Positions 1 to 64,000 of a stretch of DNA of 64,000 nt are shown piece by piece. The notes below the pieces were generated by a model. That model made no database searches and was not told the origin of the DNA. It was given only the letters and a program-made list of their open reading frames with translations. The translations under genes were made by a program, and so were the position numbers. The DNA is taken from assembly GCF_000170795.1 (NCBI RefSeq), contig NZ_ABCM01000013.1, positions 62,001 to 126,000 of the forward strand, given 5' to 3'. Position 1 is the stretch's first letter, and each line of letters begins with the position of its first letter. The stretch is from Pedobacter sp. BAL39 (GTDB lineage Bacteria; Bacteroidota; Bacteroidia; Sphingobacteriales; Sphingobacteriaceae).

Positions 1-355
1 TCACATCATTTCTGCCAAACATCGCCGCGAACATCAGGGCTGTCCCTCCATTGCCATGCTGAGCGTCCAGATTGGCACCATGGTCAATCAACAACTGTAC
101 AATTTCAATATTGCCTTTAAAAGCCGCCCCCATAAGCGCCGTGTTTCCGCCCAAATCCGATGCATCAATCGCTGATCCATTTTCCAGTAGTAATTTCGCT
201 GCTTCATATCGACCGTTATAACAGGCGATAATCAATGGTGTATATCCTTTTTCATCCTTACTATTGAGGTCAGCATGTTGAGCGATCAGCTCCTTCAACA
301 CCTCCACTTCGCCAAGGCGTGCCGCGTGGATGGTTACTTGTGATAAATCAGTCAT
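1..355 (-). CDS. Ankyrin-repeat protein (C-terminal part outside window)
   Basis: Reading from the ATG at 355 down to base 1 gives about 118 residues beginning MTDLSQVTIHAARLGEVEVL and then regular ankyrin units: KGYTPLIIACYNGRYEAAKL, GGNTALMGAAFKGNIEIVQL and GGTALMFAAMFGRND. The frame is still open at base 1, so the gene is partial. There is no signal peptide, so it is probably cytoplasmic. Ankyrin repeats mediate protein-protein contact; no partner can be named from the sequence. It lies 10 bp downstream of the PA2169-type gene and may be the last member of that transcript. In other bacteria, short ankyrin proteins are often found beside catalase genes, but no catalase is visible here. Confidence 0.85.
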   Translation of the reverse strand, partial: MTDLSQVTIHAARLGEVEVLKELIAQHADLNSKDEKGYTPLIIACYNGRYEAAKLLLENGSAIDASDLGGNTALMGAAFKGNIEIVQLLIDHGANLDAQHGNGGTALMFAAMFGRNDV

Positions 356-365
356 AACCGCAGGA

Positions 366-821
366 TTATTTCTCTAAACGCTGATGATAAGTCTCTATTT
401 CTTTCAGGGCCTCAAGAATCCCCGTTCTCTGTCTTTGCAGCAGCTCAATATGATCGGCATGGTCCGCATAGTCTTCCAGACAGGCATCAAACTTTTCTAT
501 CGCTGCCTTTTCACCGGTTTCGATTGCTCCAAGTACAGCCGCATATTCCTTACTGCTCAGCCCCTGCTTGATGTCAATCCAGGCGCGGTGCAGGGTCCCC
601 AGAATTCCTCCTTCTTCGTTGTCTGAATGACCGCCATGAACCGCAATATGATCCTTCAATTCTGTTGCATAAGCAGCACGCTGGGCTGCATATTTCTCAA
701 ATATGGCCCTTAACTCGGTACTTTCAGTAGTCTGAGCAGCATATTCATACCCTTCTTTACCATCATTGACGATATTTACCAATCCCTGAAGATCGGAGAT
801 GATTTCCTGATTTGTTTCCAT
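366..821 (-). CDS. PA2169-type four-helix-bundle protein (DUF2383)
   Basis: A 151-residue, almost wholly helical protein with the family segments RAIFEKYAAQRAAYATELK and GTLHRAWIDIKQGLSS. The family (DUF2383, ferritin-like four-helix bundle) is widespread in stress-associated loci; its biochemical role is not settled. There is no signal peptide. A paralogue lies at 13546-14010 and shares the GTLHRAWIDIK/GTLHRAWIDVK segment. Spacing to the histidine kinase gene upstream is 50 bp and to the ankyrin gene downstream 10 bp, so it may be read together with the stressosome cluster. The family call is firm and the function unknown. Confidence 0.85.
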   Translation of the reverse strand: METNQEIISDLQGLVNIVNDGKEGYEYAAQTTESTELRAIFEKYAAQRAAYATELKDHIAVHGGHSDNEEGGILGTLHRAWIDIKQGLSSKEYAAVLGAIETGEKAAIEKFDACLEDYADHADHIELLQRQRTGILEALKEIETYHQRLEK

Positions 822-871
822 AATATTTGTTTGTTTATAGAACGCCTCAGCGAAAAAAAGGTTTGTGATTT

Positions 872-2095
872 CTAAAGATCAGTGGATAATGGCAGACTGA
901 CCATTCCCTGATAAGGAAGTGTAAAAGCAAAAGTAGAACCCACCCCTTCCTCACTTTCCACCCAGATCTTTCCATCGTGGTCATTGATGATTTTAGAAGC
1001 AATGTATAAACCCATTCCCAGTCCTGCGTGAGTGGTGGTCACCTCCTTATTGCGGTAAAACTTATTAAAAACAGAGGCCATATCTTCCTTTGACATCCCA
1101 ATTCCCTGATCGGTAACCGCAATCCTGACTCTCTGATCCTCCAGAATCCGGCAATCGATAGAAATAGAGGTGTGTTCCGGAGAGTATTTAGCTGCATTGC
1201 CCAGTAAGTTCGAAAATACCTGTTCCATTCTCAGTTTGTCAATCCATACCTCCACATCGGTAGAAAGAGAAATCGAAATCTGGTGGTTGGGAATGATGTT
1301 TTTCATTACCGCTACCATCTCCGTGATGTAGTCATTTAATCTGGTGTTGTCCATCGCATAGACCAGATGACCATTTTCTATCTTGGAAACATCCAGCAGC
1401 TGTTGTACCAGCATAGTAAGTTTATTTATCTGGTAGTCGATTTTTTCAACATATCCTTTCAAGCGGTCACTACATTCATCTTTAGATGCTTTCACCATCT
1501 GAATGTAGGCTTTAATGACTGTAATCGGTGTCTTTAGCTCGTGGCTGGCCACCGCGATAAACTCATTTTTCTTTTCATCAATAAAACGGGACCTACGGAT
1601 TTCTTCTTCCTGTTCCCCGGCAATTTTATTGAGATTTGAATTTCTCTTTTTCAGGGATTCATATGCATTGATAGGCGCATCGTTCATAAAAAAGAGCTGC
1701 AGTGCTGCAACCTTTGCTTTATCAACTCTCAATGACCGGGGAATGCCTATTTTCATTTCCACCTGATTGCTTTTCTCGCCTTTGATAATATTAAATTCAG
1801 GAACAAGCTTTTGTGCATAATAAAAGCCTTCATCATTGTTGGAAAGTTCAATATCCTTCTCATAGCTGATCAATGCCATCAGACTGTACCGTTGGTTCTG
1901 TTGCTGCAGGCCTACCTCCAGCACACCACTATCCGTATGTTCGATCACGGACCTCGCAATCTCAGAAACTGCAGTTGCAAAAGTCGTCTGTGTAGCGATG
2001 GTCAACCCTAATTGTTCAGCCAGGCGCATAGACCTTTTGTGAGCCAGGATTAAGTCCATTTCATTTTCCAGCGAGATGGAGATTACGTTTATCAT
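872..2095 (-). CDS. Histidine kinase with a degenerate RsbT-like N-terminal domain
   Basis: Starting at the ATG at 2095 gives 407 residues. The open frame extends to 2275, but only through the upstream gene; the 2095 start follows that gene's TAG by 1 bp. Residues 1-140 look like an RsbT/GHKL ATPase fold (AVSEIARSVIEH), but the N-box lacks the usual Asn, so it is probably not catalytic. A coiled linker follows, then HisKA with phospho-acceptor His in FIAVASHELKTPITV, and a complete HATPase_c (N box NLLGNAAKYS, G1 DQGIGM, G2 GLGMGLYIASK). No membrane segment is seen, so it is soluble. It is the last gene of the RsbR-S-T-phosphatase cluster and could pass stressosome state to a response regulator; none lies nearby. 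Confidence 0.88.
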   Translation of the reverse strand: MINVISISLENEMDLILAHKRSMRLAEQLGLTIATQTTFATAVSEIARSVIEHTDSGVLEVGLQQQNQRYSLMALISYEKDIELSNNDEGFYYAQKLVPEFNIIKGEKSNQVEMKIGIPRSLRVDKAKVAALQLFFMNDAPINAYESLKKRNSNLNKIAGEQEEEIRRSRFIDEKKNEFIAVASHELKTPITVIKAYIQMVKASKDECSDRLKGYVEKIDYQINKLTMLVQQLLDVSKIENGHLVYAMDNTRLNDYITEMVAVMKNIIPNHQISISLSTDVEVWIDKLRMEQVFSNLLGNAAKYSPEHTSISIDCRILEDQRVRIAVTDQGIGMSKEDMASVFNKFYRNKEVTTTHAGLGMGLYIASKIINDHDGKIWVESEEGVGSTFAFTLPYQGMVSLPLSTDL

Positions 2096-2096
2096 A

Positions 2097-3104
2097 CTAT
2101 TTAATTTTGGCAATGATGATCGACATATCGTCCGTTTTTCGGGCCTGGTCCTTATAAATTGCAGCAGCAAGTATGGTTTGGTCATGCTTATGAATTCTGG
2201 GATATTTGTTAAGCTCCCATCTGGTCTTGATGCCATCAGAAGAAAGAATAACCCTATTGTATTCTGTACCGGCATATTGCTGATCGTTCATGCTTCCAGG
2301 TATGTTGTGGCCCACAATGCCATTATAAGACATGTGATTTTTTAGTACCACCGGCCCCATGATCCTCGCGGCAATGTTTCCAATTCCGGCAGAGGTCCAG
2401 ATCTTTGTGCGGTAGTCGAAGCACGTAATATTGATGACTGCACCTCTGGTTTTCTTTATTGCCGGATGAATATACCTCATTGTTTCTACGGGACTGTAAT
2501 CACGGCAAGAACGAAAGGCGGCGGCGGCCTCATTTACGGCATGATTGGCTTCAGGACCGTGGCCAAGGCCATCCGCAAGCATCATCTTCAGGTATTTATC
2601 AGTTTGTATACATAAAAAGCCATCACCGCTGGTTTTCTCTCCCGGTTTTGCCACAACCAACGGATGCACCTCTACGATCTTTTTCTCATTTCCTTTTGCC
2701 TTATGATAAATTCTACTCAATACAATTGTTCCCCATTCTGGCTGCGAATACAGGTCGAAGGTATCAGATAACCGCTGAATGCTGCCCAGACCATGGCCTA
2801 GCGTGTTCGTTGTAGAAACACCGTCGAGCAGCATTTTTTCCGGATTTAGCATGCCAGGCCCATGATCTATACTGATCACCTCGATATAGGGATTCCCATT
2901 GTTTTCTATCAACCCCATCAGGATCTCACCACCATCGCCATACTTAAAAAGATTCGAGGTCATCTCGGCGATAACCAGATCCAGTGCGTTGAGCTTGTCA
3001 ATACCCATTCCTGCATCCTCCGCTCTGCGATGGATCTCTTTTTTTAACAAAGAGAAATAACTGCGGTCGCTGGCCGCAAAGCTGATATGTGTCGCATCAA
3101 CCAT
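2097..3104 (-). CDS. GHKL ATPase-SpoIIE phosphatase fusion, RsbX-like
   Basis: A 335-residue protein with two parts. Residues 1-130 form a GHKL (RsbT/RsbW-type) domain with N-box EMTSNLFKYG, DHGPGM and a glycine-rich lid TLGHGLGSIQRL. Residues 150-335 form a PP2C/SpoIIE-type phosphatase with metal-binding Asp motifs in LADGLGHGPEA, LSSDGI and KTDDMSIIIAK. In Bacillus, RsbX dephosphorylates RsbS and RsbR to reset the stressosome; this gene's position after RsbT supports that role by inference. The start overlaps the 3' end of rsbT by 8 bp, which implies translational coupling. An ATPase fused to the phosphatase is common in ATP-binding SpoIIE proteins outside Bacillus. Confidence 0.88.
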   Translation of the reverse strand: MVDATHISFAASDRSYFSLLKKEIHRRAEDAGMGIDKLNALDLVIAEMTSNLFKYGDGGEILMGLIENNGNPYIEVISIDHGPGMLNPEKMLLDGVSTTNTLGHGLGSIQRLSDTFDLYSQPEWGTIVLSRIYHKAKGNEKKIVEVHPLVVAKPGEKTSGDGFLCIQTDKYLKMMLADGLGHGPEANHAVNEAAAAFRSCRDYSPVETMRYIHPAIKKTRGAVINITCFDYRTKIWTSAGIGNIAARIMGPVVLKNHMSYNGIVGHNIPGSMNDQQYAGTEYNRVILSSDGIKTRWELNKYPRIHKHDQTILAAAIYKDQARKTDDMSIIIAKIK

Positions 3105-3510
3105 TTGCCCACTTTATAATAGTCACCACTGTGCCCTCTCCAACCTTACTTTTAATATTAAATTCGTTTACGAGCCTCTTCGTACCTGGCAATCCAAGTC
3201 CGAGGCTCTTGCCAGTAGAATAGCCATCTTTCATCGCCAGATCAATGTCGGCAATACCAGGGCCCTGATCAGTAAAGGTCAGCCTGATGCCATTGTCACG
3301 GCCACGGCTTACCACCTCAATCAGGCAGTTCCCCCCATCTGCGTAACGCAACATATTCCTGACCAGTTCACTTGCTGCCGTAATCAGACGCGTTTGATTC
3401 ACGAGGCCCATTTTAATCTTCACCGCCATTTCCTTCACGCGGTTTCTGAAAAGAATAACGTCCTGCTCTCTGACAATCTTTACGGGATCCTTACTCAGAG
3501 ACAGAATCAT
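3097..3510 (-). CDS. rsbT: RsbT-like anti-sigma regulatory serine/threonine kinase
   Basis: I chose the ATG at 3510 (MILSLSKDPVKIVREQDVIL), giving 137 residues, close to the Bacillus RsbT length; an in-frame ATG at 3540 would add ten poorly conserved residues. The GHKL motifs are complete: N box ELVRNMLRYADGG, G1 TDQGPGI and lid STGKSLGLGLPGTKRLV. RsbT kinases phosphorylate RsbS and RsbR in the stressosome and are released on stress to activate an output protein. The gene overlaps the end of rsbS by 20 bp and the start of the phosphatase gene by 8 bp, so the module is translated as a unit. The usual Bacillus output RsbU is not present. Confidence 0.92.
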   Translation of the reverse strand: MILSLSKDPVKIVREQDVILFRNRVKEMAVKIKMGLVNQTRLITAASELVRNMLRYADGGNCLIEVVSRGRDNGIRLTFTDQGPGIADIDLAMKDGYSTGKSLGLGLPGTKRLVNEFNIKSKVGEGTVVTIIKWANG

Positions 3511-3892
3511 CTTCGTCCAGGTCTTCCTCCACGACTTCATCGATCATGGATTTGAGTAAGTTCATCCCTTTCTCTACATCCAGTGCCGTATGCACCCCTT
3601 TTAAAGGCAATCCAAGTTCAATGAGTGTAATGGCTACCGCAGGCTGCATACCCACGACCACCGTCTCTGCATCAAGTATTTTTGACATACTGGCGATGTT
3701 GCCGATAATGCGCCCCATGAAAGAATCTACAATAGATACCGCAGAAATGTCTATAAGGACACCCTTGGCATTGGTTTTATTCACCATCTGAACCAAATCA
3801 GCTTCCAATGTCAGCGCCAATCGGTCGTAAAGGTCTACCTGGATGGTTACCAATAAGAAGGAACCCATCCTAAGAATAGGAATTCTATCCAT
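3491..3892 (-). CDS. rsbS: RsbS-like stressosome STAS protein
   Basis: A 133-residue single STAS-domain protein. The loop DISAVSIVDSFMGRIIG carries the conserved phospho-acceptor serine (Ser57 here) that RsbT phosphorylates in Bacillus RsbS. VVGMQPAVAITLIELGL is the second STAS signature. The last residues (EEDLDEDDSVSE) form an acidic tail not needed for the fold. It has no N-terminal sensory domain, which separates it from RsbR. Gap to the rsbR stop is 9 bp. Together with RsbR it should form the stressosome core; this is family knowledge, not shown here. Confidence 0.93.
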   Translation of the reverse strand: MDRIPILRMGSFLLVTIQVDLYDRLALTLEADLVQMVNKTNAKGVLIDISAVSIVDSFMGRIIGNIASMSKILDAETVVVGMQPAVAITLIELGLPLKGVHTALDVEKGMNLLKSMIDEVVEEDLDEDDSVSE

Positions 3893-3901
3893 AATATGAG
3901 C

Positions 3902-4762
3902 TTATTTTTGTACGGAATTTATTTTTCTTACTTCGAGTCTCATCGTTTTAAATGCATAAGCCAATGCACTTGCCAGGGAAGCCTTAGTGATGATATTAGA
4001 CAAATCAATCCCCAGGTGTACTACAGTTTGCGCAATCTCAGGTCTGATTCCACTGATGATACACTCAGCGCCCATCAGACGCGTTGCACTTACCGTCTTG
4101 ATCAGGTGCTGTGCCACAAGTGAGTCTACCGCCGGTACACCAGAAATGTCCAGAATGGCAATGCTCGAACCCGTATCAACAATTTCCTGAAGCAGGTTTT
4201 CCATCACCACCTGTGTACGTGCGCTGTCGAGCGTTCCAATAATCGGCAGTGCAAGGATGCCATCCCATACACGGATAACAGGGGTTGAGATTTCAGTAAT
4301 CTCATCCGTCTGTCTGAGAATCACTTCCTCTCTCCCTTTAATGAAGGTTTCAAAAGTAATGACACTCAGGTTATCCATGAGCCTGGTGATCTTCATTGAC
4401 TCCTCAAAAAGAAGCTTAGAATCCTCGCCAATCTCTTCCTGAAGGACATTCAACAATGCCTCCTTAAGTGTAAACACGAAATTACCAGTTTCACGCGGAC
4501 TGAAGCCCTGACGCGCCCGGGTAATCGAGATACCACTCAGAATTTCAATCACAGAATTCCATTCTTCAGACATCAGGTCACTAAATGATTCACCCGATAA
4601 ATTGCTGACTAACGCGTCGATCAGTTCTTCAGACTGATACCTCAACTCCTCATTAGAGATCAAGTCCTCGCGCAAGCCTTCGTCGGACAGTTGATTGTTC
4701 ATCCATTTTTCAAGGATGTTTTTCTTTTTGTTCTGTAGCAATTTATATGAATTAAGTGACAT
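3902..4762 (-). CDS. rsbR: RsbR-like stressosome sensor/scaffold protein
   Basis: I place the start at ATG 4762 (MSLNSYKLLQNKKKNILEKW), giving 286 residues, close to RsbR family length; an in-frame ATG at 4843 would add 27 basic residues. Residues 10-150 match the RsbRD_N-type helical sensor region rather than a heme globin. The C-terminal STAS domain has DISGVPAVDSLVAQHL, with Ser where many RsbR have Thr at the phospho-site, and GIRPEIAQTVVHLGIDLS. It would form the stressosome shell with RsbS, and its N-terminal turrets would sense an unknown stress. It is the first gene of the cluster, with nearly 490 bp of non-coding DNA upstream. Confidence 0.92.
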   Translation of the reverse strand: MSLNSYKLLQNKKKNILEKWMNNQLSDEGLREDLISNEELRYQSEELIDALVSNLSGESFSDLMSEEWNSVIEILSGISITRARQGFSPRETGNFVFTLKEALLNVLQEEIGEDSKLLFEESMKITRLMDNLSVITFETFIKGREEVILRQTDEITEISTPVIRVWDGILALPIIGTLDSARTQVVMENLLQEIVDTGSSIAILDISGVPAVDSLVAQHLIKTVSATRLMGAECIISGIRPEIAQTVVHLGIDLSNIITKASLASALAYAFKTMRLEVRKINSVQK

Positions 4763-5251
4763 GGTGAATTGATATGCTAAATTTCTATCCTGTATGAATT
4801 TTACAATTAGTGTTTTCCTGCGAAAGATAGATAATGTTTTCATTATTTACAATGTTCATTAAAATCATAAAACAAATCAACAAAATAACTGTTCAACATA
4901 ACCTGTTCAAGGCCAGTTTTCCACCCTCACTCTCGCCCGTTAGCATTTTCATAATGATATTTGCATAGCTCTCATACAGACCACCCATTCTCAAAATTTG
5001 TTCATAGAAAACACATTAATCGCTGGACTTTCCACGTTAACAAACACTCAAAAAAGTGTACTCAAAATGATTGAATCCTGATTAAAATCTATGGATTCCT
5101 GAACGCGCCAGTAACCAAAAATTCTTCGGTTTACAATTGTCAAACTATTTAAAATAAATCATAAACAATTACAATACCCAGCGGTTGTAGGTTACACAGC
5201 GCATCAGACGCTAAAAACTTGAATTACAAACACCTATTAAAAACAACAACT
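4763..5251. other. Intergenic region between divergent rsbR and yciE/F-like genes
   Basis: AT-rich stretch with no open frame worth calling. It must hold the promoters of the stressosome cluster (leftward) and of the ferritin-like gene (rightward). I found no clear TAnnTTTG box or palindromic operator on either strand. If rsbR starts at 4843, the region shortens by 81 bp. Confidence 0.5.
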
Positions 5252-5836
5252 ATGGCAACTACAAAAACTGCTGCAGCAAAAGCGCCTGCAACAAAAAAAG
5301 CAACCAGCACAAAAAAGACAGAAAGCAAAACCGGCAAAATGGAAAATTCAGAGTTTCATGAATTTTTCGTTGATGAACTGAAAGACATCTACTGGGCAGA
5401 AAAACATCTGGTCAAAGCACTGCCTAAAATGCAAAAAGCGGCGACAAGCCCTGAACTTGCAGAGGCTTTTGAAAAACACACGGAAGAAACAAATACCCAC
5501 ATTGCTACATTGGAGCAGGTCTTCACACTTCTGGACGAAAAGGCACAGGCCAAGAAATGTGATGCAATGGAAGGTCTGCTGAAAGAGGCAGACAGCATCA
5601 TTGAGGATACGGAAGCCGGCACACTGATTCGCGATGCCGGACTGATCCTGGCAGCACAGAAAGTAGAACACTATGAGATTGCCACTTACGGCACACTGGT
5701 AGTATTCGCTAAAAACATGGGCCATACCGATGTTGCAGAACTCCTGCAGTTTACCCTCGACAATGAGAAAGCAACCGATGTGGCGCTGACCGGGGTGGCG
5801 GAAAGCTTTGTCAATGAACAAGCCGCTGCAGAATAA
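5252..5836 (+). CDS. YciE/YciF-type ferritin-like protein (DUF892)
   Basis: The ATG at 5252 gives 194 residues; an in-frame ATG at 5219 would add eleven. The first 35 residues are a low-complexity Ala/Lys/Thr tail (TKTAAAKAPATKKATSTKKT), which looks histone-like and may bind DNA. The rest is the DUF892 four-helix bundle: FFVDELKDIYWAEKHLVKAL, HTEETNTHIATLEQVF, QKVEHYEIATYGTL. E. coli YciE/YciF proteins carry a di-iron-type fold and are induced by stress; catalytic activity is not proven. It is monocistronic and ends at a strong terminator (5853-5899). The basic tail fused to a ferritin-like fold recalls Dps proteins with Lys-rich tails; DNA binding is inference. Confidence 0.88.
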   Translation: MATTKTAAAKAPATKKATSTKKTESKTGKMENSEFHEFFVDELKDIYWAEKHLVKALPKMQKAATSPELAEAFEKHTEETNTHIATLEQVFTLLDEKAQAKKCDAMEGLLKEADSIIEDTEAGTLIRDAGLILAAQKVEHYEIATYGTLVVFAKNMGHTDVAELLQFTLDNEKATDVALTGVAESFVNEQAAAE

Positions 5837-5852
5837 TAATGATCAAAATACT

Positions 5853-5899
5853 GCGGTATCCGTAAGTCTTATGTATTGGCTTAGGGATACCGCTTTTTT
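5853..5899 (+). terminator. Rho-independent terminator after the DUF892 gene
   Basis: Stem GCGGTATCC (5853-5861) pairs perfectly with GGATACCGC (5885-5893) and is followed by six T (5894-5899). It lies 16 bp after the stop codon. Confidence 0.85.
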
Positions 5900-5970
5900 A
5901 ATTTCCCCTGTAAAACAGAGAAACGACAAAAAATAACTGAAAAGCTTGGAAATAAATAGCAAATTGAGTT

Positions 5971-6375
5971 ATGGCAGTACTAGAATTAAAAGTTCCTGAC
6001 GATCAGCAGCGGCAACTCATGGCGCAACCCTTCCTTTTAAACAGGTTTCTGGATGCGCTGCTGAACCATCAGGAAGAGGGGACATCCGAGCCTAATGTGC
6101 GGAAGCTCGCCCGGATGTTAATTCAATATCATTATGCAGAGGGCATCTCTCCGGAGATTTCTGAAATTGAAGTGACGGACTGCAAATTCGATACCGACAC
6201 CAACCGGGGGGAGTTTGTCGTAGTTTACCTCGTCAATTCATACTTCAGCTGCTCGGCAGATGAAAAACAACATTTTTCCAACCACAGGATTAATTTTGAA
6301 ATCAATGCTGATTATTCCACCGTTCAAATGATCTTTACAGAGGTACCTACCAGAGATACGTTCGAAGAGTTCTAA
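5971..6375 (+). CDS. Hypothetical protein, 134 residues
   Basis: I do not recognise a family. The protein begins MAVLELKVPDDQQRQLMAQP and ends VPTRDTFEEF. It has no signal peptide, membrane segment or Cys cluster. Residues 60-134 are rich in beta-type patterns (GEFVVVYLVNSYFSCSA, HRINFEINADYSTVQMIF), suggesting a small alpha/beta fold. It stands alone between a terminator and the convergent uvrA-like gene. Codon use looks like its neighbours. Confidence 0.6.
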   Translation: MAVLELKVPDDQQRQLMAQPFLLNRFLDALLNHQEEGTSEPNVRKLARMLIQYHYAEGISPEISEIEVTDCKFDTDTNRGEFVVVYLVNSYFSCSADEKQHFSNHRINFEINADYSTVQMIFTEVPTRDTFEEF

Positions 6376-6407
6376 AGATCAAATAAAGAGTTCTGAAGAT
6401 CAAATAA
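6368..6407. repeat. 20-bp tandem duplication spanning a stop codon
   Basis: GAGTTCTAAAGATCAAATAA (6368-6387) is followed at once by GAGTTCTGAAGATCAAATAA (6388-6407), with one mismatch. The first copy contains the TAA of the hypothetical gene; in the second copy the same position reads TGA. The duplication probably arose by replication slippage and has no visible function. Confidence 0.85.
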
Positions 6408-6461
6408 TAGCAATGCACCAAATGGTTTCAATAGCTGCTGGTGATCAATAGCAGATATACA

Positions 6462-8987
6462 CTAAATTGACCGATGTAAATGTTTTGCTAAAAAGGGAGC
6501 AGTCAGGCTTTCTTTAGCTTTCAGCAACATTTCAGGAGTACCTGCGGCGACAATCTTTCCTCCATTCATCCCAGCTAAAGGGCCAACATCGATGATCCAG
6601 TCGCTCTGCGCAAGCACTTCCATGTCATGCTCCACCACCACCACTGTATTTCCTGCTTCAACCAGGCCCTCCAGCTGTACCATCAACTTTTCTACATCAG
6701 AAGGATGTAGCCCTGTTGTCGGCTCGTCGAGGATATACAGGGTATTCCCATGCTGCGTGCGCTGCAGCTCCGTTGCAAGTTTTATTCGCTGTGCTTCCCC
6801 ACCGGAGAGCTCTGTTGCAGACTGCCCAAGGCGTAGGTATCCTAATCCTACCTGCCTGATCACATTTAATGCATGATGAATCTGAGCGGCCTCTGCAAAA
6901 AACTCCCATGCTTCATCCACAGTCATGGCCAGGACTTCCGCAATATTTTTTCCCTGATAGCGTACTTCCAATGTCTGTGGATTGTACCGGGATCCCTGAC
7001 AGCTGGGGCAGGGTGCGTATACGCTGGGTAGGAACAACAATTCTACCATGACAAATCCTTCGCCCTCGCAATTAGCGCAACGGCCTTTAACCACGTTGAA
7101 GGAAAACCTCCCTGCATCATACTTTCGCGATCTTGCCAATGGACTTTGCGCGAAAAGCTTGCGGACATGATCAAACAGCCCGGTATACGTAGCCAGGTTC
7201 GAACGCGGCGTACGACCGATAGGCTTCTGATCTACCACCACCAGCCTTTTGATAAGCTCCATGCCAGTGACAATATGCCCTCCCGATGTAACCACAACCT
7301 CCTGTTCCAGTAAATCTTCTTCTGCCTCAGCACCTTTATCCAGCGATAAACCCAGCTGGGCAGCAACCAATTCTACCAATACCTGACTCACGAGACTGCT
7401 TTTTCCTGATCCGGAAATCCCCGAAACGCTGGTAAATACACCAATCGGAAAGGAGACCTCAAGGTTCTGCAGATTATTTCGGCTTACACCTGTAAGTTTC
7501 AGCCAGCCTTTAGGAATGCGCGGTGTACTGTAAATCCCGGGACGGTCATCATAAATATATTGTCGGGTTAAAGATTGCGCTACCTGACGCAGCCCCTCAG
7601 GCGGACCGCTATATAGGATATTACCCCCAGCTTCTCCTGCCGCTGGTCCAACGTCAACAATCCAATCGGCTTTCCTGATGACATCTACCTCATGTTCCAC
7701 CACAAACAGAGAGTTTCCGGAAGCCTTCAACCGGCCGAGAGCCCTTAGTAAAGCCTCTGTATCCGCAGGATGTAATCCTGCAGAGGGTTCATCCAATACA
7801 TACACCACGCCGAACAGATTGGACCTGACCTGCGTGGCCAGTCGCAGACGCTGAAGTTCGCCAGGCGACAAAGTAGGGGTAGTTCTTTCCAGCGTCAGGT
7901 ACCCTAAACCAAGGTCCAGCATCACCTGCAACCTCGCGAGCAGATCCTCCGCAATACGTTGCGTGACCATAATTTTTTCCGGATGCTCTTCCCCTTTTTT
8001 GCTTGCGACACCTGAATAAGGCGCAAAAACACTTTCCAGCTCCGCGAGGGACAGCCTGCTCATCTCTGCAATATCAAGTCCGGCAAATTTCACCGCCAGC
8101 GATTTTTGCTGGAGCCTCTTCCCCCGACACAGCGGGCAGTCACTGCTCAGCATGTATTGCGCAACCCGCTTTTTCATGAGCGCGCTCTGGGTATTCGCAA
8201 AGGTGTGCATGACATGCCTCCTGACACCAGAGAATGTGCCCATATAATCCGGCTGTTGTTTCCTGGCAATTGCCTGTTGTGTTTCCCTGAGGTTCAAGCC
8301 CGGATAAACGGGAAGCACAGGCTGCTCATCGGTAAATAGAATCCACTCACGCGTTTCCTTGGGCAGGTCGCGCCAGGGGATGTCTACGTCATACCCCATA
8401 CTGGTCAGGATGTCACGTTGATTTTGTCCTCCCCATGCGGAAGGCCATGCGGCAATGGCGCGTTCCCGGATGGTCAGCGAATCTTCGGGAACCATCGACG
8501 CCTCCGTGACCTCATATACACGGCCAAGTCCGTGACATTCCGGGCAGGCTCCCTCAGGTGTATTTGCAGAGAATCCTTCAGCGTAAATGATCTGCTGTCC
8601 TTCAGGGTAATCGCCGGCACGGGAATATAACATGCGCAACAGATTGGCCAGCGTCGTGACACTACCCACGGATGAGCGTGTACTTACCGCACCACGCTGC
8701 TGCTGTAAGGCAACTGCTGGTGGAAGACCTTCAATTTCATCCACTTCGGGAATGGCCATCTGATTGAACAGTCGACGTGCATAAGGCGACACCGACTCCA
8801 GGTAACGACGCTGCGCTTCAGCATAAAGTGTCCCAAAAGCAAGCGATGATTTCCCGGAACCCGAAACGCCTGTAAACACTACCAACGCATCTCTGGGGAT
8901 TTCCAGATCCACCTCCTTGAGGTTATGCGTCCGTGCTCCTCTTACCTTAACAAAACCATTAAACTCCTGCTTTCTTTTACCACTCAT
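6462..8987 (-). CDS. UvrA-like ABC ATPase lacking the UvrB-binding domain (UvrA2 type)
   Basis: An 841-residue protein with the UvrA layout: Walker [10 protein letters not shown] (residues 40-48), zinc motifs CPECHGLG and CPLCRG, signature [12 protein letters not shown], Walker [12 protein letters not shown], second Walker [10 protein letters not shown] near residue 520, C-terminal zinc finger [14 protein letters not shown], signature [12 protein letters not shown] and [11 protein letters not shown]. Between [13 protein letters not shown] and the first zinc motif only about 25 residues remain, whereas canonical UvrA has roughly a hundred more that bind UvrB. It is therefore a shorter paralogue of the kind linked in other bacteria to DNA-damage tolerance or drug resistance. 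Its start lies 4 bp after the SDR stop, so the two are probably co-transcribed. Confidence 0.9.
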
Positions 8988-8991
8988 GCTT

Positions 8992-9879
8992 TTATATCGT
9001 AATTCTTCCGCCCGTCACCGGCAATGTGGCCCCGGAAATATAACTCGCCTCATCGGATGCCAAAAATACATAAGCAACGGCAACTTCTATAGGCTGTCCC
9101 GGTCTTCCCATTGGGGTGTCTTTACCAAAGTTCTCAGGCTCAGGCATCGTAGAAGGTATCAGTGGTGTCCAGATCGGTCCGGGTGCAACAGCATTTACCC
9201 GGATGCCCTTGCCTGCTTCGAGTAAAATCTGACTTAGATTGGCGGTAAAATTCTGTATTGCTCCTTTTGTAGCTGCATAGGGCAGCAGCAGCGGTGTTGG
9301 CGAATATGCATTCACAGAAGTGGTGTTGATGATGCTGCTTCCAGGCTTCAGATGGGGCTCAGCGGCTTTCGACAAGTAAAACATGGGGTGTATGTTGGTA
9401 TCAAAGCTGCGCAACCACTCTTCGGTAGGGATCTCACTAATCTCCCTCCTTGCCATCTGGTAAGCTGCATTGTTCACAAGAATGTCAATACCTCCAAGCT
9501 CGGAAACGGCTTTAGCAATAATTTCCTTGCAATGTACTTCCTCACGGATGTCCCCTTTAACGAGCACAGCCTTCCTACCCGATTGCCGGACGTACCTTGC
9601 AGTTTCCTCCGCATCATGATCCTCAATGTCTGCTAAATAAGAAATCAAGACGTCTGCCCCTTCCCGGGCAAAGGCGATGGCTACGGCCCTTCCGATTCCC
9701 GAATCACCACCAGTGATCACTGCTTTTTTCCCTTCCAGCTTTCCTGATCCTTTATAAGATGTTTCACCGTGGTCGGCGATAGGTTTCATCTGCCCCTCAG
9801 TGCCAGGCACTTCCTGATCCTGCTTGGGAAACGGAGGAACGGGATATTTTGTGTGGGGATTGTTGTTTTGATCTTTCAT
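8992..9879 (-). CDS. Short-chain dehydrogenase/reductase, general-stress type
   Basis: A 295-residue classical SDR. The cofactor motif is [20 protein letters not shown]; the catalytic set is Ser in [10 protein letters not shown] and Tyr/Lys in [12 protein letters not shown]; the usual NNAAYQ and [10 protein letters not shown] segments are present. The N-terminal 45-residue extension ([20 protein letters not shown]) is typical of the YhdF/YghA/GSP39 subgroup, whose members are general stress proteins with unclear substrates. It is cytoplasmic. It precedes the uvrA-like gene by 4 bp. Confidence 0.9.
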
Positions 9880-9981
9880 ATTCCTTTGTTTAATTTAAGA
9901 TAGATATAAATTAAACAATGCGAATCTGAGAGAGTTTTTACAAATTCCTGGTATATGTGTTATCCGGCTATTGCAGGTTTT

Positions 9982-10371
9982 TTATCCAACGACCTTTCCG
10001 GGTTCCAGCCCTTCGCCTACATTTCCGGTAATTTTCAACAGGGCATGTTCCGGAGAAACAATAGATCCAAGGCCTTTAGCTGTGCATACCATGCCGTTGG
10101 AAAAATAAATGAGGTATTGCTGCCCTGGATTAACCGCATGTGCTTTTGCAAGGATATACCCTTCAGGATTGATCACCATTCCCTCAAAAGCTTCAGCATT
10201 GCTCTTCTGGGCGCGGGTATCGCAGGCAACGATCTTCACAGAAGATTTAACGGATTTATGAAGTGCCGCCTGGACATCGGATACCAGCTGCTCGGTACTG
10301 ATCTGCTTACATTGAGAGAAACCATTCAGGTAAAAGCTCATGCAGAGCAGCAATGCAAAGGTCATTTTCAT
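9982..10371 (-). CDS. Secreted trypsin-like peptidase fragment, probably inactive
   Basis: A 129-residue protein with a signal peptide (MKMTFALLLCMSFYLNGFSQ). The core FEGMVINPEGYILAKAHAV resembles the N-terminal half of DegP/HtrA-type peptidases, where the His of AHAV is the catalytic histidine. The following PEHALLKI has His where the family has the catalytic Asp region. The frame ends at EPGKVVG, before any GNSGGP serine motif, and no continuation follows in other frames down to the next gene. It may be a small stable domain or a decayed protease. Call from motif similarity only. Confidence 0.55.
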   Translation of the reverse strand: MKMTFALLLCMSFYLNGFSQCKQISTEQLVSDVQAALHKSVKSSVKIVACDTRAQKSNAEAFEGMVINPEGYILAKAHAVNPGQQYLIYFSNGMVCTAKGLGSIVSPEHALLKITGNVGEGLEPGKVVG

Positions 10372-10533
10372 AAAATGCTATTCTTTAGGTGTTTATTTGT
10401 TGATTCGTTTAGGTACTTCCAATGGAAGTCGCGCTAAAGCTAATATTTTTTTGCGAAACATATTGCAAACACCCTGAATTCCATGTTGATTTTTACAGTG
10501 GTACTCAAAAGCACGCTAAATACCCGGCAAGGA

Positions 10534-12258
10534 TTAGTCTTCTTGTCCGAAGATAGCCTTCAGCACAGTGGATGATGCCGCTTCGCTAAAGTCAATCCCC
10601 GAGTAATCAGGATTGTAGCCTCCAATATAGGGTACCGCCATGATGTAGATGCGCGGGTTGGAGATCCCTTTCTTACTAACGAGCTGAAATTGGTCATTGA
10701 TGGCTATGCCGGGAACCCTCAAAAGGTAATCTCCATCTTTAGCCCGCTCCACCGTAGAGTTTCCTTGCTCCAGGAGCGCCTTTGCGACTTCGGCATCGCG
10801 GAAAGACAAGGTAGCAGGGCTAACCGTTCCGTCCTGAAGCAGGCCCTGAAAAGGAAAATCTTCATAAGCGAGGTGCGGCTGCCCGACACAATCGACAAAA
10901 GTTTGGTAATAGTTGCTGACCTTCTCCCCCGCTTCATCCTGATACCGATAGGTGGCCCCTCCTTTGCTTTCAGGAATCACTTCACTGTCTTCACCAACAT
11001 CGTTAAGTATCAGTATGCCTGCGTCATAAAGCGCCATCAGATCGCGACAAGAGCTCTGCGGAACAAACGCAATGACAATAGAGATCAATGGCATCAACAC
11101 CTTTTGTAAGCGCAACATATCTTCTGCCGAGAAATACTTCGCCGGATAGTTCATGGCAAAACTCAACACCGCCAGCATCTCCTTCCAATAGATGGAATCT
11201 TTAGCTGCGATCGATCGTTCTGCCTCCTGATATTCCAGCTTCAATAAGGTGAACGCATCCACACGCTCCCTGCTGTTCATCATTGCCTGTACAAAAGCCT
11301 CCAGGTCCATATCCTTGATCAGCTGGAAAAACCCGGGATCTTTATCCACAAACATCTTCTTGAAGTTTTTTTCAAAGATGTAATCAAGTGAGATAAAACC
11401 TCCGTTTTCCTCCCTGTGCTGATTTAATTCCTCCTTCGTCAGCAGGCCCTCCTTTCCAAGATGGGAATCTTCCAGGTGAAACCTCACTGCAGGCAGCATT
11501 CCATTACGGGAATGCATTACGATACGAAATGCCTGACTTTGACCTGCGGCCTTAAAATGCATCCTGCCATCCTGATCTTCCTCAAAGGTTCCATTGTTGC
11601 GCGCCAAGGTCCTGATGGCGTCAATTGCTGTCAGCGAAGATCCCTTAATGGCCACCGCATGGTTGAATACCTTCGCCAGCTTCTGGGGAGGATAGGGCGA
11701 ATCAAAATATGCCGGAATTTTTCCCTCATTCTTCTTTGGCCAGTTGTGCCCCGTGCAGATCACTACCTGATCAAAGCTGCTCAGCCTGCTATGATCGGTC
11801 TCCACATTTACCGTTTGGCTTTCTGTGTCATCAAAAACATCAGTAACGTGAGTTTTTAAATGAACATGGGTTGCAATACCCTCCTCGGCCGCACGCTGTT
11901 GAAGCAGGTCAAACTGCGCTGCCAGATAGGCCCCGAAAAAAAGCCGTGGCAACACCTTATATTCATTAAAATTGTCATCATTGATGTTGAATTTCGTCAG
12001 TATATCTTTCGGAGCGGTCTTTACCCAGTCGGCAATGTCATTAAAAATGACAGGAATCTCATTGTCTGACACATTGGTGATGTGTTCTTCATTGGCCCCC
12101 TCGGTGCTGTACGGCATCCCCGCGCCAAGATATCCTTTACGTTCATAGATATGGATCTCGACATCACGCCGTCCGGACTCGACAAGCCTCTTGTACATAA
12201 ATAACCCACCCGGACCACCACCGAGAATTGCAATGCGTTTTGATGTACGTTCTTTCAT
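10534..12258 (-). CDS. FAD/NAD(P)-binding protein (NAD_binding_9 type)
   Basis: The ATG at 12258 (MKERTSKRIAILGGG) places the dinucleotide-binding motif ILGGGPGGLFMYKRL directly at the N-terminus; the frame runs open to 12336 without further conserved sequence. The product is 574 residues. Other flavoprotein marks are YLGAGMPYSTEGANEEHITN, VVICTGHNWP and, near the C-terminus, YIGGYNPDYSGIDFSEAASS. The family (FAD-NAD(P)-binding, HI0933-distant) is often annotated only as oxidoreductase; substrate unknown. No membrane or signal segment. Stands alone. Confidence 0.8.
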   Translation of the reverse strand: MKERTSKRIAILGGGPGGLFMYKRLVESGRRDVEIHIYERKGYLGAGMPYSTEGANEEHITNVSDNEIPVIFNDIADWVKTAPKDILTKFNINDDNFNEYKVLPRLFFGAYLAAQFDLLQQRAAEEGIATHVHLKTHVTDVFDDTESQTVNVETDHSRLSSFDQVVICTGHNWPKKNEGKIPAYFDSPYPPQKLAKVFNHAVAIKGSSLTAIDAIRTLARNNGTFEEDQDGRMHFKAAGQSQAFRIVMHSRNGMLPAVRFHLEDSHLGKEGLLTKEELNQHREENGGFISLDYIFEKNFKKMFVDKDPGFFQLIKDMDLEAFVQAMMNSRERVDAFTLLKLEYQEAERSIAAKDSIYWKEMLAVLSFAMNYPAKYFSAEDMLRLQKVLMPLISIVIAFVPQSSCRDLMALYDAGILILNDVGEDSEVIPESKGGATYRYQDEAGEKVSNYYQTFVDCVGQPHLAYEDFPFQGLLQDGTVSPATLSFRDAEVAKALLEQGNSTVERAKDGDYLLRVPGIAINDQFQLVSKKGISNPRIYIMAVPYIGGYNPDYSGIDFSEAASSTVLKAIFGQED

Positions 12259-12445
12259 ATTGGAAAGAGAAAATAAGATGTTCAAACTGAATAATGAATT
12301 GGTGAAAAGCTCCATAAAACGCAGATCACAGATCATATAATCATTAAATCACCAAATTGTTTTGAAAATGATAGCAGACATTCACCCGGCAGTTCAAACA
12401 ATATGCAGGAGTTAAAAGTTACTTCAATATTCAATTTTTTAAGTT

Positions 12446-13039
12446 ATGATGAACGAAACAACGGACAGTCATGGTCCGCTCAAACTTTACCAGGTTTTAC
12501 TGGGGTCAAAAGCACCGCAAAGAAATGTCGAACAGCATGATTATTTTTTTGGCATTGCCAACTCCCTGAAAGCACTTATCCCCCAAATGCAGGCCTTCTG
12601 GCCCGAAGCCGGAAACAGCCTCCATGTTGATGGCTGGAGAGAGATCAACAATGTAGATGGTCATCGGGTCAGCGTCGTCCTTAAGGCAGATCATCCGGAA
12701 GTAACCACATCAGGAAAACTATTTTTCATCAACCTTGGCGGGTATCAGACTGGAAAACTGGAGGAACAGCACTATACCATATTGGCTGTAAAGGAAGATC
12801 GTGCCCAGGCGGTTCAGGATGCTAAGAAAACGGTGTTCTTCAAATCCAATTCTATCAAAGGGGCAAATTCGCACATCGACGAAAAGTACGGTATAGATGT
12901 TGACGATATCTACCGCATTGAAGACATCCTGAGCAGCGAGCTGAAAGAGAAATATCATATCGTCATTACTCCGGAAGAAAGCCTGCCGGAAGACGGAATC
13001 CAGTTGGGATATTTTAAGCTTGATAAGATTAAAGACTAA
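12446..13039 (+). CDS. DUF1543 domain protein
   Basis: A 197-residue protein with the DUF1543 pattern FFGIANSLKALIPQMQAFWP, LHVDGWREINNVDGHRVSV, LFFINLGGYQTGKLEEQHY, followed by a second half (FFKSNSIKGANSHIDEKYGI, DVDDIYRIED). Two ATGs are adjacent (12446 and 12449). Function of the family is unknown. It is cytoplasmic, divergent from the flavoprotein gene with 187 bp between starts. Confidence 0.8.
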   Translation: MMNETTDSHGPLKLYQVLLGSKAPQRNVEQHDYFFGIANSLKALIPQMQAFWPEAGNSLHVDGWREINNVDGHRVSVVLKADHPEVTTSGKLFFINLGGYQTGKLEEQHYTILAVKEDRAQAVQDAKKTVFFKSNSIKGANSHIDEKYGIDVDDIYRIEDILSSELKEKYHIVITPEESLPEDGIQLGYFKLDKIKD

Positions 13040-13480
13040 TTTTTATCGCTCCGTTCGAAAGTTCCTGTATTGAAAAAAATATAATTACTTTTCAGACTCA
13101 AATCTTTGCTGAAGGGCAAATATTTGCAGGTCTTCAAAGCAAATTATTTTTTTTCTGCGCCTTGAACCATCTCTATCCGCATAGCGTCTTTTAAGTTGAC
13201 GGGGTCCAGCCGACCCTCTTTCATTTTTAACACGCGTTTACTGTAGGTTAGGCCAGGCCTAGGGCAGGTTATAGGCAGCGCTAGAATGGACCCACGCTTC
13301 AGCCGCAATACATCCACAGTACAAGTACATAAAACGCGTAGAAACGTGGACTCAACGTGGATGTGTTGTGCATGTATTGTACTCCTGATACGGCCCTGGT
13401 ATAGCCCTGACACCTACTTGGTCTATACGTGAATAAGCATGCCCGGCTGATGTCCGCATATCATGCGGCGTAGGACAAAA
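13040..13480. other. Unexplained intergenic stretch with an imperfect inverted repeat
   Basis: No gene is convincing here. A minus-strand frame from 13413 to 13144 (89 codons) has odd composition and no recognisable motif; its last 26 codons, starting with an ATG at 13224, read like ordinary protein (DPVNLKDAMRIEMVQG). CAATACATCCACAGTAC (13306-13322) and GTGTTGTGCATGTATTG (13363-13379) form an imperfect inverted repeat, and CCGCATATCATGCGG (13455-13469) a small perfect hairpin. The base composition differs from the flanking genes. It may be a decayed mobile or multicopy element; only a genome-wide comparison could tell. Confidence 0.35.
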
Positions 13481-13522
13481 AAAGAGGTTGGTCATTTCGC
13501 AATGACTCAACCTCTCGATTTT
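13476..13522. terminator. Bidirectional terminator
   Basis: AGAGGTTG-GTCATT (13483-13496), loop TCGC, then AATGAC-T-CAACCTCT (13501-13515), one bulged T. A run of A lies to the left (13477-13483) and a run of T to the right (from 13519), so it can end transcripts from both sides. On the minus strand it closes the PA2169-type gene. Confidence 0.85.
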
Positions 13523-13545
13523 TTTAACTGCTTTTAAGCGTTTAA

Positions 13546-14010
13546 CTAGCTTACTGCTTTTGTGGCATCACGCAAGGCTTTGATGGCATCATGAGCACTA
13601 CGGATCTCATCTGCCTGTCTGTTGATGGTAGCCAACGCCTCACCTGTAAGTTCTCCTTTTTCTAATGCCAGCTTGTAGGCTGCCTTAATGGCATCCTCAC
13701 CACGCTCTGCTTCATTAAGAATGCTCAGGCGATCACTACCACCAAAAAGTGACTTCACATCAATCCAGGCGCGGTGTAAAGTACCGGCAACACTGTTGCC
13801 AGTTTCTACATCTTCACCATAACCCGCAACAAGTGCAGTCAGCTCCTGACTAAACTTACGGCTTTGGGTAGCATATTCCTGAAATACTGCTTTTAGGTCG
13901 ATGTTTTCATCATTAATATCGGCAAGTGCTTTCTCAAACCCTGCAACGCGGTCGTTGTTGATCTCTGTCAAATCATTTAACACAGATGCTGCTTTTTCAA
14001 TTGTACTCAT
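13546..14010 (-). CDS. PA2169-type four-helix-bundle protein, second copy
   Basis: The ATG at 14010 (MSTIEKAASVLNDLTEINND) gives 154 residues; an in-frame ATG at 14040 would add ten. Core segments are NDRVAGFEKALADI, DLKAVFQEYATQSRKFSQEL and GTLHRAWIDVKSLFGGSDRL, matching DUF2383. It is a distant paralogue of the gene at 366-821. Monocistronic, ended by the bidirectional terminator at 13476-13522. Probably a soluble stress-linked protein; mechanism unknown. Confidence 0.85.
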   Translation of the reverse strand: MSTIEKAASVLNDLTEINNDRVAGFEKALADINDENIDLKAVFQEYATQSRKFSQELTALVAGYGEDVETGNSVAGTLHRAWIDVKSLFGGSDRLSILNEAERGEDAIKAAYKLALEKGELTGEALATINRQADEIRSAHDAIKALRDATKAVS

Positions 14011-14211
14011 AGTAGTAGATGTTTTAGGTAAGTACAACAACCTTTGTCTAATAGGGTTTTAAAAAAGTTAAACGTTAACACGGACGTAGTTGATGCCTGA
14101 TCACCTACTGCTTTAGAAAAAACATTGCTTCATCAGCATAAAACCAATCCTTCAAAACGGTGTTAGCAAACCTTGAACAACGGAATGTATGCATGTAAAT
14201 TCTGAAACATC

Positions 14212-14985
14212 ATGAGTATAAGTGGAGAAAATCATATCGATCGTTTTTATACAGGAACCAGCGGGCTATTGTTACCGGTTCCCAATAAGGAGTTTTATCC
14301 GGAGGAATTCAAAGACAAAAGCCGGCTCCACTACTACGGATCGTTATTCAATAGCATTGAGGTCAACAGCTCTTTCTACAAAATGCCAATGGCTTCTACG
14401 GTCGTAAAATGGGCAGCGGATGTCCCGGAATCTTTCAGGTTTACGTTTAAGCTGTTCCGCGACGTCAGTCATGCCAAGGGCCTGAGCTTTGATCCCGCAC
14501 TCGTTGCTGAATACATGCAACGGATCGACGGGGCCGGGGCAAACAGCGGAGCGCTGCTGATACAATTTCCAGGTAGCATTACAGCCATATATATACGGGA
14601 GCTGGAACATTTACTGATCACTGCCGGGGAATCAAACGAGCAGAAACAATGGCACATTGCAGTAGAGTTCCGCCACAACAGCTGGTATACGGAGCATACG
14701 CAGGAACTGCTTCAGAAATATGGTGCAGGAATGGTCGTTCACGACAAGCTAGCCAAGGGAGGACCTGACCTGGACCATGAAGCAGATTTTGTTTATCTCC
14801 GTTTTCACGGGCCAGGAGGAGACTACAGGGGGAGTTACACAAATGACTTTCTCTATGAATACTCTACCTATATCACAGAATGGCTACAGGATCAAAAAAC
14901 GGTATACTGTTACTTCAATAACACCATGGGGAATGCAATTAGCAACCTTAATACCCTCAGGGAGGCTGTGTCAAACAATATTTGA
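14212..14985 (+). CDS. DUF72 domain protein
   Basis: A 257-residue protein with the DUF72 TIM-barrel marks YTGTSGL, YYGSLFNSIEVNSSFYKMP, FRFTFKLFRDVSHAKGL, LLIQFPGS, AVEFRHNSWYTEHTQELLQK, FVYLRFHGPGGDYRGSY and VYCYFNNTMGNAI. DUF72 (YecE) has a xylose-isomerase-like barrel and unknown activity. Two ATGs start nearby; 14212 is used because the motif YTGTSG follows at the usual distance. It lies 41 bp before the YihY-type gene, so the two may form an operon. Confidence 0.88.
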   Translation: MSISGENHIDRFYTGTSGLLLPVPNKEFYPEEFKDKSRLHYYGSLFNSIEVNSSFYKMPMASTVVKWAADVPESFRFTFKLFRDVSHAKGLSFDPALVAEYMQRIDGAGANSGALLIQFPGSITAIYIRELEHLLITAGESNEQKQWHIAVEFRHNSWYTEHTQELLQKYGAGMVVHDKLAKGGPDLDHEADFVYLRFHGPGGDYRGSYTNDFLYEYSTYITEWLQDQKTVYCYFNNTMGNAISNLNTLREAVSNNI

Positions 14986-15026
14986 AAACCATTCCGTGAA
15001 AAGGGGGTTGTATTTAACAAGATCAA

Positions 15027-15974
15027 ATGATGATGGAACACAAAAAAATAACATTCAAAGGAATCTGGGAAGTACTGAAAAATGCCTTTACGGGATTTTC
15101 AGATCATAAGGTAACCAAACTCAGCGGATCGCTTGCTTACTATACCGTATTCTCCATGGCACCGTTACTGGTAGTGATCATTTCCTTATGCGGAATCTTC
15201 CTGGGTCAGGAAGCAGCACAAGGACAGATCTACAGTCAGCTTTCCGGTTTTCTTGGTCCGGACACAGCGGCACAGCTTCAGGAGATCATAAAAAAGGCCT
15301 CTCTAGGGGACAAGAGTACGGTTGCTTTTGTGATCGGCGTGGTTACCCTTCTGGTCGGTTCAACAACGGTATTCGCCGACATACAGGATTCGATCAATAC
15401 CATCTGGGGGCTCAAGCCCAAACCTAAACGTGGCTGGCTTAAACTTCTCCAGAACAGGTTCCTTTCTTTTTCCGTCATCATCAGCCTTGGCTTTATCCTA
15501 TTGGTCTCTCTGGGTATCACGGCTCTTTTGGATGGTTTCAGTGAAAGGCTTCAGGCGCGCTTCTCGGACATCTCTGTGATCTTTTTCTACATCCTGAATC
15601 AGGTCATCACGCTGGCTGTGATCTCGCTGATCTTCGGCGTAATCTTCAGGGTACTTCCTGATGCCATCATCAAATGGAAAGATGTAATATTGGGATCTAT
15701 CGTTACGGCGGTATTATTTATGATCGGCAAATTTGGAATTTCCATTTACATCGGCCAAAGTGACGTGGGCAGCACTTACGGCGCTGCAGGCTCACTGGTG
15801 ATTGTCTTATTGTGGACCTACTACTCCTCCATTATCCTCTACTTTGGAGCCGAATTCACCAAAGCTTATGCGATGGCCTACGGCTCAGAAATACACCCTT
15901 CACATTATGCGGTAACCACCAAGGAGATAGAGATCGAGACAGGAGGCAAATCTATACAAGAGAATCAAAGCTAA
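15027..15974 (+). CDS. YihY/BrkB-family inner-membrane protein
   Basis: A 315-residue protein with about six membrane segments. Family motifs are LSGSLAYYTVFSMAPLLVV near residue 35, STTVFADIQDSINTIWGLKP, and in the second half LPDAIIKWKDVILGSIVTA and GSTYGAAGSLVIVLLWTYYS. The family was once misnamed RNase BN; it is an integral membrane family of unknown transport or envelope role. Three Met codons stand at the start (15027, 15030, 15033). Probably co-transcribed with the DUF72 gene. Confidence 0.87.
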   Translation: MMMEHKKITFKGIWEVLKNAFTGFSDHKVTKLSGSLAYYTVFSMAPLLVVIISLCGIFLGQEAAQGQIYSQLSGFLGPDTAAQLQEIIKKASLGDKSTVAFVIGVVTLLVGSTTVFADIQDSINTIWGLKPKPKRGWLKLLQNRFLSFSVIISLGFILLVSLGITALLDGFSERLQARFSDISVIFFYILNQVITLAVISLIFGVIFRVLPDAIIKWKDVILGSIVTAVLFMIGKFGISIYIGQSDVGSTYGAAGSLVIVLLWTYYSSIILYFGAEFTKAYAMAYGSEIHPSHYAVTTKEIEIETGGKSIQENQS

Positions 15975-16051
15975 ACTATATCGCTTAAGGAGCGCATCTG
16001 TGCGAACATTTTATACGTTATCTTTGTTGGTACGAATGTAATCCTTCATAG

Positions 16052-16996
16052 ATGCAGTTGCAGAAATCAGTATCCCGGCGTGTAAAGAATTTTTGGCAAC
16101 GTTACCAGGCTTTTGTATTGGGCCGTATGGAAAGCCGCCCTGAGGATCAGGGGAACAAGCTGGCAGACTGGCAGGATAAACTTTTTGCGAAGATTGTCCT
16201 CTATGCCTTACCGATCAGTATGGTGGCACTCATTCCTAGTGTGATCATGGAGTTTTTCATGTCACACCATAACTATGTGACCTTTGATTTATCAGCTATC
16301 ATTGTTTTTACCATCATCATTCTCAACCCACGGGTCAGCCTCGTCCGACGCAGGATCGTCCTGGTGTCCGTAGTGATGTTTTTCGCCTCTATACAGATCC
16401 TGGTCCTGGGATATTATGTGATTGGTTGCATTTACCTGTTTGGGATCAGCATCTTTGTCTCTTTCCAGTTCCCGCCAAAATATGCCTACATGAGTGTTGC
16501 CCTGAACTTTATCATTGGGTTGCTGCCCGCGCATATGCTGTATACGGAAGCGCACTGGATTCCCCTCGTACAGGGCTTCACCTATGAAAGAATCATCATC
16601 TGTGCTTTTAACTTGCTTTTCCTGACCCTTGTTGTGGTGGTGATTATTCACCAGACCCTACTCAATTTTGAAAGAACGATGTTAAAAGAAACCATGTTTT
16701 ACAAGGCACTGCAAAAAGAACTGGCCTCTGTTGACGAACTCAACGCCCGGTTAAAAGAGCAAAATGACAAGTTAAGGGAAATCGCTTTTATGCAATCGCA
16801 CGTAATCAGGTCACCACTCACAAAAATCATCTCCCTATCGGATCTTATTGTCAGAGAATATGAAGACCTAAATGACCAGCCGCTGTTTGTTTACCTGGAT
16901 CAGTCTGTGCAGGAACTCGACGATGTGGTCTGCCAGATCATCAAACACAGCGAAGAAGTGATGTCCGAAAATAAAACCCGCTGGCGCAACAAATAA
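16052..16996 (+). CDS. Membrane protein with histidine-kinase DHp segment, no ATPase domain
   Basis: A 314-residue protein. Residues 45-210 hold about six hydrophobic segments resembling the membrane sensor regions of Bacteroidota kinases. A coiled coil (KALQKELASVDELNARLKEQ) leads to IAFMQSHVIRSPLTKIISLS, where the His fits the phospho-acceptor of a HisKA-like helix. The protein ends about 60 residues later, so no HATPase_c domain exists. It could be phosphorylated by another kinase, act as a phosphatase or oligomerise with a partner kinase; all three are inference. It stands alone, 77 bp after the YihY gene. Confidence 0.7.
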   Translation: MQLQKSVSRRVKNFWQRYQAFVLGRMESRPEDQGNKLADWQDKLFAKIVLYALPISMVALIPSVIMEFFMSHHNYVTFDLSAIIVFTIIILNPRVSLVRRRIVLVSVVMFFASIQILVLGYYVIGCIYLFGISIFVSFQFPPKYAYMSVALNFIIGLLPAHMLYTEAHWIPLVQGFTYERIIICAFNLLFLTLVVVVIIHQTLLNFERTMLKETMFYKALQKELASVDELNARLKEQNDKLREIAFMQSHVIRSPLTKIISLSDLIVREYEDLNDQPLFVYLDQSVQELDDVVCQIIKHSEEVMSENKTRWRNK

Positions 16997-17048
16997 TCAC
17001 AAACATTGATTCGTGATAAATTTCCATGTGCAGAAAGACTTATGAATA

Positions 17049-17501
17049 CTATTCTTCTTCCAGCTGTTCAAAATAGTCGATCAGCTTCAACATGGAGTCG
17101 ACCATTATCTCATAATTCTTTGCACCCAAAACCTTAATGTAATCCGTCTTGATTGTATCGGCGCCATCCTTAATTTTGCGGTAAAGATCCTTCCCGGGTT
17201 CAGTCAGGTGAATCATCAGCGACCTCGCATCCGACTCCCCTTTTTCCGAATAAACCAGTCCCAATGCTTCCAGCTCCTTTACATTTTTGCTGACTCCCTG
17301 CTTTGTCACTTTGATCTTATGGACCAGCTCATGGTTGGAAATACCCTGCTCACCTATCGCCATAAAATAGGGCATAAAAGTAATGCTAAAATCCTTCTGG
17401 GCAATTTGGGCCAGGTTTTTGGTGACATAACGATCCATTAAACGCTTCAGCAGATAGTTTATCCTGAACAGGACACGCTCGTTTCCCTCTTGATCTTCCA
17501 T
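17049..17501 (-). CDS. MarR-family transcriptional repressor
   Basis: A 150-residue winged-helix protein. The DNA-binding part is GISNHELVHKIKVTKQGVSK followed by the wing LVYSEKGESDARSLMIHLTEPGK. The helices at both ends (FRINYLLKRLMDRYVTK and the acidic C-terminus) would make the dimer. It is divergent from the emrA-emrB-tolC operon, with the tandem palindromes at 17587-17627 in the shared gap. MarR proteins in this position usually repress the pump and respond to small lipophilic compounds; the ligand here is unknown. Confidence 0.88.
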   Translation of the reverse strand: MEDQEGNERVLFRINYLLKRLMDRYVTKNLAQIAQKDFSITFMPYFMAIGEQGISNHELVHKIKVTKQGVSKNVKELEALGLVYSEKGESDARSLMIHLTEPGKDLYRKIKDGADTIKTDYIKVLGAKNYEIMVDSMLKLIDYFEQLEEE

Positions 17502-17586
17502 ACCGTAAAATTACATTATTATAAATTCTATACCGAAAAAACTGATTGTCATTCCAAAGTATTTTTCAATGCAATGGTACAAAATT

Positions 17587-17630
17587 TAGTAAACTAAGTT
17601 TACTAGATTAGTCAACTTAGTTTACTTTTG
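17587..17630 (+). promoter_or_regulatory. Tandem MarR operators overlapping the efflux-operon promoter
   Basis: TAGTAAACTAAGTTTACTA (17587-17605) is a perfect 9-bp inverted repeat around one base. TAGTCAACTTAGTTTACTT (17609-17627) is a second, imperfect copy, shifted by 22 bp, or about two helical turns. The -7 box TACTTTTG (17623-17630, TAnnTTTG type) overlaps the second copy, 18 bp before the emrA ATG. A repressor bound here would block the promoter. That the adjacent MarR binds it is inference from position and symmetry. Confidence 0.8.
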
Positions 17631-17648
17631 TGCCCATCAAAATTCAAC

Positions 17649-18698
17649 ATGGAAACAAAAGAACCCACTCAGACCCCTGTAAAAAAAACGCTTAGAACAG
17701 CAATCATCGCTATCGTGGTGATTGTGATCGCTTATTTTGCATTCACTAAAATCAATCATGCATCGCACTATGAAAACACAGACAATGCCCAGATAGAGAC
17801 CAATGCCGTGCCTGTCATCAGTCGCGTATCCGGTTATATCCAACAGTTTTCACTTACAGACTATCAGACTGTAAAAGCCGGCGACACCATTGTGTGGATT
17901 GACGACAGCGAGTACCTTCTGACGGTGCAACAGGCAGAGGCCGATCTGCTCGCTGCAAAAGCCGACCTCAAAAGTGCAGAATCACAGTTGCCTACGATCG
18001 GCTCAAATAAGGACGTTGCAGCAGCAGGGGTGAGCGTAGAAGAAATTGCAGCGCAGAAAGCGAAAAGAGATCTCCTGCGTGATGAGGCGCTGTATAAGGA
18101 AGGCTCCATTACCCTTCGTCAGTATGAAAATAGTCAGTCTGCTTACCAGACCTCAGTGAAGTTGCTGGCATCCAGCAAAACCAAAGTAAGCCAGGCAGGC
18201 ACACAAACCGGCACCGCCAATGCTCAGATTGCCCGTGCGCAAGCCACCATCGCCGCACGTGAAACGGCATTGAAGCGTGCCCAGCTGGATTTGTCTTATA
18301 CGAAGATGATCGCGCCCATCAATGGGAAAGTTGGCAAGACCAACCTTAAAAAGGGGCAACTGGTGCAGCAGGGGCAGCAGCTGTTCAGCCTGATCAGTAA
18401 TGATCAATACTGGATCATTGCCAACTTCAAAGAAACGCAGATTGAGCATATGAAAGTCGGGCAGACGGTGCATATCGTTATTGACGGCTACCCTGACCAG
18501 GAAATCACGGGTAAAGTATCTGGCTTCAGTGATGCTACAGGCGCCAAGTTCTCGCTGCTTCCCCCGGACAATTCGACAGGAAACTTCGTTAAAGTTACCC
18601 AGAGGGTCCCGGTGATGATTTCCATTGACAGTGCAGAATCCCTGAAAGAAATCCTCAAAGCCGGATTGAGTGTCGAGGTGGATGTAAAAGTTAAGTAA
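17649..18698 (+). CDS. HlyD/EmrA-type membrane fusion protein
   Basis: The ATG at 17649 (METKEPTQTPVKKTLRTAII) gives 349 residues. One N-terminal membrane segment (AIIAIVVIVIAYFAF) anchors it in the inner membrane. The periplasmic part has the barrel-sandwich half NAQIETNAVPVISRVSGYIQ, an Ala/Gln-rich coiled coil, then KMIAPINGKVGKTNLKKGQL and a beta-barrel (GQTVHIVIDGYPDQEITGKV). It bridges the MFS pump to the TolC-like channel encoded downstream. Gap to emrB is 20 bp. Confidence 0.9.
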   Translation: METKEPTQTPVKKTLRTAIIAIVVIVIAYFAFTKINHASHYENTDNAQIETNAVPVISRVSGYIQQFSLTDYQTVKAGDTIVWIDDSEYLLTVQQAEADLLAAKADLKSAESQLPTIGSNKDVAAAGVSVEEIAAQKAKRDLLRDEALYKEGSITLRQYENSQSAYQTSVKLLASSKTKVSQAGTQTGTANAQIARAQATIAARETALKRAQLDLSYTKMIAPINGKVGKTNLKKGQLVQQGQQLFSLISNDQYWIIANFKETQIEHMKVGQTVHIVIDGYPDQEITGKVSGFSDATGAKFSLLPPDNSTGNFVKVTQRVPVMISIDSAESLKEILKAGLSVEVDVKVK

Positions 18699-18718
18699 TC
18701 CCAACAAAGAACCTTAAG

Positions 18719-20299
18719 ATGGCTGCAAAAGACAATAAATTCATCAAAATCATCATCGTCATAACGACCATTACCGCTGCGGTAATGGAGCTGATTGACA
18801 CCTCCATTGTCAACGTCGCGCTGAACAACATTAGTGGAACGCTGGGTGCAACACTGGAAGATGCATCCTGGGTGGTGACGGCATACGCCATAGCCAACGT
18901 GATCATCATTCCGCTGACGGGTTTCCTGAGCAGGTATTTTGGAAGAAAAAACTACTACCTCTTTTCCATCATCGCCTTTACCATTGCCTCCTATATGTGT
19001 GGTGCTTCCTCATCGCTGTGGATGCTTGTATTCTGGCGCTTTATACAGGGCATCGGAGGCGGAGCACTGTTGTCAGTGTCTCAGGGTATTCTATTTGACC
19101 AGTTCAAACCACATGAGAAAGGCATTGCCGGTGGTATCTTCGGTATGGGCATCGTCATCGGCCCTACCATAGGCCCGGTGCTTGGAGGTTATATTGTAGA
19201 TAACTACCACTGGGCACTGATCTTCGACATCAATATCCCCATTGGGATTGTCGCAGCCCTCCTCACCTGGAAGTTTATTGAACGTAAACCAAACGAGTAC
19301 AATATCGATAAAAAGTCAATTTCTATTGACTACATCGGCATTCTGTCATTGACGATAGGCATTGGCGCCCTGCAGTATGTGCTGGAGAAAGGGCAATCAG
19401 AGGATTGGTTTCAGGACGAAGCCATCAGGTACCTGACCTTTGTTGCTGTTGCCGGCCTTGGGACTTTCATCTGGTGGGAGCTCCATACCGACAACCCTGC
19501 CATTAACCTTCGCGTATTGAAAAGCAGAAACCTGGTAGGTAGTAATGTGCTGACCTTCGTCTGCGGTTTCGGTCTGTTTGGCTCCGTATACCTCTTCCCT
19601 GTGATGGTACAAAGAGTACTGGGATACACACCTACAGAAGCGGGTATTTCTATGATTCCGGGCGCCCTTATTGCGATCTTCGCCATGCCTTTCATTGGTG
19701 CCGGACTGGGAAAAGGGATCAAACCCATTTATTTTGTCGTCACCGGGTTTGCCCTGTTTATCCTCCACGGATACACCTCTTCTCTCGCTGCACCCGGTGC
19801 CGGGAAATGGTGGTTTGCAGTTGCCCAGATGTGTCGCGGTCTGGGCACAGGCTGCCTTACCGTACCACTGCTCAGTCAGGCGGTAGTAGGACTAAAGGTA
19901 CAGGATATGCCTTATGGCATTTCCCTGAACAACATGTTCAGACAGCTGGGCGGTGCGTTCGGCATTGCCATCATGAATACCTACGCCACCAATAGGTTTG
20001 CTACCCATCGCTCAGACCTGGTATCGAACCTTCAGGGCAATAACCCCTTGCTGACAGAACGCCTGAATGGCATCTCCCATGGTTTGGTTGCACAAGGGCT
20101 TAACCCCCACAATGCAAAACAAGCCGCTTTAGGGATCCTCGATCACAGCCTATCAAACCAGGCGCAGATGCAGGCCTACCTCGATGGCTTCCTGCTCATT
20201 GCAATCTTCTTTGTCTGCACCATCCCATTCATGCTGCTTTTGAAGAGTGAGGATACGGATGCGGAGACAAGAGCAAAAGTGGCTGCGGCCGCACATTAA
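18719..20299 (+). CDS. DHA2-family MFS drug exporter, EmrB type
   Basis: A 526-residue permease with 14 predicted membrane segments, the DHA2 size. It shows the family motifs MELIDTSIVNVALNNISGTL (motif D1), GFLSRYFGRKNYYL (motif A), FIQGIGGGALLSVSQGIL (motif B) and GIVIGPTIGPVLGGYIVDNY (motif C). It would export drugs or other amphiphiles in exchange for protons, together with the fusion protein upstream and the channel downstream. Substrate is not predictable. Confidence 0.92.
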   Translation: MAAKDNKFIKIIIVITTITAAVMELIDTSIVNVALNNISGTLGATLEDASWVVTAYAIANVIIIPLTGFLSRYFGRKNYYLFSIIAFTIASYMCGASSSLWMLVFWRFIQGIGGGALLSVSQGILFDQFKPHEKGIAGGIFGMGIVIGPTIGPVLGGYIVDNYHWALIFDINIPIGIVAALLTWKFIERKPNEYNIDKKSISIDYIGILSLTIGIGALQYVLEKGQSEDWFQDEAIRYLTFVAVAGLGTFIWWELHTDNPAINLRVLKSRNLVGSNVLTFVCGFGLFGSVYLFPVMVQRVLGYTPTEAGISMIPGALIAIFAMPFIGAGLGKGIKPIYFVVTGFALFILHGYTSSLAAPGAGKWWFAVAQMCRGLGTGCLTVPLLSQAVVGLKVQDMPYGISLNNMFRQLGGAFGIAIMNTYATNRFATHRSDLVSNLQGNNPLLTERLNGISHGLVAQGLNPHNAKQAALGILDHSLSNQAQMQAYLDGFLLIAIFFVCTIPFMLLLKSEDTDAETRAKVAAAAH

Positions 20300-20318
20300 C
20301 ACATTAAACACCAAGACA

Positions 20319-21617
20319 ATGAAACGTTTATTCAGCATATTTTTATTTATCACCTGCAGCACTGCTGCCTTCGCACAGGAACAACCCGGAAGCCTGAAGA
20401 TGCTCATCAACCAATCCTTTACCTGGTTTCCGGCATTTAAAGAACTCGGACAGGCTGTCGATGTTGAACAGCAACGCATCGAACTGGCAAAGTCCAACGG
20501 CCTGCCATCGGTACAGGCCACAGGTTCGTATAACTACCTTCATCCCGTATCTGAAATTACCATCCCCGCAGGCGATCAGCCCCTCCAGTTTCAGATCATG
20601 CCCAACAACAATTACAAAGCCATGCTGAATGCCAGTTATACCCTCTGGGACTTTGGTGTCGTAAAAGCCAATGTGGAGCGTGCGAAAGCCGGACTGCAGT
20701 ACGCGAAAGACAATGTGGAATACAATCAGAACCAGATGGCCTTCCAGGTGGCCAACATTTATTATCAGATGACCTACCTCAAAGCAGCCATCAGCATCCA
20801 GGACAGTGTGCTTCAGTTTCTGCGTAGCAACAAGAAGGATACGGAGATCAAATACAAAAATGGTGATGCCCTGAAATACGATGTACTTTCCATCCAATCC
20901 TCTATCGATCAGGAAAACAACCGCAAGATTGACCTTCAGAAGAGCCTGGATAAGCAGTATGCATTGATGGAATACACTACAGGCGCCAGGATCAGTGACA
21001 GCCCTGTCGATTTTAATCTTCCCGTGGATGGAATAACAGGAAATCAGGATGAAGCAATGGAAAATGCCCAACGCAGCAACCCAGAGTTCCTGCTATTGAA
21101 CGATAGGATCGCACAGGCTGAAGCCGAACTTGCGGTCAGCAAAACCGGGGGTAAGCCCTCGCTTACCGTTGGTGCGGGAACAGGATATGCAACGGGTTAC
21201 ACTCCGGAGATTGACAAGTTCAGATATAACTATACCGCCGGTGTAACACTCAACATCCCCATTTATCAGGGTGGCAGAGCCCGGAAGCAGGTCAGCCTCG
21301 CCAAAAGCCAGTCGGCGCAAACAAAATACGCACAGGAAACGCTGAACAACACCTTCCGTAAAAACATTGCGCAGGCGCTGATCGACATCAACAGCAACAA
21401 ATCCAGTCTTGTAAATGCACAGGCACAGATCAATGAAGCAAAGGAAGCCCAGAAGTTTGCTCAAAGCAGGTTCAGAAACGGTACTGGTACCAACCTGGAG
21501 CTGGTCAATGCAAGCACGAATGTTCAGCGCGCTGAACTGACCAAATTGCAATACAAATATCAGCTTTGCGTGGCGCAGATCGAAATTGCCCGCTTAACAG
21601 GATTGAAATATTGGTAA
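20319..21617 (+). CDS. TolC-family outer-membrane efflux protein
   Basis: The ATG at 20319 (MKRLFSIFLFITCSTAAFAQ) provides a clean signal peptide; the frame opens earlier, inside emrB. The product is 432 residues. The two TolC repeats are visible as long amphipathic helices with YTLWDFGVVKANVERAKAGL in the first and VTLNIPIYQGGRARKQVSLA in the second, the typical outer-membrane strand/helix junction. It would complete the tripartite pump. It starts 19 bp after the emrB stop and ends before a hairpin at 21650. Confidence 0.9.
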   Translation: MKRLFSIFLFITCSTAAFAQEQPGSLKMLINQSFTWFPAFKELGQAVDVEQQRIELAKSNGLPSVQATGSYNYLHPVSEITIPAGDQPLQFQIMPNNNYKAMLNASYTLWDFGVVKANVERAKAGLQYAKDNVEYNQNQMAFQVANIYYQMTYLKAAISIQDSVLQFLRSNKKDTEIKYKNGDALKYDVLSIQSSIDQENNRKIDLQKSLDKQYALMEYTTGARISDSPVDFNLPVDGITGNQDEAMENAQRSNPEFLLLNDRIAQAEAELAVSKTGGKPSLTVGAGTGYATGYTPEIDKFRYNYTAGVTLNIPIYQGGRARKQVSLAKSQSAQTKYAQETLNNTFRKNIAQALIDINSNKSSLVNAQAQINEAKEAQKFAQSRFRNGTGTNLELVNASTNVQRAELTKLQYKYQLCVAQIEIARLTGLKYW

Positions 21618-21649
21618 CCTTCATCTTCCTATAAAAACATGTAAACACA

Positions 21650-21686
21650 AAGCGGCTGCATCATTTTTTAAATGACGCAGCCGCTT
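21650..21686. terminator. Hairpin between convergent tolC-like and GIN-domain genes
   Basis: AAGCGGCTGC-A-TCATT (21650-21665) pairs with AATGA-C-GCAGCCGCTT (21671-21686), one A/C mismatch and a loop of five bases. There is no strong T-run outside the stem, but position between two convergent stops supports a shared terminator. Confidence 0.65.
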
Positions 21687-21706
21687 ATCCCAACGCTCCT
21701 ATATCC

Positions 21707-22312
21707 CTATTTTGCCAATCCGGCTATTGCTACTCCAGTTGAAGGCACTAATTTCGTATCGGCACACACAAAATCTCCGAATTTAATGTTGCTCATGTTG
21801 CTGGCCAAAAGTGTATGTTCCTTAGCAGAACCATTCATTTTTAAGGTCGCATTGTCATTAATCACGGTATATAAACTACCGATTACTGCATTCACTTTTA
21901 CCTTCGCACTCTGGCTTAGGAACAGCTGAAGATATTTTACATCGAAGTTGTTGCTCATCACCACTACGGCACTACCCGCAGCTTCAATCCTTTGAAGGTC
22001 CTTCACCGCAACGTTGATCGTCACTTGTCCACTTTCCATAGAGTTGATGTACAGCGTCTGTCCTTTGAACTGAACCGAAGTTTTCTCTGCATTGAAACCT
22101 TCTCCTACGGTGACCCCTTCATTTTCACTTTGTGTCAGTACGATTTTCACATTTCCCGCAACCCAGATTTTGTTAAAGCCTTTTTCTGATGGCAGCGCTT
22201 TTGTTGTTGTTGCTGATGGAACATTTACCGATGCCAAGGCAGTCGTGCCTGTAGATGTCAATGTTACTGCTGCGAATAATATGGCGAATGTTGTTTTTGT
22301 AAGAGTTTTCAT
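21707..22312 (-). CDS. Secreted GIN-domain (DUF2807) protein, copy 1
   Basis: A 201-residue protein with signal peptide MKTLTKTTFAILFAAVTLTS ending near ALASV. The mature part is a short beta-solenoid of the GIN type: GFNKIWVAGNVKIVLTQSEN, YINSMESGQVTINVAVKDLQ, RIEAAGSAVVVMSNN, LQLFLSQSAKVKVNAVIGS, ATLKMNGSAKEHTLLASNMS. GIN proteins are putative surface or periplasmic adhesin-like domains without known activity. The copy at 29997-30602 has the same length with no gap along the alignment. Expression is probably governed by the tandem sites at 22419-22448. Confidence 0.85.
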   Translation of the reverse strand: MKTLTKTTFAILFAAVTLTSTGTTALASVNVPSATTTKALPSEKGFNKIWVAGNVKIVLTQSENEGVTVGEGFNAEKTSVQFKGQTLYINSMESGQVTINVAVKDLQRIEAAGSAVVVMSNNFDVKYLQLFLSQSAKVKVNAVIGSLYTVINDNATLKMNGSAKEHTLLASNMSNIKFGDFVCADTKLVPSTGVAIAGLAK

Positions 22313-22323
22313 GATTTTATTTT

Positions 22324-22366
22324 TTTAAGGTTTTTCTTCTTGTTTTGTAATTAAGACGACCTTAAA
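22324..22366 (-). promoter_or_regulatory. Leader inverted repeat before GIN gene 1
   Basis: TTTAAGGT (22324-22331) and ACCTTAAA (22359-22366) pair perfectly across 27 bases, ending 11 bp before the ATG. In the mRNA the stem would sit over the ribosome entry region. The same element is unchanged in the leader of the second copy (30614-30656). A regulatory role is inference. Confidence 0.45.
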
Positions 22367-22394
22367 AGGAAAACGTTTCAGCGGTTTTCGCTGC

Positions 22395-22448
22395 ATTATA
22401 CCAGCGACAGTACGTGCTCGACCAACGCCCGTAATTATTCGACCAACG
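22395..22448 (-). promoter_or_regulatory. Tandem LytTR/AlgR-like operator and -10-like box, GIN gene 1
   Basis: On the coding (minus) strand CGTTGGTCG occurs twice, at 22440-22448 and 22419-22427. The repeats are direct, 21 bp apart start to start, leaving a 12-bp gap. This matches the known layout of LytTR-domain sites (two 9-bp direct repeats, 10-13 bp gap), and CCGTTGGTC is close to the AlgR consensus CCGTTNGTC. TATAAT (minus strand, 22395-22400) lies 18 bp downstream. No LytTR regulator gene is in the window. Confidence 0.6.
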
Positions 22449-22503
22449 GATAACATTATTTGTATTTTTATGTTATTTAATAGCTAACAAGATTGTCTTT
22501 TAT

Positions 22504-24849
22504 ATGATTTCAATGTCCAGATCCTTTACTACGCTCCTACTTGCATTCCTGATCACCACATTCCATCCGCAGTTCAGCTCAGCTCAGGATAGTCTTAAAA
22601 ACACAGCAGACTCCTCGAAGTCCATCCCCGACACCCTGCTGTTTAAAATTCAGAAAGCACAGGCAGCGATCACGGAGATCAACTCGGCCAACAAAAAAGG
22701 ATATGACATCGAAGCACGGCAACAGCGTCTGGGAGACATCCGACGCAACATCAGTCCCCTGCAGAAAGACTTCAAGGCCGCAGGCAATAAAATAGAGACC
22801 AAAAGCCTGATGAGCTACAACCTGATCCTCAAAGATGCACAAGCCAGGCTGGCAGACCTCACTACCCAACTCATGAAAGACAACAATGAGCTGCAGCGCA
22901 TGTCGCAGCAGGTGGTCGACCTAAGCTCGGATTCCCTGCTGACCATATCAGCAAAGGACGATCTGGAAAAGAAGCTTTACCAGAATCAGCTGCTCGATAT
23001 TAAACAGCGGTTGCAGGATGCAGGCAAGCTTACAGGCAGCAACCTCAGCCAGGTAAGCCAAATGCTTGCCGATGTCTCTGCACTGAGTATTGTGGCCAAC
23101 GACCTGAAAGATAAAACCGCCGAACAGCTACAGCAATCCGGAGAACTCGCCCTCGGCAAAGAGGAATCATACCTCTGGAATGCCCCGCTGACCGGCTCAA
23201 CGGATGAAAGCCTGGGCTACCTCGTTAAGTCTTCCTACCAGGGCCAGCAGCAGATCTTAAAATATTTCATCAACTCCACCTGGGACAAGCGCATAATGGC
23301 CATCCTCATCGCCATCACTTTCTTTATATGGGTGCACACCAATTTCAACAACTCCCGGCGCCCTTCCGTTAAACAGAAAATAGGCGAACTTAAATTTGAA
23401 TATTTAAAACCTTATCCGGTACTGGCCTCGCTCATCGTGCTGCTGAACATCACGCCTTTGTTTGAACCTGATGCACCTTCCCTCTATATTGAACTGATCC
23501 AGCTGCTGTTGCTGCTGGTCATGACCATACACCTGCGACGGACACTCCCTGGCCCTGAACTTCGTTACTGGCTGTTGCTCATTGGAGCCTACGCCCTGCT
23601 GATCCTGGGCAGCGCTGCAGTGAACGACTCCCTTTTGCCAAGGCTTCTGTTTATGGGGATCAACATCTTTTTTATCTATTTAGGCATCCTGATCTACAGA
23701 AAAGTCAAGGTCAGGCAGTTCTCCAAACGATATGTCAGAACGGTCATCATTATCCTGGTGCTGCTGAACGTCATTGCGATACTAATGAACCTGTTCGGGC
23801 GCGTCAGCCTTGCGAAGGTTTTCAGCGCCACAGGAGTCATCGGGCTTACACAGCTCATTGGACTGGCGGTATTTGTGCAGGTCATGCTCGACGCACTGGA
23901 ATTGCAGATTAAGCTGAGTTCCTGCAACAATGGAATCTTTTCCCGCGTCAGTCACAATAAAACGAGGCTAAAGTCCCAGAAGGCACTCTCCATCCTTTCT
24001 GTCATCTTATGGGTAATGGTATTTCTCATCAACCTTAACCTCACAGGTGGCCTCTCCGGATTATTGGAACAAATCCTGTCGAAGCAACGCTCCTTTGGCA
24101 GCATCCACTTTACCATGGGAAACATCCTGTTTTTTGTTGCCATTGTATATATATCCAATAAACTCCAGAAACATGTGCCCCTGCTGTTTGGCGAAGAAAG
24201 CATCACTTTTAACGAGGGAAACACACCTAAAAATTCCAAGGTAGCACTGATCCGGCTGATCATCATCATCATTGGCGTGCTGTTAGCAGTTACGGCATCT
24301 GGTTTACCGATGGACAAACTGACGGTCATACTGGGTGCCCTGGGTGTAGGGATCGGGCTTGGCATGCAGAACATTGTCAACAACTTTGTTTCGGGGATCA
24401 TCCTGATCTTTGAGAAGCCCTTCCGGATCGGCGACTATGTTGAGCTGGCAGATAAGAAAGGAAAGGTTCAGGACATCGGCATACGCTCCAGCAAACTCCT
24501 GACGCCCCAGGGCTCTGAGGTCATCATCCCAAATGGAGATCTTTTGTCCGGCAGACTTGTCAACTGGACGCTGAGCAACGATTTCGTAAAGACGGAACTG
24601 ACATTTAAACTCAGTGCAGAAGCAGACATCGAGCTGATCTATAAGACCATCAATGAAGAGGTACAGGCCACGGGGAACACCATGAAAAACCTGCCTCCGG
24701 AAATACTCATCAACAGCATCGCGGCAGACAACATAGAGTTTAAAGTGCTGGTATGGGTGACCAACATTTATGTGGAGGCGGGATTCAAAAGTGACCTGTT
24801 AAAAAGACTGCTGCTCCGGTTCAGGGAGCAGCAGATTAAAATCATTTAA
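22504..24849 (+). CDS. MscS-family mechanosensitive channel, large form
   Basis: A 781-residue protein with signal peptide (MISMSRSFTTLLLAFLITTF), a periplasmic coiled-coil region to about residue 250, then roughly ten membrane segments and a C-terminal MscS core. The pore helix and beta domain are clear: LGALGVGIGLGMQNIVNNF followed by EKPFRIGDYVELADKKGKV and DIGIRSSKLLTPQGSEVIIP. Such large MscS/MscK-like channels open on membrane tension and release solutes in osmotic downshock. It stands alone, convergent with the DUF4625 gene (13 bp between stops). Confidence 0.9.
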   Translation: MISMSRSFTTLLLAFLITTFHPQFSSAQDSLKNTADSSKSIPDTLLFKIQKAQAAITEINSANKKGYDIEARQQRLGDIRRNISPLQKDFKAAGNKIETKSLMSYNLILKDAQARLADLTTQLMKDNNELQRMSQQVVDLSSDSLLTISAKDDLEKKLYQNQLLDIKQRLQDAGKLTGSNLSQVSQMLADVSALSIVANDLKDKTAEQLQQSGELALGKEESYLWNAPLTGSTDESLGYLVKSSYQGQQQILKYFINSTWDKRIMAILIAITFFIWVHTNFNNSRRPSVKQKIGELKFEYLKPYPVLASLIVLLNITPLFEPDAPSLYIELIQLLLLLVMTIHLRRTLPGPELRYWLLLIGAYALLILGSAAVNDSLLPRLLFMGINIFFIYLGILIYRKVKVRQFSKRYVRTVIIILVLLNVIAILMNLFGRVSLAKVFSATGVIGLTQLIGLAVFVQVMLDALELQIKLSSCNNGIFSRVSHNKTRLKSQKALSILSVILWVMVFLINLNLTGGLSGLLEQILSKQRSFGSIHFTMGNILFFVAIVYISNKLQKHVPLLFGEESITFNEGNTPKNSKVALIRLIIIIIGVLLAVTASGLPMDKLTVILGALGVGIGLGMQNIVNNFVSGIILIFEKPFRIGDYVELADKKGKVQDIGIRSSKLLTPQGSEVIIPNGDLLSGRLVNWTLSNDFVKTELTFKLSAEADIELIYKTINEEVQATGNTMKNLPPEILINSIAADNIEFKVLVWVTNIYVEAGFKSDLLKRLLLRFREQQIKII

Positions 24850-24862
24850 CAGACTACGCAAG

Positions 24863-25345
24863 CTATTGGACCTTCACACTCAGCCCCCTGATGGTCTGCC
24901 AGCCAGCTTTGTCAGTTACCCGGATCATAAAATGGTAATCTCCTGGATCGGCATCTGCAGGGATGGTAATCGTCGCACTGCTTTGATACGTCTTCTGGCC
25001 TGCCGGAATCGGGTAGCTCTGAATCAGCGTATAAGGTTTTACCGGTACCTTTACCGGATCCATGCCACAGTCATCCACTTCCGTACTATGGGTATGGTGG
25101 TCGAAATTATGGTGGATGTCGATGCTTACCGAGCCCAGCTCAGCATTGTCTGTAAACTGTGCACTAAAGACGAAAGGCTGGCCACGCTGGATGACACTGC
25201 ATTGCTTCGGAAAAGCATCTGCAGCGGCGATATCGATCACAGGGTAAGTGGTATCGATCTCTTCAGTGTCGTCCTTTTTACAGGAATTGAAAAGACCAGC
25301 AGTTAACAACAGGAGCGCGACAGGTTTTAAATATTTGTAATTCAT
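24863..25345 (-). CDS. DUF4625 lipoprotein with His-rich loop
   Basis: A 160-residue lipoprotein (LLLTAGLFNSCKKDD, lipid Cys near residue 22) with one DUF4625 domain of immunoglobulin-like type. The segment SIDIHHNFDHHTHSTEVDDC holds six His plus acidic residues and could bind a metal. The end YHFMIRVTDKAGWQTIRGLS is the family C-terminal strand. It is the last gene of the TonB operon, 10 bp after the longer DUF4625 gene. Role in metal capture at the cell surface is inference from the His-rich loop and context. Confidence 0.82.
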   Translation of the reverse strand: MNYKYLKPVALLLLTAGLFNSCKKDDTEEIDTTYPVIDIAAADAFPKQCSVIQRGQPFVFSAQFTDNAELGSVSIDIHHNFDHHTHSTEVDDCGMDPVKVPVKPYTLIQSYPIPAGQKTYQSSATITIPADADPGDYHFMIRVTDKAGWQTIRGLSVKVQ

Positions 25346-25355
25346 ATCGTAATTT

Positions 25356-26273
25356 TTATTGGTAATCTATGGTAATGGGCATTGACTTGTAAACATTCAT
25401 ATTGTAGCTGGTATTTTTGTAGAGGATCACCCAGTTGTACTGACCTGAGCCCCATGCTTTCCCTGCGGTAATTGGATTGGCAACAGGGTCATTAGCGTCT
25501 TTCTCAGCACCTATAGCAATGGTCTCACCACCCAACACCCCATTTATCCGTCTTAAAGTGGTAATCTTTGAAGATGCAGCCAATCCCTGATGTTCCACTT
25601 TAGAGATCACGATGACTTTACTTAGATCCAGCTGGTCCACCGATTCAGGATGATAGTTTGCCGTTTTCTTAATCAGCACTGAGTACAGGATGCCGTCTCC
25701 GGCAATTTCGCTGATCTGAGCATGAGCGGTCAGCTCATCACCTTTTTTAAAAACCAGCTCCTGCTCCACCCAGGTATCCATATAATAAATCAGGTCGCCA
25801 TTACGGGAAATCATGTCGCGACCGATCTTTGGATCGACGGGCATATTTGCCGGATCAGAAATCTGCAGCTCTTCTTTAATCTCCAATACGGACCCATTCT
25901 CATCAGTAACGATGAAATAAAAATCGTACTTCCCCTCTGGGGCGTCCGTTGGAATACTGAAATGTTTATGCACATTGGTGTTTTTAGCACCCACATATTC
26001 CTGCCAGTCCAGCTCCATCTTCCAGCTGTTGCTGTACGTTTCCCCGCTTTTTTGCAGCACCTTCAGCTGAACCGACCTAATCTTGTCGCCGGCCACGACA
26101 TCTGCATTGAAATGAAAATCCCTGCCAATCAGGGCATGTTTATTATTGGCGGTACCGATCTCTATGTTTTCGGCGGTAGGCCTGAGTTGCTCCACCGCAG
26201 GATCGTCTTTTTTACAGGCTGTGAAAGCTGTGGCGATCAGGAGGAAGGCCAGCATGATTTTTGATGTTTTCAT
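25356..26273 (-). CDS. DUF4625 lipoprotein, long form
   Basis: A 305-residue lipoprotein (LLIATAFTACKKDDP). Residues 30-145 match the DUF4625 domain (HALIGRDFHFNADVVAGDKI, HKHFSIPTDAPEGKYDFYFI); the second half (residues 150-305) is a beta-rich extension with no family I recognise (YMDTWVEQELVFKKGDELTA, YNWVILYKNTSYNMNVYKSM). It sits between the TonB receptor (71 bp) and the shorter DUF4625 gene (10 bp), and probably acts with the receptor at the outer membrane. Confidence 0.8.
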   Translation of the reverse strand: MKTSKIMLAFLLIATAFTACKKDDPAVEQLRPTAENIEIGTANNKHALIGRDFHFNADVVAGDKIRSVQLKVLQKSGETYSNSWKMELDWQEYVGAKNTNVHKHFSIPTDAPEGKYDFYFIVTDENGSVLEIKEELQISDPANMPVDPKIGRDMISRNGDLIYYMDTWVEQELVFKKGDELTAHAQISEIAGDGILYSVLIKKTANYHPESVDQLDLSKVIVISKVEHQGLAASSKITTLRRINGVLGGETIAIGAEKDANDPVANPITAGKAWGSGQYNWVILYKNTSYNMNVYKSMPITIDYQ

Positions 26274-26344
26274 TTAATGATTATTGGTTTAATAATGGTT
26301 TATTTTCCCCTAACGTGGGATGTCTAATGTGGCAATGGGGATTC

Positions 26345-28771
26345 TTAATGTGATAACATACCGGCAAAGGGAACCTTCAGCGAGAGCACGATGTTCCTGC
26401 CTGCCTCGGGCAGCTCGATCAGCCTGTAAAAGCTGGTGTGGTTCAGGTATCGGGTGTCCAGCAGGTTTTGTACCTGCAGGCTGACTTGCACCGGTTGCCT
26501 CCATAGCTTTGTTTTAGTGCCCGCCTGCAAGTTGACCACCCGATATCCAGCAGTTTTCTTTTCGGGGGGCACAATGCGTTCCTGTCGTCCGGTAAGGCGG
26601 TAATCAACGGAAATATAACTTCCCTTATCCTGCATTGGCGACCAGCTGAGGTTGAACAACACCGATGCCGGCGGCGAAAAAGGCAGGGTATATCCCTTCT
26701 TATCACCAGACAGCTGGCGGGCATACAGGTATTCGCCCAGCACCTCGGCACTAAGACCGTGAAGAAACTCATACTGCAGCTGCAGCTCAGCGCCATAGCG
26801 CATCACCCTGCTCTGCTCATAGCGAAACACCTGGTTGCCTGCACCGTAATAATAGTCGTGATCGGCAGTGGGATTTAAGTAGATGTAATTCGGGAAGTAA
26901 TTGTAAAAGGGACTCAGCTGTACTGACCAGCGCGGAGCCTTCCAGCCCAGGCTAAGGTCTGCCTGGTACGACTGCTCCGGGGACAATGCCGGGTTCCCCC
27001 TTTCGTAGCTGAAATAATGGTAGTTTACCCCATTTGCACCAAGCTCCTTAGCAATCGGCATACGGAAACTCTTCCCAACATTCGCTTTCATGAAAAAATG
27101 TTCTTCATTGTAATTCATACCTGCAGACCACACAAAGCTGTTGAATGTCCGGGTCAGGTTTTCTGCCCGTTTCAGGTATTCCGCATTTGTGCCAGTACTA
27201 CCGTCCGACATGGACGGAAACCAGTCCGTATATTCAGACAACCGCAACCGGCCATAGTCATAACGAAGGGCCCCATGCAGTAGCAGCTTTTCATTAATTT
27301 TCAGCTTATCATAGACAAACATACCTCCCGTAAACTGCTGGAATGAAGGCACGAGAAAGGTCCAGCCATTAATGGTATTGTCCTGAAATTCAGCGTTCAG
27401 CCCTGCGGTAATGGAATGTCTGCCCAGGCTGAAGTAGTCCTTCAGGTTTGCCGAATAAACATGTTTATCAAACTCCCGCTCCAGGTCGGCAGGGATTTCC
27501 ATATCTGCGGGATAAACCGGCGGCATATAACCATGGTTCACATACTGACTGAACTCCTGCCGGAAATTGCGTTGAAAGCCCAGATCGCCTTCCAGGCGAT
27601 GTGCAGAAAGCTGCCACGCGGTGCGGTTGATGACTTTAAAATGGTTAACTTTCTGACTGGGCATCAGGATGTCCCTGCTGGAAGCATCATGCAGGTCGGT
27701 ATCTACCCTTCGGGGCTCCAGCCCGTGTGCATTTGCAAAGAAGCCACTGTTGCTGAAGGTATTGCTGAAATAAAAAACAGAACGGAAGCGTTCTCCGATG
27801 AAACCGGTATTCAGATGGATATTGGTTTCTCTTCCTGCAGTATTCCGCAGCTGCCTTTCGTGCAGACGCACCGCATAGTCATAAACAAAAATCGTATCTG
27901 CAGGCACGCGGTAATCGCCATAGTTCTGGTACGTCAGCCTGGAATCCATAAACCAGTGGTCTGTTCTTCCATACAGGTTAAGCGAGGTGCCATACAGTTG
28001 GTTGTTACTTTTGCCAATAAGGTCTGCCGAGCCGCCGAAAGTATGTGCTGCAGGCACTGCTGCAGGTTTGACATCTATTGCTCCTGCAATGGCATCAGAA
28101 CCGTAAACAAATGATGCCGCACCTTTGATCAGCTCCACCTCATTCGCCGCAAACTGGTCCAGCTCCAGGCCATGATCGGCACCCCACTGCTGCCCCTCAT
28201 GTTTTACGCCCTTATCCACCACTACCACGCGATTGAAACCCAAACCACGGATCAACGGCTTGGACTGCCCCGAGCCTATGCCAATAGTCTTAATTCCCGG
28301 AAGCCGTTCCAGGCTTTTCATCAGGCTCCCCCCAAGATGTCGCTGCAGGTAGTCGCTGTTTACGACCTCCACATTCAGTGCATCTTCCCGCTGCCGGATT
28401 TGCTGACGGTTATCCATGATGGTAACTTCCTTGAGTTCATGTGCATCCTTACCAGGTTCCAAAACATCCTGCATCGTCACCTGTATCACCCTACTCATTT
28501 GCAGGTCGATGTCCTTTTTCTCCATACGGTAACCATGCAACTGTGCAAGCAGCGTGTACTTCCCCCTGGATGGCAATGTGAAATGGAAAGCGCCTTCAGC
28601 ATCGGTATAAGTAACCTTGGGAACATCCGAGTGTCCACCGTCCAAAGTAAGCTTAGCGCCTCTGAGCAATTTTTTGTCAAAACTAAATACCCTTCCGGAC
28701 AAGTGAAGCTCCTGCGCAGACAACTGTATACCACATAACAGGATAAAAAATAGAATATAAGATCTCTTCAT
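26345..28771 (-). CDS. TonB-dependent receptor, ZnuD-like, probable metal uptake
   Basis: An 808-residue receptor: signal peptide (MKRSYILFFILLCGIQLSAQ), a carboxypeptidase-type beta domain (residues 22-100), plug (about 120-235) and beta-barrel to the C-terminus. The plug reads IKTIGIGSGQSKPLIRGLGF, VDKGVKHEGQQWGADHGLEL and ELIKGAASFVYGSDAIAGAI. The WGADHGLELD segment recalls the PDHA..D loop of ZnuD-type zinc receptors. It is the second gene of a four-gene operon, after a small Cys/His protein and before two DUF4625 lipoproteins, and the operon starts at a Zur-like palindrome pair. Zinc as substrate is inference; iron or copper cannot be excluded. Confidence 0.85.
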   Translation of the reverse strand: MKRSYILFFILLCGIQLSAQELHLSGRVFSFDKKLLRGAKLTLDGGHSDVPKVTYTDAEGAFHFTLPSRGKYTLLAQLHGYRMEKKDIDLQMSRVIQVTMQDVLEPGKDAHELKEVTIMDNRQQIRQREDALNVEVVNSDYLQRHLGGSLMKSLERLPGIKTIGIGSGQSKPLIRGLGFNRVVVVDKGVKHEGQQWGADHGLELDQFAANEVELIKGAASFVYGSDAIAGAIDVKPAAVPAAHTFGGSADLIGKSNNQLYGTSLNLYGRTDHWFMDSRLTYQNYGDYRVPADTIFVYDYAVRLHERQLRNTAGRETNIHLNTGFIGERFRSVFYFSNTFSNSGFFANAHGLEPRRVDTDLHDASSRDILMPSQKVNHFKVINRTAWQLSAHRLEGDLGFQRNFRQEFSQYVNHGYMPPVYPADMEIPADLEREFDKHVYSANLKDYFSLGRHSITAGLNAEFQDNTINGWTFLVPSFQQFTGGMFVYDKLKINEKLLLHGALRYDYGRLRLSEYTDWFPSMSDGSTGTNAEYLKRAENLTRTFNSFVWSAGMNYNEEHFFMKANVGKSFRMPIAKELGANGVNYHYFSYERGNPALSPEQSYQADLSLGWKAPRWSVQLSPFYNYFPNYIYLNPTADHDYYYGAGNQVFRYEQSRVMRYGAELQLQYEFLHGLSAEVLGEYLYARQLSGDKKGYTLPFSPPASVLFNLSWSPMQDKGSYISVDYRLTGRQERIVPPEKKTAGYRVVNLQAGTKTKLWRQPVQVSLQVQNLLDTRYLNHTSFYRLIELPEAGRNIVLSLKVPFAGMLSH

Positions 28772-28870
28772 AGAAACAACAGCTCATGGCAAATGAGCAA
28801 ACGATTCATCATCCGCTGCAATGCAGCAGGACTGACGTTAAATAATGGAAATAAAAAAGGAAAATGTCTA

Positions 28871-29215
28871 TCAGATGAATAAAGGAGGCCCTTTATTAAT
28901 CAAAGTCTGAAATACTGGAGGCAGTTGCCGTGCAGAACGAGCTGCTTTGAAGGGTATAGCACTCAACACAGGCCTGATCACCACCTGGGGATAACTTAAT
29001 ACCGCATATTCATCCTGATGATGCACCAGGTAGGCGCAAAACAGACAGCTGTCCTGTAGCCCAATTGAATCCTGACCTTTGACAACAACACTTTGCGGGT
29101 CCTGTTCATGATCATGGAATGCGGTAAGCAGCGTCAGCGAACAAAATAGCAGCAACAGCAAGCAGGAACTTACCTGCCTGAAATTGATAACCGCTTGTTT
29201 TGCATCACTCCTCAC
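28871..29215 (-). CDS. Small Cys/His-containing membrane or secreted protein
   Basis: The frame is open up to an ATG at 29329, but that start would run through the inverted repeat at 29217-29267 and a promoter box, so I prefer the GTG at 29215, giving 114 residues. One hydrophobic segment (VSSCLLLLLFCSLTLLTAF) is followed by HDHEQD and DSCLFCAYLVHHQDEYAVL, an arrangement of His and Cys that suggests metal binding. Such short proteins often precede metal-type TonB receptors in Bacteroidota. The leader would be very short if the box at 29224-29231 is the promoter. Start and function are both uncertain. Confidence 0.5.
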   Translation of the reverse strand: MRSDAKQAVINFRQVSSCLLLLLFCSLTLLTAFHDHEQDPQSVVVKGQDSIGLQDSCLFCAYLVHHQDEYAVLSYPQVVIRPVLSAIPFKAARSARQLPPVFQTLINKGPPLFI

Positions 29216-29216
29216 A

Positions 29217-29267
29217 ATTGCAACAAAGCTACATTTAATTATTAAACAAATGAAACTTTGTTGCAAT
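29217..29267 (-). promoter_or_regulatory. Zur-like palindrome pair overlapping promoter of the TonB operon
   Basis: TTGCAACAAAGCTACAT (29218-29234) and, in the other orientation, TTGCAACAAAGTTTCAT (29250-29266) both approximate the palindrome TTGCAAC-N3-GTTGCAA; together they make a 12-bp inverted repeat ATTGCAACAAAG/CTTTGTTGCAAT. Copies are 32 bp apart, three helical turns. On the minus strand TAGCTTTG (29224-29231) fits the -7 box and lies inside the first copy. A similar TGCAA-N5-TTGCA site precedes the COG0523 gene at 51974. Binding by Zur is inference. Confidence 0.6.
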
Positions 29268-29310
29268 ATAAAACTATAGTATTCTTTTCCTATCAGCCGT
29301 TTGCCTGCGC

Positions 29311-29337
29311 TGGCACGTCGCCGTGCCAATTACTTTG
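29311..29337 (+). promoter_or_regulatory. Inverted repeat and -7-like box before the ECF sigma gene
   Basis: TGGCACG (29311-29317) and CGTGCCA (29322-29328) form a perfect 7-bp inverted repeat with a 4-base loop, followed at once by TTACTTTG (29330-29337), close to TAnnTTTG. It is 65 bp before the chosen ATG of the sigma factor. An operator or sigma-specific element is possible. Confidence 0.4.
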
Positions 29338-29402
29338 GTACAGCGTTTGTAATTCGAAGAAATTGAAAAACATTGATCAGAATAACAGAAAATCATCTAC
29401 CT

Positions 29403-29936
29403 ATGAAAAATATTACCTTGAATGATCAGATCTGCGGCCATATGGATTGTCTGGAAAGCTTTGCCCTCCGGTTTACCCGCAATGTCGAAGATGCGAACGA
29501 CCTTGTGCAGGACACCATCATTAAAGCTATCCGTTATCATGAACTATATAAGCCGGGAACTAACCTTAAAGGATGGTTGTATACGATCATGCGTAATACT
29601 TTCATCAATGACTACCGTCGTGGTACAAAGAAAAATGCACTGATAGATACCTCTGAAGATCTCTCCTCTTACCAGCTGCACAACAGTGCGGAAAGAAATC
29701 AGGGCGAGAATAAGTTCGTGATGGAAGACATCAACAACGCGATGGAGCAGCTGCCCTCAGACTACGCTGTGCCATTCCTGAGGTATTTTGAAGGGTATAA
29801 ATACCACGAAATTGCTGAAGAATTACAGATCCCAATCGGAACCGTAAAAACAAGGATTTTTATGGCCAGACAGTCGTTAAAAAGTCAGTTGAAAATGTAC
29901 AGCGACCAGTTTGGCAAACGCCAGCAATCCGCATAA
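29403..29936 (+). CDS. ECF-type RNA polymerase sigma factor, stand-alone
   Basis: The ATG at 29403 (MKNITLNDQICGHMDCLESF) gives 177 residues. Region 2 is FALRFTRNVEDANDLVQDTI with LKGWLYTIMRNTFINDYRR; region 4 is YAVPFLRYFEGYKYHEIAEE and PIGTVKTRIFMARQSLKSQL. No FecR or zinc anti-sigma gene adjoins it, which separates it from the two SusC-linked ECF genes in this window. Such stand-alone ECF factors in Bacteroidota are often tied to envelope or oxidative stress; the regulon is unknown. An inverted repeat at 29948-29973 follows the stop. Confidence 0.88.
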   Translation: MKNITLNDQICGHMDCLESFALRFTRNVEDANDLVQDTIIKAIRYHELYKPGTNLKGWLYTIMRNTFINDYRRGTKKNALIDTSEDLSSYQLHNSAERNQGENKFVMEDINNAMEQLPSDYAVPFLRYFEGYKYHEIAEELQIPIGTVKTRIFMARQSLKSQLKMYSDQFGKRQQSA

Positions 29937-29996
29937 AAACAGAAAGAGCGACGGGCATCCACCTGTCGCTCAAACTAACCTAAAGTTTATTATTAA

Positions 29997-30602
29997 CTAT
30001 CTTGCCAACCCGGCTACTTTCAGCGTTTGTGCAGGTACTGATTTTGTGTGAGCACATACAAAGTCTCCGAATTTAATGTTGTTCATGTTGCTCGCCATTA
30101 ATGTATGTTCCTCGGCAGAACCATTCATTTTCAGGGACGCATTGTCACTGATCACCGTATATAAACTACCTACTACTGCGTTTAATTTTACCTTCGCACT
30201 TTGGCTCAGGAATAACTGCAGGTATTTCACATCAAAATTGTTGCTCATCACTACCACAGCACTACCTGCAGCTTCAATTCTTTGAAGATCTCTTACATTT
30301 ACATTGATCGTTACCTGCCCACTTGCCATGGAGTTGATGTACAAAGTCTGTCCTTTATACTGAACTGATGTTTTATCTGCATTGAAATCATCTCCTACAC
30401 TTACACCTTCATTTTCACCTTGTGTCAATACAATTTTCACATTTCCCGCTACCCAGATCTTGTTGAAGCCTTTCTCTGATGGCAGCACCTTTGTGGTTTT
30501 TACAGGGGGAACAGTTACTGTTGCTGAGGCAGCCATACTTGTTGAAGTCAATGTTACTGCTGCGAATAATATGGCGAATGTTGTTTTTGTAAGAGTTTTC
30601 AT
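29997..30602 (-). CDS. Secreted GIN-domain (DUF2807) protein, copy 2
   Basis: A 201-residue paralogue of the gene at 21707-22312 with no length difference anywhere. Most differences fall in the linker after the signal peptide (SMAASATVTVPPVKTTKVLP) and at the C-terminus (HTKSVPAQTLKVAGLAR). The beta-solenoid core is almost unchanged (YINSMASGQVTINVNVRDLQ, LQLFLSQSAKVKLNAVVGSL). Signal-peptide start, leader and operator are duplicated with it. Located downstream of the ECF gene in convergent orientation. Confidence 0.85.
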   Translation of the reverse strand: MKTLTKTTFAILFAAVTLTSTSMAASATVTVPPVKTTKVLPSEKGFNKIWVAGNVKIVLTQGENEGVSVGDDFNADKTSVQYKGQTLYINSMASGQVTINVNVRDLQRIEAAGSAVVVMSNNFDVKYLQLFLSQSAKVKLNAVVGSLYTVISDNASLKMNGSAEEHTLMASNMNNIKFGDFVCAHTKSVPAQTLKVAGLAR

Positions 30603-30684
30603 GATTTTATTTTTTTAAGGTTTTTCTTCTTGTTTTGTAATTAAGACGACCTTAAACAGAAAACGTTTCAGCGGTTTTCACCGC

Positions 30685-30738
30685 TTTATACCATCAACAG
30701 CATGCACTCGACCAACAGCCGAAATTATTCGACCAACG
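30685..30738 (-). promoter_or_regulatory. Tandem LytTR/AlgR-like operator, GIN gene 2
   Basis: On the minus strand CGTTGGTCG (30730-30738) and TGTTGGTCG (30709-30717) are direct repeats, again 21 bp apart. TATAAA (minus strand, 30685-30690) lies 18 bp downstream. Spacing is identical to copy 1, while bases between the repeats have diverged, which supports selection on the 9-mers. Confidence 0.6.
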
Positions 30739-30773
30739 CCCGCTGGTATTTTTACCAATGCCCCACAATGTGA

Positions 30774-31256
30774 TTACTTCCGCATCCCGGAGCTGATCAA
30801 TCCGCCTGCGGCGATTCCCACCAAATCTTCTGCAGCACCTACGTATACGTCCTTCACACCGGGCAGTCCATTGATATACTGGCGTAAATAGAAGGCACCA
30901 AAGGTTCCCGCCACCGCCGATGCCGCCCCCACAAGTAACCCGAGCCCTGTATGCTGTCGTTTTGCTTTTGCCAATACGAACCCGGCGAACGCACCTGAAG
31001 CAATGCGGAAAAGCACCTGTGGCATCCCCGTCCGGTTTGGCGCCAGCGGATTTTTGTCACCCACGATTTCAAAAGCTGCAAATAACTTTGTGATGACAGC
31101 TGCCTTTTCCGACTGTAACAGGTTTAATCTGGAATCGCCAAGTGCAGCACTGGGATGCTGATGAAAATGCTGACTGAGCAACGCCGGAGCGAATGAGGTC
31201 CTGATTCCTGCCAGAATCCCCAGCCCAATGATCTGATTGATGTGTCTTGTAACCAT
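30774..31256 (-). CDS. DUF4126-type membrane protein
   Basis: A 160-residue protein matching DUF4126: an N-terminal segment LGILAGIRTSFAPALLSQHF, a middle helix RLNLLQSEKAAVITKLFAAF, and Gly/Ala-rich hydrophobic helices (FRIASGAFAGFVLAKAK, GLLVGAASAVAGTFGAFYLR, EDLVGIAAGGLISSGM). The function of the family is unknown. It starts 46 bp after the stop of the first MutS-like gene, so it may be the tail of the long minus-strand run, or read from its own promoter. Confidence 0.75.
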   Translation of the reverse strand: MVTRHINQIIGLGILAGIRTSFAPALLSQHFHQHPSAALGDSRLNLLQSEKAAVITKLFAAFEIVGDKNPLAPNRTGMPQVLFRIASGAFAGFVLAKAKRQHTGLGLLVGAASAVAGTFGAFYLRQYINGLPGVKDVYVGAAEDLVGIAAGGLISSGMRK

Positions 31257-31302
31257 GATGGTATAACAACCTCAGATTACAGTAGTTTGAAGAACGGCCT
31301 GA

Positions 31303-32619
31303 TTATGTCTTCAGCATCTCCAGAATACCTTCATTTTCAATAATCAGCATCCCCTGCCGGTCTGTGGTAATCCCTTCCTGCAACTGATAGGTGTACCTTG
31401 GCACATGGCCATCCATAACTGTCGGCAGGTAGCTGAACCCGACATTCCTGCAGCGCTCCTGTAAGGCTGTACCCACCTCAATAATATGCGTGGAAATGAT
31501 AAAAAAGCAGTTGCGGTATTTGGAGAAGGCCTCTGTTACAGCCAGGGTAGCATCATAAGCGTCCTTCACGTTGGTCCCTTTAAAGAGCTCGTCAAACAAT
31601 ACCACCAGATGCTGACCTGTACCAACAGATTCGGCAGCATTTTTTACGCGAAGGACTTCCGCATAAAAATGGCTGTACCCCAAGTTCAGGTCGTCAGGAA
31701 CGTTAATGGAAGAATACAGGCCGTCACATACCGAAAATTCCATTTGCCTGGCCGCTACGGGAAAGCCCATGTGCGACAGGTAAACGGCTATTCCAAAGGA
31801 CTTCATAAAGGTAGACTTCCCAGCCATGTTTGCGCCGGTCAGGAAAATCATATTCTGCTCCCGGCCCAACGACAGCGGATTTGCTACGCCTTTCATTAAT
31901 CCCGGGTGCCACAGTCCGGCGCTACGCATACAGTTTGCCTCCTTTGGCAACGCCAGCGCATAACTAAAACCACGTTCCCTAGCCACCAGGCTCACCCCGA
32001 TGTAAACATCCAGCAGGCAGATGCCGTTCAGCAGGGCCCCCATCTGGAGCTGCAAAGTGTGTTTCAGTAAATGATCATACCAAGCAATTTTCATCAGCGG
32101 AAGCGGAAATACTTCGCTCAGCAAGTCCCTTATCCCCTGCTCGTCCAGGATCGCACTTATTTGTTTACGGGATTGTTCAAAAGGACTTCCTGCATCTCGC
32201 CCCATCTCCAGCATCAAGCGCTGAAGTTGCCGCAAGACTTCAACAGTAGCATTCAGCCCGGCAAGCAGCTGACCAAACTGTTCATCATGCAGGAACACGG
32301 CAAGAGCCTTTTTATGGAGTAGTCCTGTTGTGGCCAGCAGGAAATTAGCGGAGGTGCCCGTGTTGAGATAGGTTTCCGCCTTTTGAAAAGTCAGTCCATC
32401 TACCGGAAATTTCAGCTGTTTATTCTGAAAGTAGCGGAACATGTTGCTGCGCGTATTGATGGCCTCCACATCCACCATGGGATGTTGAAACATCTCCTGC
32501 AACTTGCGCTCGCCACCGGTAGTATGCAGCTTATTGAATAGGCTAAAAATAGAATCCGGGCGGTATTTACCCAATAGATTCAGGTCGTCCAAGGTTTGTT
32601 TATCTGCGATAAAGCTCAT
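31303..32619 (-). CDS. Short MutS-like ATPase, copy B
   Basis: The ATG at 32619 (MSFIADKQTLDDLNLLGKYR) gives 438 residues. Residues 1-230 are helical like the MutS lever/clamp core; the ATPase follows: Walker A FLTGANMAGKSTFMKSFG, the MutS loop YSSINVPDDLNLGYSHFYAE, Walker B LVVLFDELFKGTNVKDAYDA and FFIISTHIIEVG. The mismatch-recognition and connector domains of true MutS are absent, as are the MutS2 Smr nuclease and KOW parts. It is therefore not a standard repair MutS. It is the tandem paralogue of the gene at 32627-33982, with 7 bp between them. Confidence 0.88.
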   Translation of the reverse strand: MSFIADKQTLDDLNLLGKYRPDSIFSLFNKLHTTGGERKLQEMFQHPMVDVEAINTRSNMFRYFQNKQLKFPVDGLTFQKAETYLNTGTSANFLLATTGLLHKKALAVFLHDEQFGQLLAGLNATVEVLRQLQRLMLEMGRDAGSPFEQSRKQISAILDEQGIRDLLSEVFPLPLMKIAWYDHLLKHTLQLQMGALLNGICLLDVYIGVSLVARERGFSYALALPKEANCMRSAGLWHPGLMKGVANPLSLGREQNMIFLTGANMAGKSTFMKSFGIAVYLSHMGFPVAARQMEFSVCDGLYSSINVPDDLNLGYSHFYAEVLRVKNAAESVGTGQHLVVLFDELFKGTNVKDAYDATLAVTEAFSKYRNCFFIISTHIIEVGTALQERCRNVGFSYLPTVMDGHVPRYTYQLQEGITTDRQGMLIIENEGILEMLKT

Positions 32620-32626
32620 ATTTCTT

Positions 32627-33982
32627 TTAATTAATCGGCTTTTTATGGATCCGCTCAAGACCCTTTCTCAGGATCTCCAGGATGCCTTCATTGTTAATGA
32701 TGATCATGCCATGGCGGTCGGCCGTCAGTCCTTCCTCCAGTGTATAGGTATACACCGGTTTGTTTCCATTCATTTTGGTGGGCAAAAAAACGAACTGGAT
32801 ATGGTCATTGCGTTCTTTCAGAACCTCACCCGCCTCAATGATGTGCGTGGAAATGACAAACATGCTCCCTGGTTTATGTGCAAAAGCTTCCGTAAAAGCA
32901 ACAGTGGCCTCACAGGCGTCTTTCACATTTGTACCTCGGAACAACTCATCAAAAAGGACAAAGAGCTGCTTCCCGGACTGCAGCTCCGCAGCAATTTTCT
33001 TAGCGCGTAAAACTTCAGCATAAAAATGACTGGCCCCCATCCCCAGGTCATCGGGCAGGTTGATGGTGGTGTATATGCCATCCAGGACAGAGAACTCCAT
33101 TTCAGCAGCGGCCACAGGGAAACCCGCATGTGCCAGAAAAAGTGCGATGCTGAGCGACTTCATAAAAGTCGACTTTCCCGCCATATTAGCGCCGGTCAGA
33201 AATATGACATTGCTGCGCTCATCTATGCTGATGTTGTTGGCCACAGCATTTTTTACCTGAGGATGGTATACCCCTTTCAGCCGCAGCAGGTGCCGGTCTC
33301 TAGGTAATGCTTTGGGGAAGATGAAACCGCGCTCCATCGCCACACGCGCTACCGACTGATAGACATCGAGCTGATAAACATACGTCAGCAGCCGTTTTAC
33401 CTCATCCCGGTAACGGAACCGCAGCAATGCATCATACTCCGCAAATACCGCAGCTGAAAGACGTCCTTTTCTGGGCCTGCTGAACAGCACGGAGAAAGCA
33501 TTCGAATGAAGCTGTGCCCGGATCGCCTGGTAGTCGACGAAATAGCAGTGCCCTGCTTCGAGCTGCAAAGCGCCAATAAAATCACGCAGACCTTGCAACA
33601 GATCAGTTAAGGCAGTGATGCCATTGTGGATAGTAGTCGTCTCTGCATCCGTTGCCACCAGATTACTCAGTCTTTGGGTTACCGAATGGTCCTGCGCGGA
33701 CAACTTTGTGCGCTCGTCAGTATTGCTCAGGTAAAGTTCCGCAGCATCAAACCAGGCGGTGGCGAAAGGAAATTGCCAGTTCATTGCGGCAAAATATTGA
33801 ATGATGCCGCTGCGCTTATTCACCGCATCGGCATCAGACAAGGGATATTGGAACATCGCCTCCAGCAGCGCTGCCCCACCACGGGTATTCGTCCTGTTGA
33901 AAATCTGGTACACGGAATCGCTTCCGTGTTTACCAAATATATTCAGGTCATCCAGTGTTTGTTTATCTGTTGTAAATAACAT
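32627..33982 (-). CDS. Short MutS-like ATPase, copy A
   Basis: The ATG at 33982 (MLFTTDKQTLDDLNIFGKHG) gives 451 residues; an upstream ATG at 34075 lies inside the GldFG gene. The layout equals copy B: helical core, then Walker A FLTGANMAGKSTFMKSLS, YTTINLPDDLGMGASHFYAE, Walker B LFVLFDELFRGTNVKDACEA and FVISTHIIEAG. The two copies share the opening T-D-K-Q-T-L-D-D-L-N and the closing region MIIINNEGILEILRK / MLIIENEGILEMLKT. Different sequences but one design suggests a heterodimer, as ATPase sites of MutS proteins act in pairs; this is inference. It starts 4 bp after the ABC gene. Confidence 0.88.
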   Translation of the reverse strand: MLFTTDKQTLDDLNIFGKHGSDSVYQIFNRTNTRGGAALLEAMFQYPLSDADAVNKRSGIIQYFAAMNWQFPFATAWFDAAELYLSNTDERTKLSAQDHSVTQRLSNLVATDAETTTIHNGITALTDLLQGLRDFIGALQLEAGHCYFVDYQAIRAQLHSNAFSVLFSRPRKGRLSAAVFAEYDALLRFRYRDEVKRLLTYVYQLDVYQSVARVAMERGFIFPKALPRDRHLLRLKGVYHPQVKNAVANNISIDERSNVIFLTGANMAGKSTFMKSLSIALFLAHAGFPVAAAEMEFSVLDGIYTTINLPDDLGMGASHFYAEVLRAKKIAAELQSGKQLFVLFDELFRGTNVKDACEATVAFTEAFAHKPGSMFVISTHIIEAGEVLKERNDHIQFVFLPTKMNGNKPVYTYTLEEGLTADRHGMIIINNEGILEILRKGLERIHKKPIN

Positions 33983-33986
33983 CTGT

Positions 33987-36299
33987 TTATTTTCTTTTAC
34001 GTCTGATGAGCAGTACAGACCCGCCGGCCAGCAGCAAAGCTGGCAACACCCATATGAAGGCAATCTTACAGGCATTTACTCCTGCCGAGGTGATCTTCAT
34101 GCGCTTGTCTTTAGCTTCCGGCCGGGAGGTATCAATCGGAAACTCTCCATAGTTCAGCCAGCTATACAGTGCGGTGTTGAAGATGAAGTTGGCTGTTTTC
34201 ACGTTGTACCTGCCCAGCTCACTGTTACTCATAAAATCGGCGTCACCGCTTACAATGATCCGTTGTTCTTTACCGTTGATCTTCCTGCTCAGTGCCAGCA
34301 CTGTAGGAAACGACCGCCGTATATCTCCATTGGCAGTACTGAAAACCACTGCCGCGGAATCAGCAACGAATTTTCCCTTTTTAAGCCAGCTCAGCCCACT
34401 GCTGGTCATCAGCAAAGGGTGATAGTTGAATCCTGACTGCTCATGATAGGCGAGGGCAACTGCTCCGGGTGTCGAAACAACTGTACTATCCTGAAAACTT
34501 TCGGTCAGCATCTTCGTAAATGTAGACGCAAAAGGCGTAACATTATTCAGTACCAGGTCTGGGGACAAATCTTTACTCGGCTGCACCAGCGTGCCCTCCA
34601 GCATTTCCACGCCCAGCTCCTGCAGGACGGGGGCAAGCACATCTCTTTTTTCCGGCTCGCCGGCAACCAGCAGGTTGCCACCCTTTGCGACATAAGCTTT
34701 AACCTTTGCCAACGTTGCAGGGCTCATGGCCGACTTAGGATCTGCAATGACCAGGATGGAAATGTTCTCAGGAACGTCGCTGCTTTCCAGTGAGAGGGTG
34801 TCCACATCAAAACCCTGATTCACCAGGGCATACCTGAAGGTCTTCAGTGTCGTTAAAGTCTGGTATTCCCGATCTCCCTTTTTGACAATGTCCCGCTCCA
34901 GATTTCCGGTAAGAAAAGCGACCTTCGGCAGCTTCGCCGACATCAGGCGCTTGAAAGCAGCGGAGACCTCCGTTTCACTCGGAAACATCTGCTGATCATC
35001 ATACACCCTGAGGAAGGTGCTTTTATCTTTATACTTCAGCTGCATCACAAAGCGGTTCAGCTCGGGCTTCAGGTCAATCAGCTTATGGATCTCTTCGGGT
35101 GTTTTGAACATCGACAGGTCGAGCCTGAAGTTCTTGGCACTCAGGTCTGCAATCTGTTTCAGGTTCTTGCCCTCATACTGTTTATAAAAGTAATTGTGGT
35201 CATCAGGGATGCTGTCGTAGTAGTTGACATACTCAAATTTAATGTCCGGCTTGAAGCGCAGGTAAGGCTCCCATACCGACAGATACCTGTTGCGGGCTTC
35301 TGGAAGACCCGCATATACATATTGTCCCAACAAGTTATTGTACACTGTGATCTCCAGCTCCTCCTTGCCCAGTTGTTTGATGATCTTCTGTGCATTTGGC
35401 GTAAGGGTATTGCTTTGATTGGTCGTAGTATCCCAGTAACCAATCAGTCCGGGTCTGGAACTGGCGTAACCAATTGCCAGCGCCGAGACGATGATGAAGG
35501 CATACTTACCAGCTTTAACGACAAATGGTTTGGATTCACGCCCGGCTTTCATCTTAAAGATGGTCAGGCCCAGGAAGATGTAGACGATAATCAGGAAATA
35601 GATGACATCCTTGGTCATGATCATCCCGTTCAGCATATGCCCGGTTCTTCCGGAGAGCGACAGGAAATAGGTCAGGTCGCGTACAAAATCATATTGCTGC
35701 CAAAGGGTCCCGATATAACTCAGGATACCGATCATCACGAATGTGCTCACCGCGGCCACGACCTGGTAAGTGGTCAGGCTGGACATAAACAACCCAATTG
35801 CCGAATAGGCACACAACAAAAGGAAGAAACCCAGAGCACCCGACATCAGGATTCCTGTATCTACTTCTTTGATGTGAAATAAACCGGCAAAGAGAAAGAT
35901 GCCAACAATGGCGACCAGCACGAGGCTGTAGACCAGCATGGCCAGGTACTTACCAAAGACGATCTCCTGCACTTTCACCGGTGAGGAGTATAAAAGCTTG
36001 ATGGTACCGCCATTAATTTCGCGGCTGATCAGCCCCATCGTTAGCAATGGGATATACAGGTAAAGGTTCTGCATCACACTGCTAAACAAGCCTCCCTGTC
36101 CGGTAAAGATCCTGTTGGTCAGTTGAGTCATATATTCCAGGCCCCTGCCGCCCATCTCCTGACTACGCACATTGCTGTCGACCATACCCATATAAGTCAT
36201 GGCACATTGTACGAGGAACACGATCATAAGGAACCAGGCAATCGGGGAATAGAACAGGTTCCGTAACTCTGTTCTTGCTATTTTAAATATAATATTCAT
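33987..36299 (-). CDS. GldF-GldG type ABC permease/auxiliary fusion
   Basis: A 770-residue protein. Residues 1-260 form an ABC-2 permease with about six membrane helices and the family phrase LLTMGLISREINGGTIKLLY SSPVK region; residues 290-730 form the GldG-like ABC auxiliary domain (LTPNAQKIIKQLGKEELEIT, VAFLTGNLERD, SILVIADPKSAMSPATLAKV), ending in one membrane helix and a basic tail. In Flavobacterium GldF and GldG are separate gliding/secretion-linked ABC parts; here they are joined. It pairs with the ATPase gene upstream (8 bp). Substrate unknown; no other gliding genes are in the window. Confidence 0.87.
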   Translation of the reverse strand: MNIIFKIARTELRNLFYSPIAWFLMIVFLVQCAMTYMGMVDSNVRSQEMGGRGLEYMTQLTNRIFTGQGGLFSSVMQNLYLYIPLLTMGLISREINGGTIKLLYSSPVKVQEIVFGKYLAMLVYSLVLVAIVGIFLFAGLFHIKEVDTGILMSGALGFFLLLCAYSAIGLFMSSLTTYQVVAAVSTFVMIGILSYIGTLWQQYDFVRDLTYFLSLSGRTGHMLNGMIMTKDVIYFLIIVYIFLGLTIFKMKAGRESKPFVVKAGKYAFIIVSALAIGYASSRPGLIGYWDTTTNQSNTLTPNAQKIIKQLGKEELEITVYNNLLGQYVYAGLPEARNRYLSVWEPYLRFKPDIKFEYVNYYDSIPDDHNYFYKQYEGKNLKQIADLSAKNFRLDLSMFKTPEEIHKLIDLKPELNRFVMQLKYKDKSTFLRVYDDQQMFPSETEVSAAFKRLMSAKLPKVAFLTGNLERDIVKKGDREYQTLTTLKTFRYALVNQGFDVDTLSLESSDVPENISILVIADPKSAMSPATLAKVKAYVAKGGNLLVAGEPEKRDVLAPVLQELGVEMLEGTLVQPSKDLSPDLVLNNVTPFASTFTKMLTESFQDSTVVSTPGAVALAYHEQSGFNYHPLLMTSSGLSWLKKGKFVADSAAVVFSTANGDIRRSFPTVLALSRKINGKEQRIIVSGDADFMSNSELGRYNVKTANFIFNTALYSWLNYGEFPIDTSRPEAKDKRMKITSAGVNACKIAFIWVLPALLLAGGSVLLIRRKRK

Positions 36300-36307
36300 G
36301 ATTAAGG

Positions 36308-37237
36308 CTAAACGTTTGAAGGGGTAGACAACTGTTTAAATATTTCATCCAGGGAGCTCTTATCGAGGTTGATCTCCCTGAGCTTCCAGCCATGCTGCAC
36401 GCTGGCAGCGATGACGGTTTCTGCAATCTGCTCGTCACCATTGAAGTAAAGCCTCACCTGACGCTCTGTGAGGAAGTCGACCTTAGTGATGCCATCTATC
36501 GCGAGGAAGGCTGCCGCCGCCGGTGGATTTTCCATGCGCATCAGCACGCTATGTGGTTCCACATAATTGTTAAAGGCATCCATGGTGTCGGCAAAGACAA
36601 TGCGCCCGCCTTCAATCATCGTGATGTCCTTGCACAGCAGCTGCACCTCTGTCAGGATGTGCGAGGAGAAAATCACCAGGCGATCTGTCGCAATTTCCTT
36701 GATGAGTGCACGGACTTCGATGATCTGGTTTGGGTCCAGCCCGTTTGTAGGCTCATCGAGCACGACCACAGCCGGGTGATGGATGATGGCTTGTGCAATG
36801 CCCACGCGCTGGCGGTACCCACCGGAAAGGTTGCCAATCAGCCTGCTGCTGAAATGGGTAATGCCACAGCGCTCTTTAGCTTCAGCCACGGCAGCCTTGA
36901 TTTCTCTCTTAGGGATAAATCGCAGTTCCGCACAATAAGTCAGGTATTCATCCACCGTAAGGTCAAGGTATAGCGGTGCATTCTGGGGCAGGAAGCCGAT
37001 CTGTTTCTTCGCGAGCTCCGGCTGCTCCCTTACATCAATGCCATTAATGTATACCTTGCCCTCGGTCTGGTTCAATACCCCGCAGAGGATGTTCATCGTG
37101 GTTGATTTGCCGGCGCCATTGGAGCCCAGCAGTCCTACAATGCCACTTTTATTGATCTCCATGTTGATGTCGCGGATGGCCCATGAGCTGCTGTACTTAT
37201 GCGACAGGTGCTCGATTTTTATGATGCTCTTTTCCAA
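36308..37237 (-). CDS. ABC transporter ATPase, GldA-like
   Basis: A 309-residue ABC ATPase: Walker A LLGSNGAGKSTTMNILCG, Q-loop region IGFLPQNAPLYLDLTVDEYL, signature LSGGYRQRVGIAQAI, Walker B AVVVLDEPTNGLDPNQI and switch His in VIFSSHILTEV. The last 90 residues are the C-terminal extension seen in drug-type and GldA ATPases. It would drive the GldFG permease encoded next. The gap to the TlpA gene upstream is 45 bp. Confidence 0.9.
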   Translation of the reverse strand: MEKSIIKIEHLSHKYSSSWAIRDINMEINKSGIVGLLGSNGAGKSTTMNILCGVLNQTEGKVYINGIDVREQPELAKKQIGFLPQNAPLYLDLTVDEYLTYCAELRFIPKREIKAAVAEAKERCGITHFSSRLIGNLSGGYRQRVGIAQAIIHHPAVVVLDEPTNGLDPNQIIEVRALIKEIATDRLVIFSSHILTEVQLLCKDITMIEGGRIVFADTMDAFNNYVEPHSVLMRMENPPAAAAFLAIDGITKVDFLTERQVRLYFNGDEQIAETVIAASVQHGWKLREINLDKSSLDEIFKQLSTPSNV

Positions 37238-37282
37238 TTCTGAATAGTTTATGATGTTTGATTGATATAGTTGAACCGAAGC

Positions 37283-37846
37283 TTATTTTTTGATCAGCGC
37301 TTTTGCTGCATCTATGGTGAACTTACCGTCTACCAGCAGTTGGATCACCTCATCGTTTAGGTTGCTGGGATGTGTCTGCCAGACGAGCTTGTTGTTCTGG
37401 ATGATGAAGGTCTGCGGGATGCCAGTCACCCCTGCCGCTTTTACCCACTTCTTATCGAAGTCGCTGCCCTCAGGGCCGCTGTAGGCAATGGTGTAACTTA
37501 AACCATCTCCCATCTCCTTGACGAAGGCATCGACTTTGGACCTATCGCTCTCCATCACATCCTGACCAATAAAAACCACGTTTTTATCTTTGAACCTGAG
37601 GTGCATGGCATTCAGGTGCGGCATTGCAGCGATGCAGGGTTTACACCAGGTGGCCCAAAGCTCCACGATGTAGATTTTATCTTTCTCAAAAGCTTTTACA
37701 GGTGTCCCTTTTATCCATTCTACATTTGGATATTCGGGGATGATGTCGTCACCGATATCCGGGAAATCGGCAAACTGCTGGGCGCTTAAACTTGTGGACA
37801 TTGCCAGTAACAGCAATGCCATCAGGGGCATACATAGTCTTTTCAT
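37283..37846 (-). CDS. TlpA-like thioredoxin-fold protein with CxxC
   Basis: The ATG at 37846 (MKRLCMPLMALLLLAMSTSL) provides a signal peptide ending at LSAQQ; the product is 187 residues. The active site is IVELWATWCKPCIAAMPHLN, followed by the cis-Pro loop GVTGIPQTFII. It should act as a periplasmic thiol-disulfide oxidoreductase. It starts 7 bp after the stop of the other thioredoxin-fold gene, which lacks CxxC. Confidence 0.9.
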   Translation of the reverse strand: MKRLCMPLMALLLLAMSTSLSAQQFADFPDIGDDIIPEYPNVEWIKGTPVKAFEKDKIYIVELWATWCKPCIAAMPHLNAMHLRFKDKNVVFIGQDVMESDRSKVDAFVKEMGDGLSYTIAYSGPEGSDFDKKWVKAAGVTGIPQTFIIQNNKLVWQTHPSNLNDEVIQLLVDGKFTIDAAKALIKK

Positions 37847-37853
37847 ATGATTG

Positions 37854-39011
37854 TTATTTAACTGCTTTTTCAAGTTCCAAACCAAGCTCCGCATCCGTTA
37901 ATGCCAGGCGTCGCATGAGAATTTTCCCGTCGGGGCCAATGAGAAAGCCTTGTGGAACAGCACCCAGGCTTAGGCCATAAGCTTTTGCGGTCTTGCTGAT
38001 CGCCTCTTTGTTGCCTATGCCTCCAACGTCGGTGGTATGTACCCAGTTGTAGGTGGTGGCCTTCATGGCTTCGCGCCACCTGCTGTCTTCATCATAACTG
38101 ACTCCCAGTATCACGAAGTTTTTATCTTTAAAGCGTTTGCTTACTTTTCTCATGTTGACGGCGAAAGAATCAAAGCCGAACACGTTGCTGATCCAGAACA
38201 GCAACATCACATTTTTACCCTTTAGCGAGGACAGCGTAACGGGGTTCCCCAGGCTATCCTTTACCGTAAAATCCGGGGCTACGTTACCGATAGCCAGCTT
38301 TTTGGAAAGCTGGATCCGCTCGGCGAAGAGTTTCCCCTGCTCCGTATTGCGGACAGCTGCAGAGTAGCGGTTGAAGCCTTTGATGCCCTCATCTTCGATG
38401 AAACCTCTTTGTGTCTTGATCCAAAGCAGAAAAGCAGCATAACTGTCGGGGCTGGCGGCAATCCAGGCGCTGTCGATCTTCTCCTGCTGCGCCAGGATCG
38501 GGGCAATCTGCTTCTGCAAAGCCTCAGCAGCTTCCATGTTACGTTCCATGCGCATCTTTGCCTGCTGTTCCGCCAATGGCCGATACTGGTCGTTCAGTGT
38601 TTTCAGCAATGCTACACGATGTAGGTAATCGGCCTGTCCCTTACCTCCCGTGACTGCCGCATTGCCGATGCTGTCGGCACTCACAATTTTTATGGTGCCA
38701 CCCTCGACAAAGAAACCTTTGTAATCGCTCACCCTTCCCATTTTGGGCCCGCCCTTATTATCCGAAAACTGAAGGCTGGCAAAATAGGGGTCACCTACTT
38801 CTCCCTGCAGACTGAAAGCGCCATTGCGCACGATGGCAGAGTCCCTGACATAGGTATTCGGGTGGCTATTGTATTGAAGGATTACCTTTCCCTGGATGTC
38901 TTTGGCAAGCTGTCCGTTAATGGTAAATTTGTGCTGTGAAAAGGCCGGGGCGGACAAGGCGGTGGCCATGCCTACGCATAGGCTGCACTTAAATAATGTC
39001 TTTAAAATCAT
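37854..39011 (-). CDS. DUF4369/redoxin-fold protein without CxxC active site
   Basis: A 385-residue secreted protein (signal peptide ending APAFSQ). Residues 25-240 are the DUF4369 beta domain plus helical linker (HKFTINGQLAKDIQGKVILQ); residues 240-385 are a TlpA/AhpC-TSA fold: VAPDFTVKDSLGNPVTLSSL, GKNVMLLFWISNVFGFDSF, GVSYDEDSRW, LGAVPQGFLIGPDGKIL. Where active members have WCxxC, this one has WISNV, so the redox cysteines are gone while the cis-Pro loop stays. It may bind rather than oxidise. Co-directional with the TlpA gene (7 bp) and the PKD-like gene (90 bp). Confidence 0.86.
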   Translation of the reverse strand: MILKTLFKCSLCVGMATALSAPAFSQHKFTINGQLAKDIQGKVILQYNSHPNTYVRDSAIVRNGAFSLQGEVGDPYFASLQFSDNKGGPKMGRVSDYKGFFVEGGTIKIVSADSIGNAAVTGGKGQADYLHRVALLKTLNDQYRPLAEQQAKMRMERNMEAAEALQKQIAPILAQQEKIDSAWIAASPDSYAAFLLWIKTQRGFIEDEGIKGFNRYSAAVRNTEQGKLFAERIQLSKKLAIGNVAPDFTVKDSLGNPVTLSSLKGKNVMLLFWISNVFGFDSFAVNMRKVSKRFKDKNFVILGVSYDEDSRWREAMKATTYNWVHTTDVGGIGNKEAISKTAKAYGLSLGAVPQGFLIGPDGKILMRRLALTDAELGLELEKAVK

Positions 39012-39101
39012 TCGTTTACTGTTTTTTGTATGGTTGGTTTTGAAACCCGGAGCGCAGCATGCTGCCTGGCTCCGGGAGGTGCAATGGTTAAATGTTTCAC
39101 C

Positions 39102-40607
39102 TTACCGCAGGCGTTCGCGGTAGGAGATGCTCGCGATTTTTCCAAACCCGGTCCAGCGGTCTGCGAGCACCAGATCTGCATTGACCGTCGGCACGGCATA
39201 ACGCTCCAGCACACCACTGGTGGCGGGTGCTGCCGGGCTGTAGCTTCCTACGTTAAGCAGCTTGGCCCAGCCGCCATAGGTCGCATTGGAGGCCCTGTTG
39301 AAGAAGCTGGGGAAAGCCAGGTACGTAATCTCTGAATCGCCCTTGTCCAGCATCAGCTTGCTGGTACGCAGGGAAAGGTCATATTCATAAAGTTTACCGC
39401 CAACGCTATAAAACAGGTAACCCAGATCAGGGCTCACAGCATAGTGACTGGCCAACGCAATGTCGGTCCCCGTCATCTCCTGATAATACGATGAGGCCCC
39501 GCCAACGGCAAACCGCAGCATATAGATCTTTGAGGTTTGCGGATTTTTGAGTACCGCATAGGCATTACCCGAGTAGTTCCGCTCCATATACAGCAGATCG
39601 TTTCCCGACGGATAGTTCAGGCCATCGGGCACGTCAGACACCGTGACATTTGTGATTGCTGAGGTGCTCACAAACTTTCTCTTGCTCTTGTTATACATGA
39701 CAAAAGCATTTCCATCCGTGGCTACGTAAGGTGCTACAGGGAAGGGCGTCTGTCCCGAAGAATACGTATTTACCGGAACATAGGGCCATGCCGAAGAGGA
39801 CAGGAAGGCGCGCACATAGATATTGTCGTTGGCCATCAGGAACAGGTTGGTAAAGATAAACTGCGTGGCGCCGTTCATCGCATTGGCTTTAAATCCGGCA
39901 GGCACATTTCCCAGCATCTCATAACGGATGTCATAAGTGGGCAGATAATCGAAGGTCTCGGAATGGATGCGGCTGGTGCCGGTTTCTGTCATCAGGTAGA
40001 TGCGGTAGGTATCGGCTGTACCCCCACCAGAGAAGGCGGTTTCCGCGCAATATACCTGGTAAGGTTTCCCCTGTTCCGGCAGTCGCGAGCCCATCTTCGC
40101 CAGCACATCCGTAAACTGGCTGAACTTCTGGGTGGCCCTGCTGTAGGAAAGCATGTCGAGGCGGCTTTTTCCAGCCACCTCATTCAGTACCAGGAAACCT
40201 TCATATACCTCCGTAGTGACGGTCAGCGTAGTTTTGCTGTGGACCTCAACACCCGTGTTCAGGTCTTTCACACGATACTGGAGGCTATAGTTACCTGGCG
40301 CGATGCCAATTTTAATGCGCAGTGTTTTTGAGCTGGACAATACAGAATCCGGTGTCTGGTCATTGTTCCGGTCCAGTGCCCATTGGTAGCTGTAGGAATT
40401 GCCACCTGCTTCCTTTATGCTCTCCGCCAATGAGGGTGCCACAATCAGGCTGTCCCCGAAGTAAGCAGTATATCCGGAAGTGGTATCAAAGTTTTCAATA
40501 GTTACTTTATTAATCTCACGATAGTCATAATTCCCGAGGTCCTTCGAGCAGGAAAGGGAAAAAGATGCTGCCAGAGCAACCATGATGTATTTTTTAATCG
40601 TTCTCAT
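39102..40607 (-). CDS. PKD-like family lipoprotein
   Basis: A 501-residue lipoprotein (MVALAASFSLSCSKDLGNYD). The first 150 residues contain PKD-type strands (SYSYQWALDRNNDQTPDSVL, GNYSLQYRVKDLNTGVEV); the remainder resembles the beta-propeller-like part of Bacteroidota PKD_6 proteins (YLFYSVGGKLYEYDLSLRTS, VLNEVAGKSRLDMLSYSR). Such lipoproteins accompany SusC/SusD pairs and DUF4843 genes and probably bind substrate on the cell surface. Gap to DUF4843 is 36 bp. Confidence 0.82.
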   Translation of the reverse strand: MRTIKKYIMVALAASFSLSCSKDLGNYDYREINKVTIENFDTTSGYTAYFGDSLIVAPSLAESIKEAGGNSYSYQWALDRNNDQTPDSVLSSSKTLRIKIGIAPGNYSLQYRVKDLNTGVEVHSKTTLTVTTEVYEGFLVLNEVAGKSRLDMLSYSRATQKFSQFTDVLAKMGSRLPEQGKPYQVYCAETAFSGGGTADTYRIYLMTETGTSRIHSETFDYLPTYDIRYEMLGNVPAGFKANAMNGATQFIFTNLFLMANDNIYVRAFLSSSAWPYVPVNTYSSGQTPFPVAPYVATDGNAFVMYNKSKRKFVSTSAITNVTVSDVPDGLNYPSGNDLLYMERNYSGNAYAVLKNPQTSKIYMLRFAVGGASSYYQEMTGTDIALASHYAVSPDLGYLFYSVGGKLYEYDLSLRTSKLMLDKGDSEITYLAFPSFFNRASNATYGGWAKLLNVGSYSPAAPATSGVLERYAVPTVNADLVLADRWTGFGKIASISYRERLR

Positions 40608-40643
40608 CGATTGTATATTTTAAGATTTACATTAAACCATGAG

Positions 40644-41456
40644 CTAGCGGTAGGCCGCCCCCATCATCATTGTTGTAGTGCCGTCAGCCTCATATACTGT
40701 ATTGCCGGCCAGCACCTGGTCCTGCAGGTAACGGCTCATGAAAGCGGCGTAATAGCTGGCAAGGGCATTCCGCTGTTTGATGTCTGTAATTGTATTGGCG
40801 ACCGACCAGAAATCAAGCGGCATTCCGGCGATCTGATTCAGCAGCGAGACTTTCTTCTCCGAGAAAGTACCGAAGTAAACGTTGCCCCATGATGGTCCGG
40901 GAGCAAGAATATCGGAGACCGTCACCTGAAAGGAAAGCAGCTTGATGGTATCTGCACTGGAAGCACCCCTGTCGAGGTACCTTACCTTCAGCTCAGTAGC
41001 AAAATCCTTGTTGGCATTCAGGTGAAAAATCGCTTTCACGCCCTTTGTCTTCAGGTCCGGTGCCCGCTTCAGCTTCAGGAAAATGGTATCCAGCACACGT
41101 CCTCCATGAAAGATAAAGGTCTGGGGAAGCTCAAAATGCTGTGCGGTGGCGGTCGACAAGGGGTCGACGCTTAAGCTGAACTCCCGGTCGGCTGCGGCCG
41201 GTACGCCAGTTACGGCCACTGGAATGGGAAGGATGATACTGGTTACCTCAGGTGCCTGATAGGCGAAGGTGAGGTCTGCCGTATCCGCAGGGAAGCCCAG
41301 CTCCTGTTGCTCAGGATTCACATCTCGGAAGTAGTTGAAGTAAATATTATCGGCCGTATTATAAGTAGTCAGTGTCGATTTTTTACACGATGACATCGCC
41401 GTCATCAGCAGAAAAGACAAGGCTATCATTTGTTTTAATGTTTTCATCATCTTCAT
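40644..41456 (-). CDS. DUF4843 lipoprotein
   Basis: A 270-residue lipoprotein (LLMTAMSSCKKSTLTTY) with the DUF4843 pattern: YNTADNIYFNYF near the N-terminus, DTADLTFAYQAPEVTSIILP, VTGVPAAADREFSLSV and a GRVLDTIFLKLKRAPDL strand. The family occurs almost only in SusC/SusD-type loci and is thought to be a surface accessory of the importer. Start is either 41456 or the Met at 41447. Gap to susD is 11 bp. Confidence 0.85.
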   Translation of the reverse strand: MKMMKTLKQMIALSFLLMTAMSSCKKSTLTTYNTADNIYFNYFRDVNPEQQELGFPADTADLTFAYQAPEVTSIILPIPVAVTGVPAAADREFSLSVDPLSTATAQHFELPQTFIFHGGRVLDTIFLKLKRAPDLKTKGVKAIFHLNANKDFATELKVRYLDRGASSADTIKLLSFQVTVSDILAPGPSWGNVYFGTFSEKKVSLLNQIAGMPLDFWSVANTITDIKQRNALASYYAAFMSRYLQDQVLAGNTVYEADGTTTMMMGAAYR

Positions 41457-41467
41457 AATTTAAATGA

Positions 41468-42880
41468 TCAACGTGGAGTAGTTTCTGAAAGCGGCAATGG
41501 CACAATGTAGGATGGTGATACGGTTGAATAAACATCCATTCCACTCGGTACACTACCTTCCCGCTTACGTTTATAATAGAAGAACAACTGTCCTTCGCCC
41601 CAGAATTCCTTCTGGTATTCTTTCCTGAGCTCTGCAGCAAGATCAGCTGTTGGTTGCAGATCTGCCAGTCCGCGGTTGTGGCGTACCTGGTTCAGGTAAC
41701 CGATGCCCGTCTGCGGGTTGGCAGCTGTCTCTGCGAGGATGTAATACATCTCCGATTTGCGCAACATGGGCTGAAGGAAACGCCAGGTCTTGGTTTTATC
41801 TGCCGGATCGGCGAACTTGAAAAATGTAGGATAATTCTGGATGGTCGTCAACCACGTGGTCGTATACCGATAGTCGTTTTCATTACCTTCAAAGATATCG
41901 CTCAATCTGTCCGGATCCGGTCGCAGGATGACAAGTTCAGTGACATCCGGACTGAATGAGGCGGTATAATTGGTATACATCTGTGGATTATAGACCGCAA
42001 AAAGCACTTCCGGAGAAAAGATTCTATCGGGGTTTGCATTCGACACGATGTCACTGTAAGGCATCCATGGAAACCAGCGTTCCCCTGCATCCAACACCGC
42101 TTTGGCGGCGGCATTCGCCTCCTGGCTCCGTCCTGCCCAGAGGTAAACCCTGGCCGTCAGCGCTTTAACCGCATAAAAGTTCAGGCGTTGGTTGCGATAT
42201 CCGCCATAGAAATTCGCGTTGTTCTGCAGCCCTGCCTGGGTGATGGGATCATTCGCCAACAAAGCGGCGGCGGCATTCAGGTCGGCAATTACTTTTTCCA
42301 GCACCTGGCTGCTGTTGAGCACCGGCTGCGAGGTGCCATCTGCCAGGGTATAGTAAGGAATTGCAGGCGTCTGCGCCCCCTCAGTGTGTGCAGGGCCGAA
42401 CAAACGGAGCAGGTCAAAATGCAGCAGTGCACGGATCGCCAGTGCCTCCCCTTTAAGTATATTGCCATTGGCTGCTGTCAGCACCCTGCCATTGATGGCA
42501 CCGTCTATCCTGGACAGAAATAAGTTGGCGGATAGGATTGTGGTGTATGCTTTCTTCCAGAGGTTATCCATTTCTGTCTGTACACTCCCTTGCTGGTACT
42601 GGTATTGCTGCAGGTAAGAGAAGCTGAGCGATCCTGAAAAGGGCGTCATATAACGCTGCCCCAGGACTTCAATGTTGGTATTGCTCAGGGCTGATCCATA
42701 TAGGCTATTGTCTGCCAGGTCAATATACAAACCGTTTAATGCCTGCTGCACTGCAGATTCATTTTTGAATACCTGGTCTTCTGTATAGGCGCCTTCCGGC
42801 TGTACGTCCAGATATTTTGTACATCCTGTCATCAGCAGCAATGTGGAAAGCAATGCGATGAAATGAGTTTTTATAGTCAT
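41468..42880 (-). CDS. SusD/RagB-family substrate-binding lipoprotein
   Basis: A 470-residue lipoprotein (LLLMTGCTKYLDVQPEGAYT). SusD marks are the helical TPR-like core (VFKNESAVQQALNGLYIDLA, LKGEALAIRALLHFDLLRLF), YYTLADGT, a TPR-region VKALTARVYLWAGRSQEANA and the C-terminal LAAELRKEYQKEFWGEGQLF. It lids the SusC pore encoded just upstream (17 bp). The sequence gives no sign of carbohydrate-active enzymes nearby, so glycan is not the obvious substrate. Confidence 0.92.
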   Translation of the reverse strand: MTIKTHFIALLSTLLLMTGCTKYLDVQPEGAYTEDQVFKNESAVQQALNGLYIDLADNSLYGSALSNTNIEVLGQRYMTPFSGSLSFSYLQQYQYQQGSVQTEMDNLWKKAYTTILSANLFLSRIDGAINGRVLTAANGNILKGEALAIRALLHFDLLRLFGPAHTEGAQTPAIPYYTLADGTSQPVLNSSQVLEKVIADLNAAAALLANDPITQAGLQNNANFYGGYRNQRLNFYAVKALTARVYLWAGRSQEANAAAKAVLDAGERWFPWMPYSDIVSNANPDRIFSPEVLFAVYNPQMYTNYTASFSPDVTELVILRPDPDRLSDIFEGNENDYRYTTTWLTTIQNYPTFFKFADPADKTKTWRFLQPMLRKSEMYYILAETAANPQTGIGYLNQVRHNRGLADLQPTADLAAELRKEYQKEFWGEGQLFFYYKRKREGSVPSGMDVYSTVSPSYIVPLPLSETTPR

Positions 42881-42897
42881 CTTAACTGAATTTTAGG

Positions 42898-45800
42898 TTA
42901 AAAAGTAGCATTGACACTAAATGAAGCCGTGCGGGCATATGGATAAGAGATGCCCCGTTCCGTTTGTATTTTCTCCAGACGGAAGATGTCATTTGCATAA
43001 AAGCTGATGCCCAGCGACTGCACCTTTAGTTTTCTGACCCATCCTGCGAAGGATCGCCAGCCGATGTTGAAGGACTCACCTATAAAATGGGTATCTTCTT
43101 CTACAAAACGCGATGACATCGGGCTTCCGGCATACTCACCGATGCCAATAAACTGGGTTACATCACCCGGTTTCTGCCACCGGTTATACAGCGCCCGTTT
43201 GTCCAGGTTATAAATCTGTGTGCCTCCGTCTATGTTTTCGACTTTGTTAAAAAGTGCACTGTTGAATACACTGCCTTTGACGCGGTAGCGTAACATCGCC
43301 GAAAAGGTAAAGTCCTTATAGCTGAGGGAAGTATTGATGACCCCCTCCATTTTCGGGCGGAGGTTACCTACCCTGACAATGTCATTAGGATCGTAGGTAA
43401 AAGTCAGCGAGCCATCTTTTTTCTGAAAGATTTCTCTTCCTGTTGCGGGGTCTACACCTCTCGAGACCACCGCCCAGATGTCGTCAGGGCTATAGCCATC
43501 ATAAAAACGGCTCAGTCCACGACTCTGACGTTGTTCTTCATTCAAGGTCGCCAGCGTGTTGCCCAAGCCTCCGTATTCACTGGTGTAATTGCTACCGGTG
43601 ATGCCCAGGCTCCATATGATGCGTTTTTCCACATTGTAGACCGGTGAAACTTTCAGGTTTAACAACCAGCCTTTGGTGGTCAGGTGTCCTACGTTTAACA
43701 CGTAGTTTGAATTTACACCCGCGGAAGAAGGCAGTGTGCCGGCAGCAGCAACTGAAAGCGGGTCCGTGTTTTTATGGTAATATTCCACATAACCACTGAT
43801 GCGGTTGTTGGCAAAGGCAAAGTCGAGCCCATAGCTATCCTGCAGGGTCTTCTGCCAGTCGAGCGAAGGATTACCAAGACTTGCCATAGAAAGGCCTTGT
43901 CCGAAGTTATTGTTGTTTCCCGCCTGAAACTGATAGGTAGATACCGAGCTAAACTGACCGAGGTTTTCATTTCCGGTATACCCTATATCGCCGCGGATTT
44001 TCAACAGGTTGATCCATCTGACATTTCTAAGAAATTTCTCCCGATGGATGTTCCAGCCAAGCCCCCCGGAAACAAAGGGTTTAAACAAATGGTCAGAGCC
44101 GAAAACACTGGCCCCATCCAGGCGATACACCACATCCAATAGAAACCGTTGGTCAAAGCCGTAGTTGGCACTGGCCAGGAAACCGACACTTCGCGCTTCC
44201 GTGACCGCGGACGCAGGGACGCTAAAAGGCACATAGCCATAAGCAAAAGCAGGGTTCCCATTTGTACCGTAGGGAAATCCTGTTGCAGAGAACCCGGTCA
44301 TATCGGCCGCAGTACGTTGCACATCCCCCCTGACGTTGGCATTGAGCTGATGTTTACCGATCACCTTCGCATAAGTCAGCATGAGGTTGGCACTGTAGGC
44401 GGAGTTGTCCGTCTTGCCGCTGGTGTAAAGGCCTTTCTGATGCAATTCCACATTGTCAAACTGTGAATTGTCCGGCGGCACAAATAATGTCGTAACATTG
44501 TTTCCCTTGGACAGCTGAAGCCCACCTTGCAAGCGAAAGCTGTCGGAGATGGTCAGGATGGCCTGTGTATTGTTAAAAAATGAAAAGATCTTATTCTGGT
44601 TGATGCTCTCCAGAGTCGCATTGTATAGTGGGTTGATGGCCGTCATGTCGTACACCGGATCCAGATATTTGGGGATGGTCCCATCTTCGAGTTCTTTCCT
44701 GAAAAAGGGATTTGCGCGGGCGAAGTTCTCAAAAGAGCCGTAGGGAGATTCCGTCGCCTTGCTGCCGGATACAGAAAGCATGTTGTTGACATTGATGCGC
44801 CCCTTCCGGTAGGAAAGGTTCATGTTACCGCCAAAAGTCTCTCTTCCCGATCCCTTCATTGCTCCACCCTGATTGCCGTAAGAAGCACCCGCATTGAACA
44901 TAAAATCGCTATTACCACCTCCCAGCTGAAGCGAGTGTCTATTGGTGATGCCAATCCGTACCGGTTCATTGAGCCAGTAGGTGTCTACTCCCCGCTGCAC
45001 TTCAGCAAGCCTGCTGTTATATTTCTCTTCGCCGATCCATGGAAACTGAACGCCTCTATAGATTCCTCCCGAAAGCCGTTCATATTCCAGCTTTTCAGCA
45101 GCATTCATCAGGTTGTAACTGCTCAGATCCGGGAGGTCCATCGAGAAGTCACCTGTATAGCTGATCTGCAACTGTCCGGGTACCGGGCGTTTGGTTTCAA
45201 CTACAATGACCCCATTGGAAGCTTTCGCCCCGTATAGTGCTGTTGAGGCCGCATCTTTCAGGATGGTCACTGAGGCCACCCTGTTCATATCAAGGTCGTA
45301 GATCTGCTGAAGTGTACTCTCAAACCCATCCAGGATAAATAGCGGCTGGTTGGGGTCGGCATTGAACTGGTTGTTCAGGTCGGAAGTACTGATGCTCGTC
45401 CTGCCGCGCACCTCAAACTTAGGCATTGTGTTCGGGTTAGACCCCTGCAGGTTATTCTCCACTTTGATGAAGGAAGGGTCCAGGCTCTTCAGGCTTTCCA
45501 GCAGGTTTTTGTTGCCCACAGCCTTCAGCTCCAGCCCTGTGAAAGTGCTTGCTGAGCCCGTGAAGCTGTCCTTTTTGCGGACGATACCCGTACCGGTAAT
45601 GACCACATCATCAATAGTGTTCGTCGCCAGGGACAAATTGAGTTCCAGAAACCTGAGGCCTCTGTTCACCTTGATCTCCATAGGCTCGTATCCGATATAG
45701 GTGATCAGCAGCGTCGAGTTTTCCTCCAGTCCGGAAATTAAAAACTCCCCTCTTTGGCCGGTTACAAACCTTCTCCGGGATCCTTTTATCGTAATAGTGG

Positions 45801-46254
45801 CTCCCGGAAGCACGTTGCCATCCGCACCACGGACTACACCGCCGATATTGATGAGGTCGGGAAAGTCCATTCCAATCCAGGCGAGGATGGAAGTAGGTTT
45901 CTCCTTGATGACTACTGTATTTTTATTGATGGTATACTCCAGGGGCTGGCCTTGGAGCACCTGATCCAGCGCATCCAGAAAGGAGACTCCTGATAATCTG
46001 ACGGTTACAGGTTTAGCGGCTTTCAAAACACCATCAGTATAAATGAAATCATAACCACTCTGGTTGCTGATCTCATTCAGAATTTTATTTAAAGGGCTGT
46101 TTTTTCCAGTCAGGCTAATTTTTTGTGCGTAGGTTGACGCACTCACCTGTATAAATGTTGCGAATAGGATTACGGTAGTTAGTCGCACAATAAGCAATAG
46201 TTTATGAATACACCCGCTGGGTATACCCGGTTTGTTGGTATAAATTTTATACAT
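42898..46254 (-). CDS. SusC/RagA TonB-linked outer-membrane protein with STN domain
   Basis: The ATG at 46254 (MYKIYTNKPGIPSG) gives 1118 residues; an ATG at 46278 is also open. After a long N-terminus with hydrophobic signal (LLLIVRLTTVILFATFIQVS) comes the STN domain (SPLNKILNEISNQSGYDFIY), the carboxypeptidase-type domain (GGVVRGADGNVLPGATITIK), the plug with VDDVVITGTGIVRKK-type opening and KDAASTALYGAKASNGVIVV, and the barrel ending in aromatic FSVNATF. The STN domain talks to the FecR protein encoded upstream, so uptake and transcription are linked. The 147 bp between fecR and susC allow a separate promoter. Confidence 0.93.
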   Translation of the reverse strand: MYKIYTNKPGIPSGCIHKLLLIVRLTTVILFATFIQVSASTYAQKISLTGKNSPLNKILNEISNQSGYDFIYTDGVLKAAKPVTVRLSGVSFLDALDQVLQGQPLEYTINKNTVVIKEKPTSILAWIGMDFPDLINIGGVVRGADGNVLPGATITIKGSRRRFVTGQRGEFLISGLEENSTLLITYIGYEPMEIKVNRGLRFLELNLSLATNTIDDVVITGTGIVRKKDSFTGSASTFTGLELKAVGNKNLLESLKSLDPSFIKVENNLQGSNPNTMPKFEVRGRTSISTSDLNNQFNADPNQPLFILDGFESTLQQIYDLDMNRVASVTILKDAASTALYGAKASNGVIVVETKRPVPGQLQISYTGDFSMDLPDLSSYNLMNAAEKLEYERLSGGIYRGVQFPWIGEEKYNSRLAEVQRGVDTYWLNEPVRIGITNRHSLQLGGGNSDFMFNAGASYGNQGGAMKGSGRETFGGNMNLSYRKGRINVNNMLSVSGSKATESPYGSFENFARANPFFRKELEDGTIPKYLDPVYDMTAINPLYNATLESINQNKIFSFFNNTQAILTISDSFRLQGGLQLSKGNNVTTLFVPPDNSQFDNVELHQKGLYTSGKTDNSAYSANLMLTYAKVIGKHQLNANVRGDVQRTAADMTGFSATGFPYGTNGNPAFAYGYVPFSVPASAVTEARSVGFLASANYGFDQRFLLDVVYRLDGASVFGSDHLFKPFVSGGLGWNIHREKFLRNVRWINLLKIRGDIGYTGNENLGQFSSVSTYQFQAGNNNNFGQGLSMASLGNPSLDWQKTLQDSYGLDFAFANNRISGYVEYYHKNTDPLSVAAAGTLPSSAGVNSNYVLNVGHLTTKGWLLNLKVSPVYNVEKRIIWSLGITGSNYTSEYGGLGNTLATLNEEQRQSRGLSRFYDGYSPDDIWAVVSRGVDPATGREIFQKKDGSLTFTYDPNDIVRVGNLRPKMEGVINTSLSYKDFTFSAMLRYRVKGSVFNSALFNKVENIDGGTQIYNLDKRALYNRWQKPGDVTQFIGIGEYAGSPMSSRFVEEDTHFIGESFNIGWRSFAGWVRKLKVQSLGISFYANDIFRLEKIQTERGISYPYARTASFSVNATF

Positions 46255-46401
46255 TTGTTTGGTTTGGTTGAGCAGCATGTCGATGTTTCGAAGCGGTGAC
46301 AGCTGCCAGTTAACAGTTGATAAATTTATTTATTGATACAGTCAAACCCATACCAGGTCCCGGTGGTTCATCGTGGCCTGGTTGTTTGTTTTCATAAGTA
46401 G

Positions 46402-47565
46402 CTATTTCGTCACCACGATCCTCCTTCCTTCGACTTTAAATTTTACTTTTCCGGTGAGTTCAAGGGACTTCAGAACTTCGGATACATGCTCCGACCGGGA
46501 CATAGACCCGATAAACTTGTCGTCGGGCAGCGCCCCCTCAAAGACCACTTCTACATCATACCACCTGGACACCATGCGCATGATGTATTGGATGTTGTCG
46601 TTCTCAAACATGAACTTGTTGTTTTTCCAGGCTACAGCAAGCCTTACATTGAAGTCCTGAACCCTGATGCTACCGCCGGTCAAAACAGCCTGTTGACCCG
46701 GTGTGAGCAATGCTTCCCGCCCCTTGCTGACCACCTTTACAGATCCTTCCAGCAAGGTGGTCTTGAGCTGAGGCTCGTCATGGTAACTATTGACATTAAA
46801 ATGTGTGCCCAGCACTTCAATTTCCTGATTCCCTGCAGATACAATAAAAGGATGCCGGCGGTCTTTCGCTACCTCAAAGTAACCTTCGCCGGTGAGTTCC
46901 ACGCGACGTTTTTTTGCGGACGAGAAATTGGTAGGGTATTTCAGTGACGAGGCAGCGTTGAGCCATACTCTGGAGTTATCGGGCAGGACCACCATATACT
47001 GACCACCTCTCGGGGTCTCGATGGTATTGAAGCCATTATGTCCGGCAGATTTCGTGGCAGCGGCCTGGTAAACGATCTGTCCGTCTTCAGTTTTGGTGAT
47101 GCGGATGCCGGACTGCTGCGCCAGCTCCCCTTTGGCGGCATCCGTTAAAGAAATGCGACGCCCATCGGTTAAGGTTAGGATGGCCTTATTACCTCCCGGT
47201 GCGACATCATTGGCAAAGGTTACTGATGAAGTACCGCTATCAACACCTTTAAAAAGATAAAGGGCAAGAATGATCAGGGCAATTGCAGCAGCAATTCCCG
47301 CCGAAAGCTTCGGCCATAACCGGATGTTTCTTTTCCTAAGCGGCTGTGGCTGCTCCAGGATGTATCCCAATATGGCGGCAGCATCTTCATCGTTAGCCCT
47401 GTGACTCAACAAATCATCACGATTCCATATCTGATCGGCGAGTGCCTGGATGCCCTCGTCGTTATTGGGGTCTGACAAAGCTGCATCCCATTGCTGTGCT
47501 TCTGCTTCCGTCAGCATGTTGGTCTGAAATTGTTTAAATAAGTAGTTTAAGGTGTCCTTATCCAT
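46402..47565 (-). CDS. FecR-family anti-sigma/transmembrane signal protein
   Basis: A 387-residue protein: cytoplasmic N-terminus (KDTLNYLFKQFQTNMLTEAE), one membrane helix (LSAGIAAAIALIILALYLF), then the periplasmic FecR domain (TPRGGQYMVVLPDNSRVWLN, RVELTGEGYFEVAKDRRHPF, IEVLGTHFNVNSY) and the C-terminal DUF4974-type domain (FENDNIQYIMRMVSRWYDVE). It would hold the ECF factor encoded upstream inactive until SusC signals. Gap to the sigma gene is 103 bp. Confidence 0.92.
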   Translation of the reverse strand: MDKDTLNYLFKQFQTNMLTEAEAQQWDAALSDPNNDEGIQALADQIWNRDDLLSHRANDEDAAAILGYILEQPQPLRKRNIRLWPKLSAGIAAAIALIILALYLFKGVDSGTSSVTFANDVAPGGNKAILTLTDGRRISLTDAAKGELAQQSGIRITKTEDGQIVYQAAATKSAGHNGFNTIETPRGGQYMVVLPDNSRVWLNAASSLKYPTNFSSAKKRRVELTGEGYFEVAKDRRHPFIVSAGNQEIEVLGTHFNVNSYHDEPQLKTTLLEGSVKVVSKGREALLTPGQQAVLTGGSIRVQDFNVRLAVAWKNNKFMFENDNIQYIMRMVSRWYDVEVVFEGALPDDKFIGSMSRSEHVSEVLKSLELTGKVKFKVEGRRIVVTK

Positions 47566-47668
47566 AGTATCCGGTATAAAATCAGTGTAGACATCACACT
47601 AGATCATCATCCCTATATTGGTATGTCGGACAGCCAGAGGTTTCGGGGTAGCCGGAAATTAAAAAAAA

Positions 47669-48265
47669 TTAAATGAGCTTAAAAATCACTACCAGCGCCA
47701 CAATATCGCTGTGTTCGCTGATGTAGCTACGCAACGACCTCATTGCTACTTTCAGATGGGTCTTTACCGTCCCGCTGGAAATGTTGAGTTGTGCTGCCGC
47801 CTCCTCATACTTCAGTCCTTGCTGCTGACACAACCGGTACACCAGCTGTTGCTGCTTCGGAAGCTGGCGAATGCCATCCTCCAGGATCCGGCGCCCTTCA
47901 TTCAGCAGAATACCTTCTTCGGTTTCATTGTGCGTCTCCTGCCAGGAGCCGGCAAGGATCTTCTCTGCCTTTCTGTGCGTATCTCTGTTCCTGAGGATGT
48001 CTATGGCCCTCCGCTGCGCAAAGGTTTTCAGATAACCATGAAGGTTATAAATGCTGTTGAGCTTATCTCCCTGCTGCCAGATGTGCAGCATACTTTCCTG
48101 AACAACATCCAGCGCCAGCTCATCAGAGTTCAGCAAATGCCTGGCAAAACCATAAATCTCGGGATAATGATGGTTATAGATCTCAGTAAATGCATGTTGA
48201 TCCCCTAAGGCCGTTTTTTTCAGCAAAAGTTTTTCATCAATAAGGGGTTTCAGGGCCATGCTCAT
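47669..48265 (-). CDS. ECF sigma factor of the SusC/FecR module
   Basis: A 198-residue ECF sigma factor. The start at 48265 has GGAG 5 bp upstream, a rather good ribosome site for this phylum. Region 2 is FTEIYNHHYPEIYGFARHLL and ELALDVVQESMLHIWQ with LKTFAQRRAIDILRNR; region 4 is LPKQQQLVYRLCQQQGLKYE and AAAQLNISSGTVKTHLKVAM. The C-terminal hydrophobic tail (IVALVVIFKLI) is usual for this group. First gene of the long minus-strand run to 31.3 kb. Confidence 0.92.
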   Translation of the reverse strand: MSMALKPLIDEKLLLKKTALGDQHAFTEIYNHHYPEIYGFARHLLNSDELALDVVQESMLHIWQQGDKLNSIYNLHGYLKTFAQRRAIDILRNRDTHRKAEKILAGSWQETHNETEEGILLNEGRRILEDGIRQLPKQQQLVYRLCQQQGLKYEEAAAQLNISSGTVKTHLKVAMRSLRSYISEHSDIVALVVIFKLI

Positions 48266-48568
48266 CTATTCTCCTCGTAAATTTATACAAATCAGCATCA
48301 TTTCTATCATGTTTGGCAAATCCTTGAAAAAAAAGCAGGAAAAGAGCAGCTATAACGCACGGTTTTTCAGGTGGTCTGCAATTTCATATTCCTTTTTTTC
48401 TGCTGCCCGAATTTGTCCGGCATGCGCAAGAGCACCACCAGTGACACCATAGGGATGAGGAAATTTTCTTGTCATTATGATAAAAAGATGTGTACCTTAT
48501 GAGCTTAAAGAACCACCAACAGCTTAATGATCTGATCATTACAGAAACACAAAACTACTTACACACAA
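48266..48568. other. Intergenic region between divergent sigma and ThuA-fusion genes
   Basis: About 300 bp of promoter DNA for two divergent units. A plus-strand frame inside (48258-48452) has no motif or coding character. I see no palindrome or clear TAnnTTTG box. Confidence 0.4.
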
Positions 48569-51244
48569 ATGAAATTAAAATTTACGTTTTTAGGCATCGC
48601 CCTTATTGCATTAATGGGCTTTATCAACCTTAGGGAGCAGCCACGGTTGCTCATCTTCACCAAAACCTCGGGCTTTCATCATTCGTCCATTCCCGCAGGT
48701 GTTGCCGCCATCATCAAACTGGGAAAAGAAAACAACTTCCTGGTGGATACCACTTCAGATGCATCAAAAATTACAGAATCCAACCTCAAACAATATTCGG
48801 CCCTGGTCTTTCTTAATACTACAGGAGATCTGCTGAATCATTATCAGGAAGCAGATCTGGAACGGTACATGCAGGCAGGAGGTAATTTTGTCGGCGTTCA
48901 TGCCGCAGCAGATGCAGAGTATGATTGGTTATGGTACGGACGTCTGGTAGGTGCTTATTTTGAGAGTCACCCGGATCAGCAGCAGGCAAAACTGCAGCTC
49001 AAAGACAAAAACCATCCTGCGACAACATTTCTGCCGGATACCTGGACCAGAAAAGACGAATGGTATAACTACAAACTCATCAGTCCTGACCTGCACATCC
49101 TCATCAACCTGGATGAGAACAGTTACAAAGGTGGAACAAATGGCAGTAACCATCCCATTTCATGGTACCATCAATTTGAAAACGGCCGTTCCTTCTATAC
49201 CGGACTGGGGCACACGGACGAATCTTACAAAGAACCAGAATTCATCAAACACCTGTTGGGTGGGATCACCTATGCAATTGGCGACAATAAACCTTTGGAT
49301 TATTCCAAAGCCACTACCGTGCGTGTGCCTGATGAAAACCGCTTCATCAAAAAGGTGCTGATCCAGGGCACACTGATGGAACCTACAGAAATGTCTGTAC
49401 TTCCAAACAGGGACATCCTCGTTGCGCAACGCCGCGGTGAGATCCTCCTGTACAAGGACAGCACAAAAATGATGAAACCGGCAGGCAAGCTCAATGTATA
49501 CTGGAAAACAAACGTTGAAGGCGTCAATGCGGAAGAAGGCCTCCTGGGCATTCAGGCTGATCCTGATTTTGCGAAGAACCGCTATATTTATGCTTACTAC
49601 AGTCCTGCTGACACATCAGTAAATCGATTATCCAGGTTTACGATGACCGGCGACCAGATCGACCTGAAATCAGAAAAGATCGTCCTTCAGTTTTATTCAC
49701 AGCGTCAGATCTGCTGCCATACGGGTGGTTCCATCGCCTTTGGCCCTGATCATATGCTCTACCTTTCCACCGGCGACAACTCTACTCCTTTTGATGAAGG
49801 TAAGGGGCAGAAATACGACACCCACTCCTTCGCTCCACTGGATGACCGCCCGGAGTTTCTCAACCACGACGCACGCAGGTCTGCCGGCAATACCAATGAC
49901 CTTCGTGGAAAGATCCTCCGTATAAAAATGGAAGCAGATGGCAGTTACACCATTCCCGAAGGGAACCTTTTTAAACCGGGTACAGAAAAAACCAGGCCCG
50001 AAATTTACGTGATGGGAAACAGAAACCCATACCGCATTTCGGTAGACAAGAAGAACAGCTACCTTTACTGGGGAGAGGTTGGACCAGACGCCAACAATGA
50101 CAGTCTTGCCACCCGGGGGCCACGCGGTTACGATGAGTTCAACCAGGCAAAGACTGCTGGCTTTTATGGCTGGCCTTTGTTCATCGGTCCCAATATCCCT
50201 TACCATGCTTATGATTATGCCACAGGCATTTCCGGACCTGCTTTTGACCCGCTGAAGCCTGTCAATAATTCCAAGAACAACACCGGACTGGTGGAGCTGC
50301 CACCGGCACAACCGGCAATGATTTATTATCCTTATGCAGAGTCTAAAGAATTTCCGCAGGTCGGTGCAGGTGGGCGTACAGCAATGGCCGGCCCAGTCTA
50401 CCACAAAGACCTTTACCCTGCAGCCACGCGCCTGCCGGATTATTACGACCAGAAAGTATTCTTTTACGAATGGGTAAGGGGCTGGATCAAGGTGCTGACT
50501 TTAAACCCTGACGGGTCCCTTCAGAAAATGGAACCCTTCATGGATGGCACCAAGTTCAATGCTCCTATTGACATGGAAATGGGCCCTGATGGAAGAATTT
50601 ACATATTGGAATATGGTTCGGGATGGTTTAGCCAGAATCCGGATGCAGGGCTGGCGCGTCTCGACTACAATACCGGCAACCGTGCTCCGCAAATCAAAAA
50701 CATCATTGCCAATAAAACTTTGGGTAGCCTGCCGCTTACCGTCACCTTTAACGTGTCGGCAACAGATCCTGAAAAAGACAAGTTGACCTATCTCTGGAAC
50801 CTGGGCAATGGCATCAAAAAAACTACCACCCTTCCAAAACTAGTGTATACCTACACCAAAAAGGGTAGTTATAAGGTGAGCGTCCAGGTTCGTGACGACA
50901 AGGCTGCAGCGACAACCAGCAAGACGGTAGTCATATTAGCGGGCCAGGATTCTCCGGAAACAAAAGCGAAGATGGCCGCACAACTGGCCAACAATGCCGG
51001 AAAAGCACTGATGTTGTCCATGGACTGTAAGGTATGCCATAAGATCAATGAGAAATCAGTAGGCCCCTCGTTCACTGCCATTGCGAAGAAATATCCAAAG
51101 AATGCGGCAACGACAGCTCAGCTGAATAAAAAGATCATTAGCGGAGGTCATGGTGCCTGGGGTGATGTGGACATGCCTGCACATCCGACCATCAAAGCTG
51201 CGGAATTGAAACAGATCGTCAACTGGATTTATTCTTTAAAATAA
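48569..51244 (+). CDS. ThuA-GSDH-like-PKD-cytochrome c fusion protein
   Basis: An 891-residue secreted or membrane-anchored protein in four parts. Residues 20-240: ThuA fold (LIFTKTSGFHHSSIPAG, VGVHAAADAEYDWLWYGRLV, FYTGLGHTDESY). Residues 255-690: glucose/sorbosone-dehydrogenase-like beta-propeller (DILVAQRRGEILLYKDST, EEGLLGIQADPDF, SGWFSQNPDAG). Residues 700-790: PKD domain. Residues 800-891: class I cytochrome c with heme motif CKVCH (C820-H824) and a Met ligand in GDVDMPAHP. The electron-transfer tail suggests a periplasmic sugar or polyol oxidation; substrate unknown. Such fusions are known in Bacteroidota. Own promoter and terminator. Confidence 0.88.
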   Translation: MKLKFTFLGIALIALMGFINLREQPRLLIFTKTSGFHHSSIPAGVAAIIKLGKENNFLVDTTSDASKITESNLKQYSALVFLNTTGDLLNHYQEADLERYMQAGGNFVGVHAAADAEYDWLWYGRLVGAYFESHPDQQQAKLQLKDKNHPATTFLPDTWTRKDEWYNYKLISPDLHILINLDENSYKGGTNGSNHPISWYHQFENGRSFYTGLGHTDESYKEPEFIKHLLGGITYAIGDNKPLDYSKATTVRVPDENRFIKKVLIQGTLMEPTEMSVLPNRDILVAQRRGEILLYKDSTKMMKPAGKLNVYWKTNVEGVNAEEGLLGIQADPDFAKNRYIYAYYSPADTSVNRLSRFTMTGDQIDLKSEKIVLQFYSQRQICCHTGGSIAFGPDHMLYLSTGDNSTPFDEGKGQKYDTHSFAPLDDRPEFLNHDARRSAGNTNDLRGKILRIKMEADGSYTIPEGNLFKPGTEKTRPEIYVMGNRNPYRISVDKKNSYLYWGEVGPDANNDSLATRGPRGYDEFNQAKTAGFYGWPLFIGPNIPYHAYDYATGISGPAFDPLKPVNNSKNNTGLVELPPAQPAMIYYPYAESKEFPQVGAGGRTAMAGPVYHKDLYPAATRLPDYYDQKVFFYEWVRGWIKVLTLNPDGSLQKMEPFMDGTKFNAPIDMEMGPDGRIYILEYGSGWFSQNPDAGLARLDYNTGNRAPQIKNIIANKTLGSLPLTVTFNVSATDPEKDKLTYLWNLGNGIKKTTTLPKLVYTYTKKGSYKVSVQVRDDKAAATTSKTVVILAGQDSPETKAKMAAQLANNAGKALMLSMDCKVCHKINEKSVGPSFTAIAKKYPKNAATTAQLNKKIISGGHGAWGDVDMPAHPTIKAAELKQIVNWIYSLK

Positions 51245-51263
51245 TCAAAACACCTCATTTCAG

Positions 51264-51308
51264 GGAATTACATCCGGTTCAGCATCATTCCGGATGTAAT
51301 TCCTTTTT
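51264..51308 (+). terminator. Rho-independent terminator after the ThuA fusion gene
   Basis: GGAATTACATCCGG (51264-51277) pairs perfectly over 14 bp with CCGGATGTAATTCC (51290-51303), followed by five T. Confidence 0.92.
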
Positions 51309-51435
51309 CATTTTCCCTTAAATTTCCACCAGAAGGTTCATCAGATTGCCATATCACTTATTTCTATAAACCATCTGACTTATGGTTTGTTATCTGCATA
51401 AATCAACTATGACGCCCATTGGGCAAGGAACCAAC

Positions 51436-51855
51436 ATGGAAAATAACCTGAATAGATTTATCACCGCACAGGAAAAGGATTTCCTGATCGCGCTCACTGA
51501 AATTGAATATGGCAAGAAACAAAGTCACTGGATGTGGTACATCTTCCCACAGATCCAGGGATTGGGCAGTACAGAAACTTCAAAACACTACGCCATAGCC
51601 AACCTTGAGGAAGCCAGGCAATACCTGAAGCATGATCTTCTCGGTCCAAGGCTGATCCAGATCAGCAAGGCATTGCTGAAACTGGAGGAATCTGATGCTA
51701 CGAAAATCCTCGGCAGCCCTGATGACCTTAAACTGAAATCATCGATGACACTCTTTGCAGCAGTAGAGAATGCAGACCCTGTATTTGAAGCGGTACTGAA
51801 GAAGTTCTTTAATGGTGAAAAGGATTCTAAAACACTCGGATTACTTCAATCTTAA
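51436..51855 (+). CDS. DUF1810 protein
   Basis: The ATG at 51436 (MENNLNRFITAQEKDFLIAL) gives 139 residues, the family length; an in-frame ATG at 51382 would add 18 residues of no family likeness. Motifs: EIEYGKKQSHWMWYIFPQIQ, STETSKHYAIANLEEARQYL, DDLKLKSSMTLFAAV. DUF1810 (YbiA-related in name only) has no known activity. Cytoplasmic. Followed by the palindrome at 51887. Confidence 0.88.
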   Translation: MENNLNRFITAQEKDFLIALTEIEYGKKQSHWMWYIFPQIQGLGSTETSKHYAIANLEEARQYLKHDLLGPRLIQISKALLKLEESDATKILGSPDDLKLKSSMTLFAAVENADPVFEAVLKKFFNGEKDSKTLGLLQS

Positions 51856-51886
51856 GGATCTGCACCAGCAAAAAACCGAATTGTTC

Positions 51887-51946
51887 TGATAAAACACTTT
51901 ATTATGCAACTACATTGCATTTAAAGTGTTTTATCATTTATATTTG
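51887..51946 (+). promoter_or_regulatory. Zur-like palindrome, long inverted repeat and promoter before COG0523 gene
   Basis: ATGCAACTACATTGCAT (51904-51920) is a palindrome of the type WTGCAAC-N3-RTTGCAW. It sits in a larger inverted repeat whose outer arms are TGATAAAACACTTT (51887-51900) and AAAGTGTTTTATCA (51923-51936). TATATTTG (51939-51946) is a perfect TAnnTTTG box, 28 bp before the ATG. A protein on the palindrome would cover the -33 region. The outer arms may also act as a terminator for the DUF1810 gene. Confidence 0.65.
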
Positions 51947-51973
51947 CCTGTACAGATCAATTGTAGTTGAGAG

Positions 51974-53038
51974 ATGACAGATCATGCAGGAACAAATTCA
52001 GGAAGAATAAAAAACGTAACCATCCTTACCGGTTTTCTGGGCGCAGGTAAAACTACGGTTCTGAATGCCATTATTCAATCGGAAAAACATATCCGTTATG
52101 CTGTTATAGAAAATGAGATCGGGCTGGAGAGCATCGATGCACAACTGGTGGTATCTTCAAAAGCTGAGCTGATTGAACTGAACGATGGGTGTTTGTGCTG
52201 TTCGCTAAACGGCGAGCTCATTGAAGCATTGAATACTTTCATCACAACAAAAACAGACTGGGATGAACTCATCATCGAGGCAACCGGAATTGCCGATCCC
52301 GCAAACATTGCCTTTCCCTTTTTAACAGAACCAAGTATACAAAACTTTTTTAACCTAAGCCGTGTGATCTGTGTGATAGATGCGGAGCTCATTGAAGAAC
52401 AACTGAAGGAAACTACGGAGGCCATTGCCCAGATCAGTTTTGCAGACCTCCTGCTCATCAACAAAACAGAGCTCATCACCCCAGGTTATCTCCATATCCT
52501 GAAGGGCATACTTTCCTCAATCAATCCCCTGGCTGTCATCATGACGACACAGAAAGACCACATAGATGTGAAAAGCCTTTGTTCCGCTGAGCGGACAGTC
52601 GACTTCCAGAGGGAAAATCACAAAGAAACGAAAGGCATCCTGAATCTCAGCCCAGGCACGACACTTCCAAATGCAACCAACCGTTTTGCCCCCCTAAGCA
52701 TTGGACAATCACATAAACAACACCAGCATAGTGACATTGAGACCATCACCCTGCGATTTGACCGGCCCATGCAACTTCAGGAGCTGGAGCACCGCATGCG
52801 GGTTTTTCTCTTTCTTCAATCTGCAGGTGTCTACCGGATCAAGGCCATCATCCATGCCGCCGGATATCCCCAGCGCATCATTATGCAGTCTGTCGGCTCA
52901 AGATTATCTGTCAGCGAAGGTGCAGCATGGGCAACTGGCGAGGTCAGGGAAAGTAAAGTGGTCATCATCGGCAAACAATTGCAGATCAAGGGATTTGACA
53001 AGATCTTCGGCAGTTGTTTGGCCAAAAATACCCCTTAG
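51974..53038 (+). CDS. COG0523 (CobW/ZNG1 type) GTP-binding metallochaperone
   Basis: A 354-residue G3E GTPase: Walker A LTGFLGAGKTTVLNAII, the metal motif DGCLCCSLNGELIEAL (CxCC), switch/Walker B ELIIEATGIADPANIAF, NKTEL as base-recognition loop, a His-rich linker SIGQSHKQHQHSD, and a C-terminal CobW_C domain (ETITLRFDRPMQLQELEHRM). COG0523 proteins supply metals, most often zinc under limitation, to client enzymes and are commonly Zur-regulated. A Zur-like palindrome at 51904-51920 fits that. Client protein unknown. The tricorn-type gene follows after 72 bp. Confidence 0.9.
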   Translation: MTDHAGTNSGRIKNVTILTGFLGAGKTTVLNAIIQSEKHIRYAVIENEIGLESIDAQLVVSSKAELIELNDGCLCCSLNGELIEALNTFITTKTDWDELIIEATGIADPANIAFPFLTEPSIQNFFNLSRVICVIDAELIEEQLKETTEAIAQISFADLLLINKTELITPGYLHILKGILSSINPLAVIMTTQKDHIDVKSLCSAERTVDFQRENHKETKGILNLSPGTTLPNATNRFAPLSIGQSHKQHQHSDIETITLRFDRPMQLQELEHRMRVFLFLQSAGVYRIKAIIHAAGYPQRIIMQSVGSRLSVSEGAAWATGEVRESKVVIIGKQLQIKGFDKIFGSCLAKNTP

Positions 53039-53110
53039 CCAATTGAAGATCAAAAACACAACCATTATATTATTATTAATTTTACACATGATCAACTAAA
53101 TCATTATTCA

Positions 53111-56100
53111 ATGAGAAAATTATTACTTGGCATTTTATTCTCCTGCTCTGCAATTGCGGGGACAGCACAGGAAAATCCGCTATGGATGCGTTATCCAGCC
53201 ATATCTCCTGACGGAAAGAACATTGCATTCGGTTATAAAGGAGACATTTACCTGGTCAGCGCTGCTGGCGGACAGGCAACACCATTGACCATCAATGAGG
53301 CGCAGGACATGATGCCGGTATGGAGCCCTGATGGAAAAACCCTCGCTTTCGCAAGCAACAGGTACGGCAACTTTGATGTGTTCAGCATTCCTGTTGCTGG
53401 TGGCAACCCCGTGCGACTGACCTTCAACAGCGCTAACGATTACCCTTATGACTTCAGCCCCGATGGCAAAGAGGTCATCTTCGGCAGCGCCAGAAACTCT
53501 ACCGCTCAAAATGTACGTTTTGCCAGCCCACGCGTTTTCCAGAACCTCTACAGCGTAAAGCTAAACGGCAGCAGACCTCATCTGATCAGCGCTGCGGGCA
53601 TGGAGAAAGCAAAATTCAACCAGGACGGCAGCCAGATTGTATTTGAAGACCGTAAAGGATTCGAAGATGCCTGGCGTAAACACCATACCTCTTCTGTGAC
53701 CCGTGACATTTGGATCATGGATGTTAAAAAAAATACTTATCGCAAGCTCACTAGTTTTGAAGGTGAAGACCGCGAACCTCTTTACAGTTCAGATCAGCAG
53801 TCCATCTATTACCTGAGCGAAAAAGCAGGCAACCAGAATCTGTTTAAAATGGCTGCCGATGGATCAGGAACAGCGCTGCAGCTCAGTACCTTCAAGGATA
53901 ATCCGGTCAGGCACCTCAGCCGTGCCAACGACAATACCTTATGTTTTAGCCAAAATGGGGAGATTTATACCTTCATGGAAAACGGCACCCCAACGAAACT
54001 TAAGGTCAGCATTCTCAATGACGGAAGGGACAACATCGTTAAAACAGAACCTGTCAATGGCAACGTGACGGAATTTGTCCTGAGCCCTAACGGAAAAGAA
54101 ATTGCCTTTGTAAACAGGGGCGAAATCTTTGTCACCGGCGTTGAAAGTGGTCAGACCAAACAAATCACACGCACAGCAGCACAGGAACGGTCCGTACAGT
54201 GGTCGCCGGACAGTAAGTCCCTGATCTATGCCACAGAACGCAACAACAGTTGGGATATTTACCGCAGCACCATCCAGCAGAAAGATGAACCGTACTTCTT
54301 CGCAGCGACAGTCATCAACACAGAGCCGGTCATCCAGACTGCGGCGGAAGAATTTCAACCGCTTTATTCTCCGGACGGGAAGGAAATCGCCTATGTGGAA
54401 AACAGAAACATCCTGAAGGTCTACAACATCAAGTCTAAGCAAACCAGAACCCTTTTACCTGAAGGACATAATCATTCCTACAGCGATGGCGACTGGAGTT
54501 TCGCCTGGAGCCCGGACAGCAAGTGGCTGGTAACCGACGACCAGAACGGACACATGTTTAACAGTCATGCAGCATTGATCAAAGCGGACGGATCAGGAAA
54601 AATCACTTACCCTGTAAACAGCGGCTTTGGCGAATCAGGGAATAAATGGGCCTTGAACGGCAAAATGATGACCTGGCTGAGCAGTAAAAACGGACGTAAA
54701 TCGTTGGCCATTTCGGGTAGTGCGGAGGTGGATGTTTTCGGCGTATTCTTCGATCAGGAAGCGTACGACAGGGCCAATATGAGCAAGGACGACTTTGCCC
54801 TGCTGAAAGAACGTGAAGAACAGGAACGTCTTACCGACAAAGAAAAAGCAACACCTAAAAAGGGAAAGGTTAAACAGGATACTACAAAAACTCCGTTTAC
54901 ACCCGACTTTGAGAACCTGGAAAACCGGAAGGTAAAACTTACCATCAACAGCAGCTCCATCAGCGACTATGTCCTGAATAATGATGCCAGTAAATTATTC
55001 TACCTGGCCTCTTTTGAGAATGGTTACGACCTGTGGGTGACGGATACACGTACACATGAGACAAAAATACTGGCCAAGATGGGTGGCAGCCCCAGTGGCA
55101 TTGAAATGAGCAAAGACGGCAAAAGCCTGTTTGTCAGCAACCGAGGCAGGATCGTGAAGGTGGAAGCAGAAAGTGGTAAAGTCACTCCGGTTTCTATAAA
55201 CGGTGACATCACCATTGATGCTGCAGCAGAAAGGGCTTATATCTTTGAACATGCCTGGAGACAGGTGAAACACAAGTTTTACGACCCGAAAATGGAAGGT
55301 GTCGACTGGCCTTTGTACAAAGAGGTATACGCGAAGTTCCTTCCTCACATCAACAACAATTTCGACTTCCAGGAACTCCTGAGTGAGATGCTGGGTGAGC
55401 TCAATGCTTCCCATACCGGCGGCAGGTTCAGTCCGAATATCCCTAATGCAGACAATACAGCAGCGCTGGGTCTTCTTTACGACGAAACCATCCGCACTGA
55501 CGGACTGAAGATCAGTGAGGTCATTGCAGGAGGCCCCTTAAATGTTAAAACCAGCAAAGTGAAAGCGGGAGACATCCTGGAGAAGATCGACAATGATGTC
55601 TTAACAGCAGATGCTGACTGGGCGAAATTCCTGAACAACAAAACCGACAGAAACGTCCTCCTCAGCTTCTACAGCCCCACAACAAAAACCCGCTGGACAG
55701 AGCGCATCAAACCCATCAGCATCGGTCAGGAAAGCGGACTGATGTACAAAAGATGGGTTGCTAAAATGGATCAGATGGTTTCCCGTTTAAGCGATGGAAA
55801 AGTAGGATATGTCCATGTGCAGGGGATGAATGACGACAGCTTCAGAGAAGTATACGATGTGGTAATGGGTAAAAATGCCGACAAAAAAGCACTGATCGTA
55901 GATACACGTTTCAACGGCGGCGGATGGTTACATGACGACCTGAACACCTTCCTCAGCGGACGCAAATATCTTGAATTCGCACCTCAGGGAAACAGACTGG
56001 CAGATGCAGAGCCTTCCAACAGGTGGCAGAAACCAAGCTGTGTGGTGATGAACGAAAGTAACTACAGCGATGCTTTTATCTTCCCGTACATTTATAAACA

Positions 56101-56353
56101 GAATGGCATCGGCAAACTGATCGGAATGCCTGTCGCAGGAACCGGAACGGCAGTATGGTGGGAAAGGCAAATTGATCCTACCTTGGTCTTTGGCATCCCT
56201 ATGGTGGCGACCATCGGTAAAGAAAACAGACCTACAGAAAACCTGCAGGTAGAACCAGACCTGAAGGTTCAGGTTCCTTACGAAGCTTACCTCAGCGGAA
56301 CTGACAGTCAGATTGAAACTGCTGTAAAGGAAATGCTGAAGGAAATCAAATAA
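53111..56353 (+). CDS. Tricorn-type S41 protease
   Basis: A 1080-residue secreted protein (signal peptide MRKLLLGILFSCSAIAGTAQ). The first 690 residues are WD40/PD40-type beta-propellers (ISPDGKNIAFGYKGDIYLVS, WSPDGKTLAFASNRYGNFDV); a helical part (HAWRQVKHKFYDPKMEGVDW) precedes a PDZ domain (SKVKAGDILEKIDNDVLTAD) and the S41 core (GKVGYVHVQGMNDDSF, LIVDTRFNGGGWLHDDL). Ser986 in NESNYSDAF fits the catalytic serine. Tricorn core proteases degrade peptides; in Bacteroidota they are usually periplasmic or surface-linked. Ends at a strong terminator. Confidence 0.9.
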   Translation: MRKLLLGILFSCSAIAGTAQENPLWMRYPAISPDGKNIAFGYKGDIYLVSAAGGQATPLTINEAQDMMPVWSPDGKTLAFASNRYGNFDVFSIPVAGGNPVRLTFNSANDYPYDFSPDGKEVIFGSARNSTAQNVRFASPRVFQNLYSVKLNGSRPHLISAAGMEKAKFNQDGSQIVFEDRKGFEDAWRKHHTSSVTRDIWIMDVKKNTYRKLTSFEGEDREPLYSSDQQSIYYLSEKAGNQNLFKMAADGSGTALQLSTFKDNPVRHLSRANDNTLCFSQNGEIYTFMENGTPTKLKVSILNDGRDNIVKTEPVNGNVTEFVLSPNGKEIAFVNRGEIFVTGVESGQTKQITRTAAQERSVQWSPDSKSLIYATERNNSWDIYRSTIQQKDEPYFFAATVINTEPVIQTAAEEFQPLYSPDGKEIAYVENRNILKVYNIKSKQTRTLLPEGHNHSYSDGDWSFAWSPDSKWLVTDDQNGHMFNSHAALIKADGSGKITYPVNSGFGESGNKWALNGKMMTWLSSKNGRKSLAISGSAEVDVFGVFFDQEAYDRANMSKDDFALLKEREEQERLTDKEKATPKKGKVKQDTTKTPFTPDFENLENRKVKLTINSSSISDYVLNNDASKLFYLASFENGYDLWVTDTRTHETKILAKMGGSPSGIEMSKDGKSLFVSNRGRIVKVEAESGKVTPVSINGDITIDAAAERAYIFEHAWRQVKHKFYDPKMEGVDWPLYKEVYAKFLPHINNNFDFQELLSEMLGELNASHTGGRFSPNIPNADNTAALGLLYDETIRTDGLKISEVIAGGPLNVKTSKVKAGDILEKIDNDVLTADADWAKFLNNKTDRNVLLSFYSPTTKTRWTERIKPISIGQESGLMYKRWVAKMDQMVSRLSDGKVGYVHVQGMNDDSFREVYDVVMGKNADKKALIVDTRFNGGGWLHDDLNTFLSGRKYLEFAPQGNRLADAEPSNRWQKPSCVVMNESNYSDAFIFPYIYKQNGIGKLIGMPVAGTGTAVWWERQIDPTLVFGIPMVATIGKENRPTENLQVEPDLKVQVPYEAYLSGTDSQIETAVKEMLKEIK

Positions 56354-56390
56354 ACTTTGCTTAAGCCTCCGACCTAAGTATTTTTTTAAG

Positions 56391-56423
56391 CGCCTTCCTG
56401 AATTAGTTCAGGAAGGCGTTTTT
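56391..56423 (+). terminator. Rho-independent terminator after the tricorn-type gene
   Basis: CGCCTTCCTGAA (56391-56402), loop TTAG, TTCAGGAAGGCG (56407-56418), then five T. Perfect 12-bp stem. Confidence 0.93.
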
Positions 56424-56611
56424 GCATGTTAAAAATTATATTTTCCCTTTTTACGAGGCTTTTTTATCACAAGCAATTCATGTAGAAACACGAAGAAGTC
56501 TTTCATCAATAGAGCAGAAGAGATTATCAGGAAAGAGAGGAAAGCCAATATATATTGAAATACAAGCACTTATGCCATTTATTAACACTACCTTGATGAA
56601 AACCCAAAATC

Positions 56612-56746
56612 ATGAGCAGAGACAAGAAAAAAGAGGCAGGAGCGGCCACCAAGAAAGCGCCCTCGGATTATCAGTCCGGAAAGGGTAAGTCTGCAAAGGT
56701 AGAGGTTGAAATGTTCGCTAAAAAGCCAGGCAAAAATGGCAAGTAA
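56612..56746 (+). CDS. Small basic protein, 44 residues
   Basis: The ATG at 56612 opens a 44-codon frame: MSRDKKKEAGAATKKAPSDY followed by QSGKGKSAKVEVEMFAKKPG and KNGK. It is very rich in Lys and Ala and lacks hydrophobic segments, so it is probably disordered and may bind nucleic acid. Its last 11 bases overlap the start of the next gene (ATG at 56736), an arrangement that favours translational coupling and supports it being real. I do not recognise a family. A longer frame from 56422 in another phase begins inside a terminator and is rejected. Confidence 0.6.
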   Translation: MSRDKKKEAGAATKKAPSDYQSGKGKSAKVEVEMFAKKPGKNGK

Positions 56747-57041
56747 AGAAATCGCAAAACAGGCCAAAGACTTTTTATATGAGCTGAATACGGCAAGGCA
56801 TGAATATAGTTTCTCCAGTGGAGATCAATGGACACTTAGCCAGTCTACTGCAAAGGAAAAAACGGCTCTTGAAGCAGCTTTCTATCCCGTATTTTTCACC
56901 ACATCCAACCCCGCTGAACTTGCTGACCTTACGCAGTTGATCCAGGAAAAAACAGGCAGTGTGTCAGCAACTGAGCAATCAACTGAAAACTCAAAGGACC
57001 GGATTTATCTTGTGGCGCATTGCGAAACAAAATTAAAATAA
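56736..57041 (+). CDS. Hypothetical protein, 101 residues
   Basis: The ATG at 56736 (MASKEIAKQAKDFLYELNTA) gives 101 residues; an ATG at 56706 in frame would add ten. No family recognised. The N-terminal half is helical (RHEYSFSSGDQWTLSQSTAK), then KTALEAAFYPVFFTTSNPAE and a C-terminal strand RIYLVAHCETKLK. No signal peptide. Overlaps the 44-residue gene by 11 bp and ends before a hairpin. Confidence 0.6.
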   Translation: MASKEIAKQAKDFLYELNTARHEYSFSSGDQWTLSQSTAKEKTALEAAFYPVFFTTSNPAELADLTQLIQEKTGSVSATEQSTENSKDRIYLVAHCETKLK

Positions 57042-57059
57042 CTGTTTTTATCAGATAGT

Positions 57060-57087
57060 GGAACAGCATGATTCTGCTGTTCCATTT
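57060..57087 (+). terminator. Terminator hairpin after the small-protein pair
   Basis: GGAACAGC (57060-57067) pairs with GCTGTTCC (57076-57083), followed by ATTTT. The tail is weak, but it lies between two convergent genes. Confidence 0.7.
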
Positions 57088-57123
57088 TCCCAACATCCAG
57101 CATCCTTTCCAGGTTATCAACCC

Positions 57124-57909
57124 TTATTTGGCAATCATCCTGATCATATACAGGTGCAGTTCCTGCTCCTCCTCATCGTTGAATACAAAAAAGCCAATAT
57201 GCCTGCCCTTCCCATATTCACCAGGCAGTTTATAATACGAAAGCTCTGTAGCATAGTTAGTGCCTTCATTGAGCATAATATTCATTAACCTGCCAGGTAG
57301 TTTAAACCTCAGCTTTTCTCCATAAAAATCCAGGAGGTAATACATTTTACCGGTCCAGAAGTAACAATTTGAACCACCATTAGGTCCTCCGAAACCCCGG
57401 AAGGGATTGAGGCAGCCCAGATGCATCATCCCCCGCTGAAATAGACTGATCGACAGCTCTTCACTGTCGAACCAGGGATGAGAAAACGGAGTTTCATTTT
57501 CCAGCAGCACATTATGCGGAATGGAATCCGACTGACGATTGGCGATCTTCGAAGCAATGAACTGACCGCTTTGATCAAAAGTAAATTGCCGGATGGTATT
57601 CTCCTGCTGCACCTGGATGTTAAAGTTGGAGGAAAGCGTATCCAGGTAAACATAACCCATATAACTTTCGTATACCAGTGTATCGTAAAATCCACTATCA
57701 ATCCTGTCGCTGTAAGCAGTCTGATCCAGCAACTTTCCATTAACTTTTATTTCTTCAATAACCGTATTCCGGTAAGTGGTTTTATCATCCAGGCTTTGAT
57801 AACGCACGCTGTAGACCATCGCAACCAGATGGTTCATCAGATACAGAAGGACAGGAATGGTCAGAATAGACAGAAAGATTTTCTTACGCTTTGTCATGAG
57901 CTTTAACAA
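57124..57909 (-). CDS. Hypothetical membrane-anchored protein
   Basis: A 261-residue protein with a basic start (MLKLMTKRKK) and one hydrophobic segment (IFLSILTIPVLLYLMNHLVA), then a long soluble part rich in beta pattern (YRNTVIEEIKVNGKLLDQTA, YESYMGYVYLDTLSSNFNIQ, RGFGGPNGGSNCYFWTGKMY). Start is 57909 or the Met at 57897. I recognise no family. It is convergent with the small-protein pair. Probably periplasmic, tethered to the inner membrane. Confidence 0.6.
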   Translation of the reverse strand: MLKLMTKRKKIFLSILTIPVLLYLMNHLVAMVYSVRYQSLDDKTTYRNTVIEEIKVNGKLLDQTAYSDRIDSGFYDTLVYESYMGYVYLDTLSSNFNIQVQQENTIRQFTFDQSGQFIASKIANRQSDSIPHNVLLENETPFSHPWFDSEELSISLFQRGMMHLGCLNPFRGFGGPNGGSNCYFWTGKMYYLLDFYGEKLRFKLPGRLMNIMLNEGTNYATELSYYKLPGEYGKGRHIGFFVFNDEEEQELHLYMIRMIAK

Positions 57910-58184
57910 TTCAGGTTACTGAATGTAAACATAATATGAAGGACTGATAAAAATGTAACCGTTTAGCCTGCGCTGACAGATAATGAGTATCCGAAGCACC
58001 ATATCAAGGATTCGACAAGTCATTTACACATCAGAAACAATAGCTGATCTCAGAAATTCATTTATAAGCTCAGCCTAATTCTAACCTCAATAATGCAAAA
58101 GAACTGACCTTAAATCACCCTCCATTTTTGAGATTAGCTTATTTTTTTACCTTAAAATGGAAAGCAGTCGCAAAGTAAAAATTC

Positions 58185-60047
58185 TTACTTCATATTCTGC
58201 AGAAACAGGTTCAGATCATCCTCTTTTCCCAATCCCAGCTTTTGTTTAATCCGATACCGACTCATGCGTACACTTTTAGGTTCAATCCCTAAGCGTATAG
58301 ATACTTCCTTATTCGATAATCCCATCAGCATATAAGAACAATATTTCAAATCCAATCGCGTGAGGCTTTGATTGGCACGCTGCTGCAGACCTTCAAAAAA
58401 GGCGGGATTGGTTTCAAAAAAATCTAACTTCTGAGTTTCAAAATCCTTGTCCATTTTCTTTTGCTGGCTCAGTATCCGTTTGATTTGCTCATCGAAAGAA
58501 AGGTGACTTTCCATATCAACCTTTCCGGAGAGCAGCTCCAGCATCTCGTTTTTCTCTTCGATCTGTAAGGTACCTGCCAACAATTCTTTTTGTAAACGTT
58601 CCTGGCGTTCTTTCAGTAAAATCTGCTCTGTTTTTAGCCGTACAGCTTCGGCTTCTTTCAGCTGAGCCCTTAATTCTGCAGCAGTCTTTTCCTTATCGAT
58701 TAATTCCTGATTTCTAATTGACGCCTTTAATTTAAAATTGTAAGAACGAAGCAGAAAAAGCAGGGAAGCCATCCCCATGATGCCGAGAATAACATACCAG
58801 GTATTGCGTTTTTTAGCGAAGCTAGCCTCCTGCTGCAAGCTGGCGATCTGCTGTTCATTTTTTGCTGATTGATACTGTGCCTCTACCCTTGTGATGCTGT
58901 TGATCTTCTCTTCATTAAATGCTTTTTTGTAATGGTCAAAATATTGCTTCAGGTAATTCAGTGCCAGCTGAGCATCCCCTTTTTTTTCGGCGATATTAGC
59001 CAGGCCCTGAAAGATCCTTGCCTTCGTCATCGGCATGCTGACTACACCGGAAGCTGTTTTATTCAGGCCATTTAGCAGGATCTGTTCCGCCTCATCATAA
59101 TGCCCGTCGCGGACGGAATATTCGCTGCGTAGTCCATAACAGTTTAATAATACTTCCTGTAAGTTGGTTTTAGTTGCAATTTCCGTAGCCAGGTCCAGGT
59201 ATTTTTCCGCACTGTCCCGATAAATGGCCGGAAAATACTGAAAGTATGCATTAGAAGTATTCAGGGCGATGGCAGCAGTATTGCTTCTCAAAACCAAACG
59301 TCCTTCCTGATTCTTCGAAAGCGACAATGATCTCTTATAGATCAATAAAGCTGAATCCAGCAGGCTGCGTTGAGTTGGGGCCAGTTTATAGCGGTCAAAA
59401 TAGGTCTGCCCGATGGTGAAATAAGCATTGTTCAGCTGATCCACCTGTTGACTTTCAATGGCTGCCCGAAAACATAAATCAGCATATTTTTTTTGTTTTG
59501 AAGGATGATTCCCATAGCTGTATATACTGGCTAAATAATGATAGGCAGTGCTCTCATAGTCGGCGGCATTTTGCCCTTTAAAAAACTCAAGTGATTTCAA
59601 TAGTTTCACTGCCGACTGGTCATTCTGATCATTGACCAGATCCAGCCAGCCACTTCTAAACCAGACAAAACCTAATGTTACGCGGTCCTTTGTTTTTCCA
59701 GCATAGTACATCGCACTGTCCCGGCTCGCATAGGCACTCCGGAGGTCTTTCTTCCATACATATAAATGAATCAGGGTCGCAAAGGCCATGGCTTTACCGC
59801 GTCCGTCCTTCAAACTTTTACCAATTTGAAGCGCCTGGTTTGCCTGTTTGAAGGAAAGTGGCAGATGCTGTTCAAAATTCGCCTTCGCCAGTTTACATAA
59901 GATGTTAGCCTGCTCCTCCTTAGGAATGTCTTTTTGTGCCAGCAAGTTATTCAGCGAATCGAGATAGATGTTTTGAGCTGCTGCGTTGATATGGAAAACA
60001 AAGAAAAAGGATACGGCCAGCAATAATGACTTCAATGGTAGATGCAT
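58185..60047 (-). CDS. TPR-transmembrane-HTH regulator
   Basis: A 620-residue protein: signal peptide (MHLPLKSLLLAVSFFFVFHI), TPR repeats over residues 30-390 (KQANQALQIGKSLKDGRGKA, AYFTIGQTYFDRYKLAPTQR, YDEAEQILLNGL), one membrane helix (WYVILGIMGMASLLFLLRSY), a charged coiled coil (KTAAELRAQLKEAEAVRLKT), and a C-terminal LuxR/GerE-like helix-turn-helix (LMGLSNKEVSIRLGIEPKSV RMSRYR region). Such proteins are frequent in Bacteroidota; the periplasmic TPR part would sense and the cytoplasmic HTH would bind DNA. Target unknown; no neighbour is an obvious target. Confidence 0.85.
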   Translation of the reverse strand: MHLPLKSLLLAVSFFFVFHINAAAQNIYLDSLNNLLAQKDIPKEEQANILCKLAKANFEQHLPLSFKQANQALQIGKSLKDGRGKAMAFATLIHLYVWKKDLRSAYASRDSAMYYAGKTKDRVTLGFVWFRSGWLDLVNDQNDQSAVKLLKSLEFFKGQNAADYESTAYHYLASIYSYGNHPSKQKKYADLCFRAAIESQQVDQLNNAYFTIGQTYFDRYKLAPTQRSLLDSALLIYKRSLSLSKNQEGRLVLRSNTAAIALNTSNAYFQYFPAIYRDSAEKYLDLATEIATKTNLQEVLLNCYGLRSEYSVRDGHYDEAEQILLNGLNKTASGVVSMPMTKARIFQGLANIAEKKGDAQLALNYLKQYFDHYKKAFNEEKINSITRVEAQYQSAKNEQQIASLQQEASFAKKRNTWYVILGIMGMASLLFLLRSYNFKLKASIRNQELIDKEKTAAELRAQLKEAEAVRLKTEQILLKERQERLQKELLAGTLQIEEKNEMLELLSGKVDMESHLSFDEQIKRILSQQKKMDKDFETQKLDFFETNPAFFEGLQQRANQSLTRLDLKYCSYMLMGLSNKEVSIRLGIEPKSVRMSRYRIKQKLGLGKEDDLNLFLQNMK

Positions 60048-60197
60048 AACTCAAAAATAGAAAAAAGAATTCTTTCCTAAAAAAGCAAGAACAGAACAAA
60101 ACACTGTAATAAAGCACCTTAACTACTTTCTGTAGACGCTTTGTAGACAGCTGTTTTTAGGACGGTAGTCCGTGTGTAGACCCCGTTTTCTTGGCTA

Positions 60198-60227
60198 ATG
60201 ATACAAAGCATGGTAATTTTGTATCAT
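60198..60227 (+). promoter_or_regulatory. Palindromic operator overlapping the DUF4870 promoter
   Basis: ATGATACAAA (60198-60207) and TTTGTATCAT (60218-60227) form a perfect 10-bp inverted repeat with a 10-bp spacer. TAATTTTG (60214-60221) is a TAnnTTTG box inside it, 28 bp before the ATG at 60250. A repressor is the simplest reading; none is identified. Confidence 0.7.
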
Positions 60228-60249
60228 TCTATTACTAAAACTATAAACC

Positions 60250-60603
60250 ATGAAAAACAAGACAATGGCGATTGTAGCCTACATCACCCTCATTGGATGG
60301 GTCATCTCTTATTTGGAATTTAAAAAATCAACGACAAAAAGCAGCCTGGTCAACTATCACCTGGGGCAGTCGCTGGGGATTATCATTACTTCATTTGTGC
60401 TGAGCATAGTGAGCAGCATCATATTAGCAATTGTCCCTGCTCTGGGATTCATCTTTTATATCATTATGCTGATCCCGTTCATATTGTTACTGTTGGGGAT
60501 TATTGCCGCGAACAACGAGGTCGAGAAACCAGTTCCAGTTATCGGAAAGATATTTGAAGGCAAATTTAATTTTATGTCCGAACAACAACAGGAAAAGATC
60601 TAG
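60250..60603 (+). CDS. DUF4870 small membrane protein
   Basis: A 117-residue protein with three hydrophobic segments: TMAIVAYITLIGWVISYLEF, SLGIIITSFVLSIVSSIILA and FIFYIIMLIPFILLLLGIIA, joined by a conserved-type loop SSLVNYHLGQ. This is the DUF4870/Tic20-like layout; function unknown. Its tightly overlapping palindrome-promoter suggests conditional expression. Confidence 0.8.
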   Translation: MKNKTMAIVAYITLIGWVISYLEFKKSTTKSSLVNYHLGQSLGIIITSFVLSIVSSIILAIVPALGFIFYIIMLIPFILLLLGIIAANNEVEKPVPVIGKIFEGKFNFMSEQQQEKI

Positions 60604-60923
60604 AAGATCTGATCATACCGTTGTCCAAGCCCCGTTTGCCTGCATTGATTACGATTCCCCTATGTTGCAGTAATAGCCCCTTTTTTGCGCCTCAGAATCG
60701 AAAATTGCAGACAACGGGGCTATTTCCATCCCCCGTCCAGCTGCTCCGGCAGTTGTTTTTTTATTTCCATAGTACTGAAAGCATCAGCCCAAAACGTAAC
60801 TACAGCATTCATCAGTTGGTCCTGCACCGAAAAGAAGATACCGGTTGGAAGAAGCGCAGGCGTTTGTTAATATCTTATTAATATGCAAGCCCTATTTTTG
60901 CTTCACATAGAAATAGGGAATCA
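60604..60923 (+). promoter_or_regulatory. Leader/promoter region of the second ECF module
   Basis: About 320 bp without a convincing gene. AATAGCCCC (60672-60680) and GGGGCTATT (60716-60724) can pair around a 35-base loop. TATTTTTG (60893-60900) is a TAnnTTTG box 23 bp before the sigma ATG. A plus-strand frame at 60621-60881 has Pro/Arg-rich composition and no motif, and I do not call it. Confidence 0.5.
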
Positions 60924-61535
60924 ATGGAAATTGCAAACGGACATGAATTGGTAACCAGAATCCGGAATACGGATTATGGGGCCTTTGAAGAATTGCATGA
61001 CCAGTTTTACGATCCGCTGTTTCGCCTGGCCTTAAAAAAGACGGGCGATGAAGATGAGGCATTTGATCTTGTTCAGGATTTATTTGTAGAACTCTGGGAG
61101 AAACGGGAAACCCTGCACATCACGAATGCCCTGGATGCCTGGTTGCGCAACAGGTTATGGTTCAAATTGTCGGGATATTTCCGTACCAAAGGTTTTCGTG
61201 AAAAACACATACAGAAATTTGTTGAGTTCCTGGAGACAGACCAGCATACCATTGTCGATGAACTGGAGACACTGGAAATTAACCAGCAATATGAGGTTAT
61301 GATGGACCTGATCAAACAAACCATTGAAGACATGCCGCCTGGTATGAAAACCGCATTTCTCCTCAGCAGAGAAGGCAATAATAGCGTTAAAGAAATTGCT
61401 ACCCAGCTGGAACTATCGCCGAAGACCGTTAAAAATCAACTCAACCGTGCATTGAACCGGATACGGCATGCCATGTCAGATTCTTCCTTTACTTCCGCAG
61501 AGCTGCTGCTTTTATTATGGTTAATAAAATCTTAA
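60924..61535 (+). CDS. ECF sigma factor of the second SusC/FecR module
   Basis: A 203-residue ECF factor: region 2 DYGAFEELHDQFYDPLFRLA and GDEDEAFDLVQDLFVELWEK with LDAWLRNRLWFKLSGYFR; region 4 MPPGMKTAFLLSREGNNSVK and IATQLELSPKTVKNQLNRAL. The C-terminal hydrophobic end (AELLLLLWLIK) matches the SusC-linked group. Followed by fecR after 59 bp. Same class as the gene at 47669-48265 but clearly diverged. Confidence 0.92.
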   Translation: MEIANGHELVTRIRNTDYGAFEELHDQFYDPLFRLALKKTGDEDEAFDLVQDLFVELWEKRETLHITNALDAWLRNRLWFKLSGYFRTKGFREKHIQKFVEFLETDQHTIVDELETLEINQQYEVMMDLIKQTIEDMPPGMKTAFLLSREGNNSVKEIATQLELSPKTVKNQLNRALNRIRHAMSDSSFTSAELLLLLWLIKS

Positions 61536-61594
61536 CACATCCTTAACTTTTTGCGTGTGGGCCATTTGGGTCATCTCTGCTTATTACTATTAGT

Positions 61595-62773
61595 ATGGGG
61601 GAAAAACGCAATATCAAAACCCTCTTTGAACGGTATCGAAGAGGAACGGCCACAGCAGAAGAAAAGCACAACATTGCTGCGTGGCTGCAACAACTGGACG
61701 CACAAGATCAGTCTGTGACGGATGATCGTGTCCGTCAACAGGCCGTACGTTCCAAAGCCATACTACGCCAGCGCCTTACCGCCAGCCCACAGCCGGCCAA
61801 AGTCAGAAAACTAAAATACTGGATCCCCTGGGCTGCTGCTGCTTGTTTATGTATTGGCTTACTGACTACGCTCCTGCCCGACTACCTGGAAAGAAAGCAA
61901 TCCTCCAGTCTTTTCGACACCGAATTGAGTGCCTCCATAATCCCCAGCCGTTCCTTTCTCTTACTTTCCAATGGCCGCAAGGTTTATCTCGACACCGCCA
62001 AAGAGGGCATCGTTGCGACAGACCGTGGCAACAGCATCCGCATACTGGGTAATGAAATCCGGTACGAAGGTAAGGCCGGCTTTTTAACCGGCATGCTTCA
62101 CCCGGTACAACACACGTTGGTTACGGCTAAAGGACAGCAATACCATGTGGTACTGCCGGATAGCACGCGCATCTGGCTGAATGCTGGCAGCAGGCTGAGC
62201 TATCCCCTTGTTTTCTCAAAAAATACGCGTCTCACAGAAATGGCCGGTGAAGCCTATTTCGAAGTTAAAAGAGCAGAAAAATGGCCCTTCATTGTCAACA
62301 TTGCAGACCGCGGGTTTGCGGTGAGGGTACTGGGTACCGCATTCAACGTCTCTGCTTATACGCAGGAAAAAGCCATTAAAACGACATTGGTTTCCGGGCG
62401 TGTGGAACTGGACATCAAGGGAAAAGCAAAGACGGTGGTTTTAAAACCTGCTCAGAAGGCGACTTATGATGCGCAGGATAAAATACTACAGGTTGCCACA
62501 GTAAATACAAATCTGGAGACAGACTGGATCAGCAACAGGCTGGTATTCCGGGAAACGCCAATGGCGGAGGCACTCAAGCGACTGGAATATTTTTACAACA
62601 TCAAGTTCGATGTAAGAAGCAAACACATTTACAAGTATACACTTACTGGAACATTCGATGGCAAATCGCTGACAAGGGTTCTGGATTACATGCGGCTCTC
62701 TTCAGAAATCCAGTATACCATCACTCATGAGCAGGAGGGCAGTCACAAAACAACCATTGTTTCCATTAAATAA
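61595..62773 (+). CDS. FecR-family anti-sigma protein, second module
   Basis: A 392-residue protein: cytoplasmic N-terminus (NIKTLFERYRRGTATAEEKH), membrane helix (YWIPWAAAACLCIGLLTTLL), FecR domain (TAKGQQYHVVLPDSTRIWLN, TEMAGEAYFEVKRAEKWPFI, FAVRVLGTAFNVSAY) and C-terminal DUF4974-type domain (FRETPMAEALKRLEYFYNIK). It should control the upstream sigma factor in response to the SusC protein downstream (148 bp gap). Confidence 0.92.
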   Translation: MGEKRNIKTLFERYRRGTATAEEKHNIAAWLQQLDAQDQSVTDDRVRQQAVRSKAILRQRLTASPQPAKVRKLKYWIPWAAAACLCIGLLTTLLPDYLERKQSSSLFDTELSASIIPSRSFLLLSNGRKVYLDTAKEGIVATDRGNSIRILGNEIRYEGKAGFLTGMLHPVQHTLVTAKGQQYHVVLPDSTRIWLNAGSRLSYPLVFSKNTRLTEMAGEAYFEVKRAEKWPFIVNIADRGFAVRVLGTAFNVSAYTQEKAIKTTLVSGRVELDIKGKAKTVVLKPAQKATYDAQDKILQVATVNTNLETDWISNRLVFRETPMAEALKRLEYFYNIKFDVRSKHIYKYTLTGTFDGKSLTRVLDYMRLSSEIQYTITHEQEGSHKTTIVSIK

Positions 62774-62921
62774 GCTTAACAAAAAACCGGATAAACATTT
62801 AAACCAGCATTCTATATGACAAAATAAAAAACCAACGCAGACAAACAAAAACACGGAAATATGTTGAAGCCATATTCCCGTGCAAAAAACTAACGATCAG
62901 TTAATTCTTATTTAAAATTTA

Positions 62922-64000
62922 ATGTATTACAAAAGTATAAAAAAAATACCTCAGGAAAAAGGGACTTGGGGACAAGGACCTTTTTGCCTCAATGTAACCA
63001 GCTTACTACGTAAAATGAAACTCATACTTGCCTTCTGGCTGCTATCTATCAATGTAGCCTTCTCCTCAGTTTCCTATGGACAAAACATCAGGTTATCTCT
63101 GGATTTCAAAAATAAAAAGACCGCAGAAATTCTGCACGAAATTGAAAGACAGTCGGAATACCACTTTTTCTACAATGCAAAACTCGTGGATGTTGATCGC
63201 ACTGTGACTATAAAAGCGGTGAAAAAGCCAGTCCTCGCCATTCTCGACGAGTTGTTTGCCAATTCGGATGCCACCTATAAGGTGATTGAAAAGGACATCA
63301 TCCTGACACCGAAGAAAGGTAAAACACGCAGCAGCGACAATGCTGAGCAGCAGCAAAGGACAATTTCCGGAGAAGTCAGAGATCAGATCACGGGCCAGAC
63401 CATTCCGGGCGTGGGGATCATGGTAAAAGGTACCACTAGCCGGACAGTAAGTAACGAAGACGGAAAGTATACCATTGCTGTTCCTTCCGGAGGCGAAACA
63501 CTGGTATTCACTTACATTGGTTATACTACACAAGAGGAATTTATCGGTGACCGCAAGGTGATCAACCTGACGATCAAATCAGAAGTACTCGATATGAACG
63601 AGGTTGTGGTTATTGGCTACGGTACCGTGAAACGTGCCAATCTGGGTGGTGCGGTGGCTACTATTGATGCCAAAACCTTCGAATCGCGTCCGGTTCGTAA
63701 TGCTGCGATCGCCTTACAAGGTGCCGCACCAGGACTTACCATCACACGCAATGGTGGTGCTCCGGGGAGCAGCCCTACGATTCGCGTGCGCGACATCTCC
63801 TCTATCAATGGCGGATCGCCACTGGTATTAATTGATGGTGCCGAAGGGGACATGAACCTCATCAACCCTGCCGATATCGAAAGTATTTCCGTACTTAAAG
63901 ATGGTACCGCAGCAATTTACGGTGCCCGTGCCGCAGAAGGTGTCATCCTCATCACCACAAAAAACGGACGCCGGAACCAGGACCTTAAAATCTCTTTAGA
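62922..64000 (+). CDS. SusC/RagA TonB-linked outer-membrane protein, N-terminal part
   Basis: The frame opens at ATG 62922 (MYYKSIKKIPQEKGTWGQGP) and again at 63015 (MKLILAFWLLSINVAFSSVS); the long N-terminus is typical for SusC proteins with an STN domain, so I take 62922. The gene is open to the window end. Visible domains: STN (KTAEILHEIERQSEYHFFYN), carboxypeptidase-type domain (ISGEVRDQITGQTIPGVGIM), TonB-box-like EVVVIGYGTVKR and plug (ALQGAAPGLTITRNGG, SVLKDGTAAIYGARAAEGVI). STN plus adjacent FecR/ECF makes it a signalling transporter. Partner susD would lie beyond the window. Confidence 0.92.
   Translation, partial: MYYKSIKKIPQEKGTWGQGPFCLNVTSLLRKMKLILAFWLLSINVAFSSVSYGQNIRLSLDFKNKKTAEILHEIERQSEYHFFYNAKLVDVDRTVTIKAVKKPVLAILDELFANSDATYKVIEKDIILTPKKGKTRSSDNAEQQQRTISGEVRDQITGQTIPGVGIMVKGTTSRTVSNEDGKYTIAVPSGGETLVFTYIGYTTQEEFIGDRKVINLTIKSEVLDMNEVVVIGYGTVKRANLGGAVATIDAKTFESRPVRNAAIALQGAAPGLTITRNGGAPGSSPTIRVRDISSINGGSPLVLIDGAEGDMNLINPADIESISVLKDGTAAIYGARAAEGVILITTKNGRRNQDLKISL

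Follow-up and report, generated by a model that had tools for sequence, protein, structure and literature searches.

The window, a 64,000-nucleotide stretch of DNA from Pedobacter sp. BAL39, contains twelve minus-strand genes between positions 31303 and 48265 (Table 1), and we confirmed the place, strand and family that the initial annotation had given to each of them. Recomputing the gaps reproduced its spacing of 4–45 bp for the last six genes, and all gaps downstream of SusC are 90 bp or shorter. The ECF sigma factor is the probable switch of the operon. The longest TlpA open reading frame starts at 37894 and overlaps the redoxin gene by 41 bp; the likely start is an internal ATG at 37846, which leaves a gap of about 7 bp. 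The longest reading frames of the two MutS-like genes also start too early, and we set their starts at about 33982 (MutSa) and 32619 (MutSb) by the conserved N-terminus (S/T)DKQTL(D/E)DLN. A promoter and terminator scan, which does not cover Bacteroidota promoters and in which the number of terminator-like sites was not clearly above the shuffled expectation, placed no such site in any minus-strand gap.

Table 1. Genes of the window operon from upstream to downstream, with the evidence for each and the recomputed gap to the next gene
Feature	Coordinates	Strand	Evidence	Gap to next gene (bp)
ECF sigma factor, TIGR02985-like	47669..48265	-	TIGR02985 125.2 bits (cut-off 126.4); TIGR02937 sigma70-ECF above cut-off	103
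FecR anti-sigma/transmembrane signal relay	46402..47565	-	PF04773 and PF16344 above cut-off	123
SusC/RagA TonB-dependent transporter with STN signalling domain	42898..46278	-	TIGR04056 502.6 bits (cut-off 368.25); TIGR04057 51.7 (46.2); STN 43.0 (28.4)	17
SusD-like surface lipoprotein	41468..42880	-	PF14322 70.3 bits (cut-off 27); PF07980 28.2 (23.1)	11
DUF4843 lipoprotein, accessory of the SusCD half	40644..41456	-	PF16132 53.1 bits	36
PKD-like lipoprotein (PKD_2), accessory of the SusCD half	39102..40607	-	PF16407 81.4 bits; same position in relatives	90
DUF4369 + AhpC/TSA redoxin-fold protein without CxxC	37854..39011	-	Sequence and family matches	see text
TlpA-type thioredoxin-fold protein, WCKPC	37283..37846	-	Sequence and family matches	45
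ABC ATPase, ABC-2/GldA-DrrA type	36308..37237	-	Walker A, LSGG, Walker B and H-loop all present	8
GldF-GldG fusion	33987..36299	-	ABC-2 membrane part, large ABC_transp_aux/IFT52-like domain, C-terminal TM segment (hydropathy)	4
MutSa, short MutS-like ATPase, DELFRGTN type	32627..33982	-	Domain III remnant and domain V	7
MutSb, second short MutS-like ATPase, DELFKGTN type, predicted MutSa partner	31303..32619	-	MutS_III/MutS_V matches, tree, model	

The missing CxxC motif of the redoxin-fold protein, already noted in the initial annotation, is borne out by the sequence, and the motif is likewise missing from the relative in locus L121. The DUF4843 gene has the same place between SusD and the ABC ATPase in four related loci (L022, L047, L050 and L121). 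The names GldA and GldF, however, hold as a resemblance only, as both scores fall below the curated cut-offs (277.8 versus 402.6 and 81.4 versus 288.5, respectively), and the genome has a separate, better-scoring GldA relative (C47:265637, 360 bits). The GldG part of the fusion gives weak matches to IFT52 (E 0.0015).

We found that the association between the two halves of the operon recurs well beyond the window. The Pedobacter sp. BAL39 genome carries six SusC-ABC-GldFG loci, four of them with a MutS pair, and 78 pair-type MutS loci occur in 51 of the 301 genomes of the order. Coordinates place GldFG upstream of the pair in 58 of the 78; reading the other 20 individually put it upstream in all of them, directly in 19 and with a metalloprotease gene between in one. 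SusC/SusD is present as well in the pair-type loci that were read out. When GldFG alone was used as bait, 73 ABC-GldFG units were recovered, with SusD just upstream in 68, SusC in 61, FecR in 58, an ECF gene in view in 56 and MutS next in 52. Spacings within these units are tight: ABC-GldFG and GldFG-MutS are mostly less than 20 bp apart, and the two MutS genes mostly overlap by 4 bp. Judged by gene order, soil-type Bacteroidota repeatedly place a regulated outer-membrane uptake pump and an inner-membrane ABC transporter, mostly with a pair of shortened MutS-type ATPases, in one operon, a linkage that is both real and conserved.

The same order strongly supports the initial suggestion that the SusCD and ABC/MutS halves belong to one system, and its recurrence in dozens of genomes argues that the linkage is not due to chance. 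By the annotation's own test, an ABC-MutS block found mostly away from SusC would have told against a single system. The opposite was observed: 78 of 78 pair-type MutS loci lie behind ABC-GldFG, and ABC-GldFG loci that lack MutS carry SusCD too. That the halves are two unrelated adjacent operons, or hitch-hikers, is barely credible. Internal promoters are possible judging from sequence, but the order is the same in 68 of the 73 bait-selected units and in every MutS locus read, and the distances of the partners co-vary; we rejected two neighbouring operons on the conserved gene order.

We compared how the components diverge. Median identity is 26% for SusC/SusD versus 68% for the ABC ATPase, 50% for GldFG, 55% for MutSa and 52% for MutSb. 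Pairwise distances correlate closely for SusC-SusD (0.98), MutSa-MutSb (0.95) and ABC-GldFG (0.94), at 0.79–0.95 within the core and at 0.62–0.67 between SusC and the core; the lowest correlations with the core are those of ECF and FecR (0.26–0.56). The SusDs of these systems are dispersed among the ordinary SusDs of the same genome. As far as sequence comparison reaches, the data show a portable core, made of the ABC ATPase and the GldF-GldG fusion and usually of MutSa and MutSb, that is joined to ECF/FecR and to widely differing SusC/SusD receptors. Mapped on the GldFG tree, MutS presence or absence has switched 13 times or more, as expected if MutS is needed for some cargoes only. No ABC or GldFG position was found to separate loci with MutS from loci without it, and we therefore propose no MutS contact surface.

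The two MutS-like proteins are 440–450 amino acids long and form two sister clades of 42 members each (SH-aLRT 97 and 98), marked by FRGTN in 42 of 42 MutSa and FKGTN in 42 of 42 MutSb. Between separate and fused genes, at least four state changes have occurred. Only MutS_III and MutS_V match; the mismatch-recognition, connector and clamp domains were not found in either protein, and the secondary structure of the MutSa model, as we read it, has no insert of clamp size. Within domain V the ATPase motifs are complete, with Walker A and B intact. The C-terminal region of MutSa is unordered in the monomer model (pLDDT about 30–58) versus ordered in the tandem model (71–91), and searching the PDB with the tandem model returns single MutS chains only. 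Scores fall far below the cut-offs for the MutS equivalog NF003810 (118.9 and 145; cut-off 480), for MutS2 (TIGR01069, 59.2 and 76.3; cut-off 400, with no SMR match) and for KamC (NF052383, 97.6 and 109.9; cut-off 300).

Because the proteins form sister clades, co-vary in distance (r = 0.95), have been fused repeatedly, keep complete ATPase motifs and lack the repair domains, a dedicated heterodimer is indicated. From sequence and models we strongly infer that MutSa pairs obligately with MutSb, as a heterodimer of ABC-class ATPases that is dependent on the transporter and has no role in mismatch repair; such a role was rejected on the missing domains and the fixed linkage. Solo MutS-like genes of 443 amino acids in related genomes (L099–L103) gave no clue, as they have unrelated neighbourhoods and fall outside both pair clades. 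It is very unlikely that the pair acts on nucleic acid, either because the ligand is DNA or RNA or as a repair or recombination factor that merely shares the operon. The MutS fold and ATPase motifs would fit such a role, but the three missing domains, a near-neutral lever, a pI of about 6.5–6.9, the constant company of ABC-GldFG among all 78 pair-type loci, the lack of a recurring nuclease in the operons and the genome's own full-length MutS1 and MutS2 speak against it; the absence of a surface for binding nucleic acid was assessed from the missing domains and the net charge only.

Accessory genes bear on the cargo. An M16 gene occurs in 35 of 76 MutS-bearing units and in 43 of 118 related units overall, with HxxEH in nearly all, and other units carry met-zincin, S41, S8, trypsin-like or TlpA genes. 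The window operon was found to contain neither an M16 gene nor glycan-degrading enzymes, and among its relatives a single GH2 gene was seen (L109). The accessory M16, met-zincin, S41, S8 and TlpA genes point to a peptide as the putative cargo. This supports the peptide part of the 'peptide- or thiol-containing compound' proposed by the initial annotation, but TlpA and peptidases are also common in the ordinary SusCD loci of this genome, with TlpA-type genes in about 9 of 20 controls. They consequently mark the SusCD class and not the ABC/MutS part; TlpA and redoxin were rejected as a special mark of the system, and the initial annotation's statement that SusC/SusD loci usually come with hydrolases holds only in part here.

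We tentatively favor, at somewhat short of an even chance, a mechanism in which the window locus represents one copy of an uptake system that is modular, is induced by its ligand and extends across both membranes. SusD would capture this ligand, which is probably a small protein or a peptide, and SusC would import it while its STN domain signals via FecR, so that the ECF sigma factor is freed and expression increases. Thiol and peptidase proteins, which are redoxin and TlpA in the window locus and M16 or other proteases in other loci, would process the ligand in the periplasm. ABC-GldFG would then take the ligand, or a product made from it, through the inner membrane; the likeliest direction is inward, which would make this step the second stage of uptake. 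The MutS heterodimer would spend ATP to remodel or release something cytosolic, such as arriving cargo or the transporter itself. Slightly more tentative is the proposal that a MutS-family heterodimer has come to work with an ABC transporter as its dedicated ATPase in the cytosol, and that together they are a portable second-membrane stage for many SusC/SusD receptors. Since characterized GldA/DrrA-type ABC-2 relatives are mostly exporters, inward transport would follow a minority precedent. The locus also has no separate gene for a periplasmic binding protein, which counts against import unless the GldG-like domain serves as one.

Alternatively, in line with the export or immunity that the initial annotation suggested for the ABC part, which is one of several readings, SusCD could take up possibly toxic peptides, lantibiotic-like or otherwise antimicrobial. 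ABC-GldFG would then be an exporter that clears these peptides from the inner membrane, with the MutS pair acting as a target-protection ATPase. DrrA/DrrB exporters are accompanied by a UvrA-like DrrC, ABC-2 folds are mostly exporters, and after GldA the ABC ATPase matches drrA and lantibiotic-protection families, a generic similarity. MutS2, which splits stalled ribosomes, is a precedent for a MutS-family ATPase acting on a non-mismatch target (PMC10897456), but the SMR and KOW domains through which MutS2 is recruited are absent from MutSa and MutSb. The presence of multiple paralogous copies in a genome, with strongly differing SusCD, looks more like the acquisition of many ligands, and the operons have no recurring genes for biosynthesis or immunity; we consider self-protection unlikely, though worth keeping in view.

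In six loci (L141, L142, L144–L146 and, in this genome, L170), ABC-GldFG is placed between ECF and FecR, which fits a signaling or energizing role as well as transport. The transporter could accordingly be a mechanical or regulatory element, whose ATP-driven periplasmic GldG-like domain acts on FecR, TonB or SusC in gating or signal transfer while MutSab serves as a modulator, either of the sigma factor or of the ATPase cycle. The large size of the GldG-like domain and a core that stays constant as the receptor varies are consistent with this role. A direct signaling partner, however, is not expected to correlate least with ECF and FecR, and the SusD-bearing loci of the genome mostly do without ABC-GldFG (83 SusD-like matches versus six such loci), so that we regard this role as rather improbable.

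Our literature searches found no published description of such a system, no paper linking MutS to SusCD, GldG or TonB-dependent operons, nothing useful on the DUF4843 and PKD-like proteins and nothing relevant on KamC. Among known systems, the locus shares with the SusC/SusD (RagA/RagB) loci of Bacteroidota the SusC/SusD scores above cut-off, the STN domain, the upstream ECF-FecR pair and the TlpA and lipoprotein accessories. Ordinary SusC/SusD loci, however, have neither ABC-GldFG nor MutS, whereas here the ABC transporter and mostly the MutS pair are constant and SusCD varies. A polysaccharide utilization locus differs in its glycan-degrading enzymes. In the Fus system (FusA-FusC; YddB-PqqL), the tie between an M16 protease and receptor-mediated import is established (PMC6071955, PMC6793856), and many relatives of our locus likewise tie a TonB-dependent receptor to an M16 protease. 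Unlike Fus, the system has SusC/SusD and not a FusA-like receptor, the window locus lacks M16, and ABC-GldFG and MutS have no counterpart there; the main text of the 2019 paper on Fus and protease-associated import mentions neither SusD nor ABC transporters nor MutS.

Among named families, the gliding proteins GldA, GldF and GldG come closest to the ATPase and permease, and the GldG part has an IFT52-like stretch; here, however, GldF and GldG are a single 770-amino-acid fusion, and several paralogues are tied to SusCD. With MutS1, MutS2 and KamC the pair shares a domain V ATPase with complete motifs, but it is a specialized tandem pair that has been fused several times, is linked to a transporter and scores far below the equivalog cut-offs. 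KamC, named by NCBI as a lysine 5,6-aminomutase reactivase ATPase, is a further precedent for a non-mismatch role in the MutS family. We know of no MutS-family ATPase that is part of a transport system, and to our knowledge the inner-membrane crossing of non-sugar SusC/SusD cargo is largely an open question. The conserved core, combined as it is with different receptors, would offer a direct and testable handle on that crossing and on the role of MutS in transport.

We confirmed the gene families and gaps of the window operon, whose genes and order the initial annotation had described correctly: an ECF sigma factor, FecR, SusC, SusD, DUF4843, PKD_2, a redoxin (DUF4369-AhpC/TSA, without CxxC), TlpA (carrying WCKPC), an ABC ATPase, a GldF-GldG fusion (GldFG) and two MutS-like ATPases (MutSa and MutSb). 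Recomputed intergenic spacing is ≤90 bp downstream of SusC and 4–45 bp over the last part of the operon, and no terminator-like sites were found in its gaps on the minus strand. The divergent neighbour (window 48569-51244; 891 aa) resembles by eye a fusion of ThuA-type domain, sugar dehydrogenase, PKD and cytochrome c.

The window operon and the tandem MutS pair loci of the same genome (C30, C38 and C47, other contigs; L012, the fetched C30 locus)
Feature	Location	Strand	Content
Twelve-gene run	window 48265 to 31303	minus	gene families read from sequence and profile matches
Pair locus	window		two MutS-like genes, separate
Pair locus	C38		
Pair locus	C47		MutS pair fused, 902 aa
Pair locus	C30 (L012:7088-17165)		MutS pair fused, 889 aa; then M16 peptidase and second GldFG

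The coupling between the SusC/SusD importer and the ABC/MutS genes, which the annotation had drawn from order and spacing, is borne out in relatives. Using GldFG alone as bait, we fetched 74 loci, whose source genera include Chitinophaga, Niastella, Pedobacter, Mucilaginibacter and Sphingobacterium. SusD lies just upstream in 68 of the 73 ABC-GldFG units of this set (several of the remaining units end at contig ends), and MutS follows in 52 (38 as two genes, 13 fused, 1 cut or broken). Pair-type MutS, separate or fused, occurs at 78 loci in 51 of 301 genomes of the order, all 78 with ABC-GldFG: GldFG is upstream by coordinates at 58, and the remaining 20, all from genomes in which three GldFG candidates were scored, contain it together with SusC/SusD when read out. 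In one locus (L119), a met-zincin gene (L119:6133-8667) separates GldFG from a fused MutS; its relative sits after MutS in C38 (L009:7914-10445). Conversely, in 20 MutS-less ABC-GldFG loci, ECF/FecR and SusC/SusD are likewise present as far as the contigs extend (L133 ends at a contig end). ABC-MutS genes mostly lacking SusC, the case that the annotation named as speaking against the coupling, are not what we found. Across a phylum-wide sample, the pair occurs in only 3 of 395 genomes (the present genome among them), from its own family and one other. Based on these counts, the linkage is real, conserved and confined to part of Bacteroidota, and SusC/SusD and ABC-GldFG, with or without MutS, form one unit.

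The genome holding the window is 99.95% complete and has 11 MutS domain V matches, eight of which make up four tandem pairs, all in the order ECF-FecR-SusC-SusD-variable genes-ABC-GldFG-MutS-MutS. Contigs C42 and C44 have SusC with ABC-GldFG and no MutS. In C44 (L170), ABC-GldFG is placed between ECF and FecR, ahead of SusC/SusD; this order, seen also without MutS in L141, L142, L144, L145 and L146, is an alternative layout of the core. In loci L136, L138, L148 and L149, two GldFG permeases flank a single ATPase, and DUF4843 and PKD-like lipoproteins are encoded alongside; the arrangement suggests a heteromeric permease. The C30 succession of fused MutS tandem, M16 peptidase and second GldFG recurs in Pedobacter loci L071-L089, a very stable subtype. 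Since the genome has 83 SusD-like matches, the ABC-GldFG type is a minority of its SusC/SusD loci. C31 encodes a 605 aa MutS-like protein (L014:8187-10004) that is neither MutS1 nor MutS2 by length and tree position.

We compared identities and distances across 48 complete loci. SusC and SusD have a median pairwise identity of 26%, against 68% for ABC, 50% for GldFG, 55% for MutSa and 52% for MutSb. Distance matrices correlate at 0.98 for SusC-SusD, 0.95 for MutSa-MutSb, 0.94 for ABC-GldFG and 0.79–0.95 within the core, versus 0.62–0.67 between SusC and the core. The SusDs of five system loci are dispersed among 19 ordinary SusDs of the same genome, clustering no more than shuffled labels. A constant core is joined to differing SusC/SusD receptors. 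The SusC/SusD half is of a known kind. We found no paper on the combination in the mainly open-access literature searched, and the ABC-GldFG-MutSab core, the conserved partner of that half, seems not to have been described.

MutSa and MutSb (each ~440–450 aa) have MutS_V over the cut-off and a MutS_III remnant; profile searches gave no match to domains I, II or IV. The pair is specialised: in a 91-row tree, every first gene falls into one clade (SH-aLRT 97) and every second gene into its own (98), and the motif after Walker B is FRGTN in 42 of 42 first copies and FKGTN in 42 of 42 second copies. Solo relatives fall outside both clades, including 443 aa ATPases in unrelated neighbourhoods (L099-L103). 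The pair changed between fused and separate states at least four times. MutSa modelled alone (pLDDT 80.8) matches MutS structures with its C-terminal 50 residues poorly ordered, and this region is ordered in the fused-tandem model (pLDDT 88, pTM 0.81); because the two models differ in sequences and alignments, this contrast is suggestive only. Together, the clades, motif split, fusions and models point to an obligate heterodimer. Among the loci found, the pair never occurs without ABC-GldFG, ABC-GldFG does occur without the pair, and the GldFG tree requires at least 13 changes in MutS presence. Consequently, the pair is a dependent, conditional partner of ABC-GldFG.

Relatives carry accessory genes either in the SusD-ABC interval or downstream of MutS. 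M16 peptidases with HxxEH occur in 35 of 76 units with MutS versus 8 of 42 without (Fisher P = 0.005, ignoring relatedness). Others encode TlpA or redoxins, met-zincins (DUF4953/5117) and proteases of the S41, S8 and trypsin-like kinds, and a methionine sulfoxide reductase occurs once; a single GH2 gene was found. Such a gene complement favours peptides or proteins as the probable cargo. TlpA-type genes are also present in about 9 of 20 other SusC/SusD loci of the same genome (one of the 20, L169, is the C42 system locus), and the accessories therefore describe this SusC/SusD class.

In the mechanism that we tentatively favour, at somewhat below an even chance for the whole account, SusD and SusC would import the ligand, ECF/FecR would induce the operon, the cargo would be processed in the periplasm, ABC-GldFG would carry out an inward inner-membrane step and MutSab would act as a cytosolic ATPase helper. 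ABC-GldFG could instead serve export or protection, which we consider unlikely, or have a signalling or mechanical role, which we consider quite improbable. Two known systems offer precedents. In Fus, a protein is imported through a receptor and cleaved by an M16 protease (PMC6071955, PMC6793856), a precedent for the receptor/M16 pairing, M16 being present in many relatives' loci here. MutS2, which splits ribosomes (PMC10897456), is a precedent for a MutS-family ATPase with a role other than mismatch repair.
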